Of a stretch of 64,000 nt of DNA, positions 1 to 64,000 are shown piece by piece (position 1 is the first letter of the stretch; every line of letters starts with the position of its first letter). Source of the DNA: Caulochytrium protostelioides (taxonomy: Eukaryota; Chytridiomycota; Caulochytriomycetes; Caulochytriales; Caulochytriaceae); contig ML014133.1 in the NCBI GenBank assembly GCA_003615045.1, positions 1-64,000 on the forward strand, written 5' to 3'. The position numbers and the translations under genes were made by a program. The notes under the pieces are model-generated. The model was given only the letters and a program-made list of their open reading frames with translations, did not search any database and was not told the origin of the DNA.

Positions 1-2988
1 CGCGGCCGCGCCGGGCGGCGGGCCCGAGCGGCCGCCCGCCGCGGCCGGGCCCGACGGCCGCGCCGTGGCGTCGCGTGCCGGCGGCGCGACCGTCTCGTCG
101 AGGTCGTCGAGATCGTCCAGCTCGGTGCCGTCGCCGAACGGCAGCGCGGCGCGCGGGTCTGACGCCAGCCCTGCGGCCGAGAGGGACTTCGGCGTGCGAA
201 GGAACGTCGTGCCCTGGGCGCGGGGCGCGGCGACGGCGAGCAGCGAGGCGGCGGCCTTCATGTCCGTGATGCCCGGCGGGATCGAGACCAGCATGTTGCC
301 GATGCTGCCGGCGTGGTGCGGCCGGGGCGCGTCGCCGGCGCCCTCGCGCCGCAGCGCCGCGAGCGGCGACGCGGGGCCCCCAGGCGAGGTGGCGTCGCTC
401 GAGGGCGACGCCGCGGCCGAGGGGCGCTGCGGCGCGGTGTGCGGTCGCCCCACGGGCAAACGGCCGGTGCTCGCCGACAGGAATGCGGAGGCCGTGAAGT
501 GCGACGCGAGCCGGCTGCTGTCGTCCGGCAGATCGAGGCCGTCGAGCAGGCCGCCCTCGTCGTCGTCGGCGCCGACGCTGAACTCGCCGGACGCGTGGCC
601 GAGCAGCCCATCGCCCGAGGACGAGCGGAAGGTGGTGCGGCTCGAGAGCAGACTGCCATGGGCCAGGGCGTCGCTCTCGGCGGCGACGCGCGCCGCCGTC
701 TGCTTGAGCCGAAGCGGCAGCGTCTGCATCACCGACGGGAACGCGACGTCGTCGAAGGTGTCCTCCTCGCTCTCGCTGTGGATGAGACTTGCGGTGCTGC
801 TCGGCGTCGGCGACGCGCGGTAGCGCTTGCCTGCCGCGTTGGCGCCGCTGCCGCCGCCGCCGCCGTCGGCGCGCGCGGGGTCGGCCCAGTCGTCCGTCTC
901 CTCGTCCGTGTCGTGCGCCCGCAGCGAGCCCTCGCGCCGCGCGAACCGTGCGGTCGACAGATCGCGCAGCGGCGACGACTGCGCACTGCCTCCGAGCGGG
1001 TCCGACGGCATCCCGACCGACAGATCCAGATCCGAGCTCGACGGCGTCACGTACGCCGCCAGATGCCGCTGCAGCGGGTTGTCCACGAGGTGTAGCGCCA
1101 CATCCGGCACGTCCAAGCCGTCCAGGTCGTCGTCGTCGGCCAGCGGTGCCGCCATCGCCTTGGTCACGGTGCGCGGGGTCGCGTTCTCGTTAGCTGTCGC
1201 CGTCGGGGTCGCCGTCGCCGCCGGCCGCGCCGGCGGCGTTAAGAGATGCGCGGCGCCTGTCGTCGCGGCATCGCTCCGGGCCGCCGACGGCCGGGCCACG
1301 ACCGCGTGGCGCACGGGCGCCGGTCGCGCAGGCCGCGCGGCCGGCAGCGCAGACGAACGGTCGTCATCCGCCTCGTCGCCGCGCGCATCGCCGTCGTCGT
1401 CCGACATGTCCGCGAACGGATCCGCGTCCGCGTCCTCGCCCAGCCGCTGCGCTGCCGCGTCGTCGTCAAAGAGACTGCTCGAGCGCGAGAGCAGTGTCGC
1501 GCGGCTCGCGGGCCCCGGCGACGGCGACGGCGACGACGACGCTGAGGGCACGGCACTTCCGGCGATATGCGGCGCCGCGCCGCCGGGCGGCACAAAGGGA
1601 ATAAACCCGCGCGTCGCGGGCGCGCGCTTGCCCGGACTCGGCGCCGCGCCGCGCGCCGCCGCGGCCGCAGGCGGCGCGCCGCCGTCATCGTCATCGAACG
1701 CCATGTCCATATCGCTTTCGGAGAAATGGCCCGAGAAGCCGAGCGCGCTCGACTGCCGCGACAGCATGGGCGCGACGGGCGCCGGCGACTTGGAAGCGCG
1801 AGCGGGGGCCGGCGAGACGGACCGCTGCGTGGCGGCGGCGGCGGTTGTGCTCCGTGGTGATGCCGACGGCGGCGGCGGCGCTTGTTGCTGGAACGCGGCA
1901 AAGGGAATGAAGCCGCCGCGGGAGGTCGGCTTCTTGCTGGCCGCTGTCGGCGGCGCGGGGTTGCGGGAGTCAGCCGGCGCTGCAACCGGCGTCGAGGTGG
2001 ACGCCGGCGTGGACATGGCCGCGGCGGTGGCAGTCGCCAACGGCGCTGGCAGCGGGGCGGCCGGGAGATCCCGGCGACCTGCCGGAGGTTTCCGACGATG
2101 CGCGGGGCCCCGCGCGAGCGCGGCGCGCCAGTCATCGACATCGTCGTCGCCGTCGCCGTCGCCGTCGCCGCCATCCAGCGGATCGCGGAACACATCACTC
2201 GCTTGACGCAAGAGTGCGGCGCGCGGCGCGCCGGACGCCGACGGCTGGCTCGGCTGAACGGCGGCCGCCGTCGCTGGTGAAGCGGCGGCCCCGGCAGCCG
2301 GCTGCAGGTCGGCGCGGTCAGCTAAAGGGAGGAAGTCCTGGCCCGAGGCACGCCAGACGAGGGGCTCGACAGCACCGCGCTGGAAGGCGTGGGCCATGCG
2401 GTCGCGCGCGGCGGCGGCCGCGGCCGCGGCCTGAGACGTCGTTTCCTCGTCCGAGGCATGGCTGAACCCGTCCAAGCCGTCGTCGTCGATCGCGTCCTGG
2501 AACCGGCCCGACGAGGACGCCGAGAGCCCGGCGTGCGTCAGCGTGCCTGCCGACTCGTAGCTCCCGCTGCGCGCGAGTGACGCTGTCGAGCCGCGGGCGG
2601 AGCCCATGGACGCCGCGGCAGCATTTGCGACAGCATTCGGGGCGGCGTTCCCGGAAGCGGACGCGAAAGCCGGCAGGCCGTAGGACATGCCGAGAGCGCC
2701 GTTCGCCGCGATCGGATGCCGCGCGGGGCGCTGCTGCAGCGGGTTGGCGCTGGCAGCGGGCTCGCCGTCGCTCAGGGCCGCGTCGAGGGCCGTCCGTGGC
2801 GCAGCGCGCGCGGACGTGGACGCCGGGGCGGCATCGAGCGGCAGGATGTGGTCTTCGCCGAGGAGCCCCGATTCAGGGAGATCGATGTCGTCCCACCCGC
2901 AGTCGTCGTCGCTTTCCATCGTCCGAAAGCACCGCGGGACAGGGTCGCCGGAAGGATCGCGGTCGAAGTCGCCGGAGTGCAGCGACAT
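1..2988 (-). CDS. Acidic low-complexity protein, possibly Byr4/Bfa1-like (3' end beyond window)
   Basis: The minus frame is open from 2988 to the left edge with no stop, so at least 996 residues are coded here and the C-terminus lies outside. An in-frame stop at 3088-3090 limits the start, and ATG 2988 is the first Met after it; ATG 2919 is an alternative. The protein is rich in Ala, Ser, Asp and Pro. Short acidic motifs of one pattern recur: WDDIDLP near the N-terminus (about 2880-2897), LDGLDVPD (about 1107-1130), FDDVAFP (about 738-760) and LDGLDLPD (about 525-548). Two RGGFIPF/TRGFIPF motifs lie at about 1890-1920 and 1593-1617. Motifs of the first type, followed by Leu-rich segments, resemble fungal Byr4/Bfa1, the scaffold half of the two-part GAP for the Spg1/Tem1 GTPase in mitotic exit. 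That match is from memory and weak. It could instead be an unrelated disordered protein. Confidence 0.55.
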   Translation of the reverse strand, partial: MSLHSGDFDRDPSGDPVPRCFRTMESDDDCGWDDIDLPESGLLGEDHILPLDAAPASTSARAAPRTALDAALSDGEPAASANPLQQRPARHPIAANGALGMSYGLPAFASASGNAAPNAVANAAAASMGSARGSTASLARSGSYESAGTLTHAGLSASSSGRFQDAIDDDGLDGFSHASDEETTSQAAAAAAAARDRMAHAFQRGAVEPLVWRASGQDFLPLADRADLQPAAGAAASPATAAAVQPSQPSASGAPRAALLRQASDVFRDPLDGGDGDGDGDDDVDDWRAALARGPAHRRKPPAGRRDLPAAPLPAPLATATAAAMSTPASTSTPVAAPADSRNPAPPTAASKKPTSRGGFIPFAAFQQQAPPPPSASPRSTTAAAATQRSVSPAPARASKSPAPVAPMLSRQSSALGFSGHFSESDMDMAFDDDDGGAPPAAAAARGAAPSPGKRAPATRGFIPFVPPGGAAPHIAGSAVPSASSSPSPSPGPASRATLLSRSSSLFDDDAAAQRLGEDADADPFADMSDDDGDARGDEADDDRSSALPAARPARPAPVRHAVVARPSAARSDAATTGAAHLLTPPARPAATATPTATANENATPRTVTKAMAAPLADDDDLDGLDVPDVALHLVDNPLQRHLAAYVTPSSSDLDLSVGMPSDPLGGSAQSSPLRDLSTARFARREGSLRAHDTDEETDDWADPARADGGGGGSGANAAGKRYRASPTPSSTASLIHSESEEDTFDDVAFPSVMQTLPLRLKQTAARVAAESDALAHGSLLSSRTTFRSSSGDGLLGHASGEFSVGADDDEGGLLDGLDLPDDSSRLASHFTASAFLSASTGRLPVGRPHTAPQRPSAAASPSSDATSPGGPASPLAALRREGAGDAPRPHHAGSIGNMLVSIPPGITDMKAAASLLAVAAPRAQGTTFLRTPKSLSAAGLASDPRAALPFGDGTELDDLDDLDETVAPPARDATARPSGPAAAGGRSGPPPGAAA

Positions 2989-4192
2989 GCAACGGGGAGG
3001 TCCGTGGCCTCCCTCCCGGCGTCCAGACGGATCAGGCACGCGTGGGGTAGCGGCGCTGGTACGAAAATTCAGGGCTGGTATGAAGATTCAGGGTCGGGAT
3101 GACCTGCAGCACGGCCGCGATCGGCAAGATCGAATCTCAATCGAGGCCGCGATCGGCAAGATCGAATCTCAATCGAGGCCGCGACGGGGCGGGTCGTTGG
3201 CTGCGCCCCCCTTAGCCGCTCGATAAGGAAAACGGCGCGGCGACAACGAGCGCTCTGGTATGAGGCAACAAGAAGAGACGAGGAGAGCGTGTGGTGCGCA
3301 AGCAAAAGATCGTGATGGCACTGGTGCGTTGCGCACGCGCGGTAGGTTAAGGCCGGTGTCGGGATCCGTTAGCGATAATGTGGCCACGGGTACCGCGATC
3401 ATGTCGGACATCCCCGGTCAACGGATGGCTGCCGGGTTTGTTCCATTCAACGGTCGCACATGGCTATTGAGGGCGATGCCTTGGGAGAATCAAGGGCGTA
3501 GATGGGCCAGGCTGTACATGATCTAAGCCCGGCCGGGGCCAGCGGGCATCAGCAGCGACCCGAGCGGCAGCTTTCCTGGCCCATCCAGAGGCCATACCGA
3601 GCCCGTCGTTCCTCCCGCTAGCCCACCAAGGAACGTGGAGCGGCGATCGCCGTGGAGAGCGCGAGTACATTGCCTCACGCGAGGCCGCGAGATCGGCAGC
3701 CGGCATCGCTTCGCCGGTGGCGGCGGCGGCGGCGACGGCGCAAGCACCGACGAGTCGTGCGCAAGGACGCGGGGGGGCTGCCCCGCGGCGCCCCAGCGCT
3801 GCTCCCCGATCGACGGAATGCCGCCCCACGCAGGGCGGCGCGGCGCCTCATCGCGCCTCATCGAGCCAGGGTTGCCGACGCACCTGTTATCGCAGTATCC
3901 GGCATCACGGTCTTCGTGATCGACGGTACGAACACCGAAGGGCCCTTCCCAGCAAACATGCAGCAGACAGGGTCGTCGACACCATGACCGACATCACGAG
4001 GACGCCATCCCGTCCAGGAAAGGACGCGCTGACGCATCATCGGCACCGCGGCAGAGACGAGTGAGCATGCGGCGTGAGAGTATCGATAAATAGAATAAGG
4101 AAATAGAGTTACACACACAAGCGAAGCGCCCGGACCCAGGATCGCCATCGGACAAGAGCGAGGGCGAGAGCGAGGGGCAGGCATCAGCGAAA
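2989..4192. other. Intergenic, no gene recognised
   Basis: Upstream of the partial left-edge gene and downstream of RRS1. Open frames on both strands are short and show no family resemblance. It holds a 32-bp tandem duplication at 3113-3184. An A/T-richer patch near 4075-4110 is the likely 3' end region of RRS1. Confidence 0.5.
3113..3184. repeat. 32-bp tandem duplication
   Basis: The unit beginning GGCCGCGATCGGCAAGATCG at 3113 is repeated exactly at 3145, and a third copy starts at 3177 but breaks off after 8 bases. It lies about 125 bp upstream of the start codon chosen for the left-edge minus-strand gene, so it may sit in that gene's promoter or leader. Confidence 0.9.
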
Positions 4193-5272
4193 TCAGCGAC
4201 GCGCACGCTTCTTGGCGCGGAGGGACGACTCGCGTTCGGTCTGGTCGATCTCGCGACGGAGCGTGTTGGCGCGGTCGGAGTCCTGGTGGACGGCCTTGAC
4301 GGCCTTGGTGACGTTGAGCTCGCGCTTCTTTTGCTGGGCCTTCCAGCCGGTGGTGTGGGGCATACCCTCGCCGGTGGCCACCTTGTGGGCCATCGAGCGG
4401 AGCCGGTCGCGGTCGCCGCTCAGGTCGGAGTTGCTTGCGAACTCGCGCTTCTTGCCCTTCGGCTTGACTTTGTCCTCGCCGGCGAGCTGCTCGTCGAACA
4501 CGCCCAGCGACGCGGTGCTCGACTTGACGCGATTGAGGCGCGCGGCGACCTGCTGCTGGCGGATGAGACGCGGGTTCGAACCGGCGCGCATCGCCATCGA
4601 CTCTTCCACGTTGCGGCGCTGCTGCATCTTGTTCTTCTCGACGTTGGCCTTCTTGGCGGCCTTCGGCGCGGCGCGCAGCGCGTCGCCCGCGTCGCGGCCG
4701 TCCTTGCCGGGCAGGGCGCCGTCGGGCACCTCGACGATCCAGTCGCTGGCGATCTGGTCCTTCGGAATAACGTTGCCCTTGTAGCCCGTCCGCGGGACCC
4801 ACTTGCGCGAAACCGGATCATACTCGGTGCGGTCCTTCTTCTGTTTCTTGATGCCCTTGGCCTGGGCGAACTTCTCCCAGCGCGTCATGAGCTTCTGGGA
4901 GGGCAGCGGCATCGCGCGGGGCAGGCGCGTCGTGCCCGCCGGCAGGAACACGCACGGCGCGCCCTCGCCGAACTGGCCCGCGGCCTGCGACGCCGTGCGC
5001 CGCGGCAGCGAGAAGATGGCATTCACAAGCGCCTGCGTCGCGTCGCGCGCGAGCTGCTTGATGAAGCCGTCCGCGACGTACTGCTCGGGGTAGATCACGT
5101 TGTCGTCGAAGGCCACCATGTTGCCGACGTCCACCGAGACCGGCACCGGCTTCGTGACGGCCGCCGACAGCGTTTTGGCGGGCGTCTCGGGGGCGAGGCC
5201 CAGCGCGGCCAGGTCGGTCGCCGGCGGGCCCTGGGCGACAATGTCGTCGGTGGTCTTGAGCGGACCCGGCAT
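4193..5272 (-). CDS. RRS1: Ribosome biogenesis regulatory protein Rrs1
   Basis: A 359-residue nucleolar protein for 60S subunit assembly. In the known family, Rrs1 works with Rpf2 to bring the 5S rRNA-uL18-uL5 particle into the pre-60S subunit. The sequence shows the family signature in order: a short acidic N-terminal helix with DVGNMVAFDDN, a conserved LPR-x-MPLPSQKLMTRWEKFA segment, the KKQKKDRTEYD and RKWVPRTGYKGN block, then a basic C-terminal tail ending KKRARR. The reading frame continues upstream to 5458, but only through a GTG. The first ATG is at 5272 (MPGPLKTTDD), which fits the usual family length. Single exon. Its partner uL18 is encoded 16 kb away in this window. Confidence 0.95.
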   Translation of the reverse strand: MPGPLKTTDDIVAQGPPATDLAALGLAPETPAKTLSAAVTKPVPVSVDVGNMVAFDDNVIYPEQYVADGFIKQLARDATQALVNAIFSLPRRTASQAAGQFGEGAPCVFLPAGTTRLPRAMPLPSQKLMTRWEKFAQAKGIKKQKKDRTEYDPVSRKWVPRTGYKGNVIPKDQIASDWIVEVPDGALPGKDGRDAGDALRAAPKAAKKANVEKNKMQQRRNVEESMAMRAGSNPRLIRQQQVAARLNRVKSSTASLGVFDEQLAGEDKVKPKGKKREFASNSDLSGDRDRLRSMAHKVATGEGMPHTTGWKAQQKKRELNVTKAVKAVHQDSDRANTLRREIDQTERESSLRAKKRARR

Positions 5273-7430
5273 GATCGGTATTTCAGAAGGGTGGGGCGGG
5301 GAATACGGGGGCAAGCAAGAAAGCGGAAGGTCGGCGAGAGGACAACTCCAACGATAGAGAAGGGTGCGGAGCAGCGCGAACGAACGAATCGACCGTCGTG
5401 TGAAGAGAGGACGATGCGTCGAGAGGCCTCCAGGATGAGAAGACCAAGGAGACGGCACGCGGGACGGAGAGGAGCCAGACGTGGAGCTTGATGATGACGT
5501 CTACGCAAAGATAAGCACATCATCACGATACCGCCTGTCGGTCTGTTGTGGGCGGCCTGGGTTCAGGCACGGGTGTTCCCCCCAACTCTCGCCTCGGCCG
5601 TTGGCCAAGCGGAAAGCTGGGGAGCGCCGGTGCCTCCGCCAGCGGAGTTTCCTCGGTCAAGAGCGACCGCAGGCGCAACGATGGCTCAGACCGCAAAAAT
5701 GAAGAAAACCCGCCACGCTTCGCCGTTGCGAGCGGATGGGCGATGGATCGGCACACAGCTTGCACGATAGGCACCAGGCGGGATACTCGATGGAAATCGC
5801 GTATCACATCAAGCAGGTTGACGCTATTAACATGGACTGGCTCGCAAGGATGGCTGTTCAATTTGATCTGGATCGAGCTTAATATGAATCCATATCGTGA
5901 GCGTATGCCATCGACATTAACAGCAACGTGTGACGTTGTCTTGGGTTGCGTCGGCAACCTGCTGCAACAACCCGATCATGCGGGACTGTCTCGGCGAGGC
6001 ATGCAGTACATCGTCATAGACTGCCCTCATGATTCGACAGGCTTGTGGCATAACGCATCCGTCGGTAGTTTGAGTTAGCTCGAGTAGGCCCAGAGGACTC
6101 GTTTCTGCAAGAAACCGCTCAAAGCCGACCGCGGACACGGATGGGCATACGACTGTTAGTTCATGCGTGACCACGCGGCCCCCCTGCCCACCACAAGCGC
6201 GCGTCTCTTGGCGTTGCGGTCCGCGACGCGCTCGATTTCCCGTCATCTTCACGTGTCGCGATGCCGCGGTGCATTTCGATGGAGCGTCCTGTCGACGGCG
6301 TCGTTCCACCGAGGCACGTGCCGTCGCTGCCTGGCCGCTGCATGGCCGTCGTCGACGCCGTGGCCCGCGCGCCGCATGCCGCTTGCTCTCTGCATGCCAC
6401 GCTCGTTATCCGCATGCCGCTTATCGCTCGCGGTGATGGTGATGGCTGTTTAAGTGATGGCGGCGACGCCCGCATCCGTGTTTGCTTCCAGGGTAGAGCA
6501 CCCCGTCGCTGGCGTCGATTCGTCGGCCGGCGGGAGGGGGTGGCGGCGGCCGGCGGGGGCCAGCGCCGTGGGAGGACCGCGTCTAAGCCGGTGTCGGCGC
6601 TGCGCCATGCCATGCCGGGCCATGCCATGCCATGCCATGCCCTGCCATGCCAGGCTCGCCGCCCGCGCCGTCGCCGGCTGCCGGGATCGCCCGTGGCCCG
6701 CCGTCGGACGCCGCGCCGCCGCATGCTCGCCGCGCGGCGCGAGGTATGCGCGCTGCCGGCGAAGCAGCGGACCCGTCGCCGCCATCAACCGACCCGCCCT
6801 CGGAATGACTCGCTAGGCGTTGCCGGCACGCGGCGTCCTCGCGGCCGCCATGCATCGCTGAACGCGTCGGCCAACACCACCCGCGGCCACGTTATGGCTC
6901 GCGGCACGCGGCACGTTCTGATGACACATCGTCTTCATTTCGCGAGTTGCACGGTTCGCGCCGACAGATACGACTTGGAGCCATTGAGCTGCGTACAGAA
7001 CCTTATCGTCGCTGACAGCAAGCATTCAACCCCACCGGCATCATCGCTCAAACCCTGGCATTCCATCGTCACCCGCCTTCCGACGCTTCTCTTTCTTGCA
7101 GACCTGTCTTCGTTTTTCTTTGGGTTATCGCGCATGGTCGACGCAGGCGTCCCTAGCCACGCGCCATCATCTGTCCAGCGCATGCTGACGGCTGTACCCG
7201 CACAACGGCCTGTCAGGTCCTGGCCGGCCGCATCACGGCCTGACTGAGTCACCGCGACGTCTCTTCGGGCCACGGCCACGTGCCCGCGTCATCTGACGAG
7301 ACGACGGCTGGCAGTCGCCTCGTCTTCGCACGACGCCGCATTGCTATCTGCGGAATCGTCGGCATCGATCCGCAAGTTCCTGGATTCTGCGCTGCGTCAT
7401 CAGGGATCTCTTGGCGCCGTCGCTCCCACC
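5273..7430. promoter_or_regulatory. Divergent intergenic region RRS1 / bZIP
   Basis: The 2.1 kb between two divergent start codons must hold the promoters of both RRS1 (-) and the bZIP gene (+). No conserved protein is visible in any frame. A CCATG pentamer array lies at 6604-6653. The bZIP side could carry a long leader, but no upstream ORF can be singled out. Confidence 0.45.
6604..6653. repeat. CCATG pentanucleotide array
   Basis: About ten imperfect copies of GCCAT/CCATG in a row, interrupted by GGGC and CCTG variants. It belongs to a class of period-5 arrays that recurs at 30.9, 30.95 and 39.2 kb. Confidence 0.85.
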
Positions 7431-10217
7431 ATGAACCCGCATCTTGACCAGCTGCTGCGGCAGGTGCGCGCCGCAGCTGCCGACGCGCCGCCCTCGCAGC
7501 CGTCCGCGCTCCGTTCGTCGCTCGCGCCGTCGCTCGCTCCAAGCCTGAACGGGCCGTACCACGCCGATCTCGCCACGTACCCCGGGCCGGGTCCCGCCGC
7601 GCTCCCGGCGCCGTCCTACGCGCTCCCGAACTACCCTCCGCCATTGCGGCAGGCCGCCGCCGCGCCGGGCGCAGCCGGCGGCCCCGAGTCATGGCACATC
7701 GCGCCGCACAGCATGGCCGCCGCCGCCGCCGCCGCTGCTGCCGCGTCCGTGCACTCGATGGAGATGGGCATGATGGGCCTCGAGCCGCTCCACCCGATGG
7801 CGTCGCTGCCCACACTGCCGCTCTCGGCGCCCCTCGGCGACACGCGCCGCTTGCTGCATCAGCTGCGCGCTCAGGCGACAGGCCTCGCGGCGTCCGCGCC
7901 GCCGCCGCCCGCAGGACCGTCGGGGATGATGGCGCCGCCGCCGCCGCCTGCCGCCTCCTCCGGCACCGGCGCGTTACACCCGGCCGCCACGGACGCTGAC
8001 GCGCAGGACCACGATTTGGATCTGTGGCTGCGCCCGTTCAACCCGGTCACGCCTCGGTTCCCGTTGACGTTCACGGATCTGCCGCCCCAGAACCCGCCGC
8101 CCGCGTCGGCCACCCACGACCGGACGTGGTCGGCCTCGTCCTATCCGCTGCCCGCTGCCCGCGACCTGTCCCACGCGCCGGCGCCATCCCATCTCGCTCA
8201 CCTCGGGCCGCCGCCGCCGCAGCCGTCGTCGTCATCGTCGTGGTCGTCGGCCGCGAAAGCCGATGAGCCCGTGCCGCCGCCCGTGCCGCGGTCCGCCGCG
8301 CCGCCCGCGGCCGCACCGGTGGCCAATCTCGAGAAGCAGGAGTACCGCCAGGCCAAACAGAGCAAGGGTAAAGGCCCGTTAAAGGGCAAGGAAAAGAAGG
8401 GCGCCAAGGGCAGTCGGCGTGGCGCGGGGCCGGTGCCGGCCGGCGTCGTCGCGCCCACGCCGGTGGCCAGCGCGCCCGCCGCCGCGGACCCGTCGGCCCC
8501 GGCGTCGTCCGAGAGCGTTGACTCGTCGTTCGCCGCGCTGCTCGCCGCTTGGCAGGTCCCGACGCCCCCGCCGCCCGACACGCCCGACGCCCCCGCCGAC
8601 GGCCAGCCCGACCTCGCATCGCTGCTGCGCGGCCCCTTCGCGCCGCACGCCATGACCCACTGGGTGCATGCCGCCGCCGCCGCCGCCGCCGCCGATGCCG
8701 CCGCCGATACCGCCGACGCCGACGCCGACGCTCATGCGCGCTCGACGGCCGCGACGGCATCGCCCGAGTCGATCCACCCCGGCCTGGCGGCCCCCACCGC
8801 CGCCTCCACCGAGGCCTTGGCCCCGGCGCCCGCCTCCGCCGCTGCGGATGCGGTCTCGGCCTCGACGTCGGCTGCCTCGGTTCCCGCGCTGGCCGCGGGC
8901 GCCGCGCGTGCGCCGATGATACCGGGCCCGACGGCGCTACCGTCGTTGTCGCCGCCGCCGCCGCGACGCGACTCCCTGACGCAGGGCGCGCCGCTGCCTG
9001 GCGCGAGCGGCGCGGATGCCGACCGCTTCAACGCCGACGACTCGGACGGATTCGATTCCGAAGACGACCGCTTCGACGCGATCGACGACGCGGACGGGAC
9101 CCACGGGACGGACGCGGCCACGGGCGGCCGCCACGTGGCGTCGAGCAACGCGTCGTCCACGGGATCCCTCGGCGCTGGGTCCGGCAGCGGCTCGGTCTCC
9201 GTGTCCGCCAGCGGCGCACGCGGCAAGCGCCCCGAGTCACAGCTCACGTCGGGCGAGCTCGACCGCCGCCGCCGCAACACCGAAGCCTCGGCGCGGTTCC
9301 GCGCGAAAAAGAAGGCGCGTGAGGCCGAGCGCGAGCGCGCCACCAGCGCCATGCGCGACCGCAACGCGCAGCTCGAGCAGCAGCTCGCCGAATCCCGGCG
9401 CGAGACCGCCTGGCTGCGGTCGCTGCTCGTCGACGCCCAACGCGGCGAAGCCTCCTCCGAGGCCGTCGCGGCCGCCGTCGCCGGCGCGAGCGGGCCGCCG
9501 TCCCCGGCCTCGCCGGCCGCCCCCGGCTCGCCGGGCTCGGCGAAACTCACCTTGTCGCCGGCCCCGTCCGCAATGTCGCTCGCGTCGTCTTCCCCATCGA
9601 CGGTCCCCGCAGCGTCCTCCCCATCGACGGTCCCCGCGGCGTCCACGCGACCGGCAACCGCCCTGCCCGTCTCCGCGCCTCCCCCCGCGAAACGACTCCG
9701 CACGGCGTCCGCCACGACGCGCGCACGCGCCGCTGCCTCGGCCGCGGCGACGACTGCCGCCCGTCCGCCGCCGCCGCCCGCCGCCGCCCCGCTTTTGTCG
9801 GATCCCGCCGCCCTGCTCGTGTCGGATCCCGCCGCCCTGCTCAGCTCGCTGATGGCATCGCTCGCGGGCCAGCTCCCGGGCGCCGGCGCCGGCGCTGGCG
9901 TCGCGTACGCCGCGCCCACTCCGACGTCCGCCGCGCTGGTGCGTCCGAGCGACGCCGCGAGCACGCCTAGGGTGGGCGCGGGCGTTCACCCGACGTTGTT
10001 GGCGGCGCTCGCGGCGTCCTTGTTGGCGCACTCGGGACTCGCAGGCGCGGCGCCGGCCGCAGGTCCCGCGGCGCCTGTGCCGGCCGTGACGGAGCCGCGC
10101 GGCCCGACGGCGTCGTCAGCGTCGTCGAGACCCGCCGGGGCGGACGCGAGCGCGGGGCCCCCGTTCAAAAAGGAACGGCGGCAGCGCAGCGAAGGGTCGG
10201 CTAAGTCGCGCAAGTAG
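7431..10217 (+). CDS. bZIP transcription factor, Cys3/MetR/Zip1-like
   Basis: A 928-residue nuclear regulator. The bZIP domain is at about residues 609-670: the basic region RRRRNTEASARFRAKKK has the invariant Asn and Arg of the NxxASARFR signature. A leucine heptad stretch follows (LEQQLAESRRETAWLRSLL). This combination, including the WLRSLL end, is closest to fungal Cys3/MetR/Zip1 proteins that control sulfur assimilation, but the target is an inference. The rest is low complexity: poly-Ala, poly-Pro and Ser runs, with an acidic Asp-rich patch just before the basic region. The C-terminus FKKERRQRSEG is a likely nuclear localisation signal. The frame extends upstream to a TTG at 7341; ATG 7431 in a CCACC context is the start. 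No intron is needed. A direct duplication of a 13-residue segment rich in STVPAASSP sits near 9590-9640. Confidence 0.85.
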   Translation: MNPHLDQLLRQVRAAAADAPPSQPSALRSSLAPSLAPSLNGPYHADLATYPGPGPAALPAPSYALPNYPPPLRQAAAAPGAAGGPESWHIAPHSMAAAAAAAAAASVHSMEMGMMGLEPLHPMASLPTLPLSAPLGDTRRLLHQLRAQATGLAASAPPPPAGPSGMMAPPPPPAASSGTGALHPAATDADAQDHDLDLWLRPFNPVTPRFPLTFTDLPPQNPPPASATHDRTWSASSYPLPAARDLSHAPAPSHLAHLGPPPPQPSSSSSWSSAAKADEPVPPPVPRSAAPPAAAPVANLEKQEYRQAKQSKGKGPLKGKEKKGAKGSRRGAGPVPAGVVAPTPVASAPAAADPSAPASSESVDSSFAALLAAWQVPTPPPPDTPDAPADGQPDLASLLRGPFAPHAMTHWVHAAAAAAAADAAADTADADADAHARSTAATASPESIHPGLAAPTAASTEALAPAPASAAADAVSASTSAASVPALAAGAARAPMIPGPTALPSLSPPPPRRDSLTQGAPLPGASGADADRFNADDSDGFDSEDDRFDAIDDADGTHGTDAATGGRHVASSNASSTGSLGAGSGSGSVSVSASGARGKRPESQLTSGELDRRRRNTEASARFRAKKKAREAERERATSAMRDRNAQLEQQLAESRRETAWLRSLLVDAQRGEASSEAVAAAVAGASGPPSPASPAAPGSPGSAKLTLSPAPSAMSLASSSPSTVPAASSPSTVPAASTRPATALPVSAPPPAKRLRTASATTRARAAASAAATTAARPPPPPAAAPLLSDPAALLVSDPAALLSSLMASLAGQLPGAGAGAGVAYAAPTPTSAALVRPSDAASTPRVGAGVHPTLLAALAASLLAHSGLAGAAPAAGPAAPVPAVTEPRGPTASSASSRPAGADASAGPPFKKERRQRSEGSAKSRK

Positions 10218-10548
10218 CTCGCTTCTCGTGCCGGGGCACCCTTTTCGTTGGCACGAATCCACATGAACGTCTGGGTGAAAAAATCTATAAATAAGAGAGG
10301 GAGACTCGACCGCGATGCCAACAGCGCATCGGATATCATGCAGCATCGTCAACAAAATGGCAGAAAAGAAGAAAAGGGGAGTGGCCGGCGAGAGATCGCA
10401 TTCATACCGCGGGCTCTGCTGGCGTATATAAATAAAATGGGAAGATGCCGATGATGGACAGGGGTCGACCGCGTCGATGGCGACCGGCGGCTGTCGATAG
10501 CTGGCGATGGGCTGGCGACGACCGGTGCCGAAGGACACATGGCATCGA
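10218..10548. other. Convergent 3' region, bZIP and IMP4
   Basis: 331 bp between two stop codons. It is A/T-richer than its surroundings and holds an AATAAA at 10431-10436, so it is probably made up of the two 3' untranslated regions. Confidence 0.6.
10431..10436 (+). terminator. AATAAA polyadenylation signal (bZIP gene)
   Basis: An exact AATAAA 214 bases after the bZIP stop codon in an A/T-rich stretch. It is the only such hexamer on the plus strand in this interval. Confidence 0.5.
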
Positions 10549-11406
10549 CTACAACAGAACACGCTTCTTGGCGCCGCCATGGTAGGAGCGGAGGGCCCAC
10601 TCAACGTCCGCGTCCGGGACATCCGGCGTGCCGAGCTTGATCTCGTACACCTTCATCTCAAAGCGGGGCCCGACCTCGGCCAGCTGGACCTTGCCGTCAA
10701 CGGTGGTGTACACGTGGTGGCGGAAGGAGATAAAGTCGTCGTCGTTGTTGAAGGTCATGACGCGGTGCGAGTCAGGCTTCGGCACTGGGAACAGGTACTT
10801 GAGGATGTTACTGACCCGCTGGCCCAGTGGCGTCGTGAAATTGTTGAAGATGAGATGGGGATACTGCTCCGAGATCGTCGGCTGGTCGGGGCTGTCATGG
10901 CGCAGCACGACGTTGTGCAGGGAGAAGTAGGCCGTCGGGCCGAACGGGAAATGGGTCACAATCATGCCGTCGGGCTTGCCGCGGTGCTCGTGGATGATCA
11001 CGAGGTCCGTCACATCGTTAGTCTTGCAGGCCTGGACGATTTCGCCTATGTCGTAGCCGCCGCGGTTAATGCGCTGCGAGTTCGGCAGGGTCAGGCGCAT
11101 CTCCTTGGCGAACTGGTTCAAGCGGCTGCTCGGGTCGCGGGAGGTCGTGAGCAGGATTTTGGGGTCGCGGACGCCGGCGTTCGCATACTCGTCGTCCACA
11201 TGGGTCGTGGGCGCGGCCTCAGCCTCATCAAACGCGAGCTGCTTCTGAATCTTCACCGCAGCCTGGCGGATGTCCTTCGGAATGGGCGCGCCGGTCTCGA
11301 TCGCCGTCTTGAGCTTCTGCTTGCGGTCGTAGATTTGCTTGGCCGTCGTCTCCGTCGCCTTGCGGTGCAGGTACTCCCGACGGAGTCGATTCTGTCGGCG
11401 AAGCAT
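10549..11406 (-). CDS. IMP4: U3 snoRNP protein Imp4
   Basis: A 285-residue nucleolar protein of the SSU processome. In the known family, Imp4 bridges U3 snoRNA to the pre-18S region with Mpp10 and Imp3. The N-terminal coiled segment (MLRRQNRLRREYLHRKATE) is the standard Imp4 start. A Brix domain follows from about residue 75: PKILLTTSRDPSSRL, then the GG-Y-x2-GEIVQACK block, LVIIHEHRGKPDGM, HFPFGPTAYFSL, and a C-terminal RFEMKVYEIKLGT segment. The start is ATG 11406; an upstream GTG in the same frame is ignored. Single exon, family-typical length. Confidence 0.96.
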   Translation of the reverse strand: MLRRQNRLRREYLHRKATETTAKQIYDRKQKLKTAIETGAPIPKDIRQAAVKIQKQLAFDEAEAAPTTHVDDEYANAGVRDPKILLTTSRDPSSRLNQFAKEMRLTLPNSQRINRGGYDIGEIVQACKTNDVTDLVIIHEHRGKPDGMIVTHFPFGPTAYFSLHNVVLRHDSPDQPTISEQYPHLIFNNFTTPLGQRVSNILKYLFPVPKPDSHRVMTFNNDDDFISFRHHVYTTVDGKVQLAEVGPRFEMKVYEIKLGTPDVPDADVEWALRSYHGGAKKRVLL

Positions 11407-12700
11407 GGCTCGCGACGTTAGCGCAGGGGGGTGGGGGGATGCCTCAGAATGCAACAACGACGAAGACCGACCGATGACAACGACTCAACCAAGAAACAGA
11501 TGAGGCCCAGTATCGCTTGTGGGGGCTAGGATGGCTAGATGGTGGCGGTGGTGAGCGCCGCGTCAAGCGAGAAAGGGAGGCGATACCGGTGGTTACTCCG
11601 AACAATGATGCGAGGAGACCGAGAGAAAGTCCAAATGAGTCAGTGCAAGTCCATGCGGCCCGACCGATATCAGCACACGTGTGGCATGGGACGCCACGGG
11701 GAGCTGTGGTACGGTGCCGTGTCGTGTGACCGGCGTCAACACCCGCCTAGCGCCTTGAAGCGCCTCGAACTACGGCCGTGGCTACGGCTAACCCCCGATG
11801 CCGACCGGCAGACCACCATCTTTCGATGGAAAACAGAAAAAAGGACCGCCTAAGGAGTGTGCGCGGCGCAGGTGTGGTGCCCAAGGACCAGTCATCGTGC
11901 GTGTCGTACTCAGCCACGCGTGTAGGCCGTCGGAGTTCCATGAGGGTCCAACCTGGCATATCAGCGTCATTTACCCGCGAGCGAACGTTGAACAAACTCT
12001 TTCTCCAGTAGCTCCAGTATCAGCACAGCTCAGCGCATCGTCTTGGAAAGTGGAAATGCATGTGCGTATACATGAGCTTGCACAGCAACACGAAGCCATG
12101 CGTGCAGCACATGGATGACGTTGTCGTTGAGACGGCCGACTCCGAACACGCGAACACCCGCAGGGTGACTCTGCTATGCTTAGCGTGGTCATCAGGGGCA
12201 TCGTTCGATGGGATGGCTCAGAGCAGACGCAGTAAGCGATAAGATGCCGTATGAGACAGAGTGCTGAGGATATCTACCATACCCATGAAGCTTGAGGTTG
12301 CGCGCCACGCCGCGACCGCTGCAGCCGCTGGGGATCCCCCCGCCAGCGCCTTCTGTCTCTCCTTTCATTCGTCTTTTCTCTCGTTGTTTGGGCGGCCGAC
12401 TTGGCGCAAGGCGACGGTGCCACCGAGCACCCTTCCGTTGCCGGTCAAGACAAACGCCATTATGAGTGTTCGGCAGAAGCAAGTCAGCAGCAGACGACCG
12501 AACTTCGACAGAGGAAGTGTTGATAAGCGATATCTCGCCGCGTCTGAGCTGGTCTTCTGCAAGCCCTCCCGGTACCGCGTGCCCGCCTTCCATTATTGTC
12601 GCTGTTGCCACCGTCGCGACACCCGTCCACCGCCTGTCGAGCGACGTTTATACTCCGCCGTCTCCGACTGGCCGTGCGTGCACGTTACGGGAAATCTAGG
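11407..12700. promoter_or_regulatory. Divergent intergenic region IMP4 / mS34-like
   Basis: 1.3 kb between divergent start codons. The short open frames on both strands resemble nothing known. It should contain both promoters. No TATA box or repeat stands out. Confidence 0.4.
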
Positions 12701-13252
12701 ATGGCCACGATCCTGCGAGAACTCTGGGGCCCGCGCCCCGCCTTTTTGGCTTTCAAGAAGCACAACCTGGCGCGCCTGGTGCAGAACCTCGCGAGCGGCG
12801 GCAAGGGCGCTTACGTCGTGCCCACCGCGTGGTACCGCGCCGGCCGTCACACCGATTTCTGGAAGCTCGACCGCATCGAGCAGACGCCCCGCGGCGTCCA
12901 GGCGTTCGGGTATCTCTACCTCGACAGTAAGTCTCGTGCCACGAAGCATTGGCAAAGAAACTTTTGCTAAGAAGCTTTGGCAACGCGCGATCCGCATCAT
13001 CTGTCCTATCAGCGCTCCTCTCGGTGTGGAACGATGTGACCTTCTACCGCCCTGCTCGCCACCGACATCGTGCTGCACGGTCTACGCGCTCAGCTGTATG
13101 CTCACAGGCCGATCATTTTTGATTTTTCTTTTAATGCAGACAAGTGCACCAACCGTCTCCTCGAGATTCCGAACCCAAGTGAATCGTGGAACTTCTACGA
13201 GTCGACCCAGACGATCGAGAACCTGCAAAAGAAAATACACGTCTCCTCCTAA
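12701..13252 (+). CDS. Mitochondrial small-subunit ribosomal protein mS34-like (2 exons)
   Basis: Two exons, 12701-12926 and 13140-13252, give 112 residues. The 213-nt intron has a perfect GTAAGT donor at 12927 and a T-rich tract ending in GCAG at 13136-13139; splicing makes codon AAC. The N-terminus (MATILRELWGPRPAFLAFKK) is basic and amphipathic, as in matrix proteins. The core GAYVVPTAWYRAGRHTDFWKLDRI followed by GVQAFGYLYLDNK resembles the mS34 signature: a conserved Trp, then W-x-hydrophobic-x-R, then a G-x-A-x-G turn and strand. mS34 sits in the mitoribosomal small subunit. The resemblance is by eye; a small complex I subunit such as NDUFA12 was considered and fits less well. Confidence 0.5.
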
Positions 13253-13489
13253 ACATCGCCGGGCCGTTCTGCTGGGGCGGCATGAGAAACGGCTATCTGA
13301 GAACCGTCGCTGGCAACTCAGCCATCCCGAGGCACCCCTTGGCCACGTCGTGTTGGCCCTGCTAGCATCATACCCTGGCTTCTGAGATTGGTGGTCCCCG
13401 GTTCGTTCATGACCACGAGCCTCAACTGTAAATAGTCATAAATCACACACCCGTTTGGTGATAAAGCGATGGATGCGGCATGTCGACGC

Positions 13490-16400
13490 TTAAACAGCAT
13501 CGACAAAGGCCTGCAGCTGGCGCAACTGCGAGCGGCACTGATCCGTGCCGCTGAGCAGCGCCTTCATTTCCACATCGAACAAGCGCTTGCGATCGGCCCA
13601 CGTATCCACAAAGACCCGCCATGAATCGACGGTCAAGAAAGCCCGCGATTTCTCGAGGCTGGCGCGCTCGAGTACATACGACCGGATCGGTTCGCCTTGC
13701 GGGTTGAGAACTGCATCGTGAAAAAAGAACAAATGAGTGGAGTGAGTATGGTCCAGACAAAGATAGCTATCCAGACAAAGATAGCATGGGCTTCGTAGAC
13801 TCTGTATGTCCATCGGATCGATGGCGGCGCACGCGGCGTCGTGCCATACGCCGCCGAAAAGCTTCGGCTTACCTGGACTTAAGGGGGTCGAACAGACCCA
13901 ATCGGATGGCGGGATGGCCGGGATCGTGACGGGGCCCGTGACGGCATCGACCGGACGACCCGCGGGCGGCGGGAAGGCCGAGAGCGCGTTGGCCAGCAAG
14001 ATACTGCGATGCTGGATAAAGGAGACTTCGAAGATCAGGTTTTGGGCACGGACCCGCGAATCGTGCCCGATCGTCCGCGACACGGCGTTCAGGTGGTCGG
14101 TCGAGGCCTGATGGATCGCGTCGAGCCGGGTCCGCAGATCGCGTAAGCGCTCCTTGACGTCGGGCTTCAGCGCCAGAGTGCGCGCGCGAAACCGCTCGAC
14201 GTGCGGTGGTGGCGGGGCTGTCGAGAGACCGGTGAGGGCTTCGGATATGGCGGCTGGCGTCGTTTCGTCGGGAACGCATGTGGCCGCGGCCGCGACCGCG
14301 GCCGAGGGCGGAGACATGTCGAGGGCACCCAGACCCCCGCCGACGGCCGCCGACGGCAGAGGCGGCGGCAGGATTGCGAGCGAGCCGGCGGCCTGCACAT
14401 CAATGGTCCAGTGGCGGCACATCGCCGTGCTCGCCGCGACGCCCTCCGCATACTTGACCATGGTCTCGCGCCACATAGCCTGCGAGTCCGCACGGGCAAG
14501 GTCGAACAGCGACTGGATCCACAACGGGACGCAATGCTCAACATCGATCGTGACGGCATGCAGGTCTGCCAGCCGCGCCGCGACGTAGGCCGCGGCACGC
14601 TCCGTCTCGTTGCTCAGCCGGAGTGCGACGTACTCGCGCTGCGCGCCTGGTGAGTTGGGAATCGCTTCGATGCGTCGCAGAACGCGCTTCTCCTTGAAGA
14701 ATTCGTCGATCACGAGGCGACTGTGCCGCGTCGCTTGCGCCACGCGCAACTCAAACCATTCCATCACGCGATACTTGCCCTGGATGAGCCAGGGCTGGCC
14801 CGCCGCGGGCGACGCGGCCGCGGCCTTGCTAGCGCGCGAAGTGGCCGTTGTCGAGGCTGATCCGTTCCTGCTCACCGCGGGCTTGATACTCGACGTGGGA
14901 CGCGACGCGGTTCCCTCCGCGGCCTTCGCACCTGGCGCGCCTGACGCGCCCGACACGCCGGGCACGAGGGTTTTGCCCACGGCCGAACCCGAGGACCGCG
15001 TCTTGGCCGGAAGGGCCGCTTTATCGGCCGCGCCCTTGGCTGCTGCTTGGCTGATCGCGGCATTGGTCTCAACGCGCTCCATCTGGCTCGCATACCACGT
15101 CTCATAGTCGCTGTCGTTTGCTAAAGTGGGCACCGTCACGGGCTCCGACGCGAGCACCGCATACAGCTGCCACTTTAATCGCAGCAGTCCGTCGGTCTGC
15201 TGCAACGCCGCCATCATGTCGGCGCGGCCCATGTTCGGCGTCCGCAGCCGGCGGACGAGTCGAGTATGCAGTGTCTTGAGCGCGTCGTATTGGGCATCCG
15301 TGGCTGCGCACTGCGACTGCAGCGCGATCTTGACGTTGTTGATTTCGGCTTCTAGCTTCGTGAGATGTGTCACTTCGACGGTATGCGCGTCCCACTCGTC
15401 GAGGAATTCTTTGTGAAGCAGCATCGTCGCACGCTGGACATCGACGAGCGCCGGTTCATATTCGGCGGTCCAGGTCTCCATGACGCACAGCGAGTCGCGG
15501 GTAAACCCATCGGTCAGGGTCATCCAGGCCGCCCGGTTCTTCTGCTTGGCTTCCGCGAGCGCCTGAAGATGGGTCCGCAACCGCGTGAGCGCGGCCTGCA
15601 GGGTGCTCTGGACATCGTCGATGTGGTCTTTGCGAGCTGCTTCGTACGTGCCCTTGATCTGGGCGAGATGATGAATGCCGCTGGCTTGCATCAGTCGGGT
15701 CTTCAGCTCGCTCATTGTCACATCGCGATACTTGTGGCCCTTGGCAACAATGGCTTGGACGGCCTGGCCGTACTCGCCCTTCAACCGATGCATTTTGGCG
15801 ATCAGCGAACGCACCTCGTTCGCTCGAATCTCTTCGGCGGTCCCGAGCGCCGCCCGTTTCTCCGCGAAGGCCTTTTCGAGATCTTCAGACCGGCGCTCCT
15901 CCACAAACAGGGTCGTGTGCAGGTCGTTGCGGTACAACTTGACCAGCCGGCTCGCCTCCACTTTCAGCGCCTGGGCCCGCTGAAAGCGGCGCGCATGCAA
16001 TGTCCCGTATACGGCGCGCTGCACGGCCTCGCGCAGGGCGGCGAGTAGCGATGCGTCCCAATCGGCCAGCGAGAACCCCAGGAGCTCAGCGAGATGCGTC
16101 GGCGTCAGCGACGTCGACGCCGCCGCATCGCCGTCTTTGCGCTCGCGCAACCGCCGCAGGCGGCTGTTTGCCGACGGCGTGACCTGCCCAGTGGTCGCGG
16201 GCGACGCCTGGTTCGTGGTCGGCGTCGTGCTCTCGTGGTCAGCAGCGGCAGCCCGATCACCACTAGGAGCACTACTCACAGCAGCCGTCGCAACACTACC
16301 CGCAGCAGCAGCCGCAGCCGCACGGTCAGCATTGCGGTCAGCGGCGCGACGCAGCGGCGGGGAACCCAAGCCGTTGGTCTCGCGTGGCTCAGAACAGGGC

Positions 16401-18487
16401 ACCAGGCCGTCCAGAAGTCGCGCGGCGATCCGGGATTGGTCGGTGAACCAGCCGGGGTCCGGTGGCGCGACCGAGGCCTGGCAGACGGGGTAGCCGTCTT
16501 CCTGGCCGATCACATCGTGTTCATAAATCGAGCGCGTCCTCACCGCTTCGTCGATCGTCACGAGACTTAGCACGGAGCAGAGCTTGCTGCGAGCGCCGTC
16601 CATCTCCGTCTGGAACTGTTTCGTCACCGAATCGCACGCGTCTTCGACGAGCTTGAATGTGTTCTTGTGCAGCGTCGTCATATTCTTGAGGCTCGCAAGA
16701 CAGGTCTCGTGCGCTTTGGCGATCGTGCCCGCGGTCTCCTGCTCCCACATCGCCTCCAGCTGCTGGTAGTAGTCGGTCTCGGCCCATTTGAAGTTGGACG
16801 CATACCAGTCCTGGATGCTAGTAATGTTGTCCTGCAGCGTTGCAACGATCAGCGCCGTCGACTCGGACACGTGGTCCAGCGAGCGGCACGCGAGCCGCAA
16901 GAACTCCACGATCCCGTGCGCCCCGTCCCGCAGGTTGGTGACCTGCGCCCGCAGCGGGGAGAGCGTTTTACGGGCTGTCGCGAGCTTGCTCAGCGCGATC
17001 CCGGCCGCGACATCCTCGTCGGCACGCGCCTGGGCCTCCGCCTCGGTGGCGCAGTCGCCCGTCTCCATCAGCGCTTGCACATAGACCGCCATCTCGGGCG
17101 CCAGCGCTTCCAGTGCCTGGTCCTGGAAGCGGGCCAATGCGTCCTCAAACGCATCGAGGGTTTGGGTATACGCTTCCGACGTCGCGGCACAGGCGCGCTC
17201 GTGTTCGCTCACATCCACCGGCCACGCCGTCGACCGTTCCTTATTGTCATTGCTCGCGAGCGGCGCATCAGATAGCGACGGCGATGGCGTCGCGGCGGCG
17301 GCGGCAGTAGCAGTAGCAGTAGCAGTAGCAGGCGCGGCAGCGGCAGCAGCGATGGTGGCAGCAGGCACGGCGGCCGCGGCCGCTTCAGACGTCGCCGTCG
17401 CCGTGGCGGGACGCCGGTCGCTCTGAGCAGGGGTCCCGGCAAACGACTTCTTGGGCTTCGCGTATGGCGCGGCGAGGGTGGCCGCAAGCGCGGCCAGGCG
17501 GGCCATTTCATCGTCTTGGATCCCCTTGAACTGGGCGCGAAACCCGTCAATCAGTGTATCCAATCCATTGTGGTAGAGATCCTGGATACGCTGGGCGAAG
17601 TGGGTCTTCTGGTGGGCCAGTCGGGACGCCCGCCAGCGCGCCACGACGCGCGCGGCGGCGTCGTCGAGCGCCGGGCCGACGAGCAAGGCCTCGGCATGCG
17701 TGATGCACGTCACAAACGCGGCGATTGCACGGCGGTTCGAGCACACGCTCGTGTTGATCCCGACGACCTCGTCCTGCATCGCGCGGAGTGGGCCAGCCGC
17801 CAACGGCGTATACGGCTCAGGCGCGACCAGCCGGCGGTAGTGGTGGAGCAGAGCGCCCATCTCGCCGAGGAAGTCGCGCTCATACTGCGCGTACTCGCTC
17901 GCGAGCTGCGCGAGCACCGCTTGCCGCTGGACGCCGAGTTCCACGCGCTGGGCACGGTAGTCTTCGAGCTCGTGCCGTGTTTTCTGCGCCAAAAACGTCT
18001 CCTGCCGGTAAGCGTCCTCGAGTCGCGCTTCGTTATCCTCCAGCCTGCGCCACGCGCCCATCATCGTGTCGGCCACGAGGCGCTCGCACTGGTCCGTGAA
18101 CGCGGTAACGAGCGCGTTGCGCGCCGCCACGTGCTGGTCCTCGAGGTCGCGGGACCGCACCACATGGCGACGCTGCGTCGCGCGCACCCGCGACGGCACG
18201 AGCTCCAGTGGCGCACGGCCCGCGCCACGGCTCGCGGCCTCAGATTTCGCGGGCAATGCCGGCAGCGACCCATACGCCGCGTGAGCCGGCGACCGCTTTT
18301 TGTAGATCGGGAGGCTCGGGACCGCATCGCCTTCAAACAAGGCCATCAGCTCGTGGGTGCCGAGGCCGTGCCGATCGGCGGCAGCATCGAGGACTTCGGG
18401 GGAAGGGGGTGCCGCGCCCGGGACGCTGCTCGGAGGCGTCGTTGCGGCCGCGGCCCGGGCGGCCATGGGAGGCTGGGCCATGGCCAT
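13490..18487 (-). CDS. CCDC180: CCDC180-like long coiled-coil protein
   Basis: A 1665-residue, mostly helical protein. Charged heptad-like helices fill about residues 90-330, 430-690 and 770-1150. Low-complexity Ala/Thr and Ser linkers (around 365-420 and 700-770) separate them. The N-terminal block (RATQRRHVVRSRDLEDQHVA, then FTDQCERLVADTMMGAWRRLEDNEARLEDAY) and a later block (YRVMEWFELRVAQATRHSRL) match the layout of CCDC180, which has DUF4455 and DUF4456 and is found in ciliated organisms. The start is ATG 18487; a TTG upstream was rejected. The C-terminal part (about 13700-13800) contains an in-frame, intron-like tract: T-rich, ending in GATGCAG, with an 18-bp duplication. A short intron with a weak donor such as GTCTAC cannot be excluded. 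Other long coiled-coil flagellar proteins are possible. Confidence 0.65.
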   Translation of the reverse strand: MAMAQPPMAARAAAATTPPSSVPGAAPPSPEVLDAAADRHGLGTHELMALFEGDAVPSLPIYKKRSPAHAAYGSLPALPAKSEAASRGAGRAPLELVPSRVRATQRRHVVRSRDLEDQHVAARNALVTAFTDQCERLVADTMMGAWRRLEDNEARLEDAYRQETFLAQKTRHELEDYRAQRVELGVQRQAVLAQLASEYAQYERDFLGEMGALLHHYRRLVAPEPYTPLAAGPLRAMQDEVVGINTSVCSNRRAIAAFVTCITHAEALLVGPALDDAAARVVARWRASRLAHQKTHFAQRIQDLYHNGLDTLIDGFRAQFKGIQDDEMARLAALAATLAAPYAKPKKSFAGTPAQSDRRPATATATSEAAAAAVPAATIAAAAAAPATATATATAAAAATPSPSLSDAPLASNDNKERSTAWPVDVSEHERACAATSEAYTQTLDAFEDALARFQDQALEALAPEMAVYVQALMETGDCATEAEAQARADEDVAAGIALSKLATARKTLSPLRAQVTNLRDGAHGIVEFLRLACRSLDHVSESTALIVATLQDNITSIQDWYASNFKWAETDYYQQLEAMWEQETAGTIAKAHETCLASLKNMTTLHKNTFKLVEDACDSVTKQFQTEMDGARSKLCSVLSLVTIDEAVRTRSIYEHDVIGQEDGYPVCQASVAPPDPGWFTDQSRIAARLLDGLVPCSEPRETNGLGSPPLRRAADRNADRAAAAAAAGSVATAAVSSAPSGDRAAAADHESTTPTTNQASPATTGQVTPSANSRLRRLRERKDGDAAASTSLTPTHLAELLGFSLADWDASLLAALREAVQRAVYGTLHARRFQRAQALKVEASRLVKLYRNDLHTTLFVEERRSEDLEKAFAEKRAALGTAEEIRANEVRSLIAKMHRLKGEYGQAVQAIVAKGHKYRDVTMSELKTRLMQASGIHHLAQIKGTYEAARKDHIDDVQSTLQAALTRLRTHLQALAEAKQKNRAAWMTLTDGFTRDSLCVMETWTAEYEPALVDVQRATMLLHKEFLDEWDAHTVEVTHLTKLEAEINNVKIALQSQCAATDAQYDALKTLHTRLVRRLRTPNMGRADMMAALQQTDGLLRLKWQLYAVLASEPVTVPTLANDSDYETWYASQMERVETNAAISQAAAKGAADKAALPAKTRSSGSAVGKTLVPGVSGASGAPGAKAAEGTASRPTSSIKPAVSRNGSASTTATSRASKAAAASPAAGQPWLIQGKYRVMEWFELRVAQATRHSRLVIDEFFKEKRVLRRIEAIPNSPGAQREYVALRLSNETERAAAYVAARLADLHAVTIDVEHCVPLWIQSLFDLARADSQAMWRETMVKYAEGVAASTAMCRHWTIDVQAAGSLAILPPPLPSAAVGGGLGALDMSPPSAAVAAAATCVPDETTPAAISEALTGLSTAPPPPHVERFRARTLALKPDVKERLRDLRTRLDAIHQASTDHLNAVSRTIGHDSRVRAQNLIFEVSFIQHRSILLANALSAFPPPAGRPVDAVTGPVTIPAIPPSDWVCSTPLSPGKPKLFGGVWHDAACAAIDPMDIQSLRSPCYLCLDSYLCLDHTHSTHLFFFHDAVLNPQGEPIRSYVLERASLEKSRAFLTVDSWRVFVDTWADRKRLFDVEMKALLSGTDQCRSQLRQLQAFVDAV
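13752..13787. repeat. 18-bp tandem duplication inside the CCDC180-like gene
   Basis: TCCAGACAAAGATAGCTA at 13752 is followed by a copy differing only at its last bases. Read on the minus strand it adds six residues (YLCLDS/YLCLDH) to the protein, or lies inside an unspliced intron. Confidence 0.85.
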
Positions 18488-19579
18488 GCGGCGCAGCGTC
18501 GTGTGGCGCAGAAGCAAGTGCCCGAGTCACGTGGCTGCGCAGAGCTATCGGTATCGATTCGGGGTCGCCGTCGCAGAAACGACGCGACCCCTGGGGCACG
18601 GCGGCAAAGACACGGCGCCCACGGACAGGACACGCGTGAACACAGGAAAAGCCGATGGATCCCATGCAGGGCGGGAAAGAAAAAAGCAGAGCTCGGAAGC
18701 GGACCGCCGACGGATCGCGATAGGTGGACATATATCACGTCAAGCGATCTCGAAAATAAGTCCTGTTGCTCGATGTGATCGCTGACGGGATGCTCCCATC
18801 GGAGGACGCCATAGAAGACGATGGTCTCGATGGCCGACTTGACCTTATGCGAATCTGGCAAATGCGTATGCGGATCGCGGCGGCAACTGCCGCCCTAGCT
18901 GTCGATTATGTGTGGCGGAGCGGCACGACGAAAGGGGGGCGGCCGGCGAGGCGAGGGTCACTGAGGCGACGGGGCGGGGATCAAACTCCGATGAGCAAGC
19001 TTCCAGCACTGCAGATCCGCCGGCAATGAGGGCCGCCAACACGGCTGAAACCCCCCACAGTTACGAGTGCATGCGTGATAATAGTGAAAAGGGAGATGCG
19101 CCCATGTCAAGAACTACGAATGGTGTCGGCTTTTCAGCAACGTGCGAGTCGTCCATCATCAATATGAATCATCACCATGGGGCTGCCCGCCGACTGGTGA
19201 GAGGCATGATCGCCATCCCGTCATCATGATCTGTCCGACGATGTGATCCGTCCGTGCGTGATGCTCGTATCCGATGGCATACGACATGGAATGCCTTCCA
19301 TGACAGCGTCTCATTGTTCTATCAGGCCATTCCCCCACGACCGCTGTCTCTCAATATGCTATACGCGAGACGCCGCGCCATTGGCATTGCACGCTATCAC
19401 CATCGCCATCGACATTCAAGCCGAGCCTCTCGACACACAAAGTCATTCAAACGCCGATCTATGAGGGGAATCAGCAATTACGACGTTCAGATGCGGAATT
19501 GCCGACAAATTAGATAAAAAAAGAGCACTACTAACATCGAATTTCAGCCAAGTTATCAGCAACGGACGACCGCGGCGAT
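18488..19579. other. Intergenic, no gene recognised
   Basis: 1.1 kb upstream of the CCDC180-like gene and downstream of eL14. Composition becomes A/T-richer towards 19500. No frame longer than about 100 codons resembles a known protein. It holds the CCDC180 promoter and the eL14 3' region. Confidence 0.45.
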
Positions 19580-20765
19580 TTAGGCCTTGACGGCCTGGGC
19601 CGCCTTGGTGAGGACGGCCTTGACGGTCTTAACCTGGAAACGCTGGAAGTCGTTCATGTTGCGGCGGAGCTTCTTCTTCTGGAGGAGCTGGGCGCGGTTG
19701 GTGGCCTCCCACTGCTCGTTGAGCTTCTGGGCAACGCAGGCCTTCTTGAGGGCAGCGGTGCGGATGTTGCGCGGGATGTTGAGCTTGATGTTGGTCAGGC
19801 GGACACGCTTGAAGTTGATCTCGCGGCGCGACACACCGGTGGTCGGGCCCTCAATCAGAGCGCGGTGCTGGTCAATGATCGCGACGATCGGAGCCACGTG
19901 GCCCTTGCCAGGGCCGTAGGTGATCTCGACCACACGGCCGACCTCGACGAATTTGGTGAACTAAGCAAGAAAAGGATATCATCAAATGCCAAGAGATGAA
20001 AGCAAGGGTGAGCTCATCAAGTTTACATTGCATTGAACGGTGCTTGGAATGGCACTCCATGCTGCTGCTGTTGCGATGTGTTGCTGCGATGTGATATTGC
20101 TGCTCCAGGTATGCACGCGGCACTAAGAACGATCAGAGCCGGCGGGGCGAATCTGATCATCGTGCCAGCGACCAAGCGAGCACAGAGAGCGCTAGCAGAG
20201 AGAGAACACAGAGCACGGGCTGCCGCTGAAGACACACAGCAGCGATCGCTGAAGCGGACGCCGTCTCTTGGCTCGTCTCTCGGAAAGATCAAGAGAAACG
20301 GTCTAGCAACGGCCGGATCGGCGGTTCAGACGTCACTCCATTTCTCGGAAATCGTGCAACGCAGCTTCCTGGAAAAACGGAACTGGATCCGCGGGCTCGA
20401 CGTCCGCCTCTGGCCCCGGGAACACGGTCTCTCCGCCCCGGTTCGGCCAGCCCGAGCGGTACGGGCAGAGCGGTCGCACGGCCGGCGGCGATCGGATCAA
20501 CGGGCCGTCTCCAGACAGAGCTCCCGCTGGCACTCGTCTTTCTCTCCTGACGATATACATCGACAGGACAGCCTAACGGTCGCCGAGCGCCTCGGTTCAT
20601 CGCCGGAGAGCGCGGCAGCCGGGGTTCGTCGTTTTTGGACAGCATGGCCGCCGTCTTGACGGGAGCGAGAGCGCTAGGGCCACGCAGGTCGCATCTAGTG
20701 ATAGCCTCAGCGGCAGCAACAGCAGAAGTTCATCGACGGGCCAGGTCTGGCCGGGCACATACCAT
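19580..20765 (-). CDS. RPL14: 60S ribosomal protein eL14 (2 exons, ATG-only exon 1)
   Basis: Exon 2 (19580-19960) codes FTKFVEVGRVVEITYGPGKG through to KAAQAVKA. It has the eL14 features: an N-terminal SH3-like KOW fold, IVAIIDQHRALIEGPTTGVSR, and a basic tail with the DFQRFQ motif. An acceptor TTAG ends at 19961. No ATG sits in frame in exon 2 before this core. The best exon 1 is the ATG alone at 20763-20765, directly followed by a GTATGT donor, giving an 802-nt intron and a 127-residue protein. The same design is seen in uL18 and eL29 here. eL14 is on the solvent side of the large subunit. It is divergent from uL18, with 750 bp between the start codons. Exon 1 is an inference; nearer ATGs lack a donor in the right phase. 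Confidence 0.9.
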
Positions 20766-20988
20766 TATGGTAGCGTTCTAAAGGGATGGGGTCCTGGAGG
20801 TGGGTGTTGGCGGTCGGCAAGGGATCCTATCGTCGGCATCTTCCGGCCTCGTCTCTTCCGGCTGCCGCGTCTCATACCCGGCGCCCGCTGGGTCCCATAC
20901 TCGTAAGCGAGTTTGATGCTCATGTAGGCCTGCCTTCAGACCCGAGCACCGGTAACTCGCTGTCTATGTCTCGTGGTATGTCGAGTGG

Positions 20989-21028
20989 GTGGATGGATGG
21001 ATGGATGGATGGATGGATGGATGGATGG
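20989..21028. repeat. GGAT tetranucleotide array
   Basis: About ten uninterrupted copies of GGAT. Together with the ATCC array 270 bp further on it forms an inverted pair. Confidence 0.9.
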
Positions 21029-21296
21029 GCGGGGACGCCGGTCGGACGGGCCGGCCAGCAGCGGGTCTCCTCGCCGGGAAGCGCACCCGCTGCGAGGGTA
21101 CGACAGACCAGCCCGCGCCACAGGAGGCCTCGCCCCTCGCAGACCGGATGGGCCTCGCCGCAGCCGGAGACGCGGCTTGGCCAGCGTGTTGGGCCTCGGG
21201 TACGGGGGCACTCGGGCCGGGCCCTCGGCTGCCCCCACCCCAACGCCCACGCCGACCCTTGCTCTGCCCCCGACCGGCCGCAATGCCGACGCCGAC

Positions 21297-21314
21297 CCAT
21301 CCATCCATCCATCC
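21297..21314. repeat. ATCC tetranucleotide array
   Basis: Four copies of CATC/ATCC, the reverse complement of the array at 20989-21028. Confidence 0.85.
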
Positions 21315-21515
21315 TCGCGGCCATGCTCACCACGCACAAAGGCATAGGAAACGTTGCTGATAACGGGTCAAAGCAGACAGATGGGCGGCATGGCATACTG
21401 ACGTAGAGCATACCCTAGGCACAGGTCGTCGTGCGAGAGCAGGGTCAAGAATCCCTCAGACCACCAACCCCCCGACCCCTCCTCCCCGACCTCGCCCCCG
21501 TAGAACTCTACCGCA

Positions 21516-22838
21516 ATGGTATGTGTCGTCCGCGTCGCTCCCAAACGGCATTCATTGGGCCGCCATGCATCCGGCCCGCGGCCTGTTCCGATGGGGCACG
21601 GCTTGTGAGCCTGGATAGCATCCCGATGGGCAACTGATGAACAACGAACTGTCATGCCAGACGAATCCTCCGCATAGCGGAGCTCTGGTTGTCGCGCTGT
21701 GCTCAGACGAATACCGCTGTCGAATCAGAGCTCTGCGCGTTTCGCGGCGTTCAAGGCGATCTTCCACGCCGGCTCGACGCGTCGACAGCCGTTGGCTGGC
21801 TTATTGACACCGTCCTCGCGCCGCTATGGCCCTCGGCGCCGTGATCGGCCGGAATCGAGAATTCACCGTGTCACTCACCTTTCTCGCGCCCTTCTCTTGT
21901 TCGTGTTGATGTGGGCTCAATTCGATGTTCTTCAGGCTTTCATCAAGCTCCAGAAGACCAAGGCGTACTTCAAGCGCTTCCAGACCAAGTTCCGTCGTCG
22001 CCGTGAGGGCAAGACGGACTACTACCAGCGCAAGCGTCTGGTGGCCCAGGCCAAGAACAAGTACGCCACCCCGAAGTACCGTCTGGTCGTTCGCATCACC
22101 AACAAGACCGTCATCTGCCAGATCGTCTCCTCCAAGATCGTCGGCGATGCCGTCCTCGCTGCTGCCTACTCCTCGGAGCTGCCCCGCTACGGCATCAAGT
22201 GCGGTCTGACCAACTGGGCCGCCGCCTACGCCACCGGTCTCCTGGTCGCCCGCCGCACGCTCAACAAGCTGAAGCTGGACACCGCCTACGCCGGCAACGA
22301 CGATGTCACCGGCGAGTACTACGCCGTCGAGGCCAACGAGGAGGGCCCCCGTCCCTTCCGCGCCTTCCTTGACATCGGTCTCCGCCGCGCGACCACCGGC
22401 CACCGCGTGTTCGGCTGCCTCAAGGGCGCCGTCGACGGCGGCCTCAACATTCCGTACTCCGAGAAGCGCTTCCCGGGCTGGGACGGCAAGGAGCTCGACG
22501 CTGAGCTCCTCCGCTCGTACATCTTCGGCGGTCACGTCCAGGAGTACATGGAGTACCTCCAGGAGGACGACGAGGACACTTTCCGCAAGCAGTTCTCGAC
22601 CTTCATTGCCGCCGGTGTCGAGCCGGACGCGCTCGAGGAGATCTACGAGAACGCCCACGAGGCCATCCGCGCCGACCCGGCCGCCAAGCCCTCGGCCCGC
22701 AAGCAGCTCACCGCCGAGCAGAAGCAGAAGCTCCGTGCCTACAAGTGCACCCGCCTCTCCCACGCCCAGCGCAAGGCCCGCATCCAGGCCAAGATCGCCA
22801 AGTTCAACAAGCGCACTGGTCTCGAGGGCGGTCTCTAA
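21516..22838 (+). CDS. RPL5: 60S ribosomal protein uL18 (2 exons, ATG-only exon 1)
   Basis: Exon 1 is the ATG alone at 21516-21518, immediately followed by a GTATGT donor. A 417-nt intron ends in GTTCTTCAG at 21935. Exon 2 (21936-22838) starts [20 protein letters not shown], so the spliced protein has 301 residues, the normal length for eukaryotic uL18. Hallmarks are [56 protein letters not shown], and the late eukaryote-specific part with [20 protein letters not shown] and the [11 protein letters not shown] motif. uL18 binds 5S rRNA with uL5 and is delivered to pre-60S particles by Rrs1-Rpf2. Codon use is strongly biased to C-ending codons, as expected for a highly expressed gene. Confidence 0.97.
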
Positions 22839-23785
22839 GTGCCTCGCCCTGGCTCTTGTTTTGCCGCTCGCGTCTCGCGGGCGCCGTCTGTCGCGCGCCG
22901 TCGTTTCTGCGGTGGTCTCGCAGCGGTGTCGGCCCTACTTTTGTCTTTCGTTTTCCCTGATGTCGTGATCGCTCTTTTGCTCGGGAAGGGGTCCGATCGA
23001 GCCCGCCTGGCGCGTTTCGAGCGTCGCTGCTCGCGACGGCCGGCGTGGCGCATTGGGAGGGGCATGTCCCTGTCTCACGGCCGCGACGCCGCGTTATCGG
23101 CCGGGACGGGGCATGGCATGCATTCGGGCATGGGTTCATTCGCTCATTGTTTATTATGCTCTAATTTTTAATGGTGGTGATATCCGTGCTTTCCTTTACT
23201 GATTGACTAAGTCATCGGCTAGTGTGAAGCAGGGTGGGAGGAGGCAGTGCGGAAGGAGCGAAGGCGGAAAGGAGTGGTCACTGATGTCGCGAGGGGGGCC
23301 CGGAACTGGCCAACCCGTGGCAAGAGCCATGCCAAAGTCGTGGCCCGTGCGTGACAATTTCATCAAGGGTGGATCGATGCCACGAGGATGCACGGCACGT
23401 CATTGAGGAGAACGTTGATCGTATCCTCATCCAGAGAGGCCTTGTACGGTGGCCGAGCTCGTCGCTTTAAAATAATCACCATCCCTACTACTCATTGGCC
23501 TTGCAGTGATCATCCTTGTCATCCGACGTTCTCATTCGGTTCTCCTTCGTCTCGACGTAAGTATAAATTAGAAAAAAAGCGGGGCGGTCAAGCAAAACAG
23601 CAGACATTCAAGAGGCGACGGCACCGGCCCCCCATGCGCCGCCAAGCAGAAAGAAGCTGCAGGCTCGGCTGGACGAGAACGATCGCCAGGGCAGAGGAGG
23701 CCCGCGAGCATCCAGGAAAAAAGCGACCACGTCAACATCATCGCTCTCATGTGGCCGCCATCGCCAGGAGCACGTCGCTAGCGCT
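22839..23785. other. Convergent 3' region, uL18 and mitoferrin
   Basis: About 950 bp between two stop codons. It includes an A/T-rich patch at 23140-23175 and another at 23560-23580, plausible 3' ends of the two transcripts. No coding signal is recognised. Confidence 0.45.
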
Positions 23786-24988
23786 CTAGGACGACAGGTG
23801 GGCCATGCGGCGGGACTCGGCGTCGCCGACCAACGGCGCCGAGGCCGAGGCGATGCCGGCGGCTTCCTTGACGGCGCGGACGGCGCCGCTGGCGCTGCCG
23901 TGACTTGATTGGCGGCTGGCGTGCACGGACGATAGCGACGGCGTCGGCGCGGCGGTGGCCGTCGAGGAGAGCGAGGCGGGCGTCGCGTGGGGCGCGTGGC
24001 CGACGCCGGCGGCGCTGAGGGACATTTTCATGAACTCGTAGGTGGTCCAACAGATAGCCGTGGAGGGCATGTGGCTGACGATGCGAGCGGAGATGCCGCG
24101 GGTGAGGCCGCGGACGCCGAAGCGGCGCCAGATAAGCCGGACGGCATCGCGCATGCCGCCGGCGGCGCGGACCTCGGCGTCGTGGGTCGAGCCGCGGGTC
24201 TGGAGCAGGGTCTTGCAGACATCGAGCGGCGTCGTGACGGCCGCAGCGACGGCGCCCGCGGCGGCGCCGGCCACGCAGTGCACGAGTGGGTTGTAGTGGC
24301 CCTCGCGGTTGAGCAAGGCGCGGACTTGCTCGTAGACCACAAACTGGAGCGACTGGAATGGGATGGTCATCATGATAGTCGTCGGGTAGGACACGTAGAA
24401 GGCGCCGATGCCCTCGCGGGCGAGGATATCGCGGGCGCACTGGGCGACGGAGGTATGCATCGAGCCGTGCATCTGCATGCGCTGCTTCACGACATCGAAG
24501 GGGTTCATGAGGCCGTCGTTGGCCATCGTAGCGAGGCCGCCCGAGACGGCGGTGCCCGCGACCGAGCGCAGGCCCTCGGCATGCTCGGCGCCCGTCGCTT
24601 TCTTCATGTACTCGTAGGTGGTAAAGTGGAGGGCGTGCGCGGGTCCGGCGCCGACGACGACGGAGGAGACGCCGCGCCACAGCGAGGCGATGCCCTCCGT
24701 GGACGCGACGCCGCGCCACGCGGTGCCGAGCGAGCCCGAGTAGAGGGCGCTCGATGCGGGCGTCGCGGCGATCATCTGCATGCGCGTTTTGATGGCGTCG
24801 ACGGGAAACATGAGCGCGTGCTCCGTGATGCCCGCGAGCCCGCCCGCGAGCGCGCTGACGCCCATGGAGGCCGCCGGCAGCGACTCATAGTCGATCTCGC
24901 CCTCTAGATTTGATGGCACGCTCGGTGGCGCAGCATGCAGCCGCGACGGGGAGGCCATCGACGGTGGCAACGGCGACGTGGTGGTCAT
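23786..24988 (-). CDS. MRS4: Mitoferrin, mitochondrial iron transporter (SLC25 family)
   Basis: A 400-residue inner-membrane carrier. Three mitochondrial carrier repeats are present, each with its PX[D/E]XX[K/R] signature: FPVDAIKTRMQ, NPFDVVKQRMQ and TPLDVCKTLLQTR. The GPAHALHFTTYEYMK stretch in repeat 1 and MNPFDVVKQRMQMHGS in repeat 2 are typical of mitoferrins (yeast Mrs3/Mrs4, animal SLC25A28/37), which import ferrous iron for haem and Fe-S synthesis. Compared with Mrs3/4 there is an extra Ser/Ala-rich C-terminal tail of about 80 residues and a Pro/Ser-rich N-terminus. The start is ATG 24988; an upstream GTG at 25003 was rejected. Single exon. Confidence 0.92.
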   Translation of the reverse strand: MTTTSPLPPSMASPSRLHAAPPSVPSNLEGEIDYESLPAASMGVSALAGGLAGITEHALMFPVDAIKTRMQMIAATPASSALYSGSLGTAWRGVASTEGIASLWRGVSSVVVGAGPAHALHFTTYEYMKKATGAEHAEGLRSVAGTAVSGGLATMANDGLMNPFDVVKQRMQMHGSMHTSVAQCARDILAREGIGAFYVSYPTTIMMTIPFQSLQFVVYEQVRALLNREGHYNPLVHCVAGAAAGAVAAAVTTPLDVCKTLLQTRGSTHDAEVRAAGGMRDAVRLIWRRFGVRGLTRGISARIVSHMPSTAICWTTYEFMKMSLSAAGVGHAPHATPASLSSTATAAPTPSLSSVHASRQSSHGSASGAVRAVKEAAGIASASAPLVGDAESRRMAHLSS

Positions 24989-25717
24989 TATGGCACGTAT
25001 CACAGGTGAGATCGAGCGGCGGTCGATGCCGGGTCAAGCCGGGATCGGGCGGGGCGGCGTGAACGGGTGCGCGGAGGGGTCGCCGTGTGAGGTCGTAGCG
25101 GACAAGGGCGACGGCAGGCGATCGATGACTCACGGGGCGAGTGAGTCGATGCGCGACGAGCGTCGTCGCCGTCGCGGATATCGGCAACAAGGAGGTCAGA
25201 GCAGAACGCCTTCCGGAAGCATGCACGGACCGAGGCAAAAAGACCGATGAAGAGGGGAGAACGGGAAAGTGAGGGCGGAGAGAGGAGAGAAAGGCACGGC
25301 GATAACGGATGGAAGAGGAGAACCCCACTGGGAAGGCTGAAGACAATGCACAAGACGAGGTATGCAGATAGCTGTGATTGTGAGCCGGCGATGACGACTC
25401 GGCTTCGCAGTCACTCCGATGCTTCTGCTGGCTCTACGGCGACGCGCTCGAGTAAACGGGGACCTAGCGAGCGAAGGCGCCGTGCGATGGCGGCCTGGCG
25501 ATGGTGCTGCCGCGGCCGTCAATGACACCGGATAGAGGGGCGAACGATGACCGAAAGTGATGCCGAAGATGGTAGGAGACAATGAAATGCCATAAACAAG
25601 GAACAGCTAGAAACTGAAAACCGGCAGATATGGAGCGAAGCAATTAACGCATGGAGCGTGGCCCGCGCTGAATCGGAGACGGAGATGAACCGCGCGTTGT
25701 GGTTACACTTGCTGCGT

Positions 25718-25720
<3 letters not shown>

Positions 25721-25755
<35 letters not shown>

Positions 25756-25788
25756 ACTGCTACTGCTGCTGCTACTGCTGCTGCTGCT
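25721..25788. repeat. CTG/CAG trinucleotide array
   Basis: About 22 triplets of CTG with a few CTA interruptions. It lies about 730 bp upstream of the mitoferrin start codon and in no convincing gene, so it is probably untranslated or intergenic. Confidence 0.9.
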
Positions 25789-26180
25789 CGGGACGAGTCT
25801 ACGCGGTGGATGCCAGGCGGTGATGCCACCCTTGGGCCGTGTTGTGCACGGCCGCGGCGAGACGATTAACGAGGTTCGTGCTGGTCAACGACGGGCCAAT
25901 GTCCGGTCAAAGCCCGGTCAATAGGGAGGTCAATAACCTAACGTGTTCAGCAGACGGACCGGCCGGATGCCGTGTCGCGCGTGGGCCAGGCGGGAGCGCA
26001 GGTGGGGACGGGCCGCCACGGGGCAGAAAGGGTAGGCGATGCAGGCAAAACGAGTGATGCAGGAGAGGGCGCGGGGCCGTGAGGCGTGCTTGGAAGGCGG
26101 TCAGGACACACTCCGACACGAGGCGAGCAGCGCAATGAAGCAAGCAGGAAGGGATGTCAATCGATCAAGCGGTATACTTC

Positions 26181-26208
26181 GAGAAAGAGAGAGAGAGAGA
26201 GAGAGAAG
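26181..26208. repeat. GA dinucleotide array
   Basis: About twelve GA repeats with one AA interruption near the left end. Confidence 0.9.
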
Positions 26209-28378
26209 TCTATGAATCGCTCTACTAGATATGTTGATGAGCCAGGCCGAAGCGGTGGTTTCTTGCGTAAGCCGATGGTCCTCAATCTCACATCTCGGAC
26301 GCACCCGTCTATCCCGCGATCCGAATCGCGGTATCCTTGGCAGCCCCACAACGACACCGCTACCGATATCAGGGGGATCATGAAGTGCTGGTGGATGTAG
26401 ACGGAGCGATGCAGCAGACGGGAGACCCCCTGCGACCACGGGTCCATCGGGCCTGGCCGGACGATGACGGGGATCCCACCGTGGGGTGCGGCCCGCGGAC
26501 TACCGAGCGCGGGCGTTGTCGCGTGGCTTTTCACGTCGTGCCGCGGCCGTCGCGGGTCCTGCTCGGGCCAGCCCGCCGTCTTATCGGCATTGCGAGACCC
26601 CTGTGCGTGTGTCGATGGCCGCTGGGGCGTGCCTTGCGCTTCTTGGCTGCGGCGACGCGAGAACAGCGGCGGCCGCGGCGGCTGCGGGAGGGGACCCTCC
26701 GTCGATCCCCGGCGTCTCCCGCTATCGCCGGGCCGCCGCACCCCGTCGATGCGGTCATTCGCACGGGCGTCGGAGTGTCGCATTCCCCGGCGCCGAGCTT
26801 CCGCTTCCGAGGGCCTCCGCGCCGCATGTCCTATTCAGGACTTTCCGAGGCCCGCGACGCCGTCCCGAAGGCAGGCGCGGTCGCGGCACCCCCCGCGGTC
26901 GCCAGCCGGGAAGCGAGCGCCCGGGGCAAGCCCGGGGGTTGCGCGCCTGTCCCGAAGAAAGGAAACAAACAAAAGAAAGGGCGCAGCAAGCGTGCGTCCA
27001 AGCACGCCCACGCCTTCGCCCGCCGCCGTGGTGGGCGCAGCGTCGGTGGGATCGACCGAGGCGGACGCGCGCTTTTTATACTTTTCGAACCCGCGACTCG
27101 GCGATCACCACAGCGCGCGCATCCCATGCATCAGGCGCTCAGAAGTCCGAGGGCGGCGATTCCGCGACGGCGGCGGATCCCGCATCGGGTCCAGCGCAGG
27201 GAGCCGCGATGGGACGGGCGGACGTCGGCACGTGAGCCGCCAGCGGGAACAGCGCGGCGTGCCGGCCTGGCACGTCTCGTGAATCCCGTGAGCCTCGTCC
27301 GTGGCGTGAGTCTCACGAGCCGTGAAAGTCCGCGGGTGCTTGGGGCTCGGGGTGCGACGGATCCCGGACCCCTGAGCCGGTTGCGATGGGTCGACCCCGT
27401 CCGCGGCGCGACACACGGAATCGCTCCTCCAACGGCTGGAGGAGGAGGTAGGTGGATCCGATCGTCTGCATGGGGTTGAGCACGGCGCCACCGTCGCGGT
27501 GACCGTGTCGTCTCGACGATGCGTGGCGAGGGACACGAGTCGCCACAGCAACCGCGCTTCCCATCCTTCTGGCCAGCGATCGGAGGCTTTGTCGAGGGAG
27601 AGCGCAGGCGCACATCAGTGGCCATCTGGGAAGCAACGCGGCCGCGAGGACACGTGATGGGCCTGATGCCGAGAAGGCGAGCCGCTTAGCTTGATAGGAG
27701 CCAGGACGGTGAGTCACGATCCTGACCCATGATGGCGACGCTGACGCGCCGCATCATCGACATTGGGCCTCGTCGGTGCTGGGCATAAAGGCCGAAGGCC
27801 AGATGAAGAATCGTCCCCGTACGTCTCTCATTCGTCGCAAATCGAAAACAATCGAAAGAAACGAAATGAGAGTGCAGAAGAAAATGAATCGACCAGATGT
27901 GGATGATGCTAATTCATGAGAACACCCCTGGCCGCTGTCGTGCGAGACGAGGCCCTACGCGTTTCAAAACGCCATCATTGCCAAGCCCCTGCCGTGGCGC
28001 AGCCTCATCATTGCCAAGCCCCGAATCCCCCGAGTCCCCGTCCAGTGGACGATGCACGGAGACCCAGCCAGGCCCCTTCGACTTCATCGACCCCTTTCGT
28101 CTCCAGCTGCACGAACCCTTCTGAGTGAAACCTACGTGATGTAAACTATACGCCGACCAAAGCAGCGTTTTCTGATGGAGGAGGAGGGGCCACAGCGTCA
28201 GCACCCCAGCCAGGGATCAAAAAGCACCCAGCGCGATGCTCTCAGCTTGCTTGCCGGATGCCCACCATGAGCCATGAGCATGAAAAGAGCGAACGACAAG
28301 ACGGACGCTTCGATGAGCACCGGGCACATCCGCGTCCGTGGTGCCCGAAGGACCCGAAGCGACGCGCGAGGCGCATCG

Positions 28379-30202
28379 CTAGAAGGGACCGAGCGCCGGC
28401 GCCAGGCCGCGTTTCATGGAGACGCGCTGGTCATTGAGCCGGTCGCAGCGACCGAGCAGATCCAGCATCGCATCCAGGTCGCCCAGGTCGCCGGGCGTCG
28501 TCGGCGAGGTCGCCACGCCCGGCGCCGCCGCGGACGCCGCGCACGGCCCCGCGTCCGCATCGGCCATCACAGGCGCCACCGGATCTACGACCGGCGCAAC
28601 CGATGACGCGTGGTGCGTGTTGTTGGAGCTGCGCATGCGCACGAGTTTCGCCATGCGGGAAGCCATACTGGTCCCGGTACTGGTACTCGTACTCGTGCTG
28701 ACACTCGTGCTGCTCCCGCTAGCGTGAGCCGCGGCGCTGCTCGGGGCGCTGAGCAAGGCCGCGGCGTGCGTGACCGCCGTCGCGGTGCTGCTGGCGGCGC
28801 TCGAGAAACTGGTCGTGCTGCCGCCGTGCGCGCCAGCGCCGCTGCTGTGGCTGAGGCCGGACGGCAGCACGACGCCGCCCTTCAGGAACCCGCTCGAGAC
28901 GACCGTCGTCGCGGTCGTCGCGAACGTCATGGCCGAGACGCCCGACGCCATCGACGCGGCGGCCGCCGTGAGCCCCGGCCAAGTCTGCGGATACGGGGGG
29001 TAGTGCGGGTAGCCGTGCGGCGGCGTGGCGCCCGCCTGCGACTTGAGGCCGCGGGTGGGCGAGGACGCGAGCGCGGCGGCGGCGTCGGCGTCAGCGGACG
29101 CGGGGCCCAGCGGCGGCGTCGGCAGGAAGGTCGGCGTGGCGGCGCCGGCGCCGGCGCCGGCGGCGGCGCCGGCCGGCGTCGTGCGCAGGAGAAAGGCGGC
29201 GGTGGTGGTGATCTCCGGCGGCGCGGGGGCGAGCGCGGGCATCGCGGAGGGCGAGTGGGCGGCCGGCGGCGGCGTGTAGCGCAGGTCGGACAGCGAGGGC
29301 CGGCGGGTCGAGCGCAGCAGCGGCGGCGGCGACGAGATGCCCGGCGCGAGCGCCGTGGGGCCGGCGGCGGCGGCGGGCGGCGGGTGGTGGTGGTAGTGGT
29401 GGTGCTGGCCGAGCTGCATGGCGGAGATGCCGCGGGTGAGGAGCGGCGCGAGCGGGCCGCTGTAGTGCGCGGTCGTCGTCACGTTGCGCTGGGCGGCGGC
29501 GGCGGCGCTCGGGCCGCTGGGCGGGAACACGACGCGACCGCGGCGTTGGGCGGCGCTCAGCGTGGACGCGGCTGACGCGGCGGAGGACGGCGACGCCGCC
29601 GAAGCGCCGCTGTTGCTGCTGCTGGCGGCGGCGGGTGAGGATGCGATGCCGGGCGTGGCCGCCGCTGCGGCGGCGGCTGTGCTCATGCCGGCCACCATGC
29701 CGGCATGCATGGGTGCCGAGGACGGCGCGGACGCGAGGGCGGCGACAGGCATGACGGGGCAAGCGAGGTACATGGCGACGGCATGCTCGATTTGGGCGAG
29801 CTCGGCCTGGAGCGGGGCGGGCAGCGCGCTGGGCGACGGCATGCCGGGGCTGAGCAGCGGGGGGGTCGGATCGCTGGTGAACGGCGACGCGGCGGTCCAT
29901 GCGGTCTCGAGGCTGGGTCGCCGCGAGGTGTCGGGGGTGGCGAGCGCGTGCTGCGAGCAGCACGACGCGGCGCAGAGGAACGAAGTGCCATGCTGCTGCT
30001 GTTGCTGCTGCTGTTGCTGCTGTTGCTGCTGCTGTTGCTGCTGTTGCTGCTGTGCGGCTATGGACTTCAAGGCGGCCTGGGCATAGAGGGAGGTGGCACC
30101 CGGCTGCCGAGCGTGCCGGTGGAGGAGGGTGGTGAACCCGGTGTAGGGCCGCTCGGCCGGGTAGGTGTTGAGGAGCAGCGCCTCACGCGATGCGACGGCC
30201 AT
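28379..30202 (-). CDS. Polyglutamine, low-complexity protein of unknown function
   Basis: 607 residues from ATG 30202 (context CACCATGG); the frame continues upstream only through a GTG at 30604. Residues 51-70 are a run of about 20 Gln coded by mixed CAG and CAA. Long Ala, Ser, Pro and Thr stretches follow, with a His-rich patch (QHHHYHHHP) and two RRPSL motifs that look like basophilic kinase sites (RRPSLETAW and RRPSLSDLRY). The last 35 residues are different: LDAMLDLLGRCDRLNDQRVS is helical and resembles the DQRV repeats of the UPF0662-like protein at 46 kb. No catalytic domain is visible. It may be a regulator or scaffold; function unknown. The reading frame is uninterrupted over 1.8 kb, which supports a real gene. 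Confidence 0.65.
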   Translation of the reverse strand: MAVASREALLLNTYPAERPYTGFTTLLHRHARQPGATSLYAQAALKSIAAQQQQQQQQQQQQQQQQQQQQHGTSFLCAASCCSQHALATPDTSRRPSLETAWTAASPFTSDPTPPLLSPGMPSPSALPAPLQAELAQIEHAVAMYLACPVMPVAALASAPSSAPMHAGMVAGMSTAAAAAAATPGIASSPAAASSSNSGASAASPSSAASAASTLSAAQRRGRVVFPPSGPSAAAAAQRNVTTTAHYSGPLAPLLTRGISAMQLGQHHHYHHHPPPAAAAGPTALAPGISSPPPLLRSTRRPSLSDLRYTPPPAAHSPSAMPALAPAPPEITTTAAFLLRTTPAGAAAGAGAGAATPTFLPTPPLGPASADADAAAALASSPTRGLKSQAGATPPHGYPHYPPYPQTWPGLTAAAASMASGVSAMTFATTATTVVSSGFLKGGVVLPSGLSHSSGAGAHGGSTTSFSSAASSTATAVTHAAALLSAPSSAAAHASGSSTSVSTSTSTSTGTSMASRMAKLVRMRSSNNTHHASSVAPVVDPVAPVMADADAGPCAASAAAPGVATSPTTPGDLGDLDAMLDLLGRCDRLNDQRVSMKRGLAPALGPF

Positions 30203-30894
30203 GGTGGTGGTCGCCTGACGCGGACGAACCTGGCTGGCCGTCGATGTCGCGTGCCCAGGGTAAACGCCGCTTGGCGACGCGGACACCTCGTCCGTCGTCC
30301 GAGCGGAGCACACGTGGGCGTGACGAGGCCTGAGGGGTCCGCGGTCGATGGCGATCGGCGCTTCTCGCCTGGGGGGGAGCTGTCGGGCCCAGCAGTGGCG
30401 GCGGTGGCCAAGGACGGCGCGGTCGCGGATGGGAACGCGCGGGCAGTCCACGGTTCGGAGACCAAGGCAGCGGGACGTGGAGCGACGGTAGCGACCGTGG
30501 GAGCTCTGGGCCGTGCTGCAGGATCGGGTGGGGAGGACGGCAATCTGCCACGAGAGTATGCGCGAAGTGACTCGGATGCCCGATGGCAGCTCCACGCGAC
30601 TCACCCGCTCACCGACAGCGAACGTCCGGTGCGCGGGCTTGCGGCGACGAGACGACGGACGGATCGATACGCCGTTCTACCCCACTGTTGGATGGGGCTG
30701 GCTTTGGGGACTGAGCGGCCCAGGCATGCGCAGATGGGCACGACCGCGTCACAGCCGTGGCGGATCGGCGGGAGGACGGGGAAGCGCCGGGGTGAGGCGC
30801 GCAATGATGCAAGGATGCAATGAATGCAAGTCGCCACAAGAATCGTGAAAAGGAAAGATCCGGTCATGTGAAGCGATGGGAGGCAAGATCCGAC

Positions 30895-31000
30895 GTGAAG
30901 TGATGTGAAGTGATGTGAAGTGATGTGAAGTGATGTGAAAGAGATGCGATGCGATGCGATGCAGTAGGAAGCGATGCGATGCCATGCCATGTGATGCGAT
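30895..31000. repeat. TGATGTGAAG decamer array followed by GATGC pentamer array
   Basis: Four to five perfect decamers at 30895-30939, then GATGC/GATGCC units to about 31000. Both have a period of 5 or 10. Confidence 0.85.
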
Positions 31001-31210
31001 GCGACGTGAGCCTCGACGGGCGAAGCGGGTCTGCAGCGGTCTGAAGGGGTTCAGCGGGCGAGCACGCGATGGCGGGAATGAGGGCGCCAGTGGCCCGTTT
31101 CTCCGCGGATCTCAAAGAACCTCGGCGCTGGTGGCGATGGATTGCCAAGCAGGCGCTGCGTGATGGCGTTCGGCCGAGCCCCTGAAGGTAGCGTAGTGTG
31201 ATGGCGGTGT

Positions 31211-31270
31211 GGATGGACGGACGGACGGACGGATGGATGAAGCGGGATGAAGCGGGATGAAGCGGGATGG
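31211..31270. repeat. GGAC array and GCGGGATGAA 10-mer array
   Basis: Four to five copies of GGAC/GGAT, then GCGGGATGAA repeated about three times with a fourth decayed copy. Confidence 0.85.
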
Positions 31271-31918
31271 CGGTGGAGATGACACCGCCTGGCGTGAGGG
31301 GCAGGGATGCGGTGGCGTGAATGTGATGATGGAGCACGGTATCGGAACGGCAGCGCACGGAAGAGGTGGTCGGCGTCGGTCTCCCCCCGACAACCCCAGG
31401 CGAGCGCCGCCCTCGCGACGACACCCGGCGGGCTCCTGATACGAGAGAGGGCGACCGAACGGCGGCGCCGAAGGGTCTCCGATGAACGCGGCGATGGCTG
31501 ACGGTGCGACGCGCGATGGTCCCGGGCGGATGGATCCGCCGCGGCGTCGGGCGGATCGGTTGGCGCCGAGGGCTGCGCGACCGAAGGCACATGGTCGTCG
31601 GCATGGACGTGGGACCAGGTGTTCCGAGGCGGCCCCGACCGTGACCGTGACCGGACCGCACGGGCGAGCCGGAGGCGCGCGTCCGACCGCCGTTCGCCAT
31701 GGACGCGATCGCCCCGCGAGCGCGGGAGGCGCGGCGGCGGCGGCGACGGCGGCGTCAGCGGGACGCCGTGGGGCACGTCCCGCCCAAGCGGCGGAAGGCG
31801 GCGCGAGGCCCGAGGCCGACCCGGCGAGCGGCTCCCGCACCCGGCAACGCGACGTTCGCGGGCGGACCACCGCCCATCCAGCCGCGCCTTCACGGCGGCC
31901 ACGGCGGGCACCCGCGAT

Positions 31919-31920
31919 CG

Positions 31921-31952
<32 letters not shown>

Positions 31953-31956
31953 AAGG
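31919..31956. repeat. GCC trinucleotide run
   Basis: About eleven GCC/CCG triplets ending in GCAAGG. A second, similar run at 32137 also ends in GCAAGG. Confidence 0.85.
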
Positions 31957-32131
31957 GCAGAAAGGCCGGCGCGCGGTTGATGGCGCTCGCGGGCGGCCGG
32001 CGCAAGGCCGTGCGGCGAGCCACAACCAGCGCGGCGGACAAAGGCGCCGTCGCCGGCCTCGGAGCGCCGGAGCCGGCGCGGCTCCGCCTCACCCGGCCAG
32101 CCCGTCGCCGGTCGATCGCGGCCGTCGGGGG

Positions 32132-32136
<5 letters not shown>

Positions 32137-32177
<41 letters not shown>

Positions 32178-32232
32178 AAGGCCTCGGCCCAAGGCCTCGG
32201 CCACGGCCACGGCCACGGCCACGGCCACGGCC
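32137..32232. repeat. GCC run followed by GGCCAC hexamer run
   Basis: About thirteen GCC triplets at 32137-32176, then five to six GGCCAC hexamers at 32199-32232. Confidence 0.85.
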
Positions 32233-33285
32233 AGCGGGCCACGGCATCGTGGGATCCACCCGCTTCCCGTCCGTGGCCTGCGCCTCGTCCTGGCCCTGGC
32301 TCTGGGCTTGGCCCCGATGCCGAGCCCTGACCCGGATGCCTGGCCCTGCGCAGATCGCGCGTTCGTGTGACCGCCGCGGCCTTCGCGGCGACGGGCGCGA
32401 CGAAGGCGGCAGGGCCCCCGAGACCGAGGGCACGCGCCGATCGTCGGCCAGTCGTGAGGGCGATCCCGCGCACGGGCGCCGGCGCGGGCACGGGCCGTCG
32501 CGTGGGCGTCCCGCTTCTCGTCGCGTGGCGGAACGGAAGGCGGTGGGGCGACCCGTGGCGGCCTCAGGCCATCCGGAAGCACCCCGGCCGTCGCGTCCGA
32601 AGGACGGCGCCTGGTGGGCCGAAGGACGACACGCTCGCGGGCAACGCTCCAGCGAGGGGGGCGGCGACGCCAGGCGGCGAGGGGCTCGAGAGGACCGGCG
32701 CGGGCGTGACCCGGGACCGGTGAGACCGGCGGGCGGGGGGTCGATGTCCACGGCGGCCCGCATCAAGCGTCCGGAGGCTCGAGGCGCCCCGTTGATACCG
32801 GGACGACCGGGACCGGCGCTCACTCGGGATGGGCGATGCGGGTCGGGCCGGCGAGGGCCACGCGAGCACGGCGGGCGCCGTCGACGGCGTGGGTCCAGAC
32901 AGCCATGCCGTGAGGCGATCGGCCACAGGGCGGAGGCACGTGGACGTGGTGGGATCCCTGGGAGCTGGCACCGGTCCGGCCGGCCGCAGGGCCGCGCCTC
33001 GTGGAAGACGGATCAGGCGGATCGTGCTCGTCGAATGCCACGGCCACACGCGATCGGCGTGGCTTAGACGACGGGGCCGTCGGATTGGGCTCGGTATCCC
33101 CTGATTCGGCGGCGCTTATGGTGCGCTCTTGTGCTAGGCGGCGCCTGATGGGGCGAGGCCAGGAGAGCCCTGGTTCGTGCCGCCCATACTGCGCTCGCGG
33201 AGCGCCCTTCTCCGCGACAGCCGCGCCAGGGAAGCCCGTGTGGCCGTCGTGGGAACCCCCCGGTGCCAAGCCGGCAAGCCACGGC

Positions 33286-33846
33286 ATGAACCGCAGGGAT
33301 CGGCCTCCGGAGATCCCCACGCCGGCGAAGAAGTATCACAGATCAACGCAACGGCTTCCTTCTCCCGATCAGGTTCACTCCAAGATGCGGAGAAAGTGCT
33401 CCTGTCCTCTGAAGAAGTTTGCCAACTACGGGTTGCCCACCGAGACGGGTCCTACTTGGTGTGCACTGTGTCCCGACAAGCCAGCAGAGGCAGAGACAAT
33501 CACCAGCCGCAGATGCCCCTGTGCAGCAAAGAAGTGTGCCAATGTCGGTTTGCCCGCCGATACGCAGCCCATTTGGTGTGCGCAGTGTCCGGACAGACGA
33601 CTAGAGCTGACCCAGGTTCTTGCCTTGGTATGCGGCGAGTGCAAGCTCTGCCTCGGTGACCTGACGGGAGCCGTCGCCGGCGGCCTGGGTCGCCGCGCCC
33701 CACGCGGAGCCGCCCATGACCTGGCTGAGTTCGGCCGTGTCGGGGTGGCCGAAGCTGAGCGGCACCAAGACCACACTGCGGTGGACCAGGTTGCTGAGCG
33801 CCGACATGATGGTCGTCTCGTGGTCGCCGTGCTGCGGTCGAAGTGA
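33286..33846 (+). CDS. Small protein with two EsV-1-7-like Cys-rich repeats
   Basis: An ORF with two tandem repeats of about 39 residues. Repeat 1 (from about 33391) reads KCSCPLKKFANYGLPTETGP then TWCALCPDK. Repeat 2 (from about 33508) reads RCPCAAKKCANVGLPADTQP then IWCAQCPDR. The pattern C-x-C-P-x2-KK-x-AN-x-GLP-x6-P-x-WCA-x-CPD matches, by memory, the EsV-1-7 repeat first named in an Ectocarpus virus and seen in brown algae and giant viruses; here the final His is Cys. Four cysteines per repeat could bind zinc. Candidate starts are ATG 33286 and ATG 33385; the latter sits just before repeat 1. The second repeat ends at 33600, exactly where the antisense WrbA remnant ends. The last 82 codons are simply its reverse strand, so the natural C-terminus may be lost. 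It may be a fragment or a degenerate gene. Confidence 0.45.
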   Translation: MNRRDRPPEIPTPAKKYHRSTQRLPSPDQVHSKMRRKCSCPLKKFANYGLPTETGPTWCALCPDKPAEAETITSRRCPCAAKKCANVGLPADTQPIWCAQCPDRRLELTQVLALVCGECKLCLGDLTGAVAGGLGRRAPRGAAHDLAEFGRVGVAEAERHQDHTAVDQVAERRHDGRLVVAVLRSK

Positions 33847-33953
33847 AGCAGCCTGCGTGCTTGCCCGCGAGCGCGCCCTTCGCCCAGAGCCCGCCGGTCT
33901 TGTCCCAGAATGGATTCAGCGGCGCGCACGGCCGGCCGTAAGGCGTGCCGATG
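33601..33953 (-). pseudogene. WrbA/flavodoxin-like NAD(P)H:quinone oxidoreductase remnant
   Basis: The C-terminal half of a WrbA/Pst2-type flavoprotein. Conserved blocks run IGTPYGRPCAPLNPFWDKTG, then GLWAKGALAGKHAGCFTST, then QHGDHETTIMSALSN, and finally GGSAWGAATQAAGDGSRQVT and LALAAYQGKNLGQL to a TAG. FTST and QHGDHETT are separated by one base near 33833, not by whole codons, so the frame is broken. Upstream, TTCCTCTTCAG at 33954 looks like an intron acceptor. However, no FMN-binding N-terminal half (glycine-rich P-loop, STYGH-like motif) is found on the minus strand up to RPN11. WrbA proteins reduce quinones with two electrons. Most likely a decayed 5'-truncated copy; an assembly error could mimic the frameshift. 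Confidence 0.75.
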
Positions 33954-34770
33954 CTGAAGAGGAAGCGACAAGGTCATGCCAGGTAGGGTCATGCGAGGCC
34001 CCCACCACAGCACACATCGCCAAGACATCTCGCGCGCTCGGCTGGGCGGCTTCAACGAAGGAGGTCTCGTCGTGCGATGGTGCGACAGCGCCTTGTGGCG
34101 TTGTGATGGGAGCCGCCGCGGACGATACCGCCCACGGACCGCGCTGATCCACGGAGCAATCTGCAGGCCGCTCGGTGGCGGCGCCGGGCTTTCCGGGAGG
34201 AGCGGGGGTGCTCGGCAGAAGCCACGCGCGGGGAGAACACGGGCTGTCCGGTCGCGGCAGCATGGACCTGCTGACGCCGGCGCGATCGTCCGCCCGCCCG
34301 CGCGTCCACATGCCTGCCTGTCGTGGGCGCCCCCACGTGGCTGCGCGGCGGACCCGGACCGGCCCCCAAGGACCAAGGGCATTCGGTGTGCCGATCAGGT
34401 TGGATACGAGCCAGCGATGCGGCGCCACTGCCAGCGCCGCACCGGCACGGCCGATGGACACCCACGGTCCTCGCGGGCCCCTCGCTGGACTTCCTCTCAA
34501 CGACGCGGGAGTGACTCCTTTCTTTCTGCAGATCCATTCGTCGAGCCCCTTCGGCCCAGAACACCGCGTCGGGCCCCCCGCCCCTCCGGATCGATAACAC
34601 AAAAGACAGCAGGTCGTATAGCAACAATAGAAAGCACAGGTACCGAGGGGCGGAAACGAAAGAGGGCACAGCGCTCGGGAGGCCACCCGGCCCCACGAGC
34701 ACAGCAGTCCAGCCATGCATCAACAGCTCGGGGTCACGGAGAAGGACGGCGGATTGCTTAGTTTATTTCG
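33954..34770. other. Intergenic, no gene recognised
   Basis: Overlapping minus-strand frames of up to 266 codons are open here but show no flavodoxin N-terminus or other family. The interval includes the expected upstream part of the WrbA remnant, which is absent, and the 3' end of RPN11. Confidence 0.45.
34762..34767 (-). terminator. AATAAA polyadenylation signal (RPN11)
   Basis: A minus-strand AATAAA starting four bases after the RPN11 stop codon. Close spacing is unusual but the hexamer is exact. Confidence 0.45.
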
Positions 34771-35941
34771 TTAGCCGAACGAGACCGAGTTGAGCATCGA
34801 GACCAGACATTGCACGATGTTGTCCTGCATCAGACGGTCGACGGAGGCCTCGAGGTGGCGCTTGGGGTCCTGCTTGCCGACGTGGCGCGTCGCGAGCTGG
34901 GCAGAGGTCAGGGTGGCTTCCTCGGCAACGCTCTTGCCGTACTGCTCGGCGAGGCTGCGCATCTTGGTGACGACGGCCTCGTTCTCGCGGGCGTGCACGT
35001 CGGCGGCGCCCATCGTCAGCCCGTGGGTCCATGTCGTCTTATGCAGGTTCAGCAGCATCTTCTGCTCGAGTTCATTCTTGCGGTATGCGATCGCAATGCT
35101 GTAGTAGTGGCGGTTGAGGCCGTGAATCAGCGACTGAATCGACGGCTTGTTCAGGTAGCCGATGTTCGACGTGGTCTGGCGCGGCTCCTGCCCGAGCATC
35201 AGGGTCTGCGGGTTGATCAAGCGGAACGCGTCGATCACCACCTTGCCCTTCACTGACTGGATCGGGTCGACGACGACGGCGACTGCTCGCGGGTGCAGCG
35301 CCTCAAAGCTCTGGATGTCACCCAAAGCCATCATCATGGGCACAACCAATCCCGTCGAATCGGAAGAAAAAAAAACATGATCATGTCATAGCGTGAGTGG
35401 AATCCCGTTCGCTGATGGCTGTTTCTACTTGGTGTATCGTGGTCTCCTTCAAACCCGATGACGACGATGACGAGGCCCGAGGACGCCAGGACGGGAGGTC
35501 CTCGGCATGGCCGCGGGCGACCTTTCCCAGAGTCGTTCACGTTACCTGTTGTGTGTTGATGTCCACGCTAGACAGCCAGCACCCGAAGCCCGGGTGCGAG
35601 TGGTACCAGCCGACGACCATTTCGGGGCGGCCGGTCTGTTTCAACATCTCGAGCATGTTGGTCTGGAAGACGGGGTCGACGGCCTCGACGCTGACGCCAG
35701 TGCCGCTCTGCGGCATCGCAAAGACATCGATCACGCGCACCGTGTAGTCGTCGATGATCTCGCCGAGCAGCAGGCCCATGACTTCCATGGGCACGCCGGC
35801 GCGGCCGTGCTTCAGCATCTTGAGCAGCGCCAGCGACGAGATCGTGACGGTCTCGGCGGTGTCGAGGGCGGGGGCATCGAGCCCGGCCTGCGGCAGGGAC
35901 ATGCCCGTGCCGGCGCCAAACAGCTGGCCCAGGCGGTCCAT
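34771..35941 (-). CDS. RPN11: 26S proteasome lid deubiquitinase Rpn11/PSMD14 (2 exons)
   Basis: Exon 1 is 35546-35941 and exon 2 is 34771-35310, joined across a 235-nt phase-0 intron with donor GTAACG and acceptor CATCCAG. The product has 311 residues, against 306-310 in yeast and human. The MPN+/JAMM zinc site is complete: [14 protein letters not shown] with His114, His116 and Asp127, and Glu53 in EVMGLLLGE. The C-terminal half carries [18 protein letters not shown] and [20 protein letters not shown], as in all Rpn11 proteins. Rpn11 sits over the proteasome pore with Rpn8 and cuts ubiquitin chains off substrates as they are translocated. The start ATG 35941 opens [15 protein letters not shown], the family N-terminus. 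Confidence 0.97.
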
Positions 35942-37680
35942 GGTGGCGGCGCGATCGCGTCTCTACCAGGGGCGGGAGCAGTCGCGAGAAGCGACGGCGG
36001 ATCGACACACGTGGTCGACGGTCCGAGCGGCGGCAGCGGAGGCGGCGCGCAGCAGTGGCGGGTGGATGCGTCGCGATCGAGCGGAGGCGGGCGCGAGCAC
36101 GGTGTCCGCAATTCTCGGGATCGGGGAGCAGCCGCAGCAGGGCGAGCAGCACGAATGGGGGGAGGTCGGGCACACGCGGCGCGAACGAGGGAAGCGGCCG
36201 AGGAAGCGGGCACCGGAGCGATGGGCGGGACGGGGGGAGACGGCGATGCAGCAGAGGCGGCGATGCCACGGACGCGCGATGCCACGGACACGGGACGAGC
36301 AGGCGCCGCACGCGAGGGACGCGAGGACGACGAGACGGCAAAGACCACCGCGACGGAGCGATGCGGCGGACGCGACGCGACGCAGAAAGAGAGCAACACG
36401 TGGCCCGGCGAGCGGTCGCGCGATGACACGCGACGCGGACGTCGGCGACGCGTGTGGGCTCGCCGGGTAGATCGCGCGCCAGCCGCGCCGGCGGCCTCGT
36501 CGCCCCCTTCTTGCGCTCTTGCGCCGGTGCCCCGCCAAGGAAGCGACCCCCCGAGGCGTAGCCCGGGAACGGGACCGCCCAGGACCCAGGCCAGCGGCGC
36601 GACGTGAGTGGCGCAGCGACGCGGGGACCCACGACGGCGCGGACCCTCTGCCGCGGCGAAGGTGCGGCGGCTCTGGGGCCATCGCCGCACGCCCTCCGCT
36701 TCGCGCCGTGCGCCGGCCGATCGTGGGATGGCGGAGGACGGATCGGCCGCGAGCAGCGCACAGCGGAGCTGTCACGATTCTGAAAGGCACCGAAGGATGT
36801 TCGACCCCGGGACGTTCGGCCTTCGGGCGGCCGGCGGGTGCGGCGATAAATCGTCGTTGGCGAGATCTCGATGTGAGATCGCCCGGTCGGATCATCAGGC
36901 GATACGTTGAGAATCCAGCCACCGCCACGATGTGATACGACCAGCATTGACGGCTGCCGTCTCTCGCCGTGATGGCTGTACTGTTGGCGGGGCTGACATC
37001 TGGTGGAAGTTTGGATCAGAGCGCTCCGTGAAGAGTCGTAAGACCGATCCTCAACTCCCGTTTTCATGGGATTCCGGACCATGAATTCCTTGTGTTGGTG
37101 GAGCTATTGGTGGTCTGGAAAAAAAACGGAGCGAGAAAGTTCTCTACTCCGTTGATTCGTGGCTTCGAACTCGCCGAGTTCCGAAACGGTTCGATCATCT
37201 TCGGGTCGATGCGCTCGATAGGTGTTTCAGCGCGGGACGCGCGCTGCTTGCGACCGAGGTTGCCATGATCGAAAGATGAGGGGGGCCGCTCTATGTTTTT
37301 TCGCGCTTTCGGTCGGCCGGGGGCGTGGAGTGCCTCCCCGGCGGCGTCCCCCTCTCTGGCTCGCCTTTGGCTGGCCGACCAGGTGCCTCCGCATGGGCCA
37401 TCCATCCATCCATCCATCCATCGCGGGGCGAGCCATCATCAGGAGCAGGCGCTCAGGATCCTCGGGACAGACGGGCTCATGAGGCAAGACGGCCTACGTA
37501 TTCGTACTTAGCAACGAGCTCGCGCATGGGCGTTGACCTCCGACGGTGGGGTATGACGAAGAGGCGCGCGGAGAGCATGGAGACCCGACGCATGGGAGGT
37601 ATGAATAGTGATGGTCTTCCTCCAGAACCACTGACCCTTGTTCCTTGACCGTCACCCCTGACCCCCTTCAATCTAGCACA
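35942..37680. promoter_or_regulatory. Divergent intergenic region RPN11 / eL29
   Basis: 1.7 kb between divergent start codons. The part near RPN11 (to about 36.7 kb) is so G+C-rich that several frames are open on both strands. The part near eL29 has an ATCC array at 37398-37422. No PACE-like proteasome element (GGTGGCAAA) was noticed by eye. Confidence 0.4.
37398..37422. repeat. ATCC tetranucleotide array
   Basis: Six copies of CCAT/ATCC, following a G+C-rich block that ends TGCCTCCGCATGGG. Confidence 0.9.
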
Positions 37681-38970
37681 ATGGTAAACTGACGACTCCG
37701 GTTCTACCTGTAACGGCACGGGCCTTGCCGGAAGAACCGATATTGCCAGAGACCGCCGTCAGCATGTCCGTCATCACCACGACTCCACCAGGACCTGGCC
37801 TGACCTGACCCGACCAAGACCCGACCCGCACGAGCCCAGACACCGGCCGCCTGGCCTGAAAAGCATCTGGGCGAAGCGCTGCGCACCCTGTCGACGCGGC
37901 TGCCCCGGGCGACGTCGTCGCCGTCCTGCCGACCGTCAGCGTCAACGCGGTATGGCCCTGTCGCTCGTTGCCTGCCGGTCGCCGACCTCTTAACACGCCT
38001 TGGTGCACGTGCCGCGTTGTCGGCATCGACCACGTGCCGGAGGGCCGGCGCGGCGCGGGGGCACATCCATGGGCGGCTGGTTCGCTCGAACGACCGCGCC
38101 CGTGGTATGCGCACGGATCGGTACCCGAGGCCGGTAGCGGGCGCGGCGACTGAGCTGCGGCGGGATCCGTGTCATCTGTCGACAGGCCACGTCGGTCACG
38201 CCGCTGTCGCGGCGTTGCCCCTGTTTCCGCAGCGGCGACGTGGCCGTTGGTGTCACCCACGACAGGATCGGTGGAAAGCAGCTGGCGTACTCAGCGCCCG
38301 TGTCGGCCCTGTGCCCGCGCAGTCGCTGTGTGTCGTTCGATCCGGAACAGGATCGTGGCCGCGCAATCCCCCGGGTCTGGTCTTTGGCGGGGATCTTTAG
38401 GTTCCAGGTCATGGTCTCGGCGGATCGTCACCCACTCAGGCTCTGCTCGCCGTGCGTGGCTGCTCGGGCGTGCAAGCAGCGACTCGTCGCGATTGATGCG
38501 TGATCTTATTGCTGTTGGCCGCAAGACAACGCATCTCGGCCGTGCTGTCGGTGATCATCGGCGCAGAATGCGCGGTGCTGAGCCTCGCCGGCGCCCACGA
38601 CGACCCTCGTCGTCGCCACGCGCACTCCGTTCAGGGATCTTTGCTGGTCGCCCGGCCTTGACGGCATTCATCGGATCGATGCAGGATTTGGCTTGCTGAA
38701 GCGTGTTCACTCACCGTTCATGATGTTTCCTTTTTTTCTTGCGATGGTATTCAGGCCAAGTCCAAGAACCACACCAACCACAACCAGATCCGTAAGGCTC
38801 ACCGCAACGGCATCAAGAAGCCCAAGTTCCTGGGCAAGATCTCGACCCGCGGTGTTGACCAGAAGATGCTCCGCAACCGCAAGTACGTGGTGGCCGGTAA
38901 CCTCAAGTGCCGTGAGGCACTCCGTGCCCAGCACAAGGCCGAGAACAAGGCCAAGGCCCAGACCGCTTAA
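37681..38970 (+). CDS. RPL29: 60S ribosomal protein eL29 (2 exons, ATG-only exon 1)
   Basis: Exon 2 (38755-38970) follows a pyrimidine tract and the acceptor TATTCAG. It codes AKSKNHTNHNQIRKAHRNGI and then KKPKFLGKISTRGVDQKMLR, the diagnostic eL29 sequence, ending AENKAKAQTA. As the family begins MAKSKNHT, only the initiator Met is missing. The best exon 1 is ATG 37681-37683, directly followed by GTAAAC, giving an intron of 1071 nt and a 72-residue protein. A competing ATG-GT pair at 38411 (GTCTCG) has a poorer donor. eL29 is a small basic protein on the surface of the 60S subunit. The intron carries no recognisable gene; no snoRNA with both C and D boxes was found by eye. Confidence 0.92.
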
Positions 38971-39026
38971 GTCGCTTGCGCTCGGCGCGATGGCGTCGTG
39001 CCGTCGTTTTGTTCTCGTGTAAAAGC

Positions 39027-39032
39027 AATAAA
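39027..39032 (+). terminator. AATAAA polyadenylation signal (eL29)
   Basis: AATAAA 57 bases after the eL29 stop codon, in an A-rich context. The position is typical. Confidence 0.65.
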
Positions 39033-39208
39033 GCACACTCGTGGCGTCTAGAAGCGCTTGACACCGCCGAAGGCGAGGAGGGGGCAGACAGACGGGGCCG
39101 ACCCTCATCCTCCACCCACGAAGGGGTCGCTGACGCGGAACCAGGGGGTGTTGCATCAGAGCGTCGGAGATCTCTGGGTCGACGCGCCACGGATGGAGCA
39201 GCGAGCGC

Positions 39209-39299
39209 ATGGGATGTGATGGGATGGAATGTGATGGGATGTGATGGGATGTGATGGGATGGGATGGGATGGGATGGGATGGGATGGGATGTGATGGGA
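39209..39299. repeat. GGGAT pentanucleotide array
   Basis: About 18 units of GGGAT and GTGAT. The centre (39257-39290) is nearly pure GGGAT and the edges alternate GGGAT with GTGAT. Confidence 0.9.
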
Positions 39300-39849
39300 C
39301 GGCATGTGAACGCACGGTATACGAGAGAATGGAATGAAGTCGAGAAGCGCTCGCGTGGTCTCGGCATGCTTCCGCATCCAGCGGGGGACGGCGTCATAGC
39401 ACCATGGTGGTCTGACGTCAGGTCGGCCGGCGGACCGGTGGACCGGCACGGACACGTGTTGCGCCATGTCACTCGCCGCAAGGCGATGCGACGGCCGTCG
39501 CCATAGACGCCCGTCCATCCTGGCATCGTTGCTCGTGCGATCTGCGACCCGCGCAGATCCCCGGTCTCGTCGACAGGTGCTGCCCTTCGTGGTTGCGACG
39601 ATCCATGTGACGATGGTGCGGTCTTCATCAGACGTGAATGCAGGCCATGCCGTCTTCACGGCGGTGTACCGCGTCTCAGCTCGAGTGGCTCGCCACCGAC
39701 CCAGCCACCGAGCCTTCGTTCTGACTCACGGCGCCCTCGCAGTCATTCCTCACCTCGCCCTATCTCAGCGCTGTATGCCGCAACCTGGATCCTCGAACCT
39801 CCATACTGAAACTTGAGCGGGTGGGGTGGACCCTTTCGTGCTGCGCACG

Positions 39850-41931
39850 ATGCTCCGTGCGCCATCGACGTCGCGGGGCGCCTATCTGCCTCACGAGTCT
39901 TCGGATGGCGGCTGCGGCGCCCTCACTCCGCCCTCCCCGGCCGGCCCTGCCGATCATGACGACGGGGCCCCGTCCTGCCCCGAACCCCGGCGCCCGCCGC
40001 GGCCCCAGCTCCACGTCGAAGCCCGGCTGCACGACACTAGCGAGCCCGACGCCACGGCCACGCGCTGGCGGAGGCCCGGGACCGCGCCGGCCGCGCCGTC
40101 CCCGACCGAGACGGCCGCCGTCGCGGCCGCCGTCAAGGCCTTTCTGCGCGCGCGGTACGCCGTGCTGTTTCTCCACGCGGACCTGCCCGTCTCGGCCTGG
40201 GCGGCGGCGCCCTGCGCCAGCACCACGCTCGGCGCCTGCGTGGCCCATCTCCGCGTCGGCGAGGTCACGGGCTGCCCGGTCGGCCAGTCCCGCGGCGCCG
40301 CGCGCCGCTCGGCCGCCGTACCGCCGCCAGCCGCCGCACGGCCGGCCGCTGCGTCCCATGCGGATGGCGGGCCGACAATGGATATGGCAGACGGCGATGC
40401 CGATGGCACCGCGGACGATGGGTACCCTGACGCGGACGCGGACGCGATCGACGAAAGCGACGCCAGTGTCAGCGACAATGACCACGACCACGACCACGAC
40501 GATGCGGGTGTCGTGAACCAGCGCGACGTGGACGTCGTGGTCCACGTGTACCGGTGGCGCTCGGACCGTGATCTGCCGGATGCCGGCGCGGTCTCCGATC
40601 CGGCGGCCACGGAGAGGGCTGGCGCGGCCGGCGACCCTGAGGCTCTCGGGGGTCTGGCCGAGCTGGCGCTGCCGTGTGCCGCGCTGGACGGCGCGTGGGA
40701 GGCGCTGCTCTACGACACGCCCCTGCAGTCGCTGTTGCTCGCGTACGTGCAGGCGGCGCAGCTGTTTGCCGCGCACGGCGTGCGCCGGGCCCTGATCGCG
40801 TGGAACCGCACGGTGATGCTGCACGGCCCTCCCGGGACCGGCAAGACGTCGCTGTGCCGCGCGTTGGCGCACAAGCTCGCCTGCCGCGCCGCGCCGACGT
40901 ACCCGCACGCGCAGCTCGTCGAGCTCCGGGCCCAGCAGTTGCTCTCCAAGTACTTCAGCGAGAGCGGGACGCGCGTCGCGCAGGCGTTTGCGGCGATCCG
41001 CGCGCGGCTAGCGGCGCCCGGCGCGTTCGTCATCGTCGTGATCGACGAGGTCGAGAGCGTCGCGGCGCAGCGGCGGTCGGGCGGCGGGACGGGCAACGCG
41101 CCCGAGCCCGGCGATGCCGTCCGCGTGGTCAATGCGCTGCTTACCGAGCTGGACGCGCTGGCGCGCGCGCCGAACGCGCTCGTGCTGATGACGAGTAATC
41201 TGCCCGACGCCGTCGATGCCGCCCTGCTCAGCCGCATCGATCTCATGCTCTACGTCAGTCTGCCTTCGCGCCGCGCAGCCTATGCCATCCTGTACGTAGC
41301 ACCCCCTTTTTTTTCCTGTAGCTCGAGCTCGAGCTGATCACACCCATGCCATCGAGCGGCGCCAGTCGCCCCGCCCTGACATGCCGAACACAACGAGCGG
41401 ACGATGACAACTCACTTTTTTTTTCTTATTTCTTTCGTGCTACCGTCTCGGGTGGTCCCGGGCACGACGGGTGATGGCGCCTGTGGATACCGGGGGGTGG
41501 CGGATGGATCACGCAGAGCCTCGTGCCTCGCGGAGCTCGTCCGCTGCGGGATGCTAGCGCCTATCGTGCCGCCGCTGCTGGACGCGCGGGACCTCGATCT
41601 CCTCGCGCCGTCTCTCGCCACAGGCCCGACGGCGCTTACGCGGACGCGGACGCATTCGCGCGCCGCCCCTTCGGCCGACCCGTCGCCGTCGGCGCGGCTC
41701 GCCGCGCTGGCCGAAGCATGCTCGCGCGCCGGCACCTCGGGCCGCGCCCTGCGACGGCTGCCCTTCCTCGCCGCGGCTCACGCCGGATGGGGCGGCGCGG
41801 CTATGCCCGGCGACGGCTGCGACCCCGGCGGTCACCTGATCCCGGTCGAGGCCTTGCTCGACGCCCTCGATCATGCGGCGCGGCGCATGCGGCGCGAAGA
41901 ACGCCGCGTCCAGCGGCTCCGCGGCGCCTAG
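39850..41931 (+). CDS. TRIP13: AAA+ ATPase TRIP13/Pch2 (2 exons)
   Basis: Exon 1 is 39850-41291 and exon 2 is 41517-41931; the 225-nt intron has donor GTACGT and acceptor ACGCAG. The product has 618 residues. Walker A (GPPGTGKT) is at residues 326-333 and Walker B (VIDEVES) at about 397-403. The flanking sequences YVQAAQLFAAHGV, QLLSKYFSESG and LTSNLPD-type sensor region (MTSNLPDAVD) are those of TRIP13/Pch2. The C-terminal lid (LAELVRCGML and GRALRRLPFLAAAHAG) also matches TRIP13. The family remodels HORMA proteins (Mad2, Hop1) in the spindle checkpoint and meiosis. Compared with human TRIP13 (432 aa) there is an acidic Asp/His-rich insert at about residues 175-225. The start is ATG 39850; the upstream GTG was rejected. 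Confidence 0.93.
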
Positions 41932-42377
41932 GCGCCGGCCGCCGGCATTCCCGCCGGGACGCCGGGACGCCGTCCCCCCCTGGTCAGCGGCAAGGCCCTT
42001 CTCGGGTCGGTCGGAAGCCGCGCTGATTCTGGCCTGCCACGCATCGCTTCCTGCCGATTGCTCCAGGGTCACACCCCGGGACCCCACGGCCGTGCCGATG
42101 TCTCGCGCGTCCTGGGCGGGCGCTTAGCGTGGGTCCTCCCTGCTAGCGATCGCGAGGCGTCCTCTCCATCAGGGGAGCGGACGGCCACGCAGCGTTGCCA
42201 GAAGCCGACATGACGAGAGACAGTGTGGTCATGTTCCATCGTTCCGAAAGTGGCGCAAAAATCAATTAGGTAATGTTCCTTGGGTCACGTGTCGAGGATG
42301 GAAGTGACGTTCGAGGAGAAGAGACTACAGAAGGAAAACCAATCGCGAAAGCGAGAAGTGGAAATGACCAAGTGATT
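41932..42377. other. Convergent 3' region, TRIP13 and secreted protein gene
   Basis: 446 bp between two stop codons with no coding signal. Composition falls towards A/T near 42240-42280, a plausible 3' end. Confidence 0.5.
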
Positions 42378-43871
42378 TCATCCGCGGGGAAGGCGGGATC
42401 GGATCGTCGTCCAGAGGCCGCCGCGGGGAGATGCAGCAGCCCCGGTCCTCGGGGTGCGGGGAGGCGGGGTGGGCACCCGCTCCACTCGGGAGGGACGATT
42501 CTGAATCGGCGCGAACTCGGCTTCGCTGTTGGATCCAGAGTTGGATGCGGAGTCGGACCCGGAGGCGGAGGCGGAGGCGGAGGCAGCGTCGGAGTCGGAG
42601 TCGGACGAAACGCTCGCATGCCCGTCGCGCCGACCTGCCGTCGGCTCGCGGTCATCGTGACTCCAGTCCGAGTCGTCGCTGGTCAGCCCGGGCATACTCG
42701 AATGGGTCGCCCCATCGGACACATCGACGACCGACGATTCGCGGCCGCTTTCGTTCTCGAGCGCGGTCTCGGACGCGTCGTCGGAATGCTGCTGGGACCC
42801 GCTGAACCCACCCGATGCCGTGCTGGCGATACTGGGCGAGCGGGGCGCAGGCGCCGGTGCCGCCGGAGGGCGGGACGCCGCCGGACCACGCGCGGCGCTG
42901 AGGCCCTGCGGGAGCCGGGTGGCCAGCTGCGGCCGGCGGGTCGGACGGATGGAGGAGACCGTCCGACTCGGCAGGCGGGAGAGGAGTTTCCCGCTCGCGT
43001 CGCCCTCAGTGTCGGCTTCGTACCCACTATCCAAGCGATCAGGCTCGCTTGGGGTCACCAAGGCGGCGGGAGCAGCGGCGTGAGTGCCGCCAGCAGTCGT
43101 CCACGGATTCGCGGCGCTGGGAAGACGCCGCGTCGGGGACAGTGACGGGAACACACTGAGCATCGCTCGAAACTCTGAGGAATCCGAGCCGGATGAGTCG
43201 GCCCGCCGACCACGCCCGGGGGCTCCCGGCACACGGAGTGCGTCGTCGGTTTCGGAATAGCTGGAGGCCTGCGGAGAGGCATGGCCGAAGACGGAATCGA
43301 CGCTAGTTCCTTCATCGTTCGCAGATCTTTCATCGTCAGAACCATCAGTCATCGTCTCGATCAACGCCGACTGGGCTGCAACGGGGGTGAACACGTGATA
43401 GGCGGGTTGGTGGCCGACGGAGCTAGTCGTAACCTCCGTTCCGGAGTCCGAGCTTTCCACGAGAGTATCATCCCCTGCATAAGGGAAATTATCGTCCGAC
43501 TCTTCACTGCCGAACAGGCCTCCCAACGGCTCATGTACAAAATGATGATTCGGCATTTCACCATCAGGCACGTCGTCGCCAGAGTAGTCAGAAGCGATGG
43601 ATCTAGTACTAAAAATACTCTCATTCTCACTCTCCATGCCACTGCTATCAGCGGGAGGCCATGCGTTCGGGACCTGCAGCCAGTGGTCCGAGGACATGGA
43701 GCGCTTGGCAAGCCGACTGGCATCAGGCGCAGGCGACTGGACCGATGCGGAGACGTGGGCCGCCGCGGGATGCGCCGTAGCACCGCGGAGGACCGTCAGG
43801 GCCGCCATCATAGCCACAAGGATGCAGAGGACCCCCCGAGGGGAGCCCAGGCTTCGCTGAAGACGTGACAT
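42378..43871 (-). CDS. Secreted acidic Ser/Asp-rich protein of unknown function
   Basis: 497 residues from ATG 43871. The N-terminus has a signal peptide shape: basic MSRLQRSLGSPR, a hydrophobic core GVLCILVAMMAALTVL, then a small-residue cleavage region around ATAHPAAAH. A Lys-Arg (RLAKR then SMSS) about 55 residues in is a typical Kex2 site, so the mature chain may start there. The rest is Ser-, Asp- and Glu-rich with no cysteines that pair obviously. Near the C-terminus a run of alternating Ser, Asp and Ala (SSDSDSDAASASASASGSDS) is followed by a basic end. There is no GPI signal or further membrane segment. Likely disordered and secreted or wall-associated; role unknown. Confidence 0.65.
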   Translation of the reverse strand: MSRLQRSLGSPRGVLCILVAMMAALTVLRGATAHPAAAHVSASVQSPAPDASRLAKRSMSSDHWLQVPNAWPPADSSGMESENESIFSTRSIASDYSGDDVPDGEMPNHHFVHEPLGGLFGSEESDDNFPYAGDDTLVESSDSGTEVTTSSVGHQPAYHVFTPVAAQSALIETMTDGSDDERSANDEGTSVDSVFGHASPQASSYSETDDALRVPGAPGRGRRADSSGSDSSEFRAMLSVFPSLSPTRRLPSAANPWTTAGGTHAAAPAALVTPSEPDRLDSGYEADTEGDASGKLLSRLPSRTVSSIRPTRRPQLATRLPQGLSAARGPAASRPPAAPAPAPRSPSIASTASGGFSGSQQHSDDASETALENESGRESSVVDVSDGATHSSMPGLTSDDSDWSHDDREPTAGRRDGHASVSSDSDSDAASASASASGSDSASNSGSNSEAEFAPIQNRPSRVERVPTPPPRTPRTGAAASPRGGLWTTIRSRLPRG

Positions 43872-46022
43872 GGTGCGGAACGACCGGACGACGGAATGTC
43901 GAAACTCCGCCACGTTTGGCACGTGTCCAGGCTTTTCGCGGGTTGCCACGTGACGGCGCACTGGTGGATGGGAAGGATGTGGGGCGGGGCCAGCCGTGTC
44001 AGTCTCGCCACGATGAGCAGGAGAATCACGACACGGGAGCAAGAGAGATCATCAGAAAGAAAGCCAGGAAGGCCATGCTGCATCACCGATGGCGCATGGT
44101 CTGCCCCGTGATGCCGTAATGCCGAGCGACCCCTGTCCCTTCCCCATGGATCCCATGAGTCGGGATGATCGCGCTCGAGGCCGAGGAGCGCCGGTATTTA
44201 TACCCCTGTTCGACTCGTCGCGCGAAGACGCGGCGGCCGTCATGGTGCGACGCGCACCTGCCTCGCCTGGCCTGGAACCCCGGGCTCTCTACGCGTTCCA
44301 TCGGGGATTCGCTGCCGTTTGACCGCGTTTCAGGTTCGCTCGCGTCGCCCGTGGCGCGTGCCCCGGCCCGCGCTGCCGTTTCAGCTCCCCCCGTTTCATC
44401 CGGCGTTGCGACGGTCGGCGGTGGAGCCGACGCCGGCATCGACATGAGGGCAGACCCAACAAAACTCCGATTTGGCACATGTCATTTGGCGCGTGCACAC
44501 GAGGCAGTGCTGCAGCCATCGCACGGCGCTCCTCGTCATGCGCTCTCGCGTCGTTCGGTTGCGATGTGTCCTTTCGTTTTTTCATTTATTTTTTAGCCGT
44601 GTCGCCATGTCGCCCTGACGCCCGCGACGTCCATGACACGCGTAGGCCCTGCGCAGGAATGAACGGTCGCCAGTGCTGTCGCTCGATGGCGCGGGCCGCA
44701 GCAGGACTTCTCGAACCGCTCGAGAGTCGCGCTCGCTGTCCTCTGTCGATGCCTGAGTCAGATCCTTCGCCTGCCTCGCTCCCTGGCAGGCGAGCGTCTG
44801 GACCGCCTGGCTCACGAACCCGTGGTCCCGTGGACCCGTGGACCGCTGAATCGCCTCATGGCTCATGAAAGCGCGCCGCGACGGTCAGCGGAAAGCACGC
44901 CATCGGGCGTCGAGGCCGACCCCCCAGCGCTGAGCAACGACGCGCCAGACGCCATGATGACCACACCCCCTCGGCGCCGGTCGAGACCCTTCCGAGACTG
45001 ATGATGCGCCGTGAAGTTTTGGCGGTCGGGGCCGCAATTTTGTCTTTTTGAGGCGACGTTATCGCTGCTCTGGGCCGCGCTTGACGCGGACACGCGTGGC
45101 GACGGCTCACGACGCTCCAACCCAGCGGTCGGCGCGGTTCCGTCGTGAGGCTTGGCCCGAGTGCAGAAACAGGCCAACGGGACAGGAGCCTCGCTGAGGG
45201 CGCGGACCGAACCCGGAAGGACCCTGAAACACGGCGCCGCGGGTCTGCGCCGGAACCGGCGGAACCGGCCATGAACCGCCGGATCCGCGCGTGGAAGCGG
45301 CCGGAGACGGGATGGTGGGCCGAGGCCGAGGCGACGTCAGCCGCTCGGCGAGCGCTGTGCTGTGCTGGGCCGGGCCGGGCGTGCGCCGCGAAGGGTCACG
45401 CGCCATGGCGTTGGGCGGCTCGCGAAGGCTGGCGTCACGCTCCAGCGCCAGCCCCCGGAGGCCTTCGCGCCGACCACGGCGGCCACCGCCTCGGTCGACC
45501 ATACCCGGGCGATGGCGCGGCTCCCCCGGTCCGGCCGCGCCAGCCGCACGGGGTCCGCGCTTCCCTGAGCCCCGACGACGGCGGATCCTGGCTGAATCCT
45601 CACGTTGCACAACGAGCCACCTCACACAACGAAGGCGCCCCGCGCGACACCGGCCATCCATCGCGGGAGGCCCGGGTCTGCCGGGGTCACTCCGACCGCT
45701 TCGCCGAGAGCCCGTGAGCCCGCCTGGCGCAGCCATGGTGGCGCCGGATGCTGAGCGACATCCCGCCGACATCCCGCCCACGTCGGAGGAAGGGGGTGGT
45801 GCGAGACGCGGAAGGGCGACCGCGCGGCACAGGACCGCGTTCCCCGGGCCGGAGAATCAACGGCCATTGCGTGTTGTATTCACATCTGTGGTTTCTTGTT
45901 CGCCTTTTGATTTTTTTTTTCAGTAGGTGGGCCGACATCGAAACGACGTCAGTCAGTCAGCCGAGAGCGCAGGGTATGAGGCACATCGAGAGGGGGAAAA
46001 CACGGCCGGCGGGCCCATGGGA
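43872..46022. other. Intergenic, no gene recognised
   Basis: 2.15 kb upstream of the secreted protein gene and downstream of the UPF0662-like gene. Frames of 140-224 codons overlap on both strands around 45.1-45.9 kb without family resemblance. A long T run ending in CAG at about 45911-45923 looks like a splice acceptor on the plus strand, but it is followed directly by a stop. Confidence 0.4.
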
Positions 46023-48560
46023 TCAGCGCGAGGGCGGCGCCCCGCTGGGCGCCTGCCGGGCGTGGGCGCGCTGCAGGGCGCGGCTGTCGTCCATGCGGCC
46101 AAACCGATCGAGCAGCTGGTCGACATCGTTCCACGCCTTCTCGCGGGTCACGACGGCGCTGTGTGCGCACTGCGCGTCCATGCGGCGCTCGCCCATCCTG
46201 GCCAGCTGGTTCGCGATGCCGCCCAGGAACATTTCGCGCTCCTTCTGCGGCGTGATGGTGAACCGCTGGTCGTTCATGCGGCGCGGCTCGCCGGCGGCAT
46301 GCGCAAGCCGCGTGATCTCCGCCAGGAATCGGTCCTGTCGCGACAGGCTTTCCTGGTTCGTGTAGCGCAGCCGGTCCGCGCGGTCGATGAGGGCGCCGAG
46401 CCGCGACGTATCCAGCCGGTCCTGCTGCGCCACCGTCAGCGTCACGCGCTGGTCCGCGTACTGCCTCCCGGCCCGCACGATCTTGTCCATGAGGTCGTTG
46501 ACGTTGGCCATGCGCGGCGGCGACGCCCGCTGGTCGGCGAACGCGCCCTGGTGCCGGTTCATGCGGTCGAGCACGCGCGTGATCGCGCCGATGGCCATCA
46601 TCCGCTCCTGCCGCTCCGTCAGCGCCACGCTCTGGTCCACGAGGCGGGGCGCGAGCACCGCCACGCGGTCAATCGCCTCGAGCACGACGTCCAGGTCGTA
46701 GTCCGACCGTCGCGTCGCGCGTCCCGTGGCCGGCGCGGTGTCGTCGTCCGCATCCGCCGTGTCGCGGCCTTGGCGGTCGCCATCGTGCTGACTCGATCGC
46801 TGCTTGAGAGACGCGCCGTCGGCGTCGTGCTCAGGCCCCCACGCCGCGCCAACGCGCACGGCCGCGGGTTTCTCGCCGCGGAACACGGCCGGATCCGTCG
46901 GGAAGGCGGCCGTCGTTGCCATGGACAGGGTCGGCGAGGCCGGCTCCAGGGGCGCCGCCGCCGCCGGCGCCGTTCGCGCGGCGTCGCGGCGGACCTGCGA
47001 GATCGTCTGGACCATCACCATCAGACGGTCGACCTCGAGCCACAGCGCTTGCTGCTCGTCCGTGACGCGCGACCAGTCGACCGTGACCAACTGGCGCTGC
47101 ACGTCCATGCAGCGGCGGAGAACGATGCCGCCGGTGCTCGCGGCCGTCTGGGACGCCACGCGGGACAGCGGGACCGGCGCCGCGTCTCCGCCAGCGCCAC
47201 CGGTACCGGTACCGGTACCGCGGATGCTGGTGTCGGTACTGGGGCCGACCGACGGCCCGGCGGCGGCCGTGGCCATGGCGGAGGCCGACGCGGCGGGCGA
47301 CGCCTTGACGATGTCCATACGGTCGAACGGATTGGTCGCCAGCAGCTTGTAGACGACAATGATGAGACCCGCGAGCGCCGACGCGAGCGTGTAGTTGTCG
47401 GTGAGGATCGCGGCGTCCGCCGGGGCGAGTCCCGCAGGCGTGAGCGCGAGCGCCGGGTCCGTGAGCGCGAGCGGCGGCGGGTCGAGCGGCGCCGGACTCG
47501 GCGCCTCGGGCGCCGGACTCGACGCCGCGCTGCGCCGGCCCTGGCCCATCCCGGAGAACATGCTGCGCAGCCCCGAGATCGAGCGGCCGCGCACACGGGT
47601 GCCGCTAGTGACGGCCGCAGGCGAAGGCGACGCGGGCCGGCTCGCAGCGGCGTCGGCGGCGTCGGTGGTCGCCGCCGCGGCTGCTGCGGCCGTCGGCAGC
47701 GTCGGTGTCACGGACGCGCCGGACGCTGTTGGCAGGGCGGCCGCCAGCGGCGGCATGGCGCTGTTGAACGAGATGGAGCGCTGCCGCGCGAGGCGTTGGG
47801 GCCCCTTGGCGCGGTCCTGGAGCGTGGTCTGTAGGGCCGAAGCGAGCGCGCCGTTGCTGCCGTGGTGGCGGGCCTGCGCCATGGCACTGCCCAGAAGCGC
47901 GCTGAGTCCGAGGGGTTCGGCCTCGTCGGCGGGCTGGGCGGCGGTGGCGGTGGCGGCGGCGTCGAAGGGGTTGGCGCCGCCGTCGGTGGGCGCTCCCGGC
48001 GTCGTGGGGCAGGAGCTGGCCAGCGGCGAACCCGTTGGCGGGGGCACCGAAGCTGAGCGGCGGTCGCCGCCCATCCTGCCACTAGCGGCGGCCACGTCGC
48101 CGAGTCCGAGCGGGTCGGCCCGATCGCGCGCCGCCTGCTCGGTCACCAGGTTGCGCAGCACCATCGTTAGCGACTGCAGCGACGCCGTCTGCAGCAGCTC
48201 GATGTGACTCATGAGGGCGAGCTGGGCCTGGCGGCGCAGCGATCCCTCGGCCTCATCCACCGCATCGGCGGCCACCGCGGCAGCATCCACCGGGGCGGCG
48301 TTCGCGTCGGTGGAGGCCGCCGTCGGCGCGAGCTCCGACTCGGACGTCTCGAGCAGCGTGCCGACGGCGGCAGACGGGCTGGCGAGCCGGGTCGAGGACG
48401 CGGCGGCGGCGGCGGCGGCCGGCCCGAGGGCGAGCGGCAGCGGGATGGGCCCGGCAACGAGCTCCAGATAGGCTTCGGCCTCCTCGTGACGGGGCGTGGG
48501 CCGCGCGCGGGGCTCGGGCCGCATGCGCCGCGGCAGCGATCGTGCGGCCTGCTCCGCCAT
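46023..48560 (-). CDS. UPF0662/DUF2408-like helical repeat protein
   Basis: 845 residues from ATG 48560 (MAEQAARSLPRR). The N-terminal two thirds alternate Ala/Pro/Ser-rich linkers with helices; one (LASALAGLIIVVYKLLATNP) is strongly hydrophobic. The C-terminal third is a series of helices that reuse one motif, D/N-Q-R followed by a short strand-like tail: LDVVLEAIDRVAVLAPRLVD with QSVALTERQ, then YADQRVTLTVAQQDR, MNDQRFTITPQKERE and MDDSRALQ. This resembles the fungal UPF0662/DUF2408 family (S. pombe SPAC30C2.08, yeast YPL260W), a cytoplasmic group with no settled function. The family call is from memory. Single exon. The related LNDQRVS motif ends the polyQ protein at 28.4 kb. Confidence 0.6.
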   Translation of the reverse strand: MAEQAARSLPRRMRPEPRARPTPRHEEAEAYLELVAGPIPLPLALGPAAAAAAASSTRLASPSAAVGTLLETSESELAPTAASTDANAAPVDAAAVAADAVDEAEGSLRRQAQLALMSHIELLQTASLQSLTMVLRNLVTEQAARDRADPLGLGDVAAASGRMGGDRRSASVPPPTGSPLASSCPTTPGAPTDGGANPFDAAATATAAQPADEAEPLGLSALLGSAMAQARHHGSNGALASALQTTLQDRAKGPQRLARQRSISFNSAMPPLAAALPTASGASVTPTLPTAAAAAAATTDAADAAASRPASPSPAAVTSGTRVRGRSISGLRSMFSGMGQGRRSAASSPAPEAPSPAPLDPPPLALTDPALALTPAGLAPADAAILTDNYTLASALAGLIIVVYKLLATNPFDRMDIVKASPAASASAMATAAAGPSVGPSTDTSIRGTGTGTGGAGGDAAPVPLSRVASQTAASTGGIVLRRCMDVQRQLVTVDWSRVTDEQQALWLEVDRLMVMVQTISQVRRDAARTAPAAAAPLEPASPTLSMATTAAFPTDPAVFRGEKPAAVRVGAAWGPEHDADGASLKQRSSQHDGDRQGRDTADADDDTAPATGRATRRSDYDLDVVLEAIDRVAVLAPRLVDQSVALTERQERMMAIGAITRVLDRMNRHQGAFADQRASPPRMANVNDLMDKIVRAGRQYADQRVTLTVAQQDRLDTSRLGALIDRADRLRYTNQESLSRQDRFLAEITRLAHAAGEPRRMNDQRFTITPQKEREMFLGGIANQLARMGERRMDAQCAHSAVVTREKAWNDVDQLLDRFGRMDDSRALQRAHARQAPSGAPPSR

Positions 48561-50139
48561 GGCGTCGGCACGCGGTGACGGAACGAACAACACCAAAAAG
48601 GAGACAAGAGCGTGAGCGGGCAACGCGGTGACGCGTGGCGTGCCGCGCGGACGTGGACCACCGAAGCCCCGATCACGGGGCGACGTCAAGCACGGGAGCC
48701 GCGGAGCGGTCCGATCCACGGGCGCACACCTCGGAAACCGAAGACGGGAACGGAACGCAGGAGATCACCCGACCGTCCGATCGCTCGGGCCTACGGATGG
48801 CGGTCCGCACGTCGGTTCACACGGACGCTTTCCCCGCGCGTTCCATTGAGACACCACCGCTCGTTCGCCTCCGATCTGGACCCGCGCTGCTGCTGGCGCT
48901 GTTTATATACAGGCTGCAGCGGGCACCCCGGAGCGGGGTCGCCGCACACACCGGTCACCGGCCACCGGCCACCGGCCACCGGCCACCGCCACGAGGCCTG
49001 TCCGCCGCTTCCCTTTCGCCGCTTCCCCCAGCCAAGGCGTCGGGGGCCGGCCCGCCACCTCGTCGACGCGCCATCGCGTTGTCGTGATCGCCGTCTGCGC
49101 CGCCATCGGGCGACCGGACCGCTGGTGGCGCCACGGCCACCGGGTGAAGGCCGACCGCCAGCAGGCCATGCCCCTGCGCTGGGCGTCGGAGATGCGGGCC
49201 ATCGCCATCGCCATCGCCGCGCGCCATGCGTCACCTCCGCGCGTGGTCCCGATGGGCCGACGGGAACGCAGGCATTCACCCCCTCTCCCAGGCGGTCGCG
49301 GCGCCCCTCGCCGACGCCTCGTCAAACGCCGTGCCACGCGCCAGTGGTCGCGCAGGCCCGTCGTCACCATCACCGGTGGAGATCCATAGTGTTGTGGTCG
49401 GTGGTGCCGTTGCTTTTTGTTGGGTCCATGAAAGGCCGTCACGGCGGTCGGGCTCATGCGTTTCAAGCCCGGGCGTGTCAGGGACACCGGTCACTCGGTA
49501 CCGACCGCGCTGCGCCGCGCTGCGCACCGCGCCCGGCGGTGATCAGCGCGTGGCATCAACGCAACGGTGAGCGCGCGAGTCGGCGGGAAGCAGGCCGGCC
49601 CAGGCCGTTTCCCGGAGCGGCGCAGAGGCACGGAGAGGGGAGGATCTGCGCCCACGAGGTCGGCTAGGCTTTAAGGGATGGACGACGCGCCATCGACGCC
49701 GCCCACGCGGCAGGCGGTTCCGCGACCCGAGGCACCGCGTGGCGGCTCACGCGAGATACCCCTGTTCCAGAGCGCTCAAAGCAGAGTGGAGTTCACCACG
49801 ACGCGGCCCAGGCCGCGTCGCGCGAACAGGGTGGCGACTTCCCCGCTCGGCCCTCCCCTCTCTGCTCGGACGCGCGTCACGGATGGCATCCTTGGGCTTG
49901 CCTGAGTTGCTCGGGCAGGCTTTTGGCTCAAAGAGGCATCGGCTGCGTTCGTCTCCCCTCGAAATGGCGCGATCGTCGCTGACGCCTGAATGAGGAGCGC
50001 GTGATCGTCGACCCAGGCTCACGTCTGCTAGAGGCCTCCTCACGCCGTCACAAAACACCCTGCCACGACGGCATCGACAACGTCAAGGGTCTCTCCCATC
50101 ATCGCATCATGGGTGAAGAACGACACGAAAAAATCGCCC
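48561..50139. other. Intergenic, no gene recognised
   Basis: 1.6 kb upstream of the UPF0662-like gene and downstream of MAEA. Short CACCGG/CCACCGGC hexamer repeats lie near 48955-48985. The open frames are composition-driven. Confidence 0.45.
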
Positions 50140-51692
50140 TTAGGTCACAAAGACTTTGCGCGCTTGGGAAAGACGAAAGACGGCGCCGGTCCGCGGGCAC
50201 GTGATCGGGCCGTCGTCGCCGTTCTGCGCGAGCTCTTGGAGCGCGTCGCGCGAGTAGACGAACCCGTTGGGCAGCACCATCGGCGGGTTGTTGTCGTCCA
50301 TGACGCGGCCTGTCACGCGGCACACGAGCGTGCTGTTCACGTGCTGCGCCTGCGGCAGCCGCTGCGCCAGCGTGCCTAGCGTCTGCGTGCGGCACACCGG
50401 ACAGTTCACGTGGATGTCGCCCGGATGGCCGCAGTGCGGGGTCTTGAGCGCCGTCAGCCCCGCCTGCAGCGTCAGCACGAGCGGCGCTTGCTCGGCCATG
50501 CTGTGCAGCGCGTAGCAGTTCGCCCGGAACTCGTCCCGGAGCACCTGCCACTGCTCGGGCGCCAGCATCGCCTGGTACAGCCGGCACGTGGTCGTGGCCA
50601 CGGGGCACGCCAGCAGCCCCATCGCGTGCTCGATCTCCTGCATGTGCTCGTCGCGCCACAGCACGAGCCACTTGCGCGCATACGCGTGCGCGTCCATGTA
50701 CTTGCGCTGCTTGATCAGCTCAATGTACTCTTGCAGCCGCAGAAAGAATTCCAGGCGCGACTTGATCTTCTTCAGGGCCGACCGGTTCTCGCTGCACCAC
50801 TGGAGGCCCTCGGCGCAGGAGCCGCGCGCGAGGCCCGCCTCGATGCGCTGCATCTCGTCAAACAGCGCCAGATCGACGAGGGCCTCCAGGCCCGTCTCCT
50901 GCGCGAGCAGCCGCGCGGCCGCGACACAGTTCTTGCGCAGCAGATAGTCGATCGTCATGCGGACCAGGCGGCCTTGCGTATACTCGCGCCACCGCGGATC
51001 GTCGGCGGTCGCCATGTCGGCCACGTGCTGCAGGTAATCGAGACGCGCGCGGCTGCTCGCGACATACGACGCTTCCTGGGCATGCAGATCGGTCAGCTTG
51101 ACCTGCAGTCCGGCCGCGCGGGCGATGATCGCATCCAGATCGGCGAGCCGCGCTTCCGTGGGCGTCAGCGACTCGGTCCCGGTGGCGAGCACTGCAGCAC
51201 CTGCTGCACCTGCTGCTGGTGGTGGGGGTGCTGTGGTTGCTACTGTTGGTGTTGTTGACGAGCTGTGGTTCGTGCGACTCTGTTTTAAATGATCCTGCGC
51301 CACCTTGTCCAGCGCGGTATGGAGGTAGGCGCCATCGCGCTCGATATGCTTTTGGCAGAGCTTGTTCAGACGTCGCAATTGCTCATACGGGACCTGCTCA
51401 GAGGCAGCAGATATGGCATGTCCAGAGAACAATAAGAAGAAGAAACAAAAAGGTGAGCAAACCGAAAGACGTCCACCGCGAGAAGCATGCCTATCGGGCG
51501 TCATTCTCCTCGTCGATGTCTCCTTTTGCTTGAGACGTGACGAGGATGTAGCGCCATTCGCCTCTTGGTTATCTCTCGCTGGTTGGAACGGCCGCCACGG
51601 AGACCGAGAGACCGGCGGTAGGTGCTTACCTTGATGAAGGGCAGCTCGATATTGAGCAGACTTTCGGTGTTGATCTTGACGCGATCCGCCAT
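50140..51692 (-). CDS. MAEA: GID/CTLH E3 ubiquitin ligase subunit MAEA/Gid9 (2 exons)
   Basis: Exon 1 is 51630-51692 and exon 2 is 50140-51393. The 236-nt phase-0 intron has donor GTAAGC and acceptor GAGCAG, giving 438 residues (human MAEA 396). The spliced start MADRVKINTESLLNIELPFI then KVPYEQLRR is the MAEA/Fyv10 N-terminus. LisH and CTLH segments follow (TIDYLLRKNCVAAARLLAQE and GLQWCSENRSALKKIKSRLE). The C-terminal Gid-type RING reads HVNCPVCRTQTL, then VCRVTGRVMDDNNPP, LPNGFVYSRDAL and ITCPRTG. MAEA pairs with RMND5 to form the catalytic RING dimer that ubiquitinates Pro/N-degron gluconeogenic enzymes in yeast. An Ala/Pro-rich insert and Ser/Thr stretch at about 60-90 are extra. Confidence 0.95.
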
Positions 51693-52494
51693 GGCGATGT
51701 GTCACCCGCGCCGCTGGGTCCGGTGAAGACGTATTAACGAGGGAAAGAAGAAAGTCGCTGAATGCCGCTGAACGGAGGCCGACTCGACCGTAGGAGCGGC
51801 GGACCCGTCGGCTTTGATAGCACAATGGACAGAACGAGGCAGAAATGTCCGGAATCGGCCACACCGCCGAGAACTGGGGTCTCTGCTAGGGCACACCGCG
51901 TCGAAAAAAAAAATAACCGCGAAGGATGGGCGTATGAACTCGGTCACGGCCACAGCAATGCGGAGCATTCAGGCAGGCGCACGGGATGGCGGTCCCCACG
52001 TGGCCACGTGGCCGGCACTGCAGCCCGACACGGAAACCCGATCCCACGTGAGGCGCCGAGGTCAACGCAGGTCAATGGGCCCGTGTGGCGCTTTCTTGTG
52101 GCGAGGAAACACGGCGTCGATGGAAGGCGACGAGCGGCACACCACCGTATGGCGGCGCTGCTGCGTCGGCGTTGGCGTTGGCACCAGACAGATCACGGCG
52201 CCCCCTATCGAGCCCCTCGGTGGGCGGCGCGGACGCGCGATCCCCGGGGAGAGCGAGGGAGAGAGGAGCCGCCGCGGCGGGGGCGCTGCGCGACCAGCGT
52301 GCACCTGCGCCACATCGCCACGGGCCGCTGGCGCCCGGCGCGTCTTCACTTAGGCTCTTATGACAGTCATGACCACCCAGCGATCTCATCGCGCATCGCG
52401 CATGTTGGTGCGTCAGACGCCATCAGAGGTATCGTCACGATCAGACGCATCAGACGTGATCCCGTACCGTTATCGCGATCGAAGTGGACGATAT
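51693..52494. other. Intergenic, MAEA promoter side
   Basis: 800 bp between the MAEA start codon and the stop of the Ser-rich gene. Overlapping plus-strand frames are antisense to it and resemble nothing. Confidence 0.45.
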
Positions 52495-53529
52495 TCATAC
52501 ACACGGACGCGACAACGCATCACGAACGTGCTGGATATCCAGCAGAATGGCCGACCACGAATCGCAAGTCTCGAAAGCCTCGTGCTGCGGCATTGGCCCC
52601 GAGCATGCGTCGTTGCGCAGAGTGGTCTCAATGGCCTCAGGCCCCGCCGTGTCGACCGCAGTCCAACGGGCGACGAGGGCCCGGGCCTTGTCGACCACCG
52701 CGTCTTGCTCGTGACGGCTATCGTCAAGCGAAGCCGACGAAGCCGACGACATGGGATCATGACGTTGATTCGACATGGCTGTCGGCCGTCCTGGGCGAAG
52801 CCGAGGGCGGCGTGCGCTTCCATGGGCAGCCTCTGCGACCCCGCGCCGGGCGTATGTGCGCGTGACATCGGCGAGTGGTGCATGACCCTCGGATGACGAT
52901 GATAGGGATGAGGACGACAGCGACAACGACAATGACGATGAGGATGAGAAAGAGGATGAGGATGAGGAATCGGAGGAATCGTCGTCGTCTTTGTTCATGC
53001 GGGGGAAAGACGCACGGATCTTGCGGGAGGAAAGGCGTCCGCGTGATACTGAGCGGATTGCCGACGTCGTGGTCGACGTCGTGGACGACGGACCGTCAGC
53101 AAAGAGCACAGAGGACAATGACAACGACGAGGACGACTCCGCATCACCGCCGCCACTGCCCTGTACTAATGTGCGGTCTGTCCGCGCGTTCCCTGGGGGA
53201 CCCGTGTGCGGAGCATGAGGCCGTGGTGGCGGTGGCGACGGCGACGGCGATGTTGTCGATGACAATGACGAGGAGGCGGAGGATGCAGTCAACGATGAGA
53301 CAGCCGCCAGAAGGTTTGATGCGGGCATCGTTGGTGCGGCGCGAGGAGCGACTGCCATCGCCGACGCCGAGGGGACACTCTCAGTTGCCGCGAGAATGGC
53401 CTGGGATGGCGGGATAAGCTGCGATCCCGAGGGCTGTGGCGGTGGCCGGCCTGGCTTCGTCGTCAGCGATACCGTCGGGCGACTGGTTGACGAGGACGGC
53501 CGTCGCGTGGGAAGCGGGATCCGTGACAT
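52495..53529 (-). CDS. Ser-rich hypothetical protein
   Basis: 344 residues from ATG 53529, with an A/T-rich leader just upstream. The N-terminal half is Ser/Pro/Thr-rich. Residues about 180-215 are a long Ser run broken by Leu, preceded by a four-Asp stretch (MNKDDDDSSDSSSS). A PLADVTRTYARRG segment follows. The C-terminal 70 residues are less biased: VVDKARALVARWTAVDTAG, then CDSWSAILLDIQHVRDALSR, likely helical. No family is recognised. A start with ATG, a continuous frame and a non-repetitive C-terminus favour a real gene, but an antisense frame of 367 codons on the plus strand is also open. Confidence 0.5.
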   Translation of the reverse strand: MSRIPLPTRRPSSSTSRPTVSLTTKPGRPPPQPSGSQLIPPSQAILAATESVPSASAMAVAPRAAPTMPASNLLAAVSSLTASSASSSLSSTTSPSPSPPPPRPHAPHTGPPGNARTDRTLVQGSGGGDAESSSSLSLSSVLFADGPSSTTSTTTSAIRSVSRGRLSSRKIRASFPRMNKDDDDSSDSSSSSSFSSSSSLSLSLSSSSLSSSSEGHAPLADVTRTYARRGVAEAAHGSARRPRLRPGRPTAMSNQRHDPMSSASSASLDDSRHEQDAVVDKARALVARWTAVDTAGPEAIETTLRNDACSGPMPQHEAFETCDSWSAILLDIQHVRDALSRPCV

Positions 53530-54747
53530 GGTTTTTTTAATCTATCGATACTCGATACACTATGCTCGATGCACCACGAATGGACAATGGTGCGCGGTAG
53601 CAGGATTCGTTCATTTGCTCATCAGTCTTGACGCCGCTCTGTCATATGCATGGCCCTTCAAATCGTTCATCCCGAGAGCCACGCTCCTCACAGAGGAGGT
53701 CGCCGTCGGCCAGGTGACTCACGCAGCGAGCTGGAACATCTCGTCTCACGTGTATGGAACAAGGCCACGCGGGAAGGCCTTCGTTCGGCTCACCGACCGA
53801 TCGTCCAGTTGGGCCCTGAACCCCCGACCAACATCCTCCGTCGGCCTCAAACCTCCCATTCGCTCGCCGCTGCTTGGGGCTCCGGCGCATGCTGCGCCAC
53901 ATCATCTGCGCCACATCGTCTGCGCCACATCGTCTGAGCCACCCTGGCTGAGCCACCCTGGCTGAGCCACTGAAACCACAGCCACCCGCCCGTGGTGGGG
54001 CGATGGTCGTCCGAGCGGTCGCGTGGCGATCGTCGTCTGCTGGGGTGGGAAGGGGAGGGGCCCGTGGCGCCACGACGCCACCGGTGGCATCCGGCATCCG
54101 CCGCGGGGGGTTGATCCCTCTTGGCAGGGACGGCCTCTGGGAGGCAGCGCGTGTGGCCCGCGTGTGGACGAGGTCACCATCGGGCCATCGCGGACTGGAA
54201 AAAAAAGCTTATCTCCGCCGGTGGTCCGGGATCGCCCGGGACCAGTCGCACGGCGTGTGCCGCCCCGGCTCCGGCCCGAGGGGTGCCGCCGGGAGCCGCC
54301 ACGTTGCACGAGGCAGGACCGACGATCGGGCCGCACCCGCGGTTGGGCGCCGGGCGGTGCCCGGGCGGTGGATCCGGTCGGTGGCCGTGTCCCGTGGCGC
54401 CATCGCCCACCCGCTCGCGCCCGTGTCTGCGCCGGGATCGGGAGCGAATGACGTGGTGCGTGCGTCTGCCCGCGGGTCGACCCCGCGGTTCGACGATACT
54501 GGCGACTCTCGTCGAACCGTGTCGACGCGACCGGGGCTCGACGGAGCTCAACGGCGTCCAGCGTCATCCTGTTAGCACCGACAGGACGCCGTATGGTGAC
54601 AAGGATCTCCCACCATCGCAGGGTAAACGCATCCCTCGCTGCCCGACCGATGGATCACGCTGTTCTCGCGCTTGCATGACGCTGAAGTGCCTCCTCCCTA
54701 CACATCCAGGAGAGAGGACCTCCATTCTTGTTTCGGCTGAGCTCGAT
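53530..54747. promoter_or_regulatory. Divergent intergenic region Ser-rich gene / UVDE
   Basis: 1.2 kb between divergent start codons, with a five-unit 14-bp repeat at 53893-53970. The UVDE frame stays open to 54121 without a convincing start. Confidence 0.4.
53893..53970. repeat. 14-bp tandem repeat, two variants
   Basis: Three units of TGCGCCACATC(A/G)TC followed by two perfect TGAGCCACCCTGGC units and a partial sixth. The period is exactly 14 throughout. Confidence 0.95.
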
Positions 54748-56217
54748 ATGCAACGTGCTGCGCTGCCCGTTCTCGCGATTCCTTACCGGCTTGCGTGGAC
54801 GACCGCGGCCGTCGGTTCCTCGACGGTTCGTACCCTGATCCAGCAGCGGAATCCGTCGGGGGTCCTTGCTCCGCGTCTCGTCCGTTGCTTCGTGACGGCC
54901 CCTGTTCCGACACCGTCGCCCACACCACACCTTCCGCAAGTCATGCCCCGGCCAAAGAAGGAGCCTGTCGTGCTCACCCAACCCGAAACGACCGAGGTGG
55001 AGGTGGACCCTCCACTGCGGAGATCCACACGAGTCAAGGCCGAGAGCGTTCCCTTGGCGCCAGCATCGGCATCCGCTTCGACACCGACAGCCAAACGCAT
55101 CAAAGCGGAGCCTGTACCATCGGGGTCGGCCCCTGTGAAAGCAGATTTGACACCGCCGGATTCGCCATGCGCGAACGCTGAGGCAGACCCGACGGAGATC
55201 CCACTCGTAAAAGCCGAGCCGGATCTGATTGCTACCGCCGCGGCCACAACCAGCATCGCGCGTCACAAGCATGCCTACAATCTGGGGTATGCCTGCCTAA
55301 ACATGACATTGCGGAAGGACGGCATTTTTACGTCGCGCACGGCCCGGCTCGCCTCGATCGTCAAGGGCGCTGATCTGCATGCGCTGGCTGACCAGAACCT
55401 CAAAGATCTCATGACGATTCTGGCGTGGAACGCGGAGCACGATATCCGTCTCTTCCGCATGTCGTCGGGTCTGTTCCCCTTCGCCACTCATCCCGTGCAC
55501 GGCTACTCGCTCGAACCGTTCGCCAAGCAGCTAGAGGCGATTGGCGACTTTGCCAAATCGCATGATATGCGGTTGACCTTCCATCCGAGCCAGTTTGTCC
55601 AGCTTTCCAGCATCAACCCGAAGGTCACTGCTAACTCGGTCATCGAGATCACGCATCATGCCGATACCTTGGACATGATGGGTCTGGGCAAGGACTCCAT
55701 CTGCGTCCTGCACCTGGGCGGAACCGCGGGCGGCAAACCGGCCGCTATCCAGCGATTCGGCGAAGTCTACGATGCGCTACCGAAGCGGGTGGCCGACCGG
55801 ATTGTGCTGGAGAACTGCGAGACGTATGCGGTGCACGACATCTTGCCTTTCTGTTTGGACAAGCAGATTCCCATGGTGTTTGACTACCACCATCACGCGA
55901 TCAATGGTAGCGATCTAGGTCCGATCGACTTCAAGCTAATTCTGAAGACGTGGGCCGACCGCGGCATTAAGCCCAAGTTCCACATCTCTGAGTCGCGTGT
56001 CAAGAACGGGTCATATAATGACCGTCGTGCGCACAGCGATTATATCCTGAACTCCGAGGCGATTCTGGAAAACCATCCGCCCGGGGTCGATCTGATGGTC
56101 GAAGCCAAGTGCAAGGAGCTTGCCGTGGCCTATATCCTGGAGAATCAGCTGGCGACGCCCCCTCCCCTCGACACGAAGCCTCCGAAGCCGCGGGTGAAGC
56201 GTCGGAAGCTCAAGTAA
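54748..56217 (+). CDS. UVE1: UV-damage endonuclease (UVDE/Uve1)
   Basis: 489 residues from ATG 54748. The enzyme nicks DNA 5' to UV photoproducts and starts an excision pathway independent of classic NER, as known in S. pombe and Neurospora. The TIM-barrel domain spans about residues 174-470: YNLGYACLNMTLR, RMSSGLFPFATHP, RLTFHPSQFVQL, CVLHLGGTAGGK, IVLENCETY, MVFDYHHHAING, FHISESR, AHSDYI and VDLMVEAKCKE. These hold the His, Glu and Asp metal ligands of the family. The first 70 residues (MQRAALPVLAIPYRLAWTTA, then Arg-rich without acids) look like a mitochondrial presequence; a basic KPPKPRVKRRKLK tail looks nuclear. ATG 54676 and ATG 54943 are alternative starts; using the latter would drop the presequence. 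Confidence 0.95.
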   Translation: MQRAALPVLAIPYRLAWTTAAVGSSTVRTLIQQRNPSGVLAPRLVRCFVTAPVPTPSPTPHLPQVMPRPKKEPVVLTQPETTEVEVDPPLRRSTRVKAESVPLAPASASASTPTAKRIKAEPVPSGSAPVKADLTPPDSPCANAEADPTEIPLVKAEPDLIATAAATTSIARHKHAYNLGYACLNMTLRKDGIFTSRTARLASIVKGADLHALADQNLKDLMTILAWNAEHDIRLFRMSSGLFPFATHPVHGYSLEPFAKQLEAIGDFAKSHDMRLTFHPSQFVQLSSINPKVTANSVIEITHHADTLDMMGLGKDSICVLHLGGTAGGKPAAIQRFGEVYDALPKRVADRIVLENCETYAVHDILPFCLDKQIPMVFDYHHHAINGSDLGPIDFKLILKTWADRGIKPKFHISESRVKNGSYNDRRAHSDYILNSEAILENHPPGVDLMVEAKCKELAVAYILENQLATPPPLDTKPPKPRVKRRKLK

Positions 56218-57114
56218 CATGCGAGGTGCTCGTGAGGCTATGTGATTTCCGGGCATTCGAGTCTCTTCCTTCTCTCGTTCGGCTCTCCTTTGTAACAGAC
56301 GATCCTTATTTTCTTTTTCAGTTTTGCTGGTCCATTACTGTTATTTTTTAATGCTGCGATGTGTTTTTGTGTTCCGTGTCGTTTCTTCCTGTGGATCCGG
56401 AAGCCTCTTCCGTGTTCTGTGTGTCGGATCTGGGAGGATGGGCCGGTCGGCCGTGTCCGACGCGGCGCGGTGCTTCCCCTCGCGTTGAGTGTCCCCCCGA
56501 GCGCTGGGCTCGTCGTCGTGTCGCGGCCACGAAGCGGGAGGGCGTCTGCCTCAACCGGTCGGCTGCGCCACCCCGCGGCGTCGGTGGGCCTCACGAACCC
56601 GTGGGCGGAGGCGGCGGAGGGCCTTCGGGTCCGGACCAGACCGCCCCCCGGCCCGCCGTGCCCATACTGGGGGCGCGGGGTCGCTGGGTGGGCGCTCGCC
56701 GGGCGCGGCCGTGGGTGGGCGACGCGCGGCGCGGGAGGCAGCGCGACGACCCGGGCCGAGCGAGCGCACGAGCGCACGAGCGAGATCGTCCGTTGTTAGT
56801 CGCCCCTCGCGTGATGGGTCCGATCGGGTGCGTCCGATCGGCCGGCCGTGCGACGATCCACGTGGCCGTGAGCCGGTCCGCGCTCGACGCACCGCCGTCG
56901 CGGCTGCCGGTGGCCATGGTCGTCGCTGGTGACGTGACCGGCTCTCCCTCGTTCGCCGCTGCCTGCGCCGGGAGCCTCGAGACTCTCCGCTGATCGCCCG
57001 AACCCCAACAACAAAAGGCCGCTTCCGACCTGGCTGATTGCCTCCCCCGCTCTGACCGGACGATCCATTCGCCTCGCCGTGCCAAGCACACCGCCTCTCG
57101 GCTGGAGACGCACG
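56218..57114. other. Intergenic, UVDE 3' region and GID8 promoter
   Basis: 900 bp. The first 130 bp are T-rich 3' sequence. The rest is G+C-rich with overlapping open frames and no family match. Confidence 0.45.
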
Positions 57115-57813
57115 ATGGCGTCGATCCCGGTGCCGCGCAAAAAGACGACGCTGTCGCCGCGCGAGTGGGAGGAGGCGCTGAGCACCGTGCCGTTCAGCAA
57201 GGCCGCCATGAACGCGCTGATCATGAACTACCTCGTCGTGGAGGGCTTCAAGGACGCCGCCGACCAGTTTGCGCGCGAGAGCGGCACCGTGCCCGCGGTC
57301 AACACGGCGAGTATCCAGGACCGCATGGCGATCCGCCAGGCCGTGCAGGCCGGCCGCATCGACGACGCGATCGCGCAGGTGAACGATCTCGACCCGGAGA
57401 TCCTGGACGCCAACACGATGCTGTCGTTCCGGCTGCAGCAGCAGAAGCTGATCGAGATGATCCGCGAGGGCCGCGTGGCCGACGCGATCGCGTACGCCCA
57501 GGAGGAGCTGGCGCCCCGCGGGGAGAGCAACCCGGCGTGCCTGCGCGAGACCGAGAAGACGATGGCGCTGCTCGCGTTTGAGGACGCCGTCCACTCGCCC
57601 GTCGGCTACCTGCTCAGCCCGCAGCAGCGCCAGAACACGGCCAGCGAGCTGAACGCCGCGATCCTCACGGCCCAGAGCCAGGACCGCGACCCCAAACTCC
57701 CGGGGCTGCTGCAGCTGCTCTTCTGGTCTCAGGACCAGCTCGACGAGCGCAACATCGACTATCCCAAGATCACCAACGTGATGGTTCCGCCAAGAAGCCT
57801 CAAGACCGAGTGA
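57115..57813 (+). CDS. GID8: GID/CTLH complex scaffold subunit GID8/TWA1
   Basis: 232 residues from ATG 57115 (human GID8 228). The order is a leading helix (SPREWEEALSTVPFSKAAMN), LisH (ALIMNYLVVEGFKDAADQFA), CTLH (IQDRMAIRQAVQAGRIDDAI through LIEMIREGRVADAIAYAQEE) and a C-terminal CRA half (EKTMALLAFEDAVHSPVGYL and LLFWSQDQLDER). GID8 is the scaffold that joins the RMND5-MAEA catalytic module to the substrate receptors. MAEA lies 5.4 kb to the left on the other strand, with two genes between. Single exon, high G+C. The long antisense frame over it is a shadow. Confidence 0.96.
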   Translation: MASIPVPRKKTTLSPREWEEALSTVPFSKAAMNALIMNYLVVEGFKDAADQFARESGTVPAVNTASIQDRMAIRQAVQAGRIDDAIAQVNDLDPEILDANTMLSFRLQQQKLIEMIREGRVADAIAYAQEELAPRGESNPACLRETEKTMALLAFEDAVHSPVGYLLSPQQRQNTASELNAAILTAQSQDRDPKLPGLLQLLFWSQDQLDERNIDYPKITNVMVPPRSLKTE

Positions 57814-58643
57814 TCGGGAAAGAGACGCCCCAAAAATCACATAACAAACGCGGCTCCAGGGTCGCCGACGTCGCTGATCCCGGTGGCGTCATTGTATCAT
57901 AACCCGTCAATGATAGGACAACGAGGAGGATGCATCACGAACCGGTCTCTCCACCCCAAGGGATGACGCCGTCGCGAGGATTCGTGTGGGCCTCGTCGAG
58001 GGCAGGAAGCCGTCCTTTCTTGGACTGGTCGGCAGGTGATCTGGTGCGCCGCGGGGAGCATGGGAAGGGCGGGGATGGCGGAGGACGGCGGCGCGAGCGG
58101 ATGGGGGCGGAGCACGGACCGCCAGCACCGATCGCCCCCATCGCTGTGTCGAGGCCCCAGGACCACGGCGCGAGCTGGATCGCTGGATCAGCTGGATCGC
58201 TCGGTCCGATCGGCGCGGTCCACCCCAATCCTCTCCCGCCCGTCTCTCCCATCCGCGCCGCGGCGGGCCAACCTTCCCGTCATGGCCGCCGTGCCATCAC
58301 ACCCGCGAGGCCGGGAGCCACCGCTACAACACGATCGTCGCCCACGCGGGAGCGGCATGCCGGCGTCGGCGGCCTGCTGGCGCGTCGACGGCCGTACGCG
58401 TTGATGCGTCTCCTGCCACGTGATCCCGGGTCCATCGTGGCGGCACGTGGCCGCATTTGTTCTGCCGGTCGTCCTCGGCATCTTTGGCGCGGTGACGCGT
58501 CCTTCTCCGTCACCTTCGCCCCCTTGACCTCTCTCACCCCCCGGACCCCCGCCTGGCGCCCACCGACTCCGTCTGCGCGGCTGCCGTGACGGTCGTAGCG
58601 ATTGTGGTGGCCATCGCCGCGACCCGCGTCGCGCCTTGCCGCC
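57814..58643. other. Intergenic, GID8 3' region and Dpy-30-like gene promoter
   Basis: 830 bp, A/T-richer for the first 100 bp, then G+C-rich. No conserved frame is seen. Confidence 0.45.
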
Positions 58644-59960
58644 ATGCCGGAAACCCGGACGGGCAGCTCGGGCCACCGCAGCTCGAGCTCCGGCTCCAAG
58701 AACGCCAGAGACCTCGCGGCGCGTGACCTTGCGGCCGCCGCGGGTGCCAGCGGCGGCGCCGGCACGCCGCTCGCCGCCGCCACCGCCACCGGCAGCATGG
58801 GCCAGCTCGCGGACGGCGCCGGCGCGAGCGCCTCCGTCGCCGGCAGTCTCAGCCATCTCGCCGCGCCCGGCGCCAGTCTCGACGCCGCCGCCACGCAGAT
58901 CGTCGTGCCCAACGCATTCGGCGACGACGCCGACGACGCCGCCGCCGCCCGCAGCGGCAGCGCCGGCAGCCCCGCCGCGCCGGCCGTGGACCCGGACGTC
59001 GAGCGCGCCGCGGCCGAGGTCCGTGCGGCGATCGCCGCCGCCAAGAACGCCGCGTCGCGCGCCGAGGGCCGCGCCTCGCAGGCCTCGCTCGACCCGCCGC
59101 CCAGCGCCGCGCCGCGCCGCCCGCTCACCAGCTCCGCCGCCGCCACCGTCTTTCTCCACGAGCGCGTGTTCCCCGTCTTGCTGCCGGGCATCGAGCAGCT
59201 GCTGCGCCACGTGAAGCGACGGCCCGCCTCGGCCTCGGCCGCCGCATCGGCCACCGCGACCGACGGCGCGGCCGGCGGCGGCGCCGCGGGCGCCACCCAG
59301 CTCCGATTCGACGCCATGCGGCGCAACGACGCGATCGGCAGCGACCACGACCACGGCAAGCCGCCCGCCTCCGGCCTCGCGTCCGCCGCCTCGCGCGGGC
59401 TTTCCGCCCCCACCGCGGCCGGCCGGCCCCACCCCGCCGACGATGATCCCATCATCTGGCTCGCGCAGTACCTGTACCGCCACAACCCGGCGCACGCGGC
59501 GAGTCTGGCGAGCGCGACGGCGCCCGGCAGCCGCAGCGGCGCGCTCTCGGCCGCAGACCTCCTGGTGGCCGAGAGCGCGACCGTGCCCACGAGCGCCGCG
59601 CGGCTGCGGGCGTCCGCGGGCGCCGACGAGGCCACCCGGAAGGAGCCCGGCCCGGCGGTCGTTGACGATACGGCGTCCGTGGCGTCGCTCACGGAGAGCA
59701 GCAGCGGCAGCGAGGTCGCGGTGGTGCTGGCCGAGCTGATGGCGCAGCGGGTGGGCCTCGGGTCCGAGAAGCCCGCCGAGGCCGTGCGGACGATCCCGCC
59801 GCATCTGTTAGCCGCCGAGCCGGGCGAGCCGATCCCCGGCGCGGACAGTATGCCGGCGAGCGTGGCGCAGACACGTGCCGAGTGGAAGACCGCGAGTCGC
59901 GCCGCCGGCGCGAACAAGGCCCAGGCGGCCTCGGTCCTGGAAGAAGAGGAGGAAGAATAA
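58644..59960 (+). CDS. Dpy-30-motif protein with interrupted domain
   Basis: 438 residues from ATG 58644. A Dpy-30-like helix pair is present but split: FLHERVFPVLLPGIEQLLRH at about residues 168-187, then RRP, and DPIIWLAQYLYRHNP at about 268-282. The consensus is Y-L-x2-V-x-P-x-L-x2-G-L-x5-RP-x-DPI-x2-LA-x-YL-x3-NP. Roughly 75 residues rich in Ala, Ser and Gly sit between RP and DP. Dpy-30 motifs dimerise and dock on amphipathic helices, in COMPASS (Dpy30) and in cilia (radial spoke proteins, AK7, NME5). The long Ala/Ser-rich flanks and acidic C-terminal tail (EEEEEE) are unlike the short COMPASS subunit, so a ciliary or other scaffold role is more likely. A frame upstream of the ATG lacks a start. 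Confidence 0.65.
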   Translation: MPETRTGSSGHRSSSSGSKNARDLAARDLAAAAGASGGAGTPLAAATATGSMGQLADGAGASASVAGSLSHLAAPGASLDAAATQIVVPNAFGDDADDAAAARSGSAGSPAAPAVDPDVERAAAEVRAAIAAAKNAASRAEGRASQASLDPPPSAAPRRPLTSSAAATVFLHERVFPVLLPGIEQLLRHVKRRPASASAAASATATDGAAGGGAAGATQLRFDAMRRNDAIGSDHDHGKPPASGLASAASRGLSAPTAAGRPHPADDDPIIWLAQYLYRHNPAHAASLASATAPGSRSGALSAADLLVAESATVPTSAARLRASAGADEATRKEPGPAVVDDTASVASLTESSSGSEVAVVLAELMAQRVGLGSEKPAEAVRTIPPHLLAAEPGEPIPGADSMPASVAQTRAEWKTASRAAGANKAQAASVLEEEEEE

Positions 59961-60488
59961 ACCCCCCCGGAGGCTTCTCATCGTTTCGATCCATCGTGGC
60001 CGACCTCCTGAACTCCTGTCTTTTTTTTTTCTAACGGTACGGTCCTGACCCAGCCCATTCTAGCTAGTGTACATAGAGCGATCCCTTCATTCAAAACTGC
60101 AATTTTTTCGTGGCCATGGCATGCACCACATCAGCATGGTGCGTGCGGATGCGAAGGAATGCACTGGATCGGTTGAAGTTAAATAGTAAAAGTAACGGGC
60201 AGGGAACATAAATAAGAAGGCGGGTGGGGAGTGCTCGTGGGCAACGAAGAAAGACTCCCAGCGGAAAGCGAGCGCCGCGTAATCAATAGCCGCCGAAGTC
60301 ATGCTCGACTCGTAAATTCGCGGCGCAAGGCGCATCGAACGATCAACGCGTCGGTGACTGGTGGACCTCTGGTAGCGCAACGCTTTCCTCACTCCCCGGT
60401 AGGCAAGTCGGCTCGACAGTCGTCTCGAGGGTCGTCCAGACCGTCGGCCAGCCATGGACGTCAAAGAGTGCGCTGGCGCTTTCTCTCA
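59961..60488. other. Convergent 3' region, Dpy-30-like gene and NIP7
   Basis: 530 bp between stop codons. It is A/T-rich at 60015-60215 (T run at 60021-60031, ATAAATAAG at about 60207), consistent with two 3' untranslated regions. No gene seen. Confidence 0.5.
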
Positions 60489-61031
60489 TTACAGCAGGTT
60501 CTCTTCATCACGGAGGTACTCGCCGACGTCGGTCTGGTGGTAGACGCAGATTGACGAGGGGTCGAGCTTGCGAGCGGCCTGGGTCGAGCGGGCAGTGACG
60601 CCGAAGCCGAGCGGGATGTCGGCCATTGAGTACACGACGACGCCCTGGTGCTCGGGAGTGTCTTCCGTGATGCGGCCGAGGTGGGCCTTCAGCACGTGGT
60701 TGCCGTAGAGATACGGCATCTCGCCGTTGGGCTTGACCCACACCTTGTAGGTCGCGTGCTGCGCGAGGTAGTCGAGCGCGGTGATGTGCAGACGGAACTT
60801 GCCGCCGCGCGAGAACTTGCCGAAGCAGGTCCCGACCGAGGCGATGCCGTCGCGGCCGAAGGACATCGCTTTCTTGAGGATCGCTTCCGAGACATAGTAC
60901 ACGCGGTCGTTCTGCAGGCGGAAGCAATACGGCTCGTCATCACGCTCCAGCAGCGCCGTGATGTTGCGGCCAATGTACACCGACAGCTTCTCAAAGAAGG
61001 TCTTGCACTCCTCGTCCGTGAGCGGGCGCAT
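60489..61031 (-). CDS. NIP7: 60S ribosome biogenesis factor Nip7
   Basis: A 180-residue nucleolar protein, exactly the family length. The N-terminal alpha-beta domain begins [20 protein letters not shown] and includes [13 protein letters not shown]-terminal PUA RNA-binding domain contains [20 protein letters not shown] then [20 protein letters not shown], and [20 protein letters not shown]. Nip7 acts with Nop8, Rpf1 and other pre-60S factors in 27S pre-rRNA processing. Single exon; the start is ATG 61031. Confidence 0.97.
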
Positions 61032-64000
61032 CGTGCTCGCTGTGCTCGGGGTGTGTGTGCGGGGAGGGGTTACGGAGGGGTTGCTGCGGTGTTCGATGCG
61101 ACGGCGGGGCAGCAGGGTATCAGGCGAGGCGACGCACAGCGGTATAGTACAGAGGAGGAAACTGAATCGCGCTCGTCAGTGCGGAACAGAATCAGGGTCA
61201 GGACAACGGGAGGCTGTCGGACTATGGGGGTCTACGTAGAGGAGACAAAGGAGCGAGGCTCAAGCTTAACGTCGAAAGGAACAGCTCGCGGGTCAACAGT
61301 CGACATCTCGCTTCATCAGACTCTTGCGTTTCGCTGTTGAGAGGGCCCATGATGGGTGAAGGCCTTGTCGGACCCTTTCTGTGGGTTGAGACGAGAGCAG
61401 GCTTCGTCGCACCGCTCAGAACCGGTCGGAACCGCCATCGCCGCCATTCGGCCGTCGTGGCCCCTAGCTGTCGGAGTCTGACCCGCCGAATGCAGCTCTT
61501 GCACATCGCTCGGGCCCCCTGAGCCAAGCCGCCTCATGGCCGCGCCTCAGGCCGAACCCCAAGCTCCGCTGCTCAGCCCCGACGGCCCTTCCAAAGGCTT
61601 CGGGACGGGTTCGCTGTTGAGATCACGCGAGTGTGACCTAGAACGATTGTCGAACTGGATGCCATGGATCCATACAGTCATCACGACTGATCGTATAATA
61701 ATCGACGAGCGCACTCATTCGTCATTAAATATGTTTCGCCCATCGTCGTGATCGCCGCCAGCCCTTTCCTCTGAGGGAAGCTGTCGGAGTTAAGTCGGGG
61801 GCGGTCAAAGATTTGCACGTCGATGACGAGGGGAGCGAATCGATGCAGCTGCCACAGGGGCGATGAAGCTCACTTCATCGGTCAACTGATATTATATCGT
61901 CGATGCGAAACTCGCTGGATCCGCACGCGTTGGCGACCCACGATACATAATTTTCGAAAACATACGTGACACGCGAGGTGCAACGAATGTTTTATGAACA
62001 TACTAGGCTCTCCCTTGCGACGACCTAATACGAACGCCATACCCTCCCGGGTGCCTCTCAGATGTCCCCCATGGAGGCAGTGGGACCGCATTCGGTTGGC
62101 TGTACCGCATTCGTTTTATCGCCCGAGCTTAAGGACCCGAGCATTGAGGCTTACGAGGGGATGCGGCACAGCACTGTCGGTCTAACGAGCGAGGCCAGGC
62201 AGCGTCAGATATTCAACGCGGCCTTGCCATCGCGGTTATACGAACTTGCCGTAGGTGGAATCACACCACAGCCAACCTCGGACCACGGCCTTCGTGTACC
62301 TGTTACCTTCACGTCGTGTCCCGTCGGCTCGGTCGGGTGGGCACCCGCTTGGGACGCACGAGATGTTGGATCGACCGTCGTGCCCTCGATTTGCATCTTC
62401 GTCAGGACCCGATTCGTTTTCGGTATGTGTACCTGGGGCGTCCGGAACTCGTCGACAAGAATGGTGCGGTAACGCTGGGCGCACGCTTGGAACGCCTGGA
62501 ACGGCGATCTTGCCCGCTTGCCTCCCGGAGCTCAATAGCCCTGCTCAGGGTCAAGGAAAATGCATCAGGAACTGTTTACGACGGCGATCCAACGCATCCC
62601 AAATCTTCGGTATGCCAGCTGTAGTATTGGATACGTCGAAGTCTCATCCCTAGGCTCCGAGTACGCATCCCTCTTGGGTGACTCCACGCCTTCGGCGCCG
62701 ATCCTTTTGTTTCGCTGAATACAATGATGCATCTTTCGAGCCGGTCCCGGTCCAGCAGACCGAGGTCTGCTGCGCTTTCCCGAGCGAAGAGTGAAGCATC
62801 GGACCAATCGATCCCAGAGGCTCTCACAGTCGCCGTCACGGCCAGCGCGCGGGGGAATGCCAGCCCGGGTGGCCGCCTGCCGGTGGTGGATGGCGGATGG
62901 GTCACGGCGTGGCGGCCTTGCGGCATTTCGTGGCCGCTTGCCGAGCAAAACACACTCTTGCTTGGCTCGGCAACCGGCAAGCCCAGCGGCCGCGCGCGCC
63001 GGTCAGCGCGCCCGAGGACTGGGGGGTCCTTTGGGCTGGGCACCCCACCCGGCGGGCGGCCGCCACCCGATGAGGCCCTCTTGCAGGCGGGCGGGCTGGC
63101 CCGGCGCTGGCATGGCGGCACCCCATCCATCCATCCATCCATCCATCCATTCGTCGGTTCATGCCGTCCACTGGGTCGTTGCCATCGCGTCGCATATACA
63201 AGAACACGGCTCGAGGGGCCGTGATGAGGTATGACAGACGCCTCTAGTGGGTCGGAAAGGAGTACGGATGCTCTAACAGGCGACGAGCAGACCGAGGCGG
63301 ACGACTTCGGAGTGAAGACGGTTCTCCAGCGACCTCGTAACCCCCCCTCTACATTATTCATCATGGTAACCTTTGCACTTCTTCGCCCGTTCGCGGTCCA
63401 CTCGGTCACCGCATGCGCCGCGTCTCCGTATCCCCTACGCAGGCCACACCCGGCATTTCCGGATACGCGACGTATCATTTCCCTGCAGTCCTGAAGATGC
63501 GCCGCCAACGGCGTCCGGACCAGCATGCTCTATCAGCCAGGTGCGACGACGCCATCCAGACGTTGGGCGTCTTTGGAGATACTGCTCTCTACGGAAATCA
63601 ACATCTGTGACCAATGGCGCCGGCGTCGACGGTTGCCTCGCGGTGACCCTTCCTCCTGATGGCTATATCGGTCCTTGGGAGCGCGGTCTCTTTCCTCGGG
63701 CTATCGTACGGCATCTGCCGATACTGTCTCGATTCTGTCGAGAGAAACCGGTTCTCAGGACGAAACCATCGATCGATAGCGTCTCCCGCTGCAGCCGCCG
63801 CCGGTGATGGTCGTTATGCCCATTGTCGCACCGGATGACCGCAATCAGCAACGGGTTGACGGTTCCAGACGTGTTTTTGGGCTTGAAGGGTTGTCTTCGA
63901 TCACTCTGCATTTTGCAGGATGCAGGAGATTACTCTTCAGACGTCATCGTACTACTTGACCGATGACGATGTGGGTGTGACCTGGGCAAAAGTCAGCGGT
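61032..64000. other. Terminal stretch with no recognised gene
   Basis: 3 kb upstream of NIP7 to the right edge. Composition is more even than elsewhere, with A/T-richer parts at 61.7-62.0 and 63.2-64.0 kb. Frames reach 316 codons on the minus strand (62576-63526) but run through an ATCC array and show no family. It contains the NIP7 promoter; the rest may be intergenic or hold a gene starting outside. Confidence 0.45.
63123..63150. repeat. ATCC tetranucleotide array
   Basis: Seven copies of CCAT/ATCC directly after a G+C-rich block ending in CTGGCATGGCGGCACC, like the arrangement at 37.4 kb. Confidence 0.9.

Follow-up and report, generated by a model that had tools for sequence, protein, structure and literature searches.

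Introns placed in phase 0 directly after the ATG have been published as "start codon introns"; they are over-represented in ribosomal protein (RP) genes and occur in plants and animals as well as in fungi (Nielsen and Wernersson 2006, PMC1626468), and human RP genes with such introns were described by Yoshihama et al. (cited in PMC1626468). Mammalian RP genes whose exon 1 ends with the AUG form the E1e class, for which Table 1 of Perry (2005, PMC554972) gives 22 genes together with L29. Excerpts of PMC6679479 describe Rps4 start-codon introns in several eukaryotic supergroups, and excerpts of PMC6173580 describe RP promoter elements as often gained and lost within fungi. Here we analyse a window of 64,000 nucleotides (positions 1 to 64,000 of contig ML014133.1) of the chytrid Caulochytrium protostelioides, together with RP and control genes across its genome. 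The ATG-only first coding exons found here are cases of the published start codon intron, with the same phase 0 position directly after the ATG and no difference in kind. Our joint reading, to which we assign a probability of roughly 0.8, is that inherited start-codon introns are combined in this genome with an RP promoter consisting of a (CCAT)n array with GTATR elements.

Three RP genes of this structure are contained in the window. The uL18 gene (forward strand) has a first coding exon consisting of the ATG only (21516..21518), with GTATGT directly after it, a phase 0 GT...AG intron of 417 nt (21519..21935) with CTCAC about 60 nt 5' of the 3' splice site, and an exon 2 (21936..22838) encoding residues 2-301 and the stop codon (M/AFIKLQK...; Pfam PF17144/PF14204). 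Its spliced product is a full uL18, and the exon 2 product shares 99% identity with a Caulochytrium protostelioides fragment (P0017). On the reverse strand, eL14 comprises an ATG-only exon (20763..20765) directly followed by GTATGT, an intron of 802 nt (19961..20762), whose donor, acceptor and spliced product were read from the sequence, and an exon 2 (19580..19960; M/FTKFVEVG...; PF01929). The eL29 gene (forward strand) likewise has an ATG-only exon (37681..37683) directly followed by GTAAAC, an intron of 1071 nt (37684..38754) with donor and acceptor read in the same way, and an exon 2 (38755..38971; M/AKSKNHTN...; PF01779). The earlier note's description of these genes is thus borne out: the ATG-only first coding exon is seen in all three, with Pfam matches to the expected families, the claimed intron lengths of 417, 802 and about 1071 nt were measured as 417, 802 and 1071 nt, and exon 2 starts at residue 2 in each spliced translation. 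Splicing in vivo at these ATG/GT junctions is what the gene structures would predict. The word ATGGTATGT occurs twice in the window, with 0.11 occurrences expected.

Beyond these three genes, ATG/GTAACC at 63363-63365 represents a fourth ATG-only candidate, the putative first coding exon of uL15 (RPL27A; 63363..63365, forward strand), which lies downstream of a (CCAT)n array at a distance of 214 nt. A uL15 domain match (PF00828) is located on the same strand just outside the window (C23:64424-64624), with the ATG/GTAACC about 1.06 kb 5' of it, and the predicted start-codon intron (63366..64000) runs past the window end; the assignment uses the donor as read and this downstream match. The PF00828 profile had two matches in the genome, the second of them weak (C305), and the E1e gene eL18, which this profile could in principle have detected as well, is absent from these two. 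An array with ATG/GTA in the window thus led to a gene whose coding exon sits outside it.

The earlier note had taken its three genes as a rule by which every RP gene of this genome has an ATG-only first exon, long 5' introns serving to boost expression. All three of its genes follow this rule, as do four of four with uL15 included; the start-codon introns are long (417-1492 nt in the six genes read), and excerpts of PMC13309789 report that an intron right after the start codon raises reporter expression in Yarrowia. Nevertheless, the rule fails because 9 of the 16 cytosolic RP genes examined (eS12, P0, P1, P2, eL40, eS31, eL27, eL30 and uL24) have the ATG together with further coding sequence in one exon, so that the wider first-exon comparison which the note itself had proposed revealed ordinary first exons. 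ATG-only first coding exons were found in the other seven (uL18, eL14, eL29, eL8, eS4, uS13 and, as a prediction, uL15), the first six of which combine an ATG/GTA donor with a phase 0 AG acceptor at residue 2. The sample represents 16 of about 80 RP genes, drawn non-randomly via families with several members, and uS13 is biased towards the ATG-only class because it was found via a pattern containing ATGGT. As an RP-only trait, the ATG-only exon is also ruled out by LSM2, a non-RP gene with ATG/GTAAGC and a 220-nt intron; PSMB3 and SmF are possible further non-RP cases. We therefore regard a genome-specific rule as very improbable; what survives of it is the weaker observation that many of the RP genes examined have a near-start intron.

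At all 11 RP acceptors inspected, a branch-point-like CTCAC site lay no more than 110 nt from the 3' splice site, a count that takes in eL27, P1 and P2, whose introns are predicted, as well as eL8 and uL24, for which the script gave an overlapping motif and CTCAC was read from the printed sequence. As a background, 117 of 1553 windows of 110 nt from the fetched sequence contained CTCAC. Intron lengths in eL30 and uL24 were hand-counted from printed sequence. Intron-hosted small RNAs were rejected as a cause of the long introns on the basis of an Rfam scan, which gave 0 matches at the gathering score; this covers the introns in the window.

The RP genes that carry these introns can be compared with their mammalian orthologues. 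The 5' coding end could be read in 15 RP genes, and among these the E1e structure is found in mammals for 6/6 ATG-only genes (uL18/L5, eL14/L14, eL29/L29, eL8/L7a, eS4/S4 and uS13/S18), with L29 listed as E1e//2 and hence E1e only in part, versus 0/9 of the others (L30, S12, L26, L27, P0, P1, P2, L40 and S27a; Fisher test 2.0e-4, or 8.7e-5 with uL15/L27a added). These nine do not all follow the mammalian pattern: eight of them belong to class E2 there and P1 to E1, but in Caulochytrium the ATG of eL30 and uL24 sits in a short first exon that is itself coding. Since the same minority of RP genes is affected as in mammals, the simplest reading of these gene structures is that RP start-codon introns would have been inherited from an opisthokont ancestor; most simply, they are neither an invention nor a rule of the Caulochytrium genome. 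Independent gain in fungus and mammals, with ATG/G as a favourable site and RP genes tolerant of 5' introns, could draw on the resemblance of ATG plus G to a proto-splice site, and excerpts of PMC6679479 state that parallel gain cannot be refuted for Rps4. However, the 6/6 versus 0/9 match would be unexpected unless gene-specific bias were strong, and we consider this origin improbable. The gene-by-gene intron match between chytrid and mammals speaks for a deeply conserved RP gene architecture, start-codon introns as such being already known.

The same comparison bears on whether the ATG/GT junctions are fortuitous, exon 2 being spliced to a farther upstream exon or trans-spliced. A TAG does lie just 5' of the ATG in uL18 and eL14 (...TAGAACNCTACC..ATG), but across the genome the TAG-containing motif does not stand out (28 matches at up to 2 mismatches versus 55 for the reversed control), the six genes read all have ATG/GTA followed by a phase 0 exon 2 that opens at residue 2, and the AUG position is identical in the mammalian orthologues, leaving this explanation with hardly any weight. 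A common AACNCTACCNNAATGGT signal around the uL18 and eL14 ATG was discarded on the same counts.

Most of the RP genes examined have an upstream feature in common. A sense (CCAT)n array at least 18 bp long precedes 14/16 RP genes versus 0/14 non-RP genes (Fisher test 8.3e-7), the strict control count covering the 14 genes that have the ATG in the exon found, with 1179-1494 nt upstream read, and setting aside the control genes without an identified 5' end, as well as 20 UQ_con places. These controls include polyubiquitin, proteasome and Sm genes. The 52 control loci, some of which overlap, total 167,591 bases and contain a single array of at least 14 bp, at the SmG locus (L065); it is the one that precedes the uL24 ATG by 244 nt. 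An LSM locus (L073) has a GGATGGATGG of 10 bp, which is shorter than the length counted. In the window, arrays are located at 21297..21314 (forward strand, 201 nt before the uL18 ATG), 20991..21028 (reverse strand, sense to eL14 and 225 nt before its ATG), 37398..37419 (forward, 261 nt before the eL29 ATG) and 63123..63148 (forward, before uL15). All four precede RP genes, three of them being those of the earlier note; the independent cases, uL15 and uS13, are 2/2. The distance from array to ATG is 201-284 nt for ten RP genes and 0.8-1.4 kb for P0, P1, P2 and eL27, for which a 5' UTR intron is therefore predicted to be required. The ubiquitin fusions eL40 and eS31 have neither array nor GTATR upstream.

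The 18-mer array pattern had 226 matches in the 20.9-Mb genome versus 0 for the reversed pattern (a single control repeat), and the first 100 of these matches correspond to 43 arrays, from which a genome total of about 97 is estimated by scaling. Arrays followed by ATGGTA at 201-261 nt number 17 genome-wide, 6 of the 17 being identified, against a chance expectation of about 0.6 by hand arithmetic from base composition; eL29 is an 18th case, outside the pattern. These numbers compare with the 22 E1e genes plus L29 of the mammalian table. The other 11 sites (C6:211934-, C15:80569-, C30:2561-, C34:49423-, C50:82280+, C52:83113-, C59:96022+, C64:10740-, C79:74106+, C169:17772+ and C232:21066+) are predicted to mark orthologues of further mammalian E1e genes (S8, S15, S17, S20, S23, S24, S25, S26, L3, L4, L18, L35, L36a, L37, L37a and L39).

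Between array and start codon, GTAT(A/G) sites are enriched: 13 promoters contain 37 sites versus 6.7 +/- 2.5 in shuffles, with 0 of 1000 shuffles reaching 37, although the element was spotted by eye in the same data later used for this test. Of all 5-mers in RP promoters, CATAC/GTATG comes first, AGTAT second and GTATA third, the P0 promoter, which was outside the derivation set, contains GTATR, and control promoters have 10 sites per 3640 nt. Window examples are two elements in the uL18 promoter (21394..21413, reverse strand, CATAC on the forward strand), two in the eL29 promoter (37551-37555 and 37599-37603, within 37551..37603, forward strand) and one in the uL15 promoter (63229..63233, forward strand). 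A single long word common to RP promoters was not recovered, 8-mers staying at or below the shuffled maxima and 9-mers exceeding them by one.

Neutral microsatellites that have no role and simply persist where the promoters of highly active genes keep chromatin open could account for the simple tetranucleotide unit, for a copy number that varies between genes (18-38 bp), as neutral microsatellites do, and for the many arrays to which no gene is assigned (33 of the 43 among the matches listed). Against this stand the single orientation (sense in 14/14), the narrow distance range in the ten genes that need no 5' UTR intron, the lack of arrays before all 14 control genes and the enrichment of a second promoter word, GTATR. 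Neutrality thus appears unlikely, if still a serious competitor, and the (CCAT)n array looks like an RP regulon promoter element, a function suggested by sequence patterns.

In the joint reading of inherited introns and an RP promoter, exon 1 would consist of the 5' UTR and the AUG, splicing would join the AUG to codon 2, and the start-codon intron would keep a promoter and leader module apart from the coding sequence. RP genes as a group would be marked by their promoter, a sense (CCAT)n array followed by GTAT(A/G) elements, the array offering multiple sites to a transcription factor dedicated to RP genes and GTATR acting as a second site beside it; binding of such a factor to the array would activate transcription from a start site whose position is likewise predicted. 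As to the fuller proposal, that the array, with its fixed orientation and near-fixed position, is read with GTATR by a dedicated factor unlike known fungal RP regulators and that nearly all of the approximately 97 arrays mark RP genes, we see the odds as even. If true, a microsatellite-like tract would serve an entire regulon as its address label, tunable by copy-number slippage, and arrays could let RP genes be found from DNA alone. A literature search for the (CCAT)n array as an RP promoter element found no report, and a tetranucleotide array as a common RP element in an early-branching fungus would be a new solution.

In fission yeast, RP promoters contain the HomolE box (ACCCTACCCT, PMC10253590), also a C-rich tandem repeated element upstream of the genes, which acts there as an upstream activating sequence. 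HomolE is 10 bp long, occurs in both orientations and adjoins a HomolD box (PMC10253590), whereas the Caulochytrium array is 18-38 bp long, is seen in one orientation, at a distance of 201-284 nt from the ATG for ten genes, and has CCAT rather than ACCCT as its repeat unit. The human LTSM (PMC3262029) resembles it as a tandem ATC-containing motif of fixed orientation and position in RP genes, but lies about 62 bp downstream of the transcription start, mostly in intron 1, as two ATC flanks with a 7-bp spacer, while the Caulochytrium array is upstream. Mammalian RP promoters contain GABP, Sp1 and YY1 sites in place of (CCAT)n arrays and GTATR, yet in both mammals (Perry 2005, PMC554972) and Caulochytrium, whose RP start-codon introns measure several hundred nt to 1.5 kb and occur in the mammalian gene set, promoter and leader are set apart from the coding sequence.

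Three cytosolic ribosomal protein (RP) genes in the window, uL18, eL14 and eL29, had been described in the earlier note as having a first coding exon holding the start codon alone (ATG-only), and all three gene models hold in the spliced reading, with Pfam in agreement. Exon 2 starts from residue 2 of the protein in each, after start-codon introns of 417 nt in uL18 (ATG|GTATGT), 802 nt in eL14 (ATG|GTATGT) and 1071 nt in eL29 (ATG|GTAAAC). At 99% identity, the uL18 protein matches a 184-residue fragment (P0017) from the chytrid fungus Caulochytrium protostelioides, whose genome comprises 20.9 Mb in 337 contigs, with the window forming part of contig C23. uL18 and eL14 are divergent neighbours (19580-22838) with an ATG-to-ATG spacing of 750 nt, each with its own (CCAT)n array. 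ATGGTATGT occurs twice within the window vs 0.11 expected, and the pattern AACNCTACCNNAATGGT fits uL18 and eL14 alike over the stretch through ATGGT inclusive; as a genome-wide signal, AACNCTACCNNAATGGT was rejected by a pattern search of the genome. eL29 is followed, at a distance of ~240 nt, by a 91-bp (ATGGG)n tandem array (39209-39299).

A fourth cytosolic RP gene, uL15, begins in the window (63123-64000). An RP start was predicted in advance at 63363, where a further ATG is followed by GTAACC, and one site in a list of twelve that included 63363 was predicted to have a PF00828 (uL15, mammalian L27a) match 0.3-1.6 kb downstream. This match was found on the same strand at C23:64424-64624, 1.06 kb downstream of that ATG, placing the coding exon past the window end and implying that uL15 is probably ATG-only too. 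eL18, hoped for as a second PF00828 match, was not found, the sole other match (C305, E 0.007) falling under the cut-off.

The earlier proposal that an ATG-only exon is a rule for RP genes of this genome is refuted. Further RP genes were sampled via four multi-member Pfam families (PF01248, PF00467, PF00428 and PF00240), while uS13 came from a DNA pattern containing ATGGT. Among these, eL8 (ATG|GTAAGC, intron 1492 nt), eS4 (ATG|GTAAAG, 1120 nt) and uS13 (ATG|GTAAAG, 973 nt) are ATG-only, giving 7/16 RP genes examined with uL15 counted by inference, 3/12 without the window's four genes and 2/11 when uS13 is also removed. The other nine differ: eL30 has an exon 1 of 40 nt followed by an intron of ~940 nt, uL24 an exon 1 of 16 nt and a phase-1 intron of ~1337 nt, and eS12 a single exon with the ATG and the whole protein; in eL27, P1 and P2 the exon carrying the ATG has an acceptor-like site before it, and P0, eL40 and eS31 are likewise not ATG-only. 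The non-RP gene LSM2 also has such an exon (ATG|GTAAGC, 220-nt intron), with no CCAT array in its locus, and proteasome beta3 (M|SIMEYNG?) and SmF (M|FAPTNPKPF?) may add two more. CTCAC, a branch-site-like word, lies no more than 110 nt from the 3' splice site at 11/11 RP acceptor sites inspected, which points to CTCAC as a putative consensus branch site for the genome.

Phase 0 'start codon introns' are already known from animals, fungi and plants, and RP genes account for a disproportionate share of them (16/55 in vertebrates, 4/45 in fungi; Nielsen and Wernersson 2006, PMC1626468, which also cites Yoshihama et al. for 20/73 human RP genes). Across the RP genes examined here, their occurrence matches that in mammals. 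In the table of Perry (2005, PMC554972), class E1e, with the AUG at the very end of exon 1, covers 22 genes plus L29 (listed E1e//2 and counted here as E1e). Gene by gene, 6/6 ATG-only genes read are E1e in mammals vs 0/9 of the others (Fisher 2.0e-4; 8.7e-5 with uL15 added), eight of these nine being E2 and P1 being E1. eL27 and P2 are E2-like in Caulochytrium as well, while eL30 and uL24 are not, because their ATG lies within a short coding exon 1. The simplest account of this match is retention of ancestral introns; according to PMC6679479, the Rps4 start-codon intron is present in several eukaryotic supergroups, and repeated gain of this intron is possible.

The feature shared most widely by these genes is a sense (CCAT)n array, which precedes 14/16 RP genes and, judged from sequence, is likely a new RP promoter element. 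Arrays of at least 18 bp lie 201-284 nt from the ATG in uL18, eL14, eL29, uL15, eL8, eS4, uS13, eL30, uL24 and eS12, and further away in P0 (C48:11734-11759, 807 nt), P1 (~1.1 kb), P2 (~1.2 kb) and eL27 (~1.4 kb). The window's four arrays all precede RP genes, three of them those of the original finding; the cases independent of it are uL15 and uS13, 2/2 with an RP gene. No array precedes any of 14 non-RP genes in the 1179-1494 nt read upstream of each. The array 18-mer has 226 matches genome-wide, vs 0 with its letters reversed, and the first 100 of these matches contain 43 arrays, which scales to an estimated 97, close to the RP gene count (mammals have 79 different RP proteins, according to PMC554972); 10 of these 43 are placed with a gene and the other 33 carry no gene assignment. 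Searching the whole genome for an array followed after 201-261 nt by ATGGTA gave 17 distinct sites vs ~0.6 expected (hand estimate), six of them identified RP genes; eL29, whose gap of 261 nt is at the edge of the range, was missed.

GTAT(A/G), or GTATR, first spotted by eye before all 5-mers were ranked, is a putative second promoter word. Over the 3169 nt that separate array and start in 13 promoters (for P1, P2 and eL27, the 260 nt next to the array), it or its complement occurs 37 times, with the palindrome GTATAC counted twice, vs 6.7 +/- 2.5 in dinucleotide shuffles, 0/1000 of which had as many, and 10 times in 3640 nt upstream of 14 control genes (260 nt each). CATAC/GTATG ranked first, AGTAT second and GTATA third, and P0, outside the derivation set, carries GTATR. 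Several promoters have a C/T-rich stretch visible by eye before the ATG. The ubiquitin-fused eL40 and eS31 may lie outside the RP regulon, as they have neither an array within ~1.5 kb upstream nor GTATR in the upstream stretch read; on C30, the contig of eL40, the only array among the matches listed is ~95 kb away.

The array would be bound cooperatively by a factor, assisted by the GTATR sites, with transcription starting no more than some tens of bases from the ATG; genes of the E1e type would have their first intron immediately after the AUG. Such an intron may increase output, by analogy with Yarrowia reporters, in which a start-codon-proximal intron raised output (PMC13309789). In literature mostly outside subscription journals, we found no report of the array (CCATCCATCC) in RP promoters, the one paper to combine these terms being, by its title, an unrelated zebrafish study; nor did the titles of the 10 of 105 papers listed for tetranucleotide repeats upstream of RP genes, or titles and abstract starts on chytrid RP promoters, point to one; the word 'chytrid' is absent from the text examined of PMC6173580, on RP cis-element evolution. 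Among functional analogues of the array, fission yeast's tandem HomolE box, bound there by Fhl1 (PMC10253590), comes nearest, although we do not claim the array as a HomolE member because its repeat unit differs. The human LTSM is also a tandem motif of RP genes but is described in PMC3262029 as lying downstream of the TSS.
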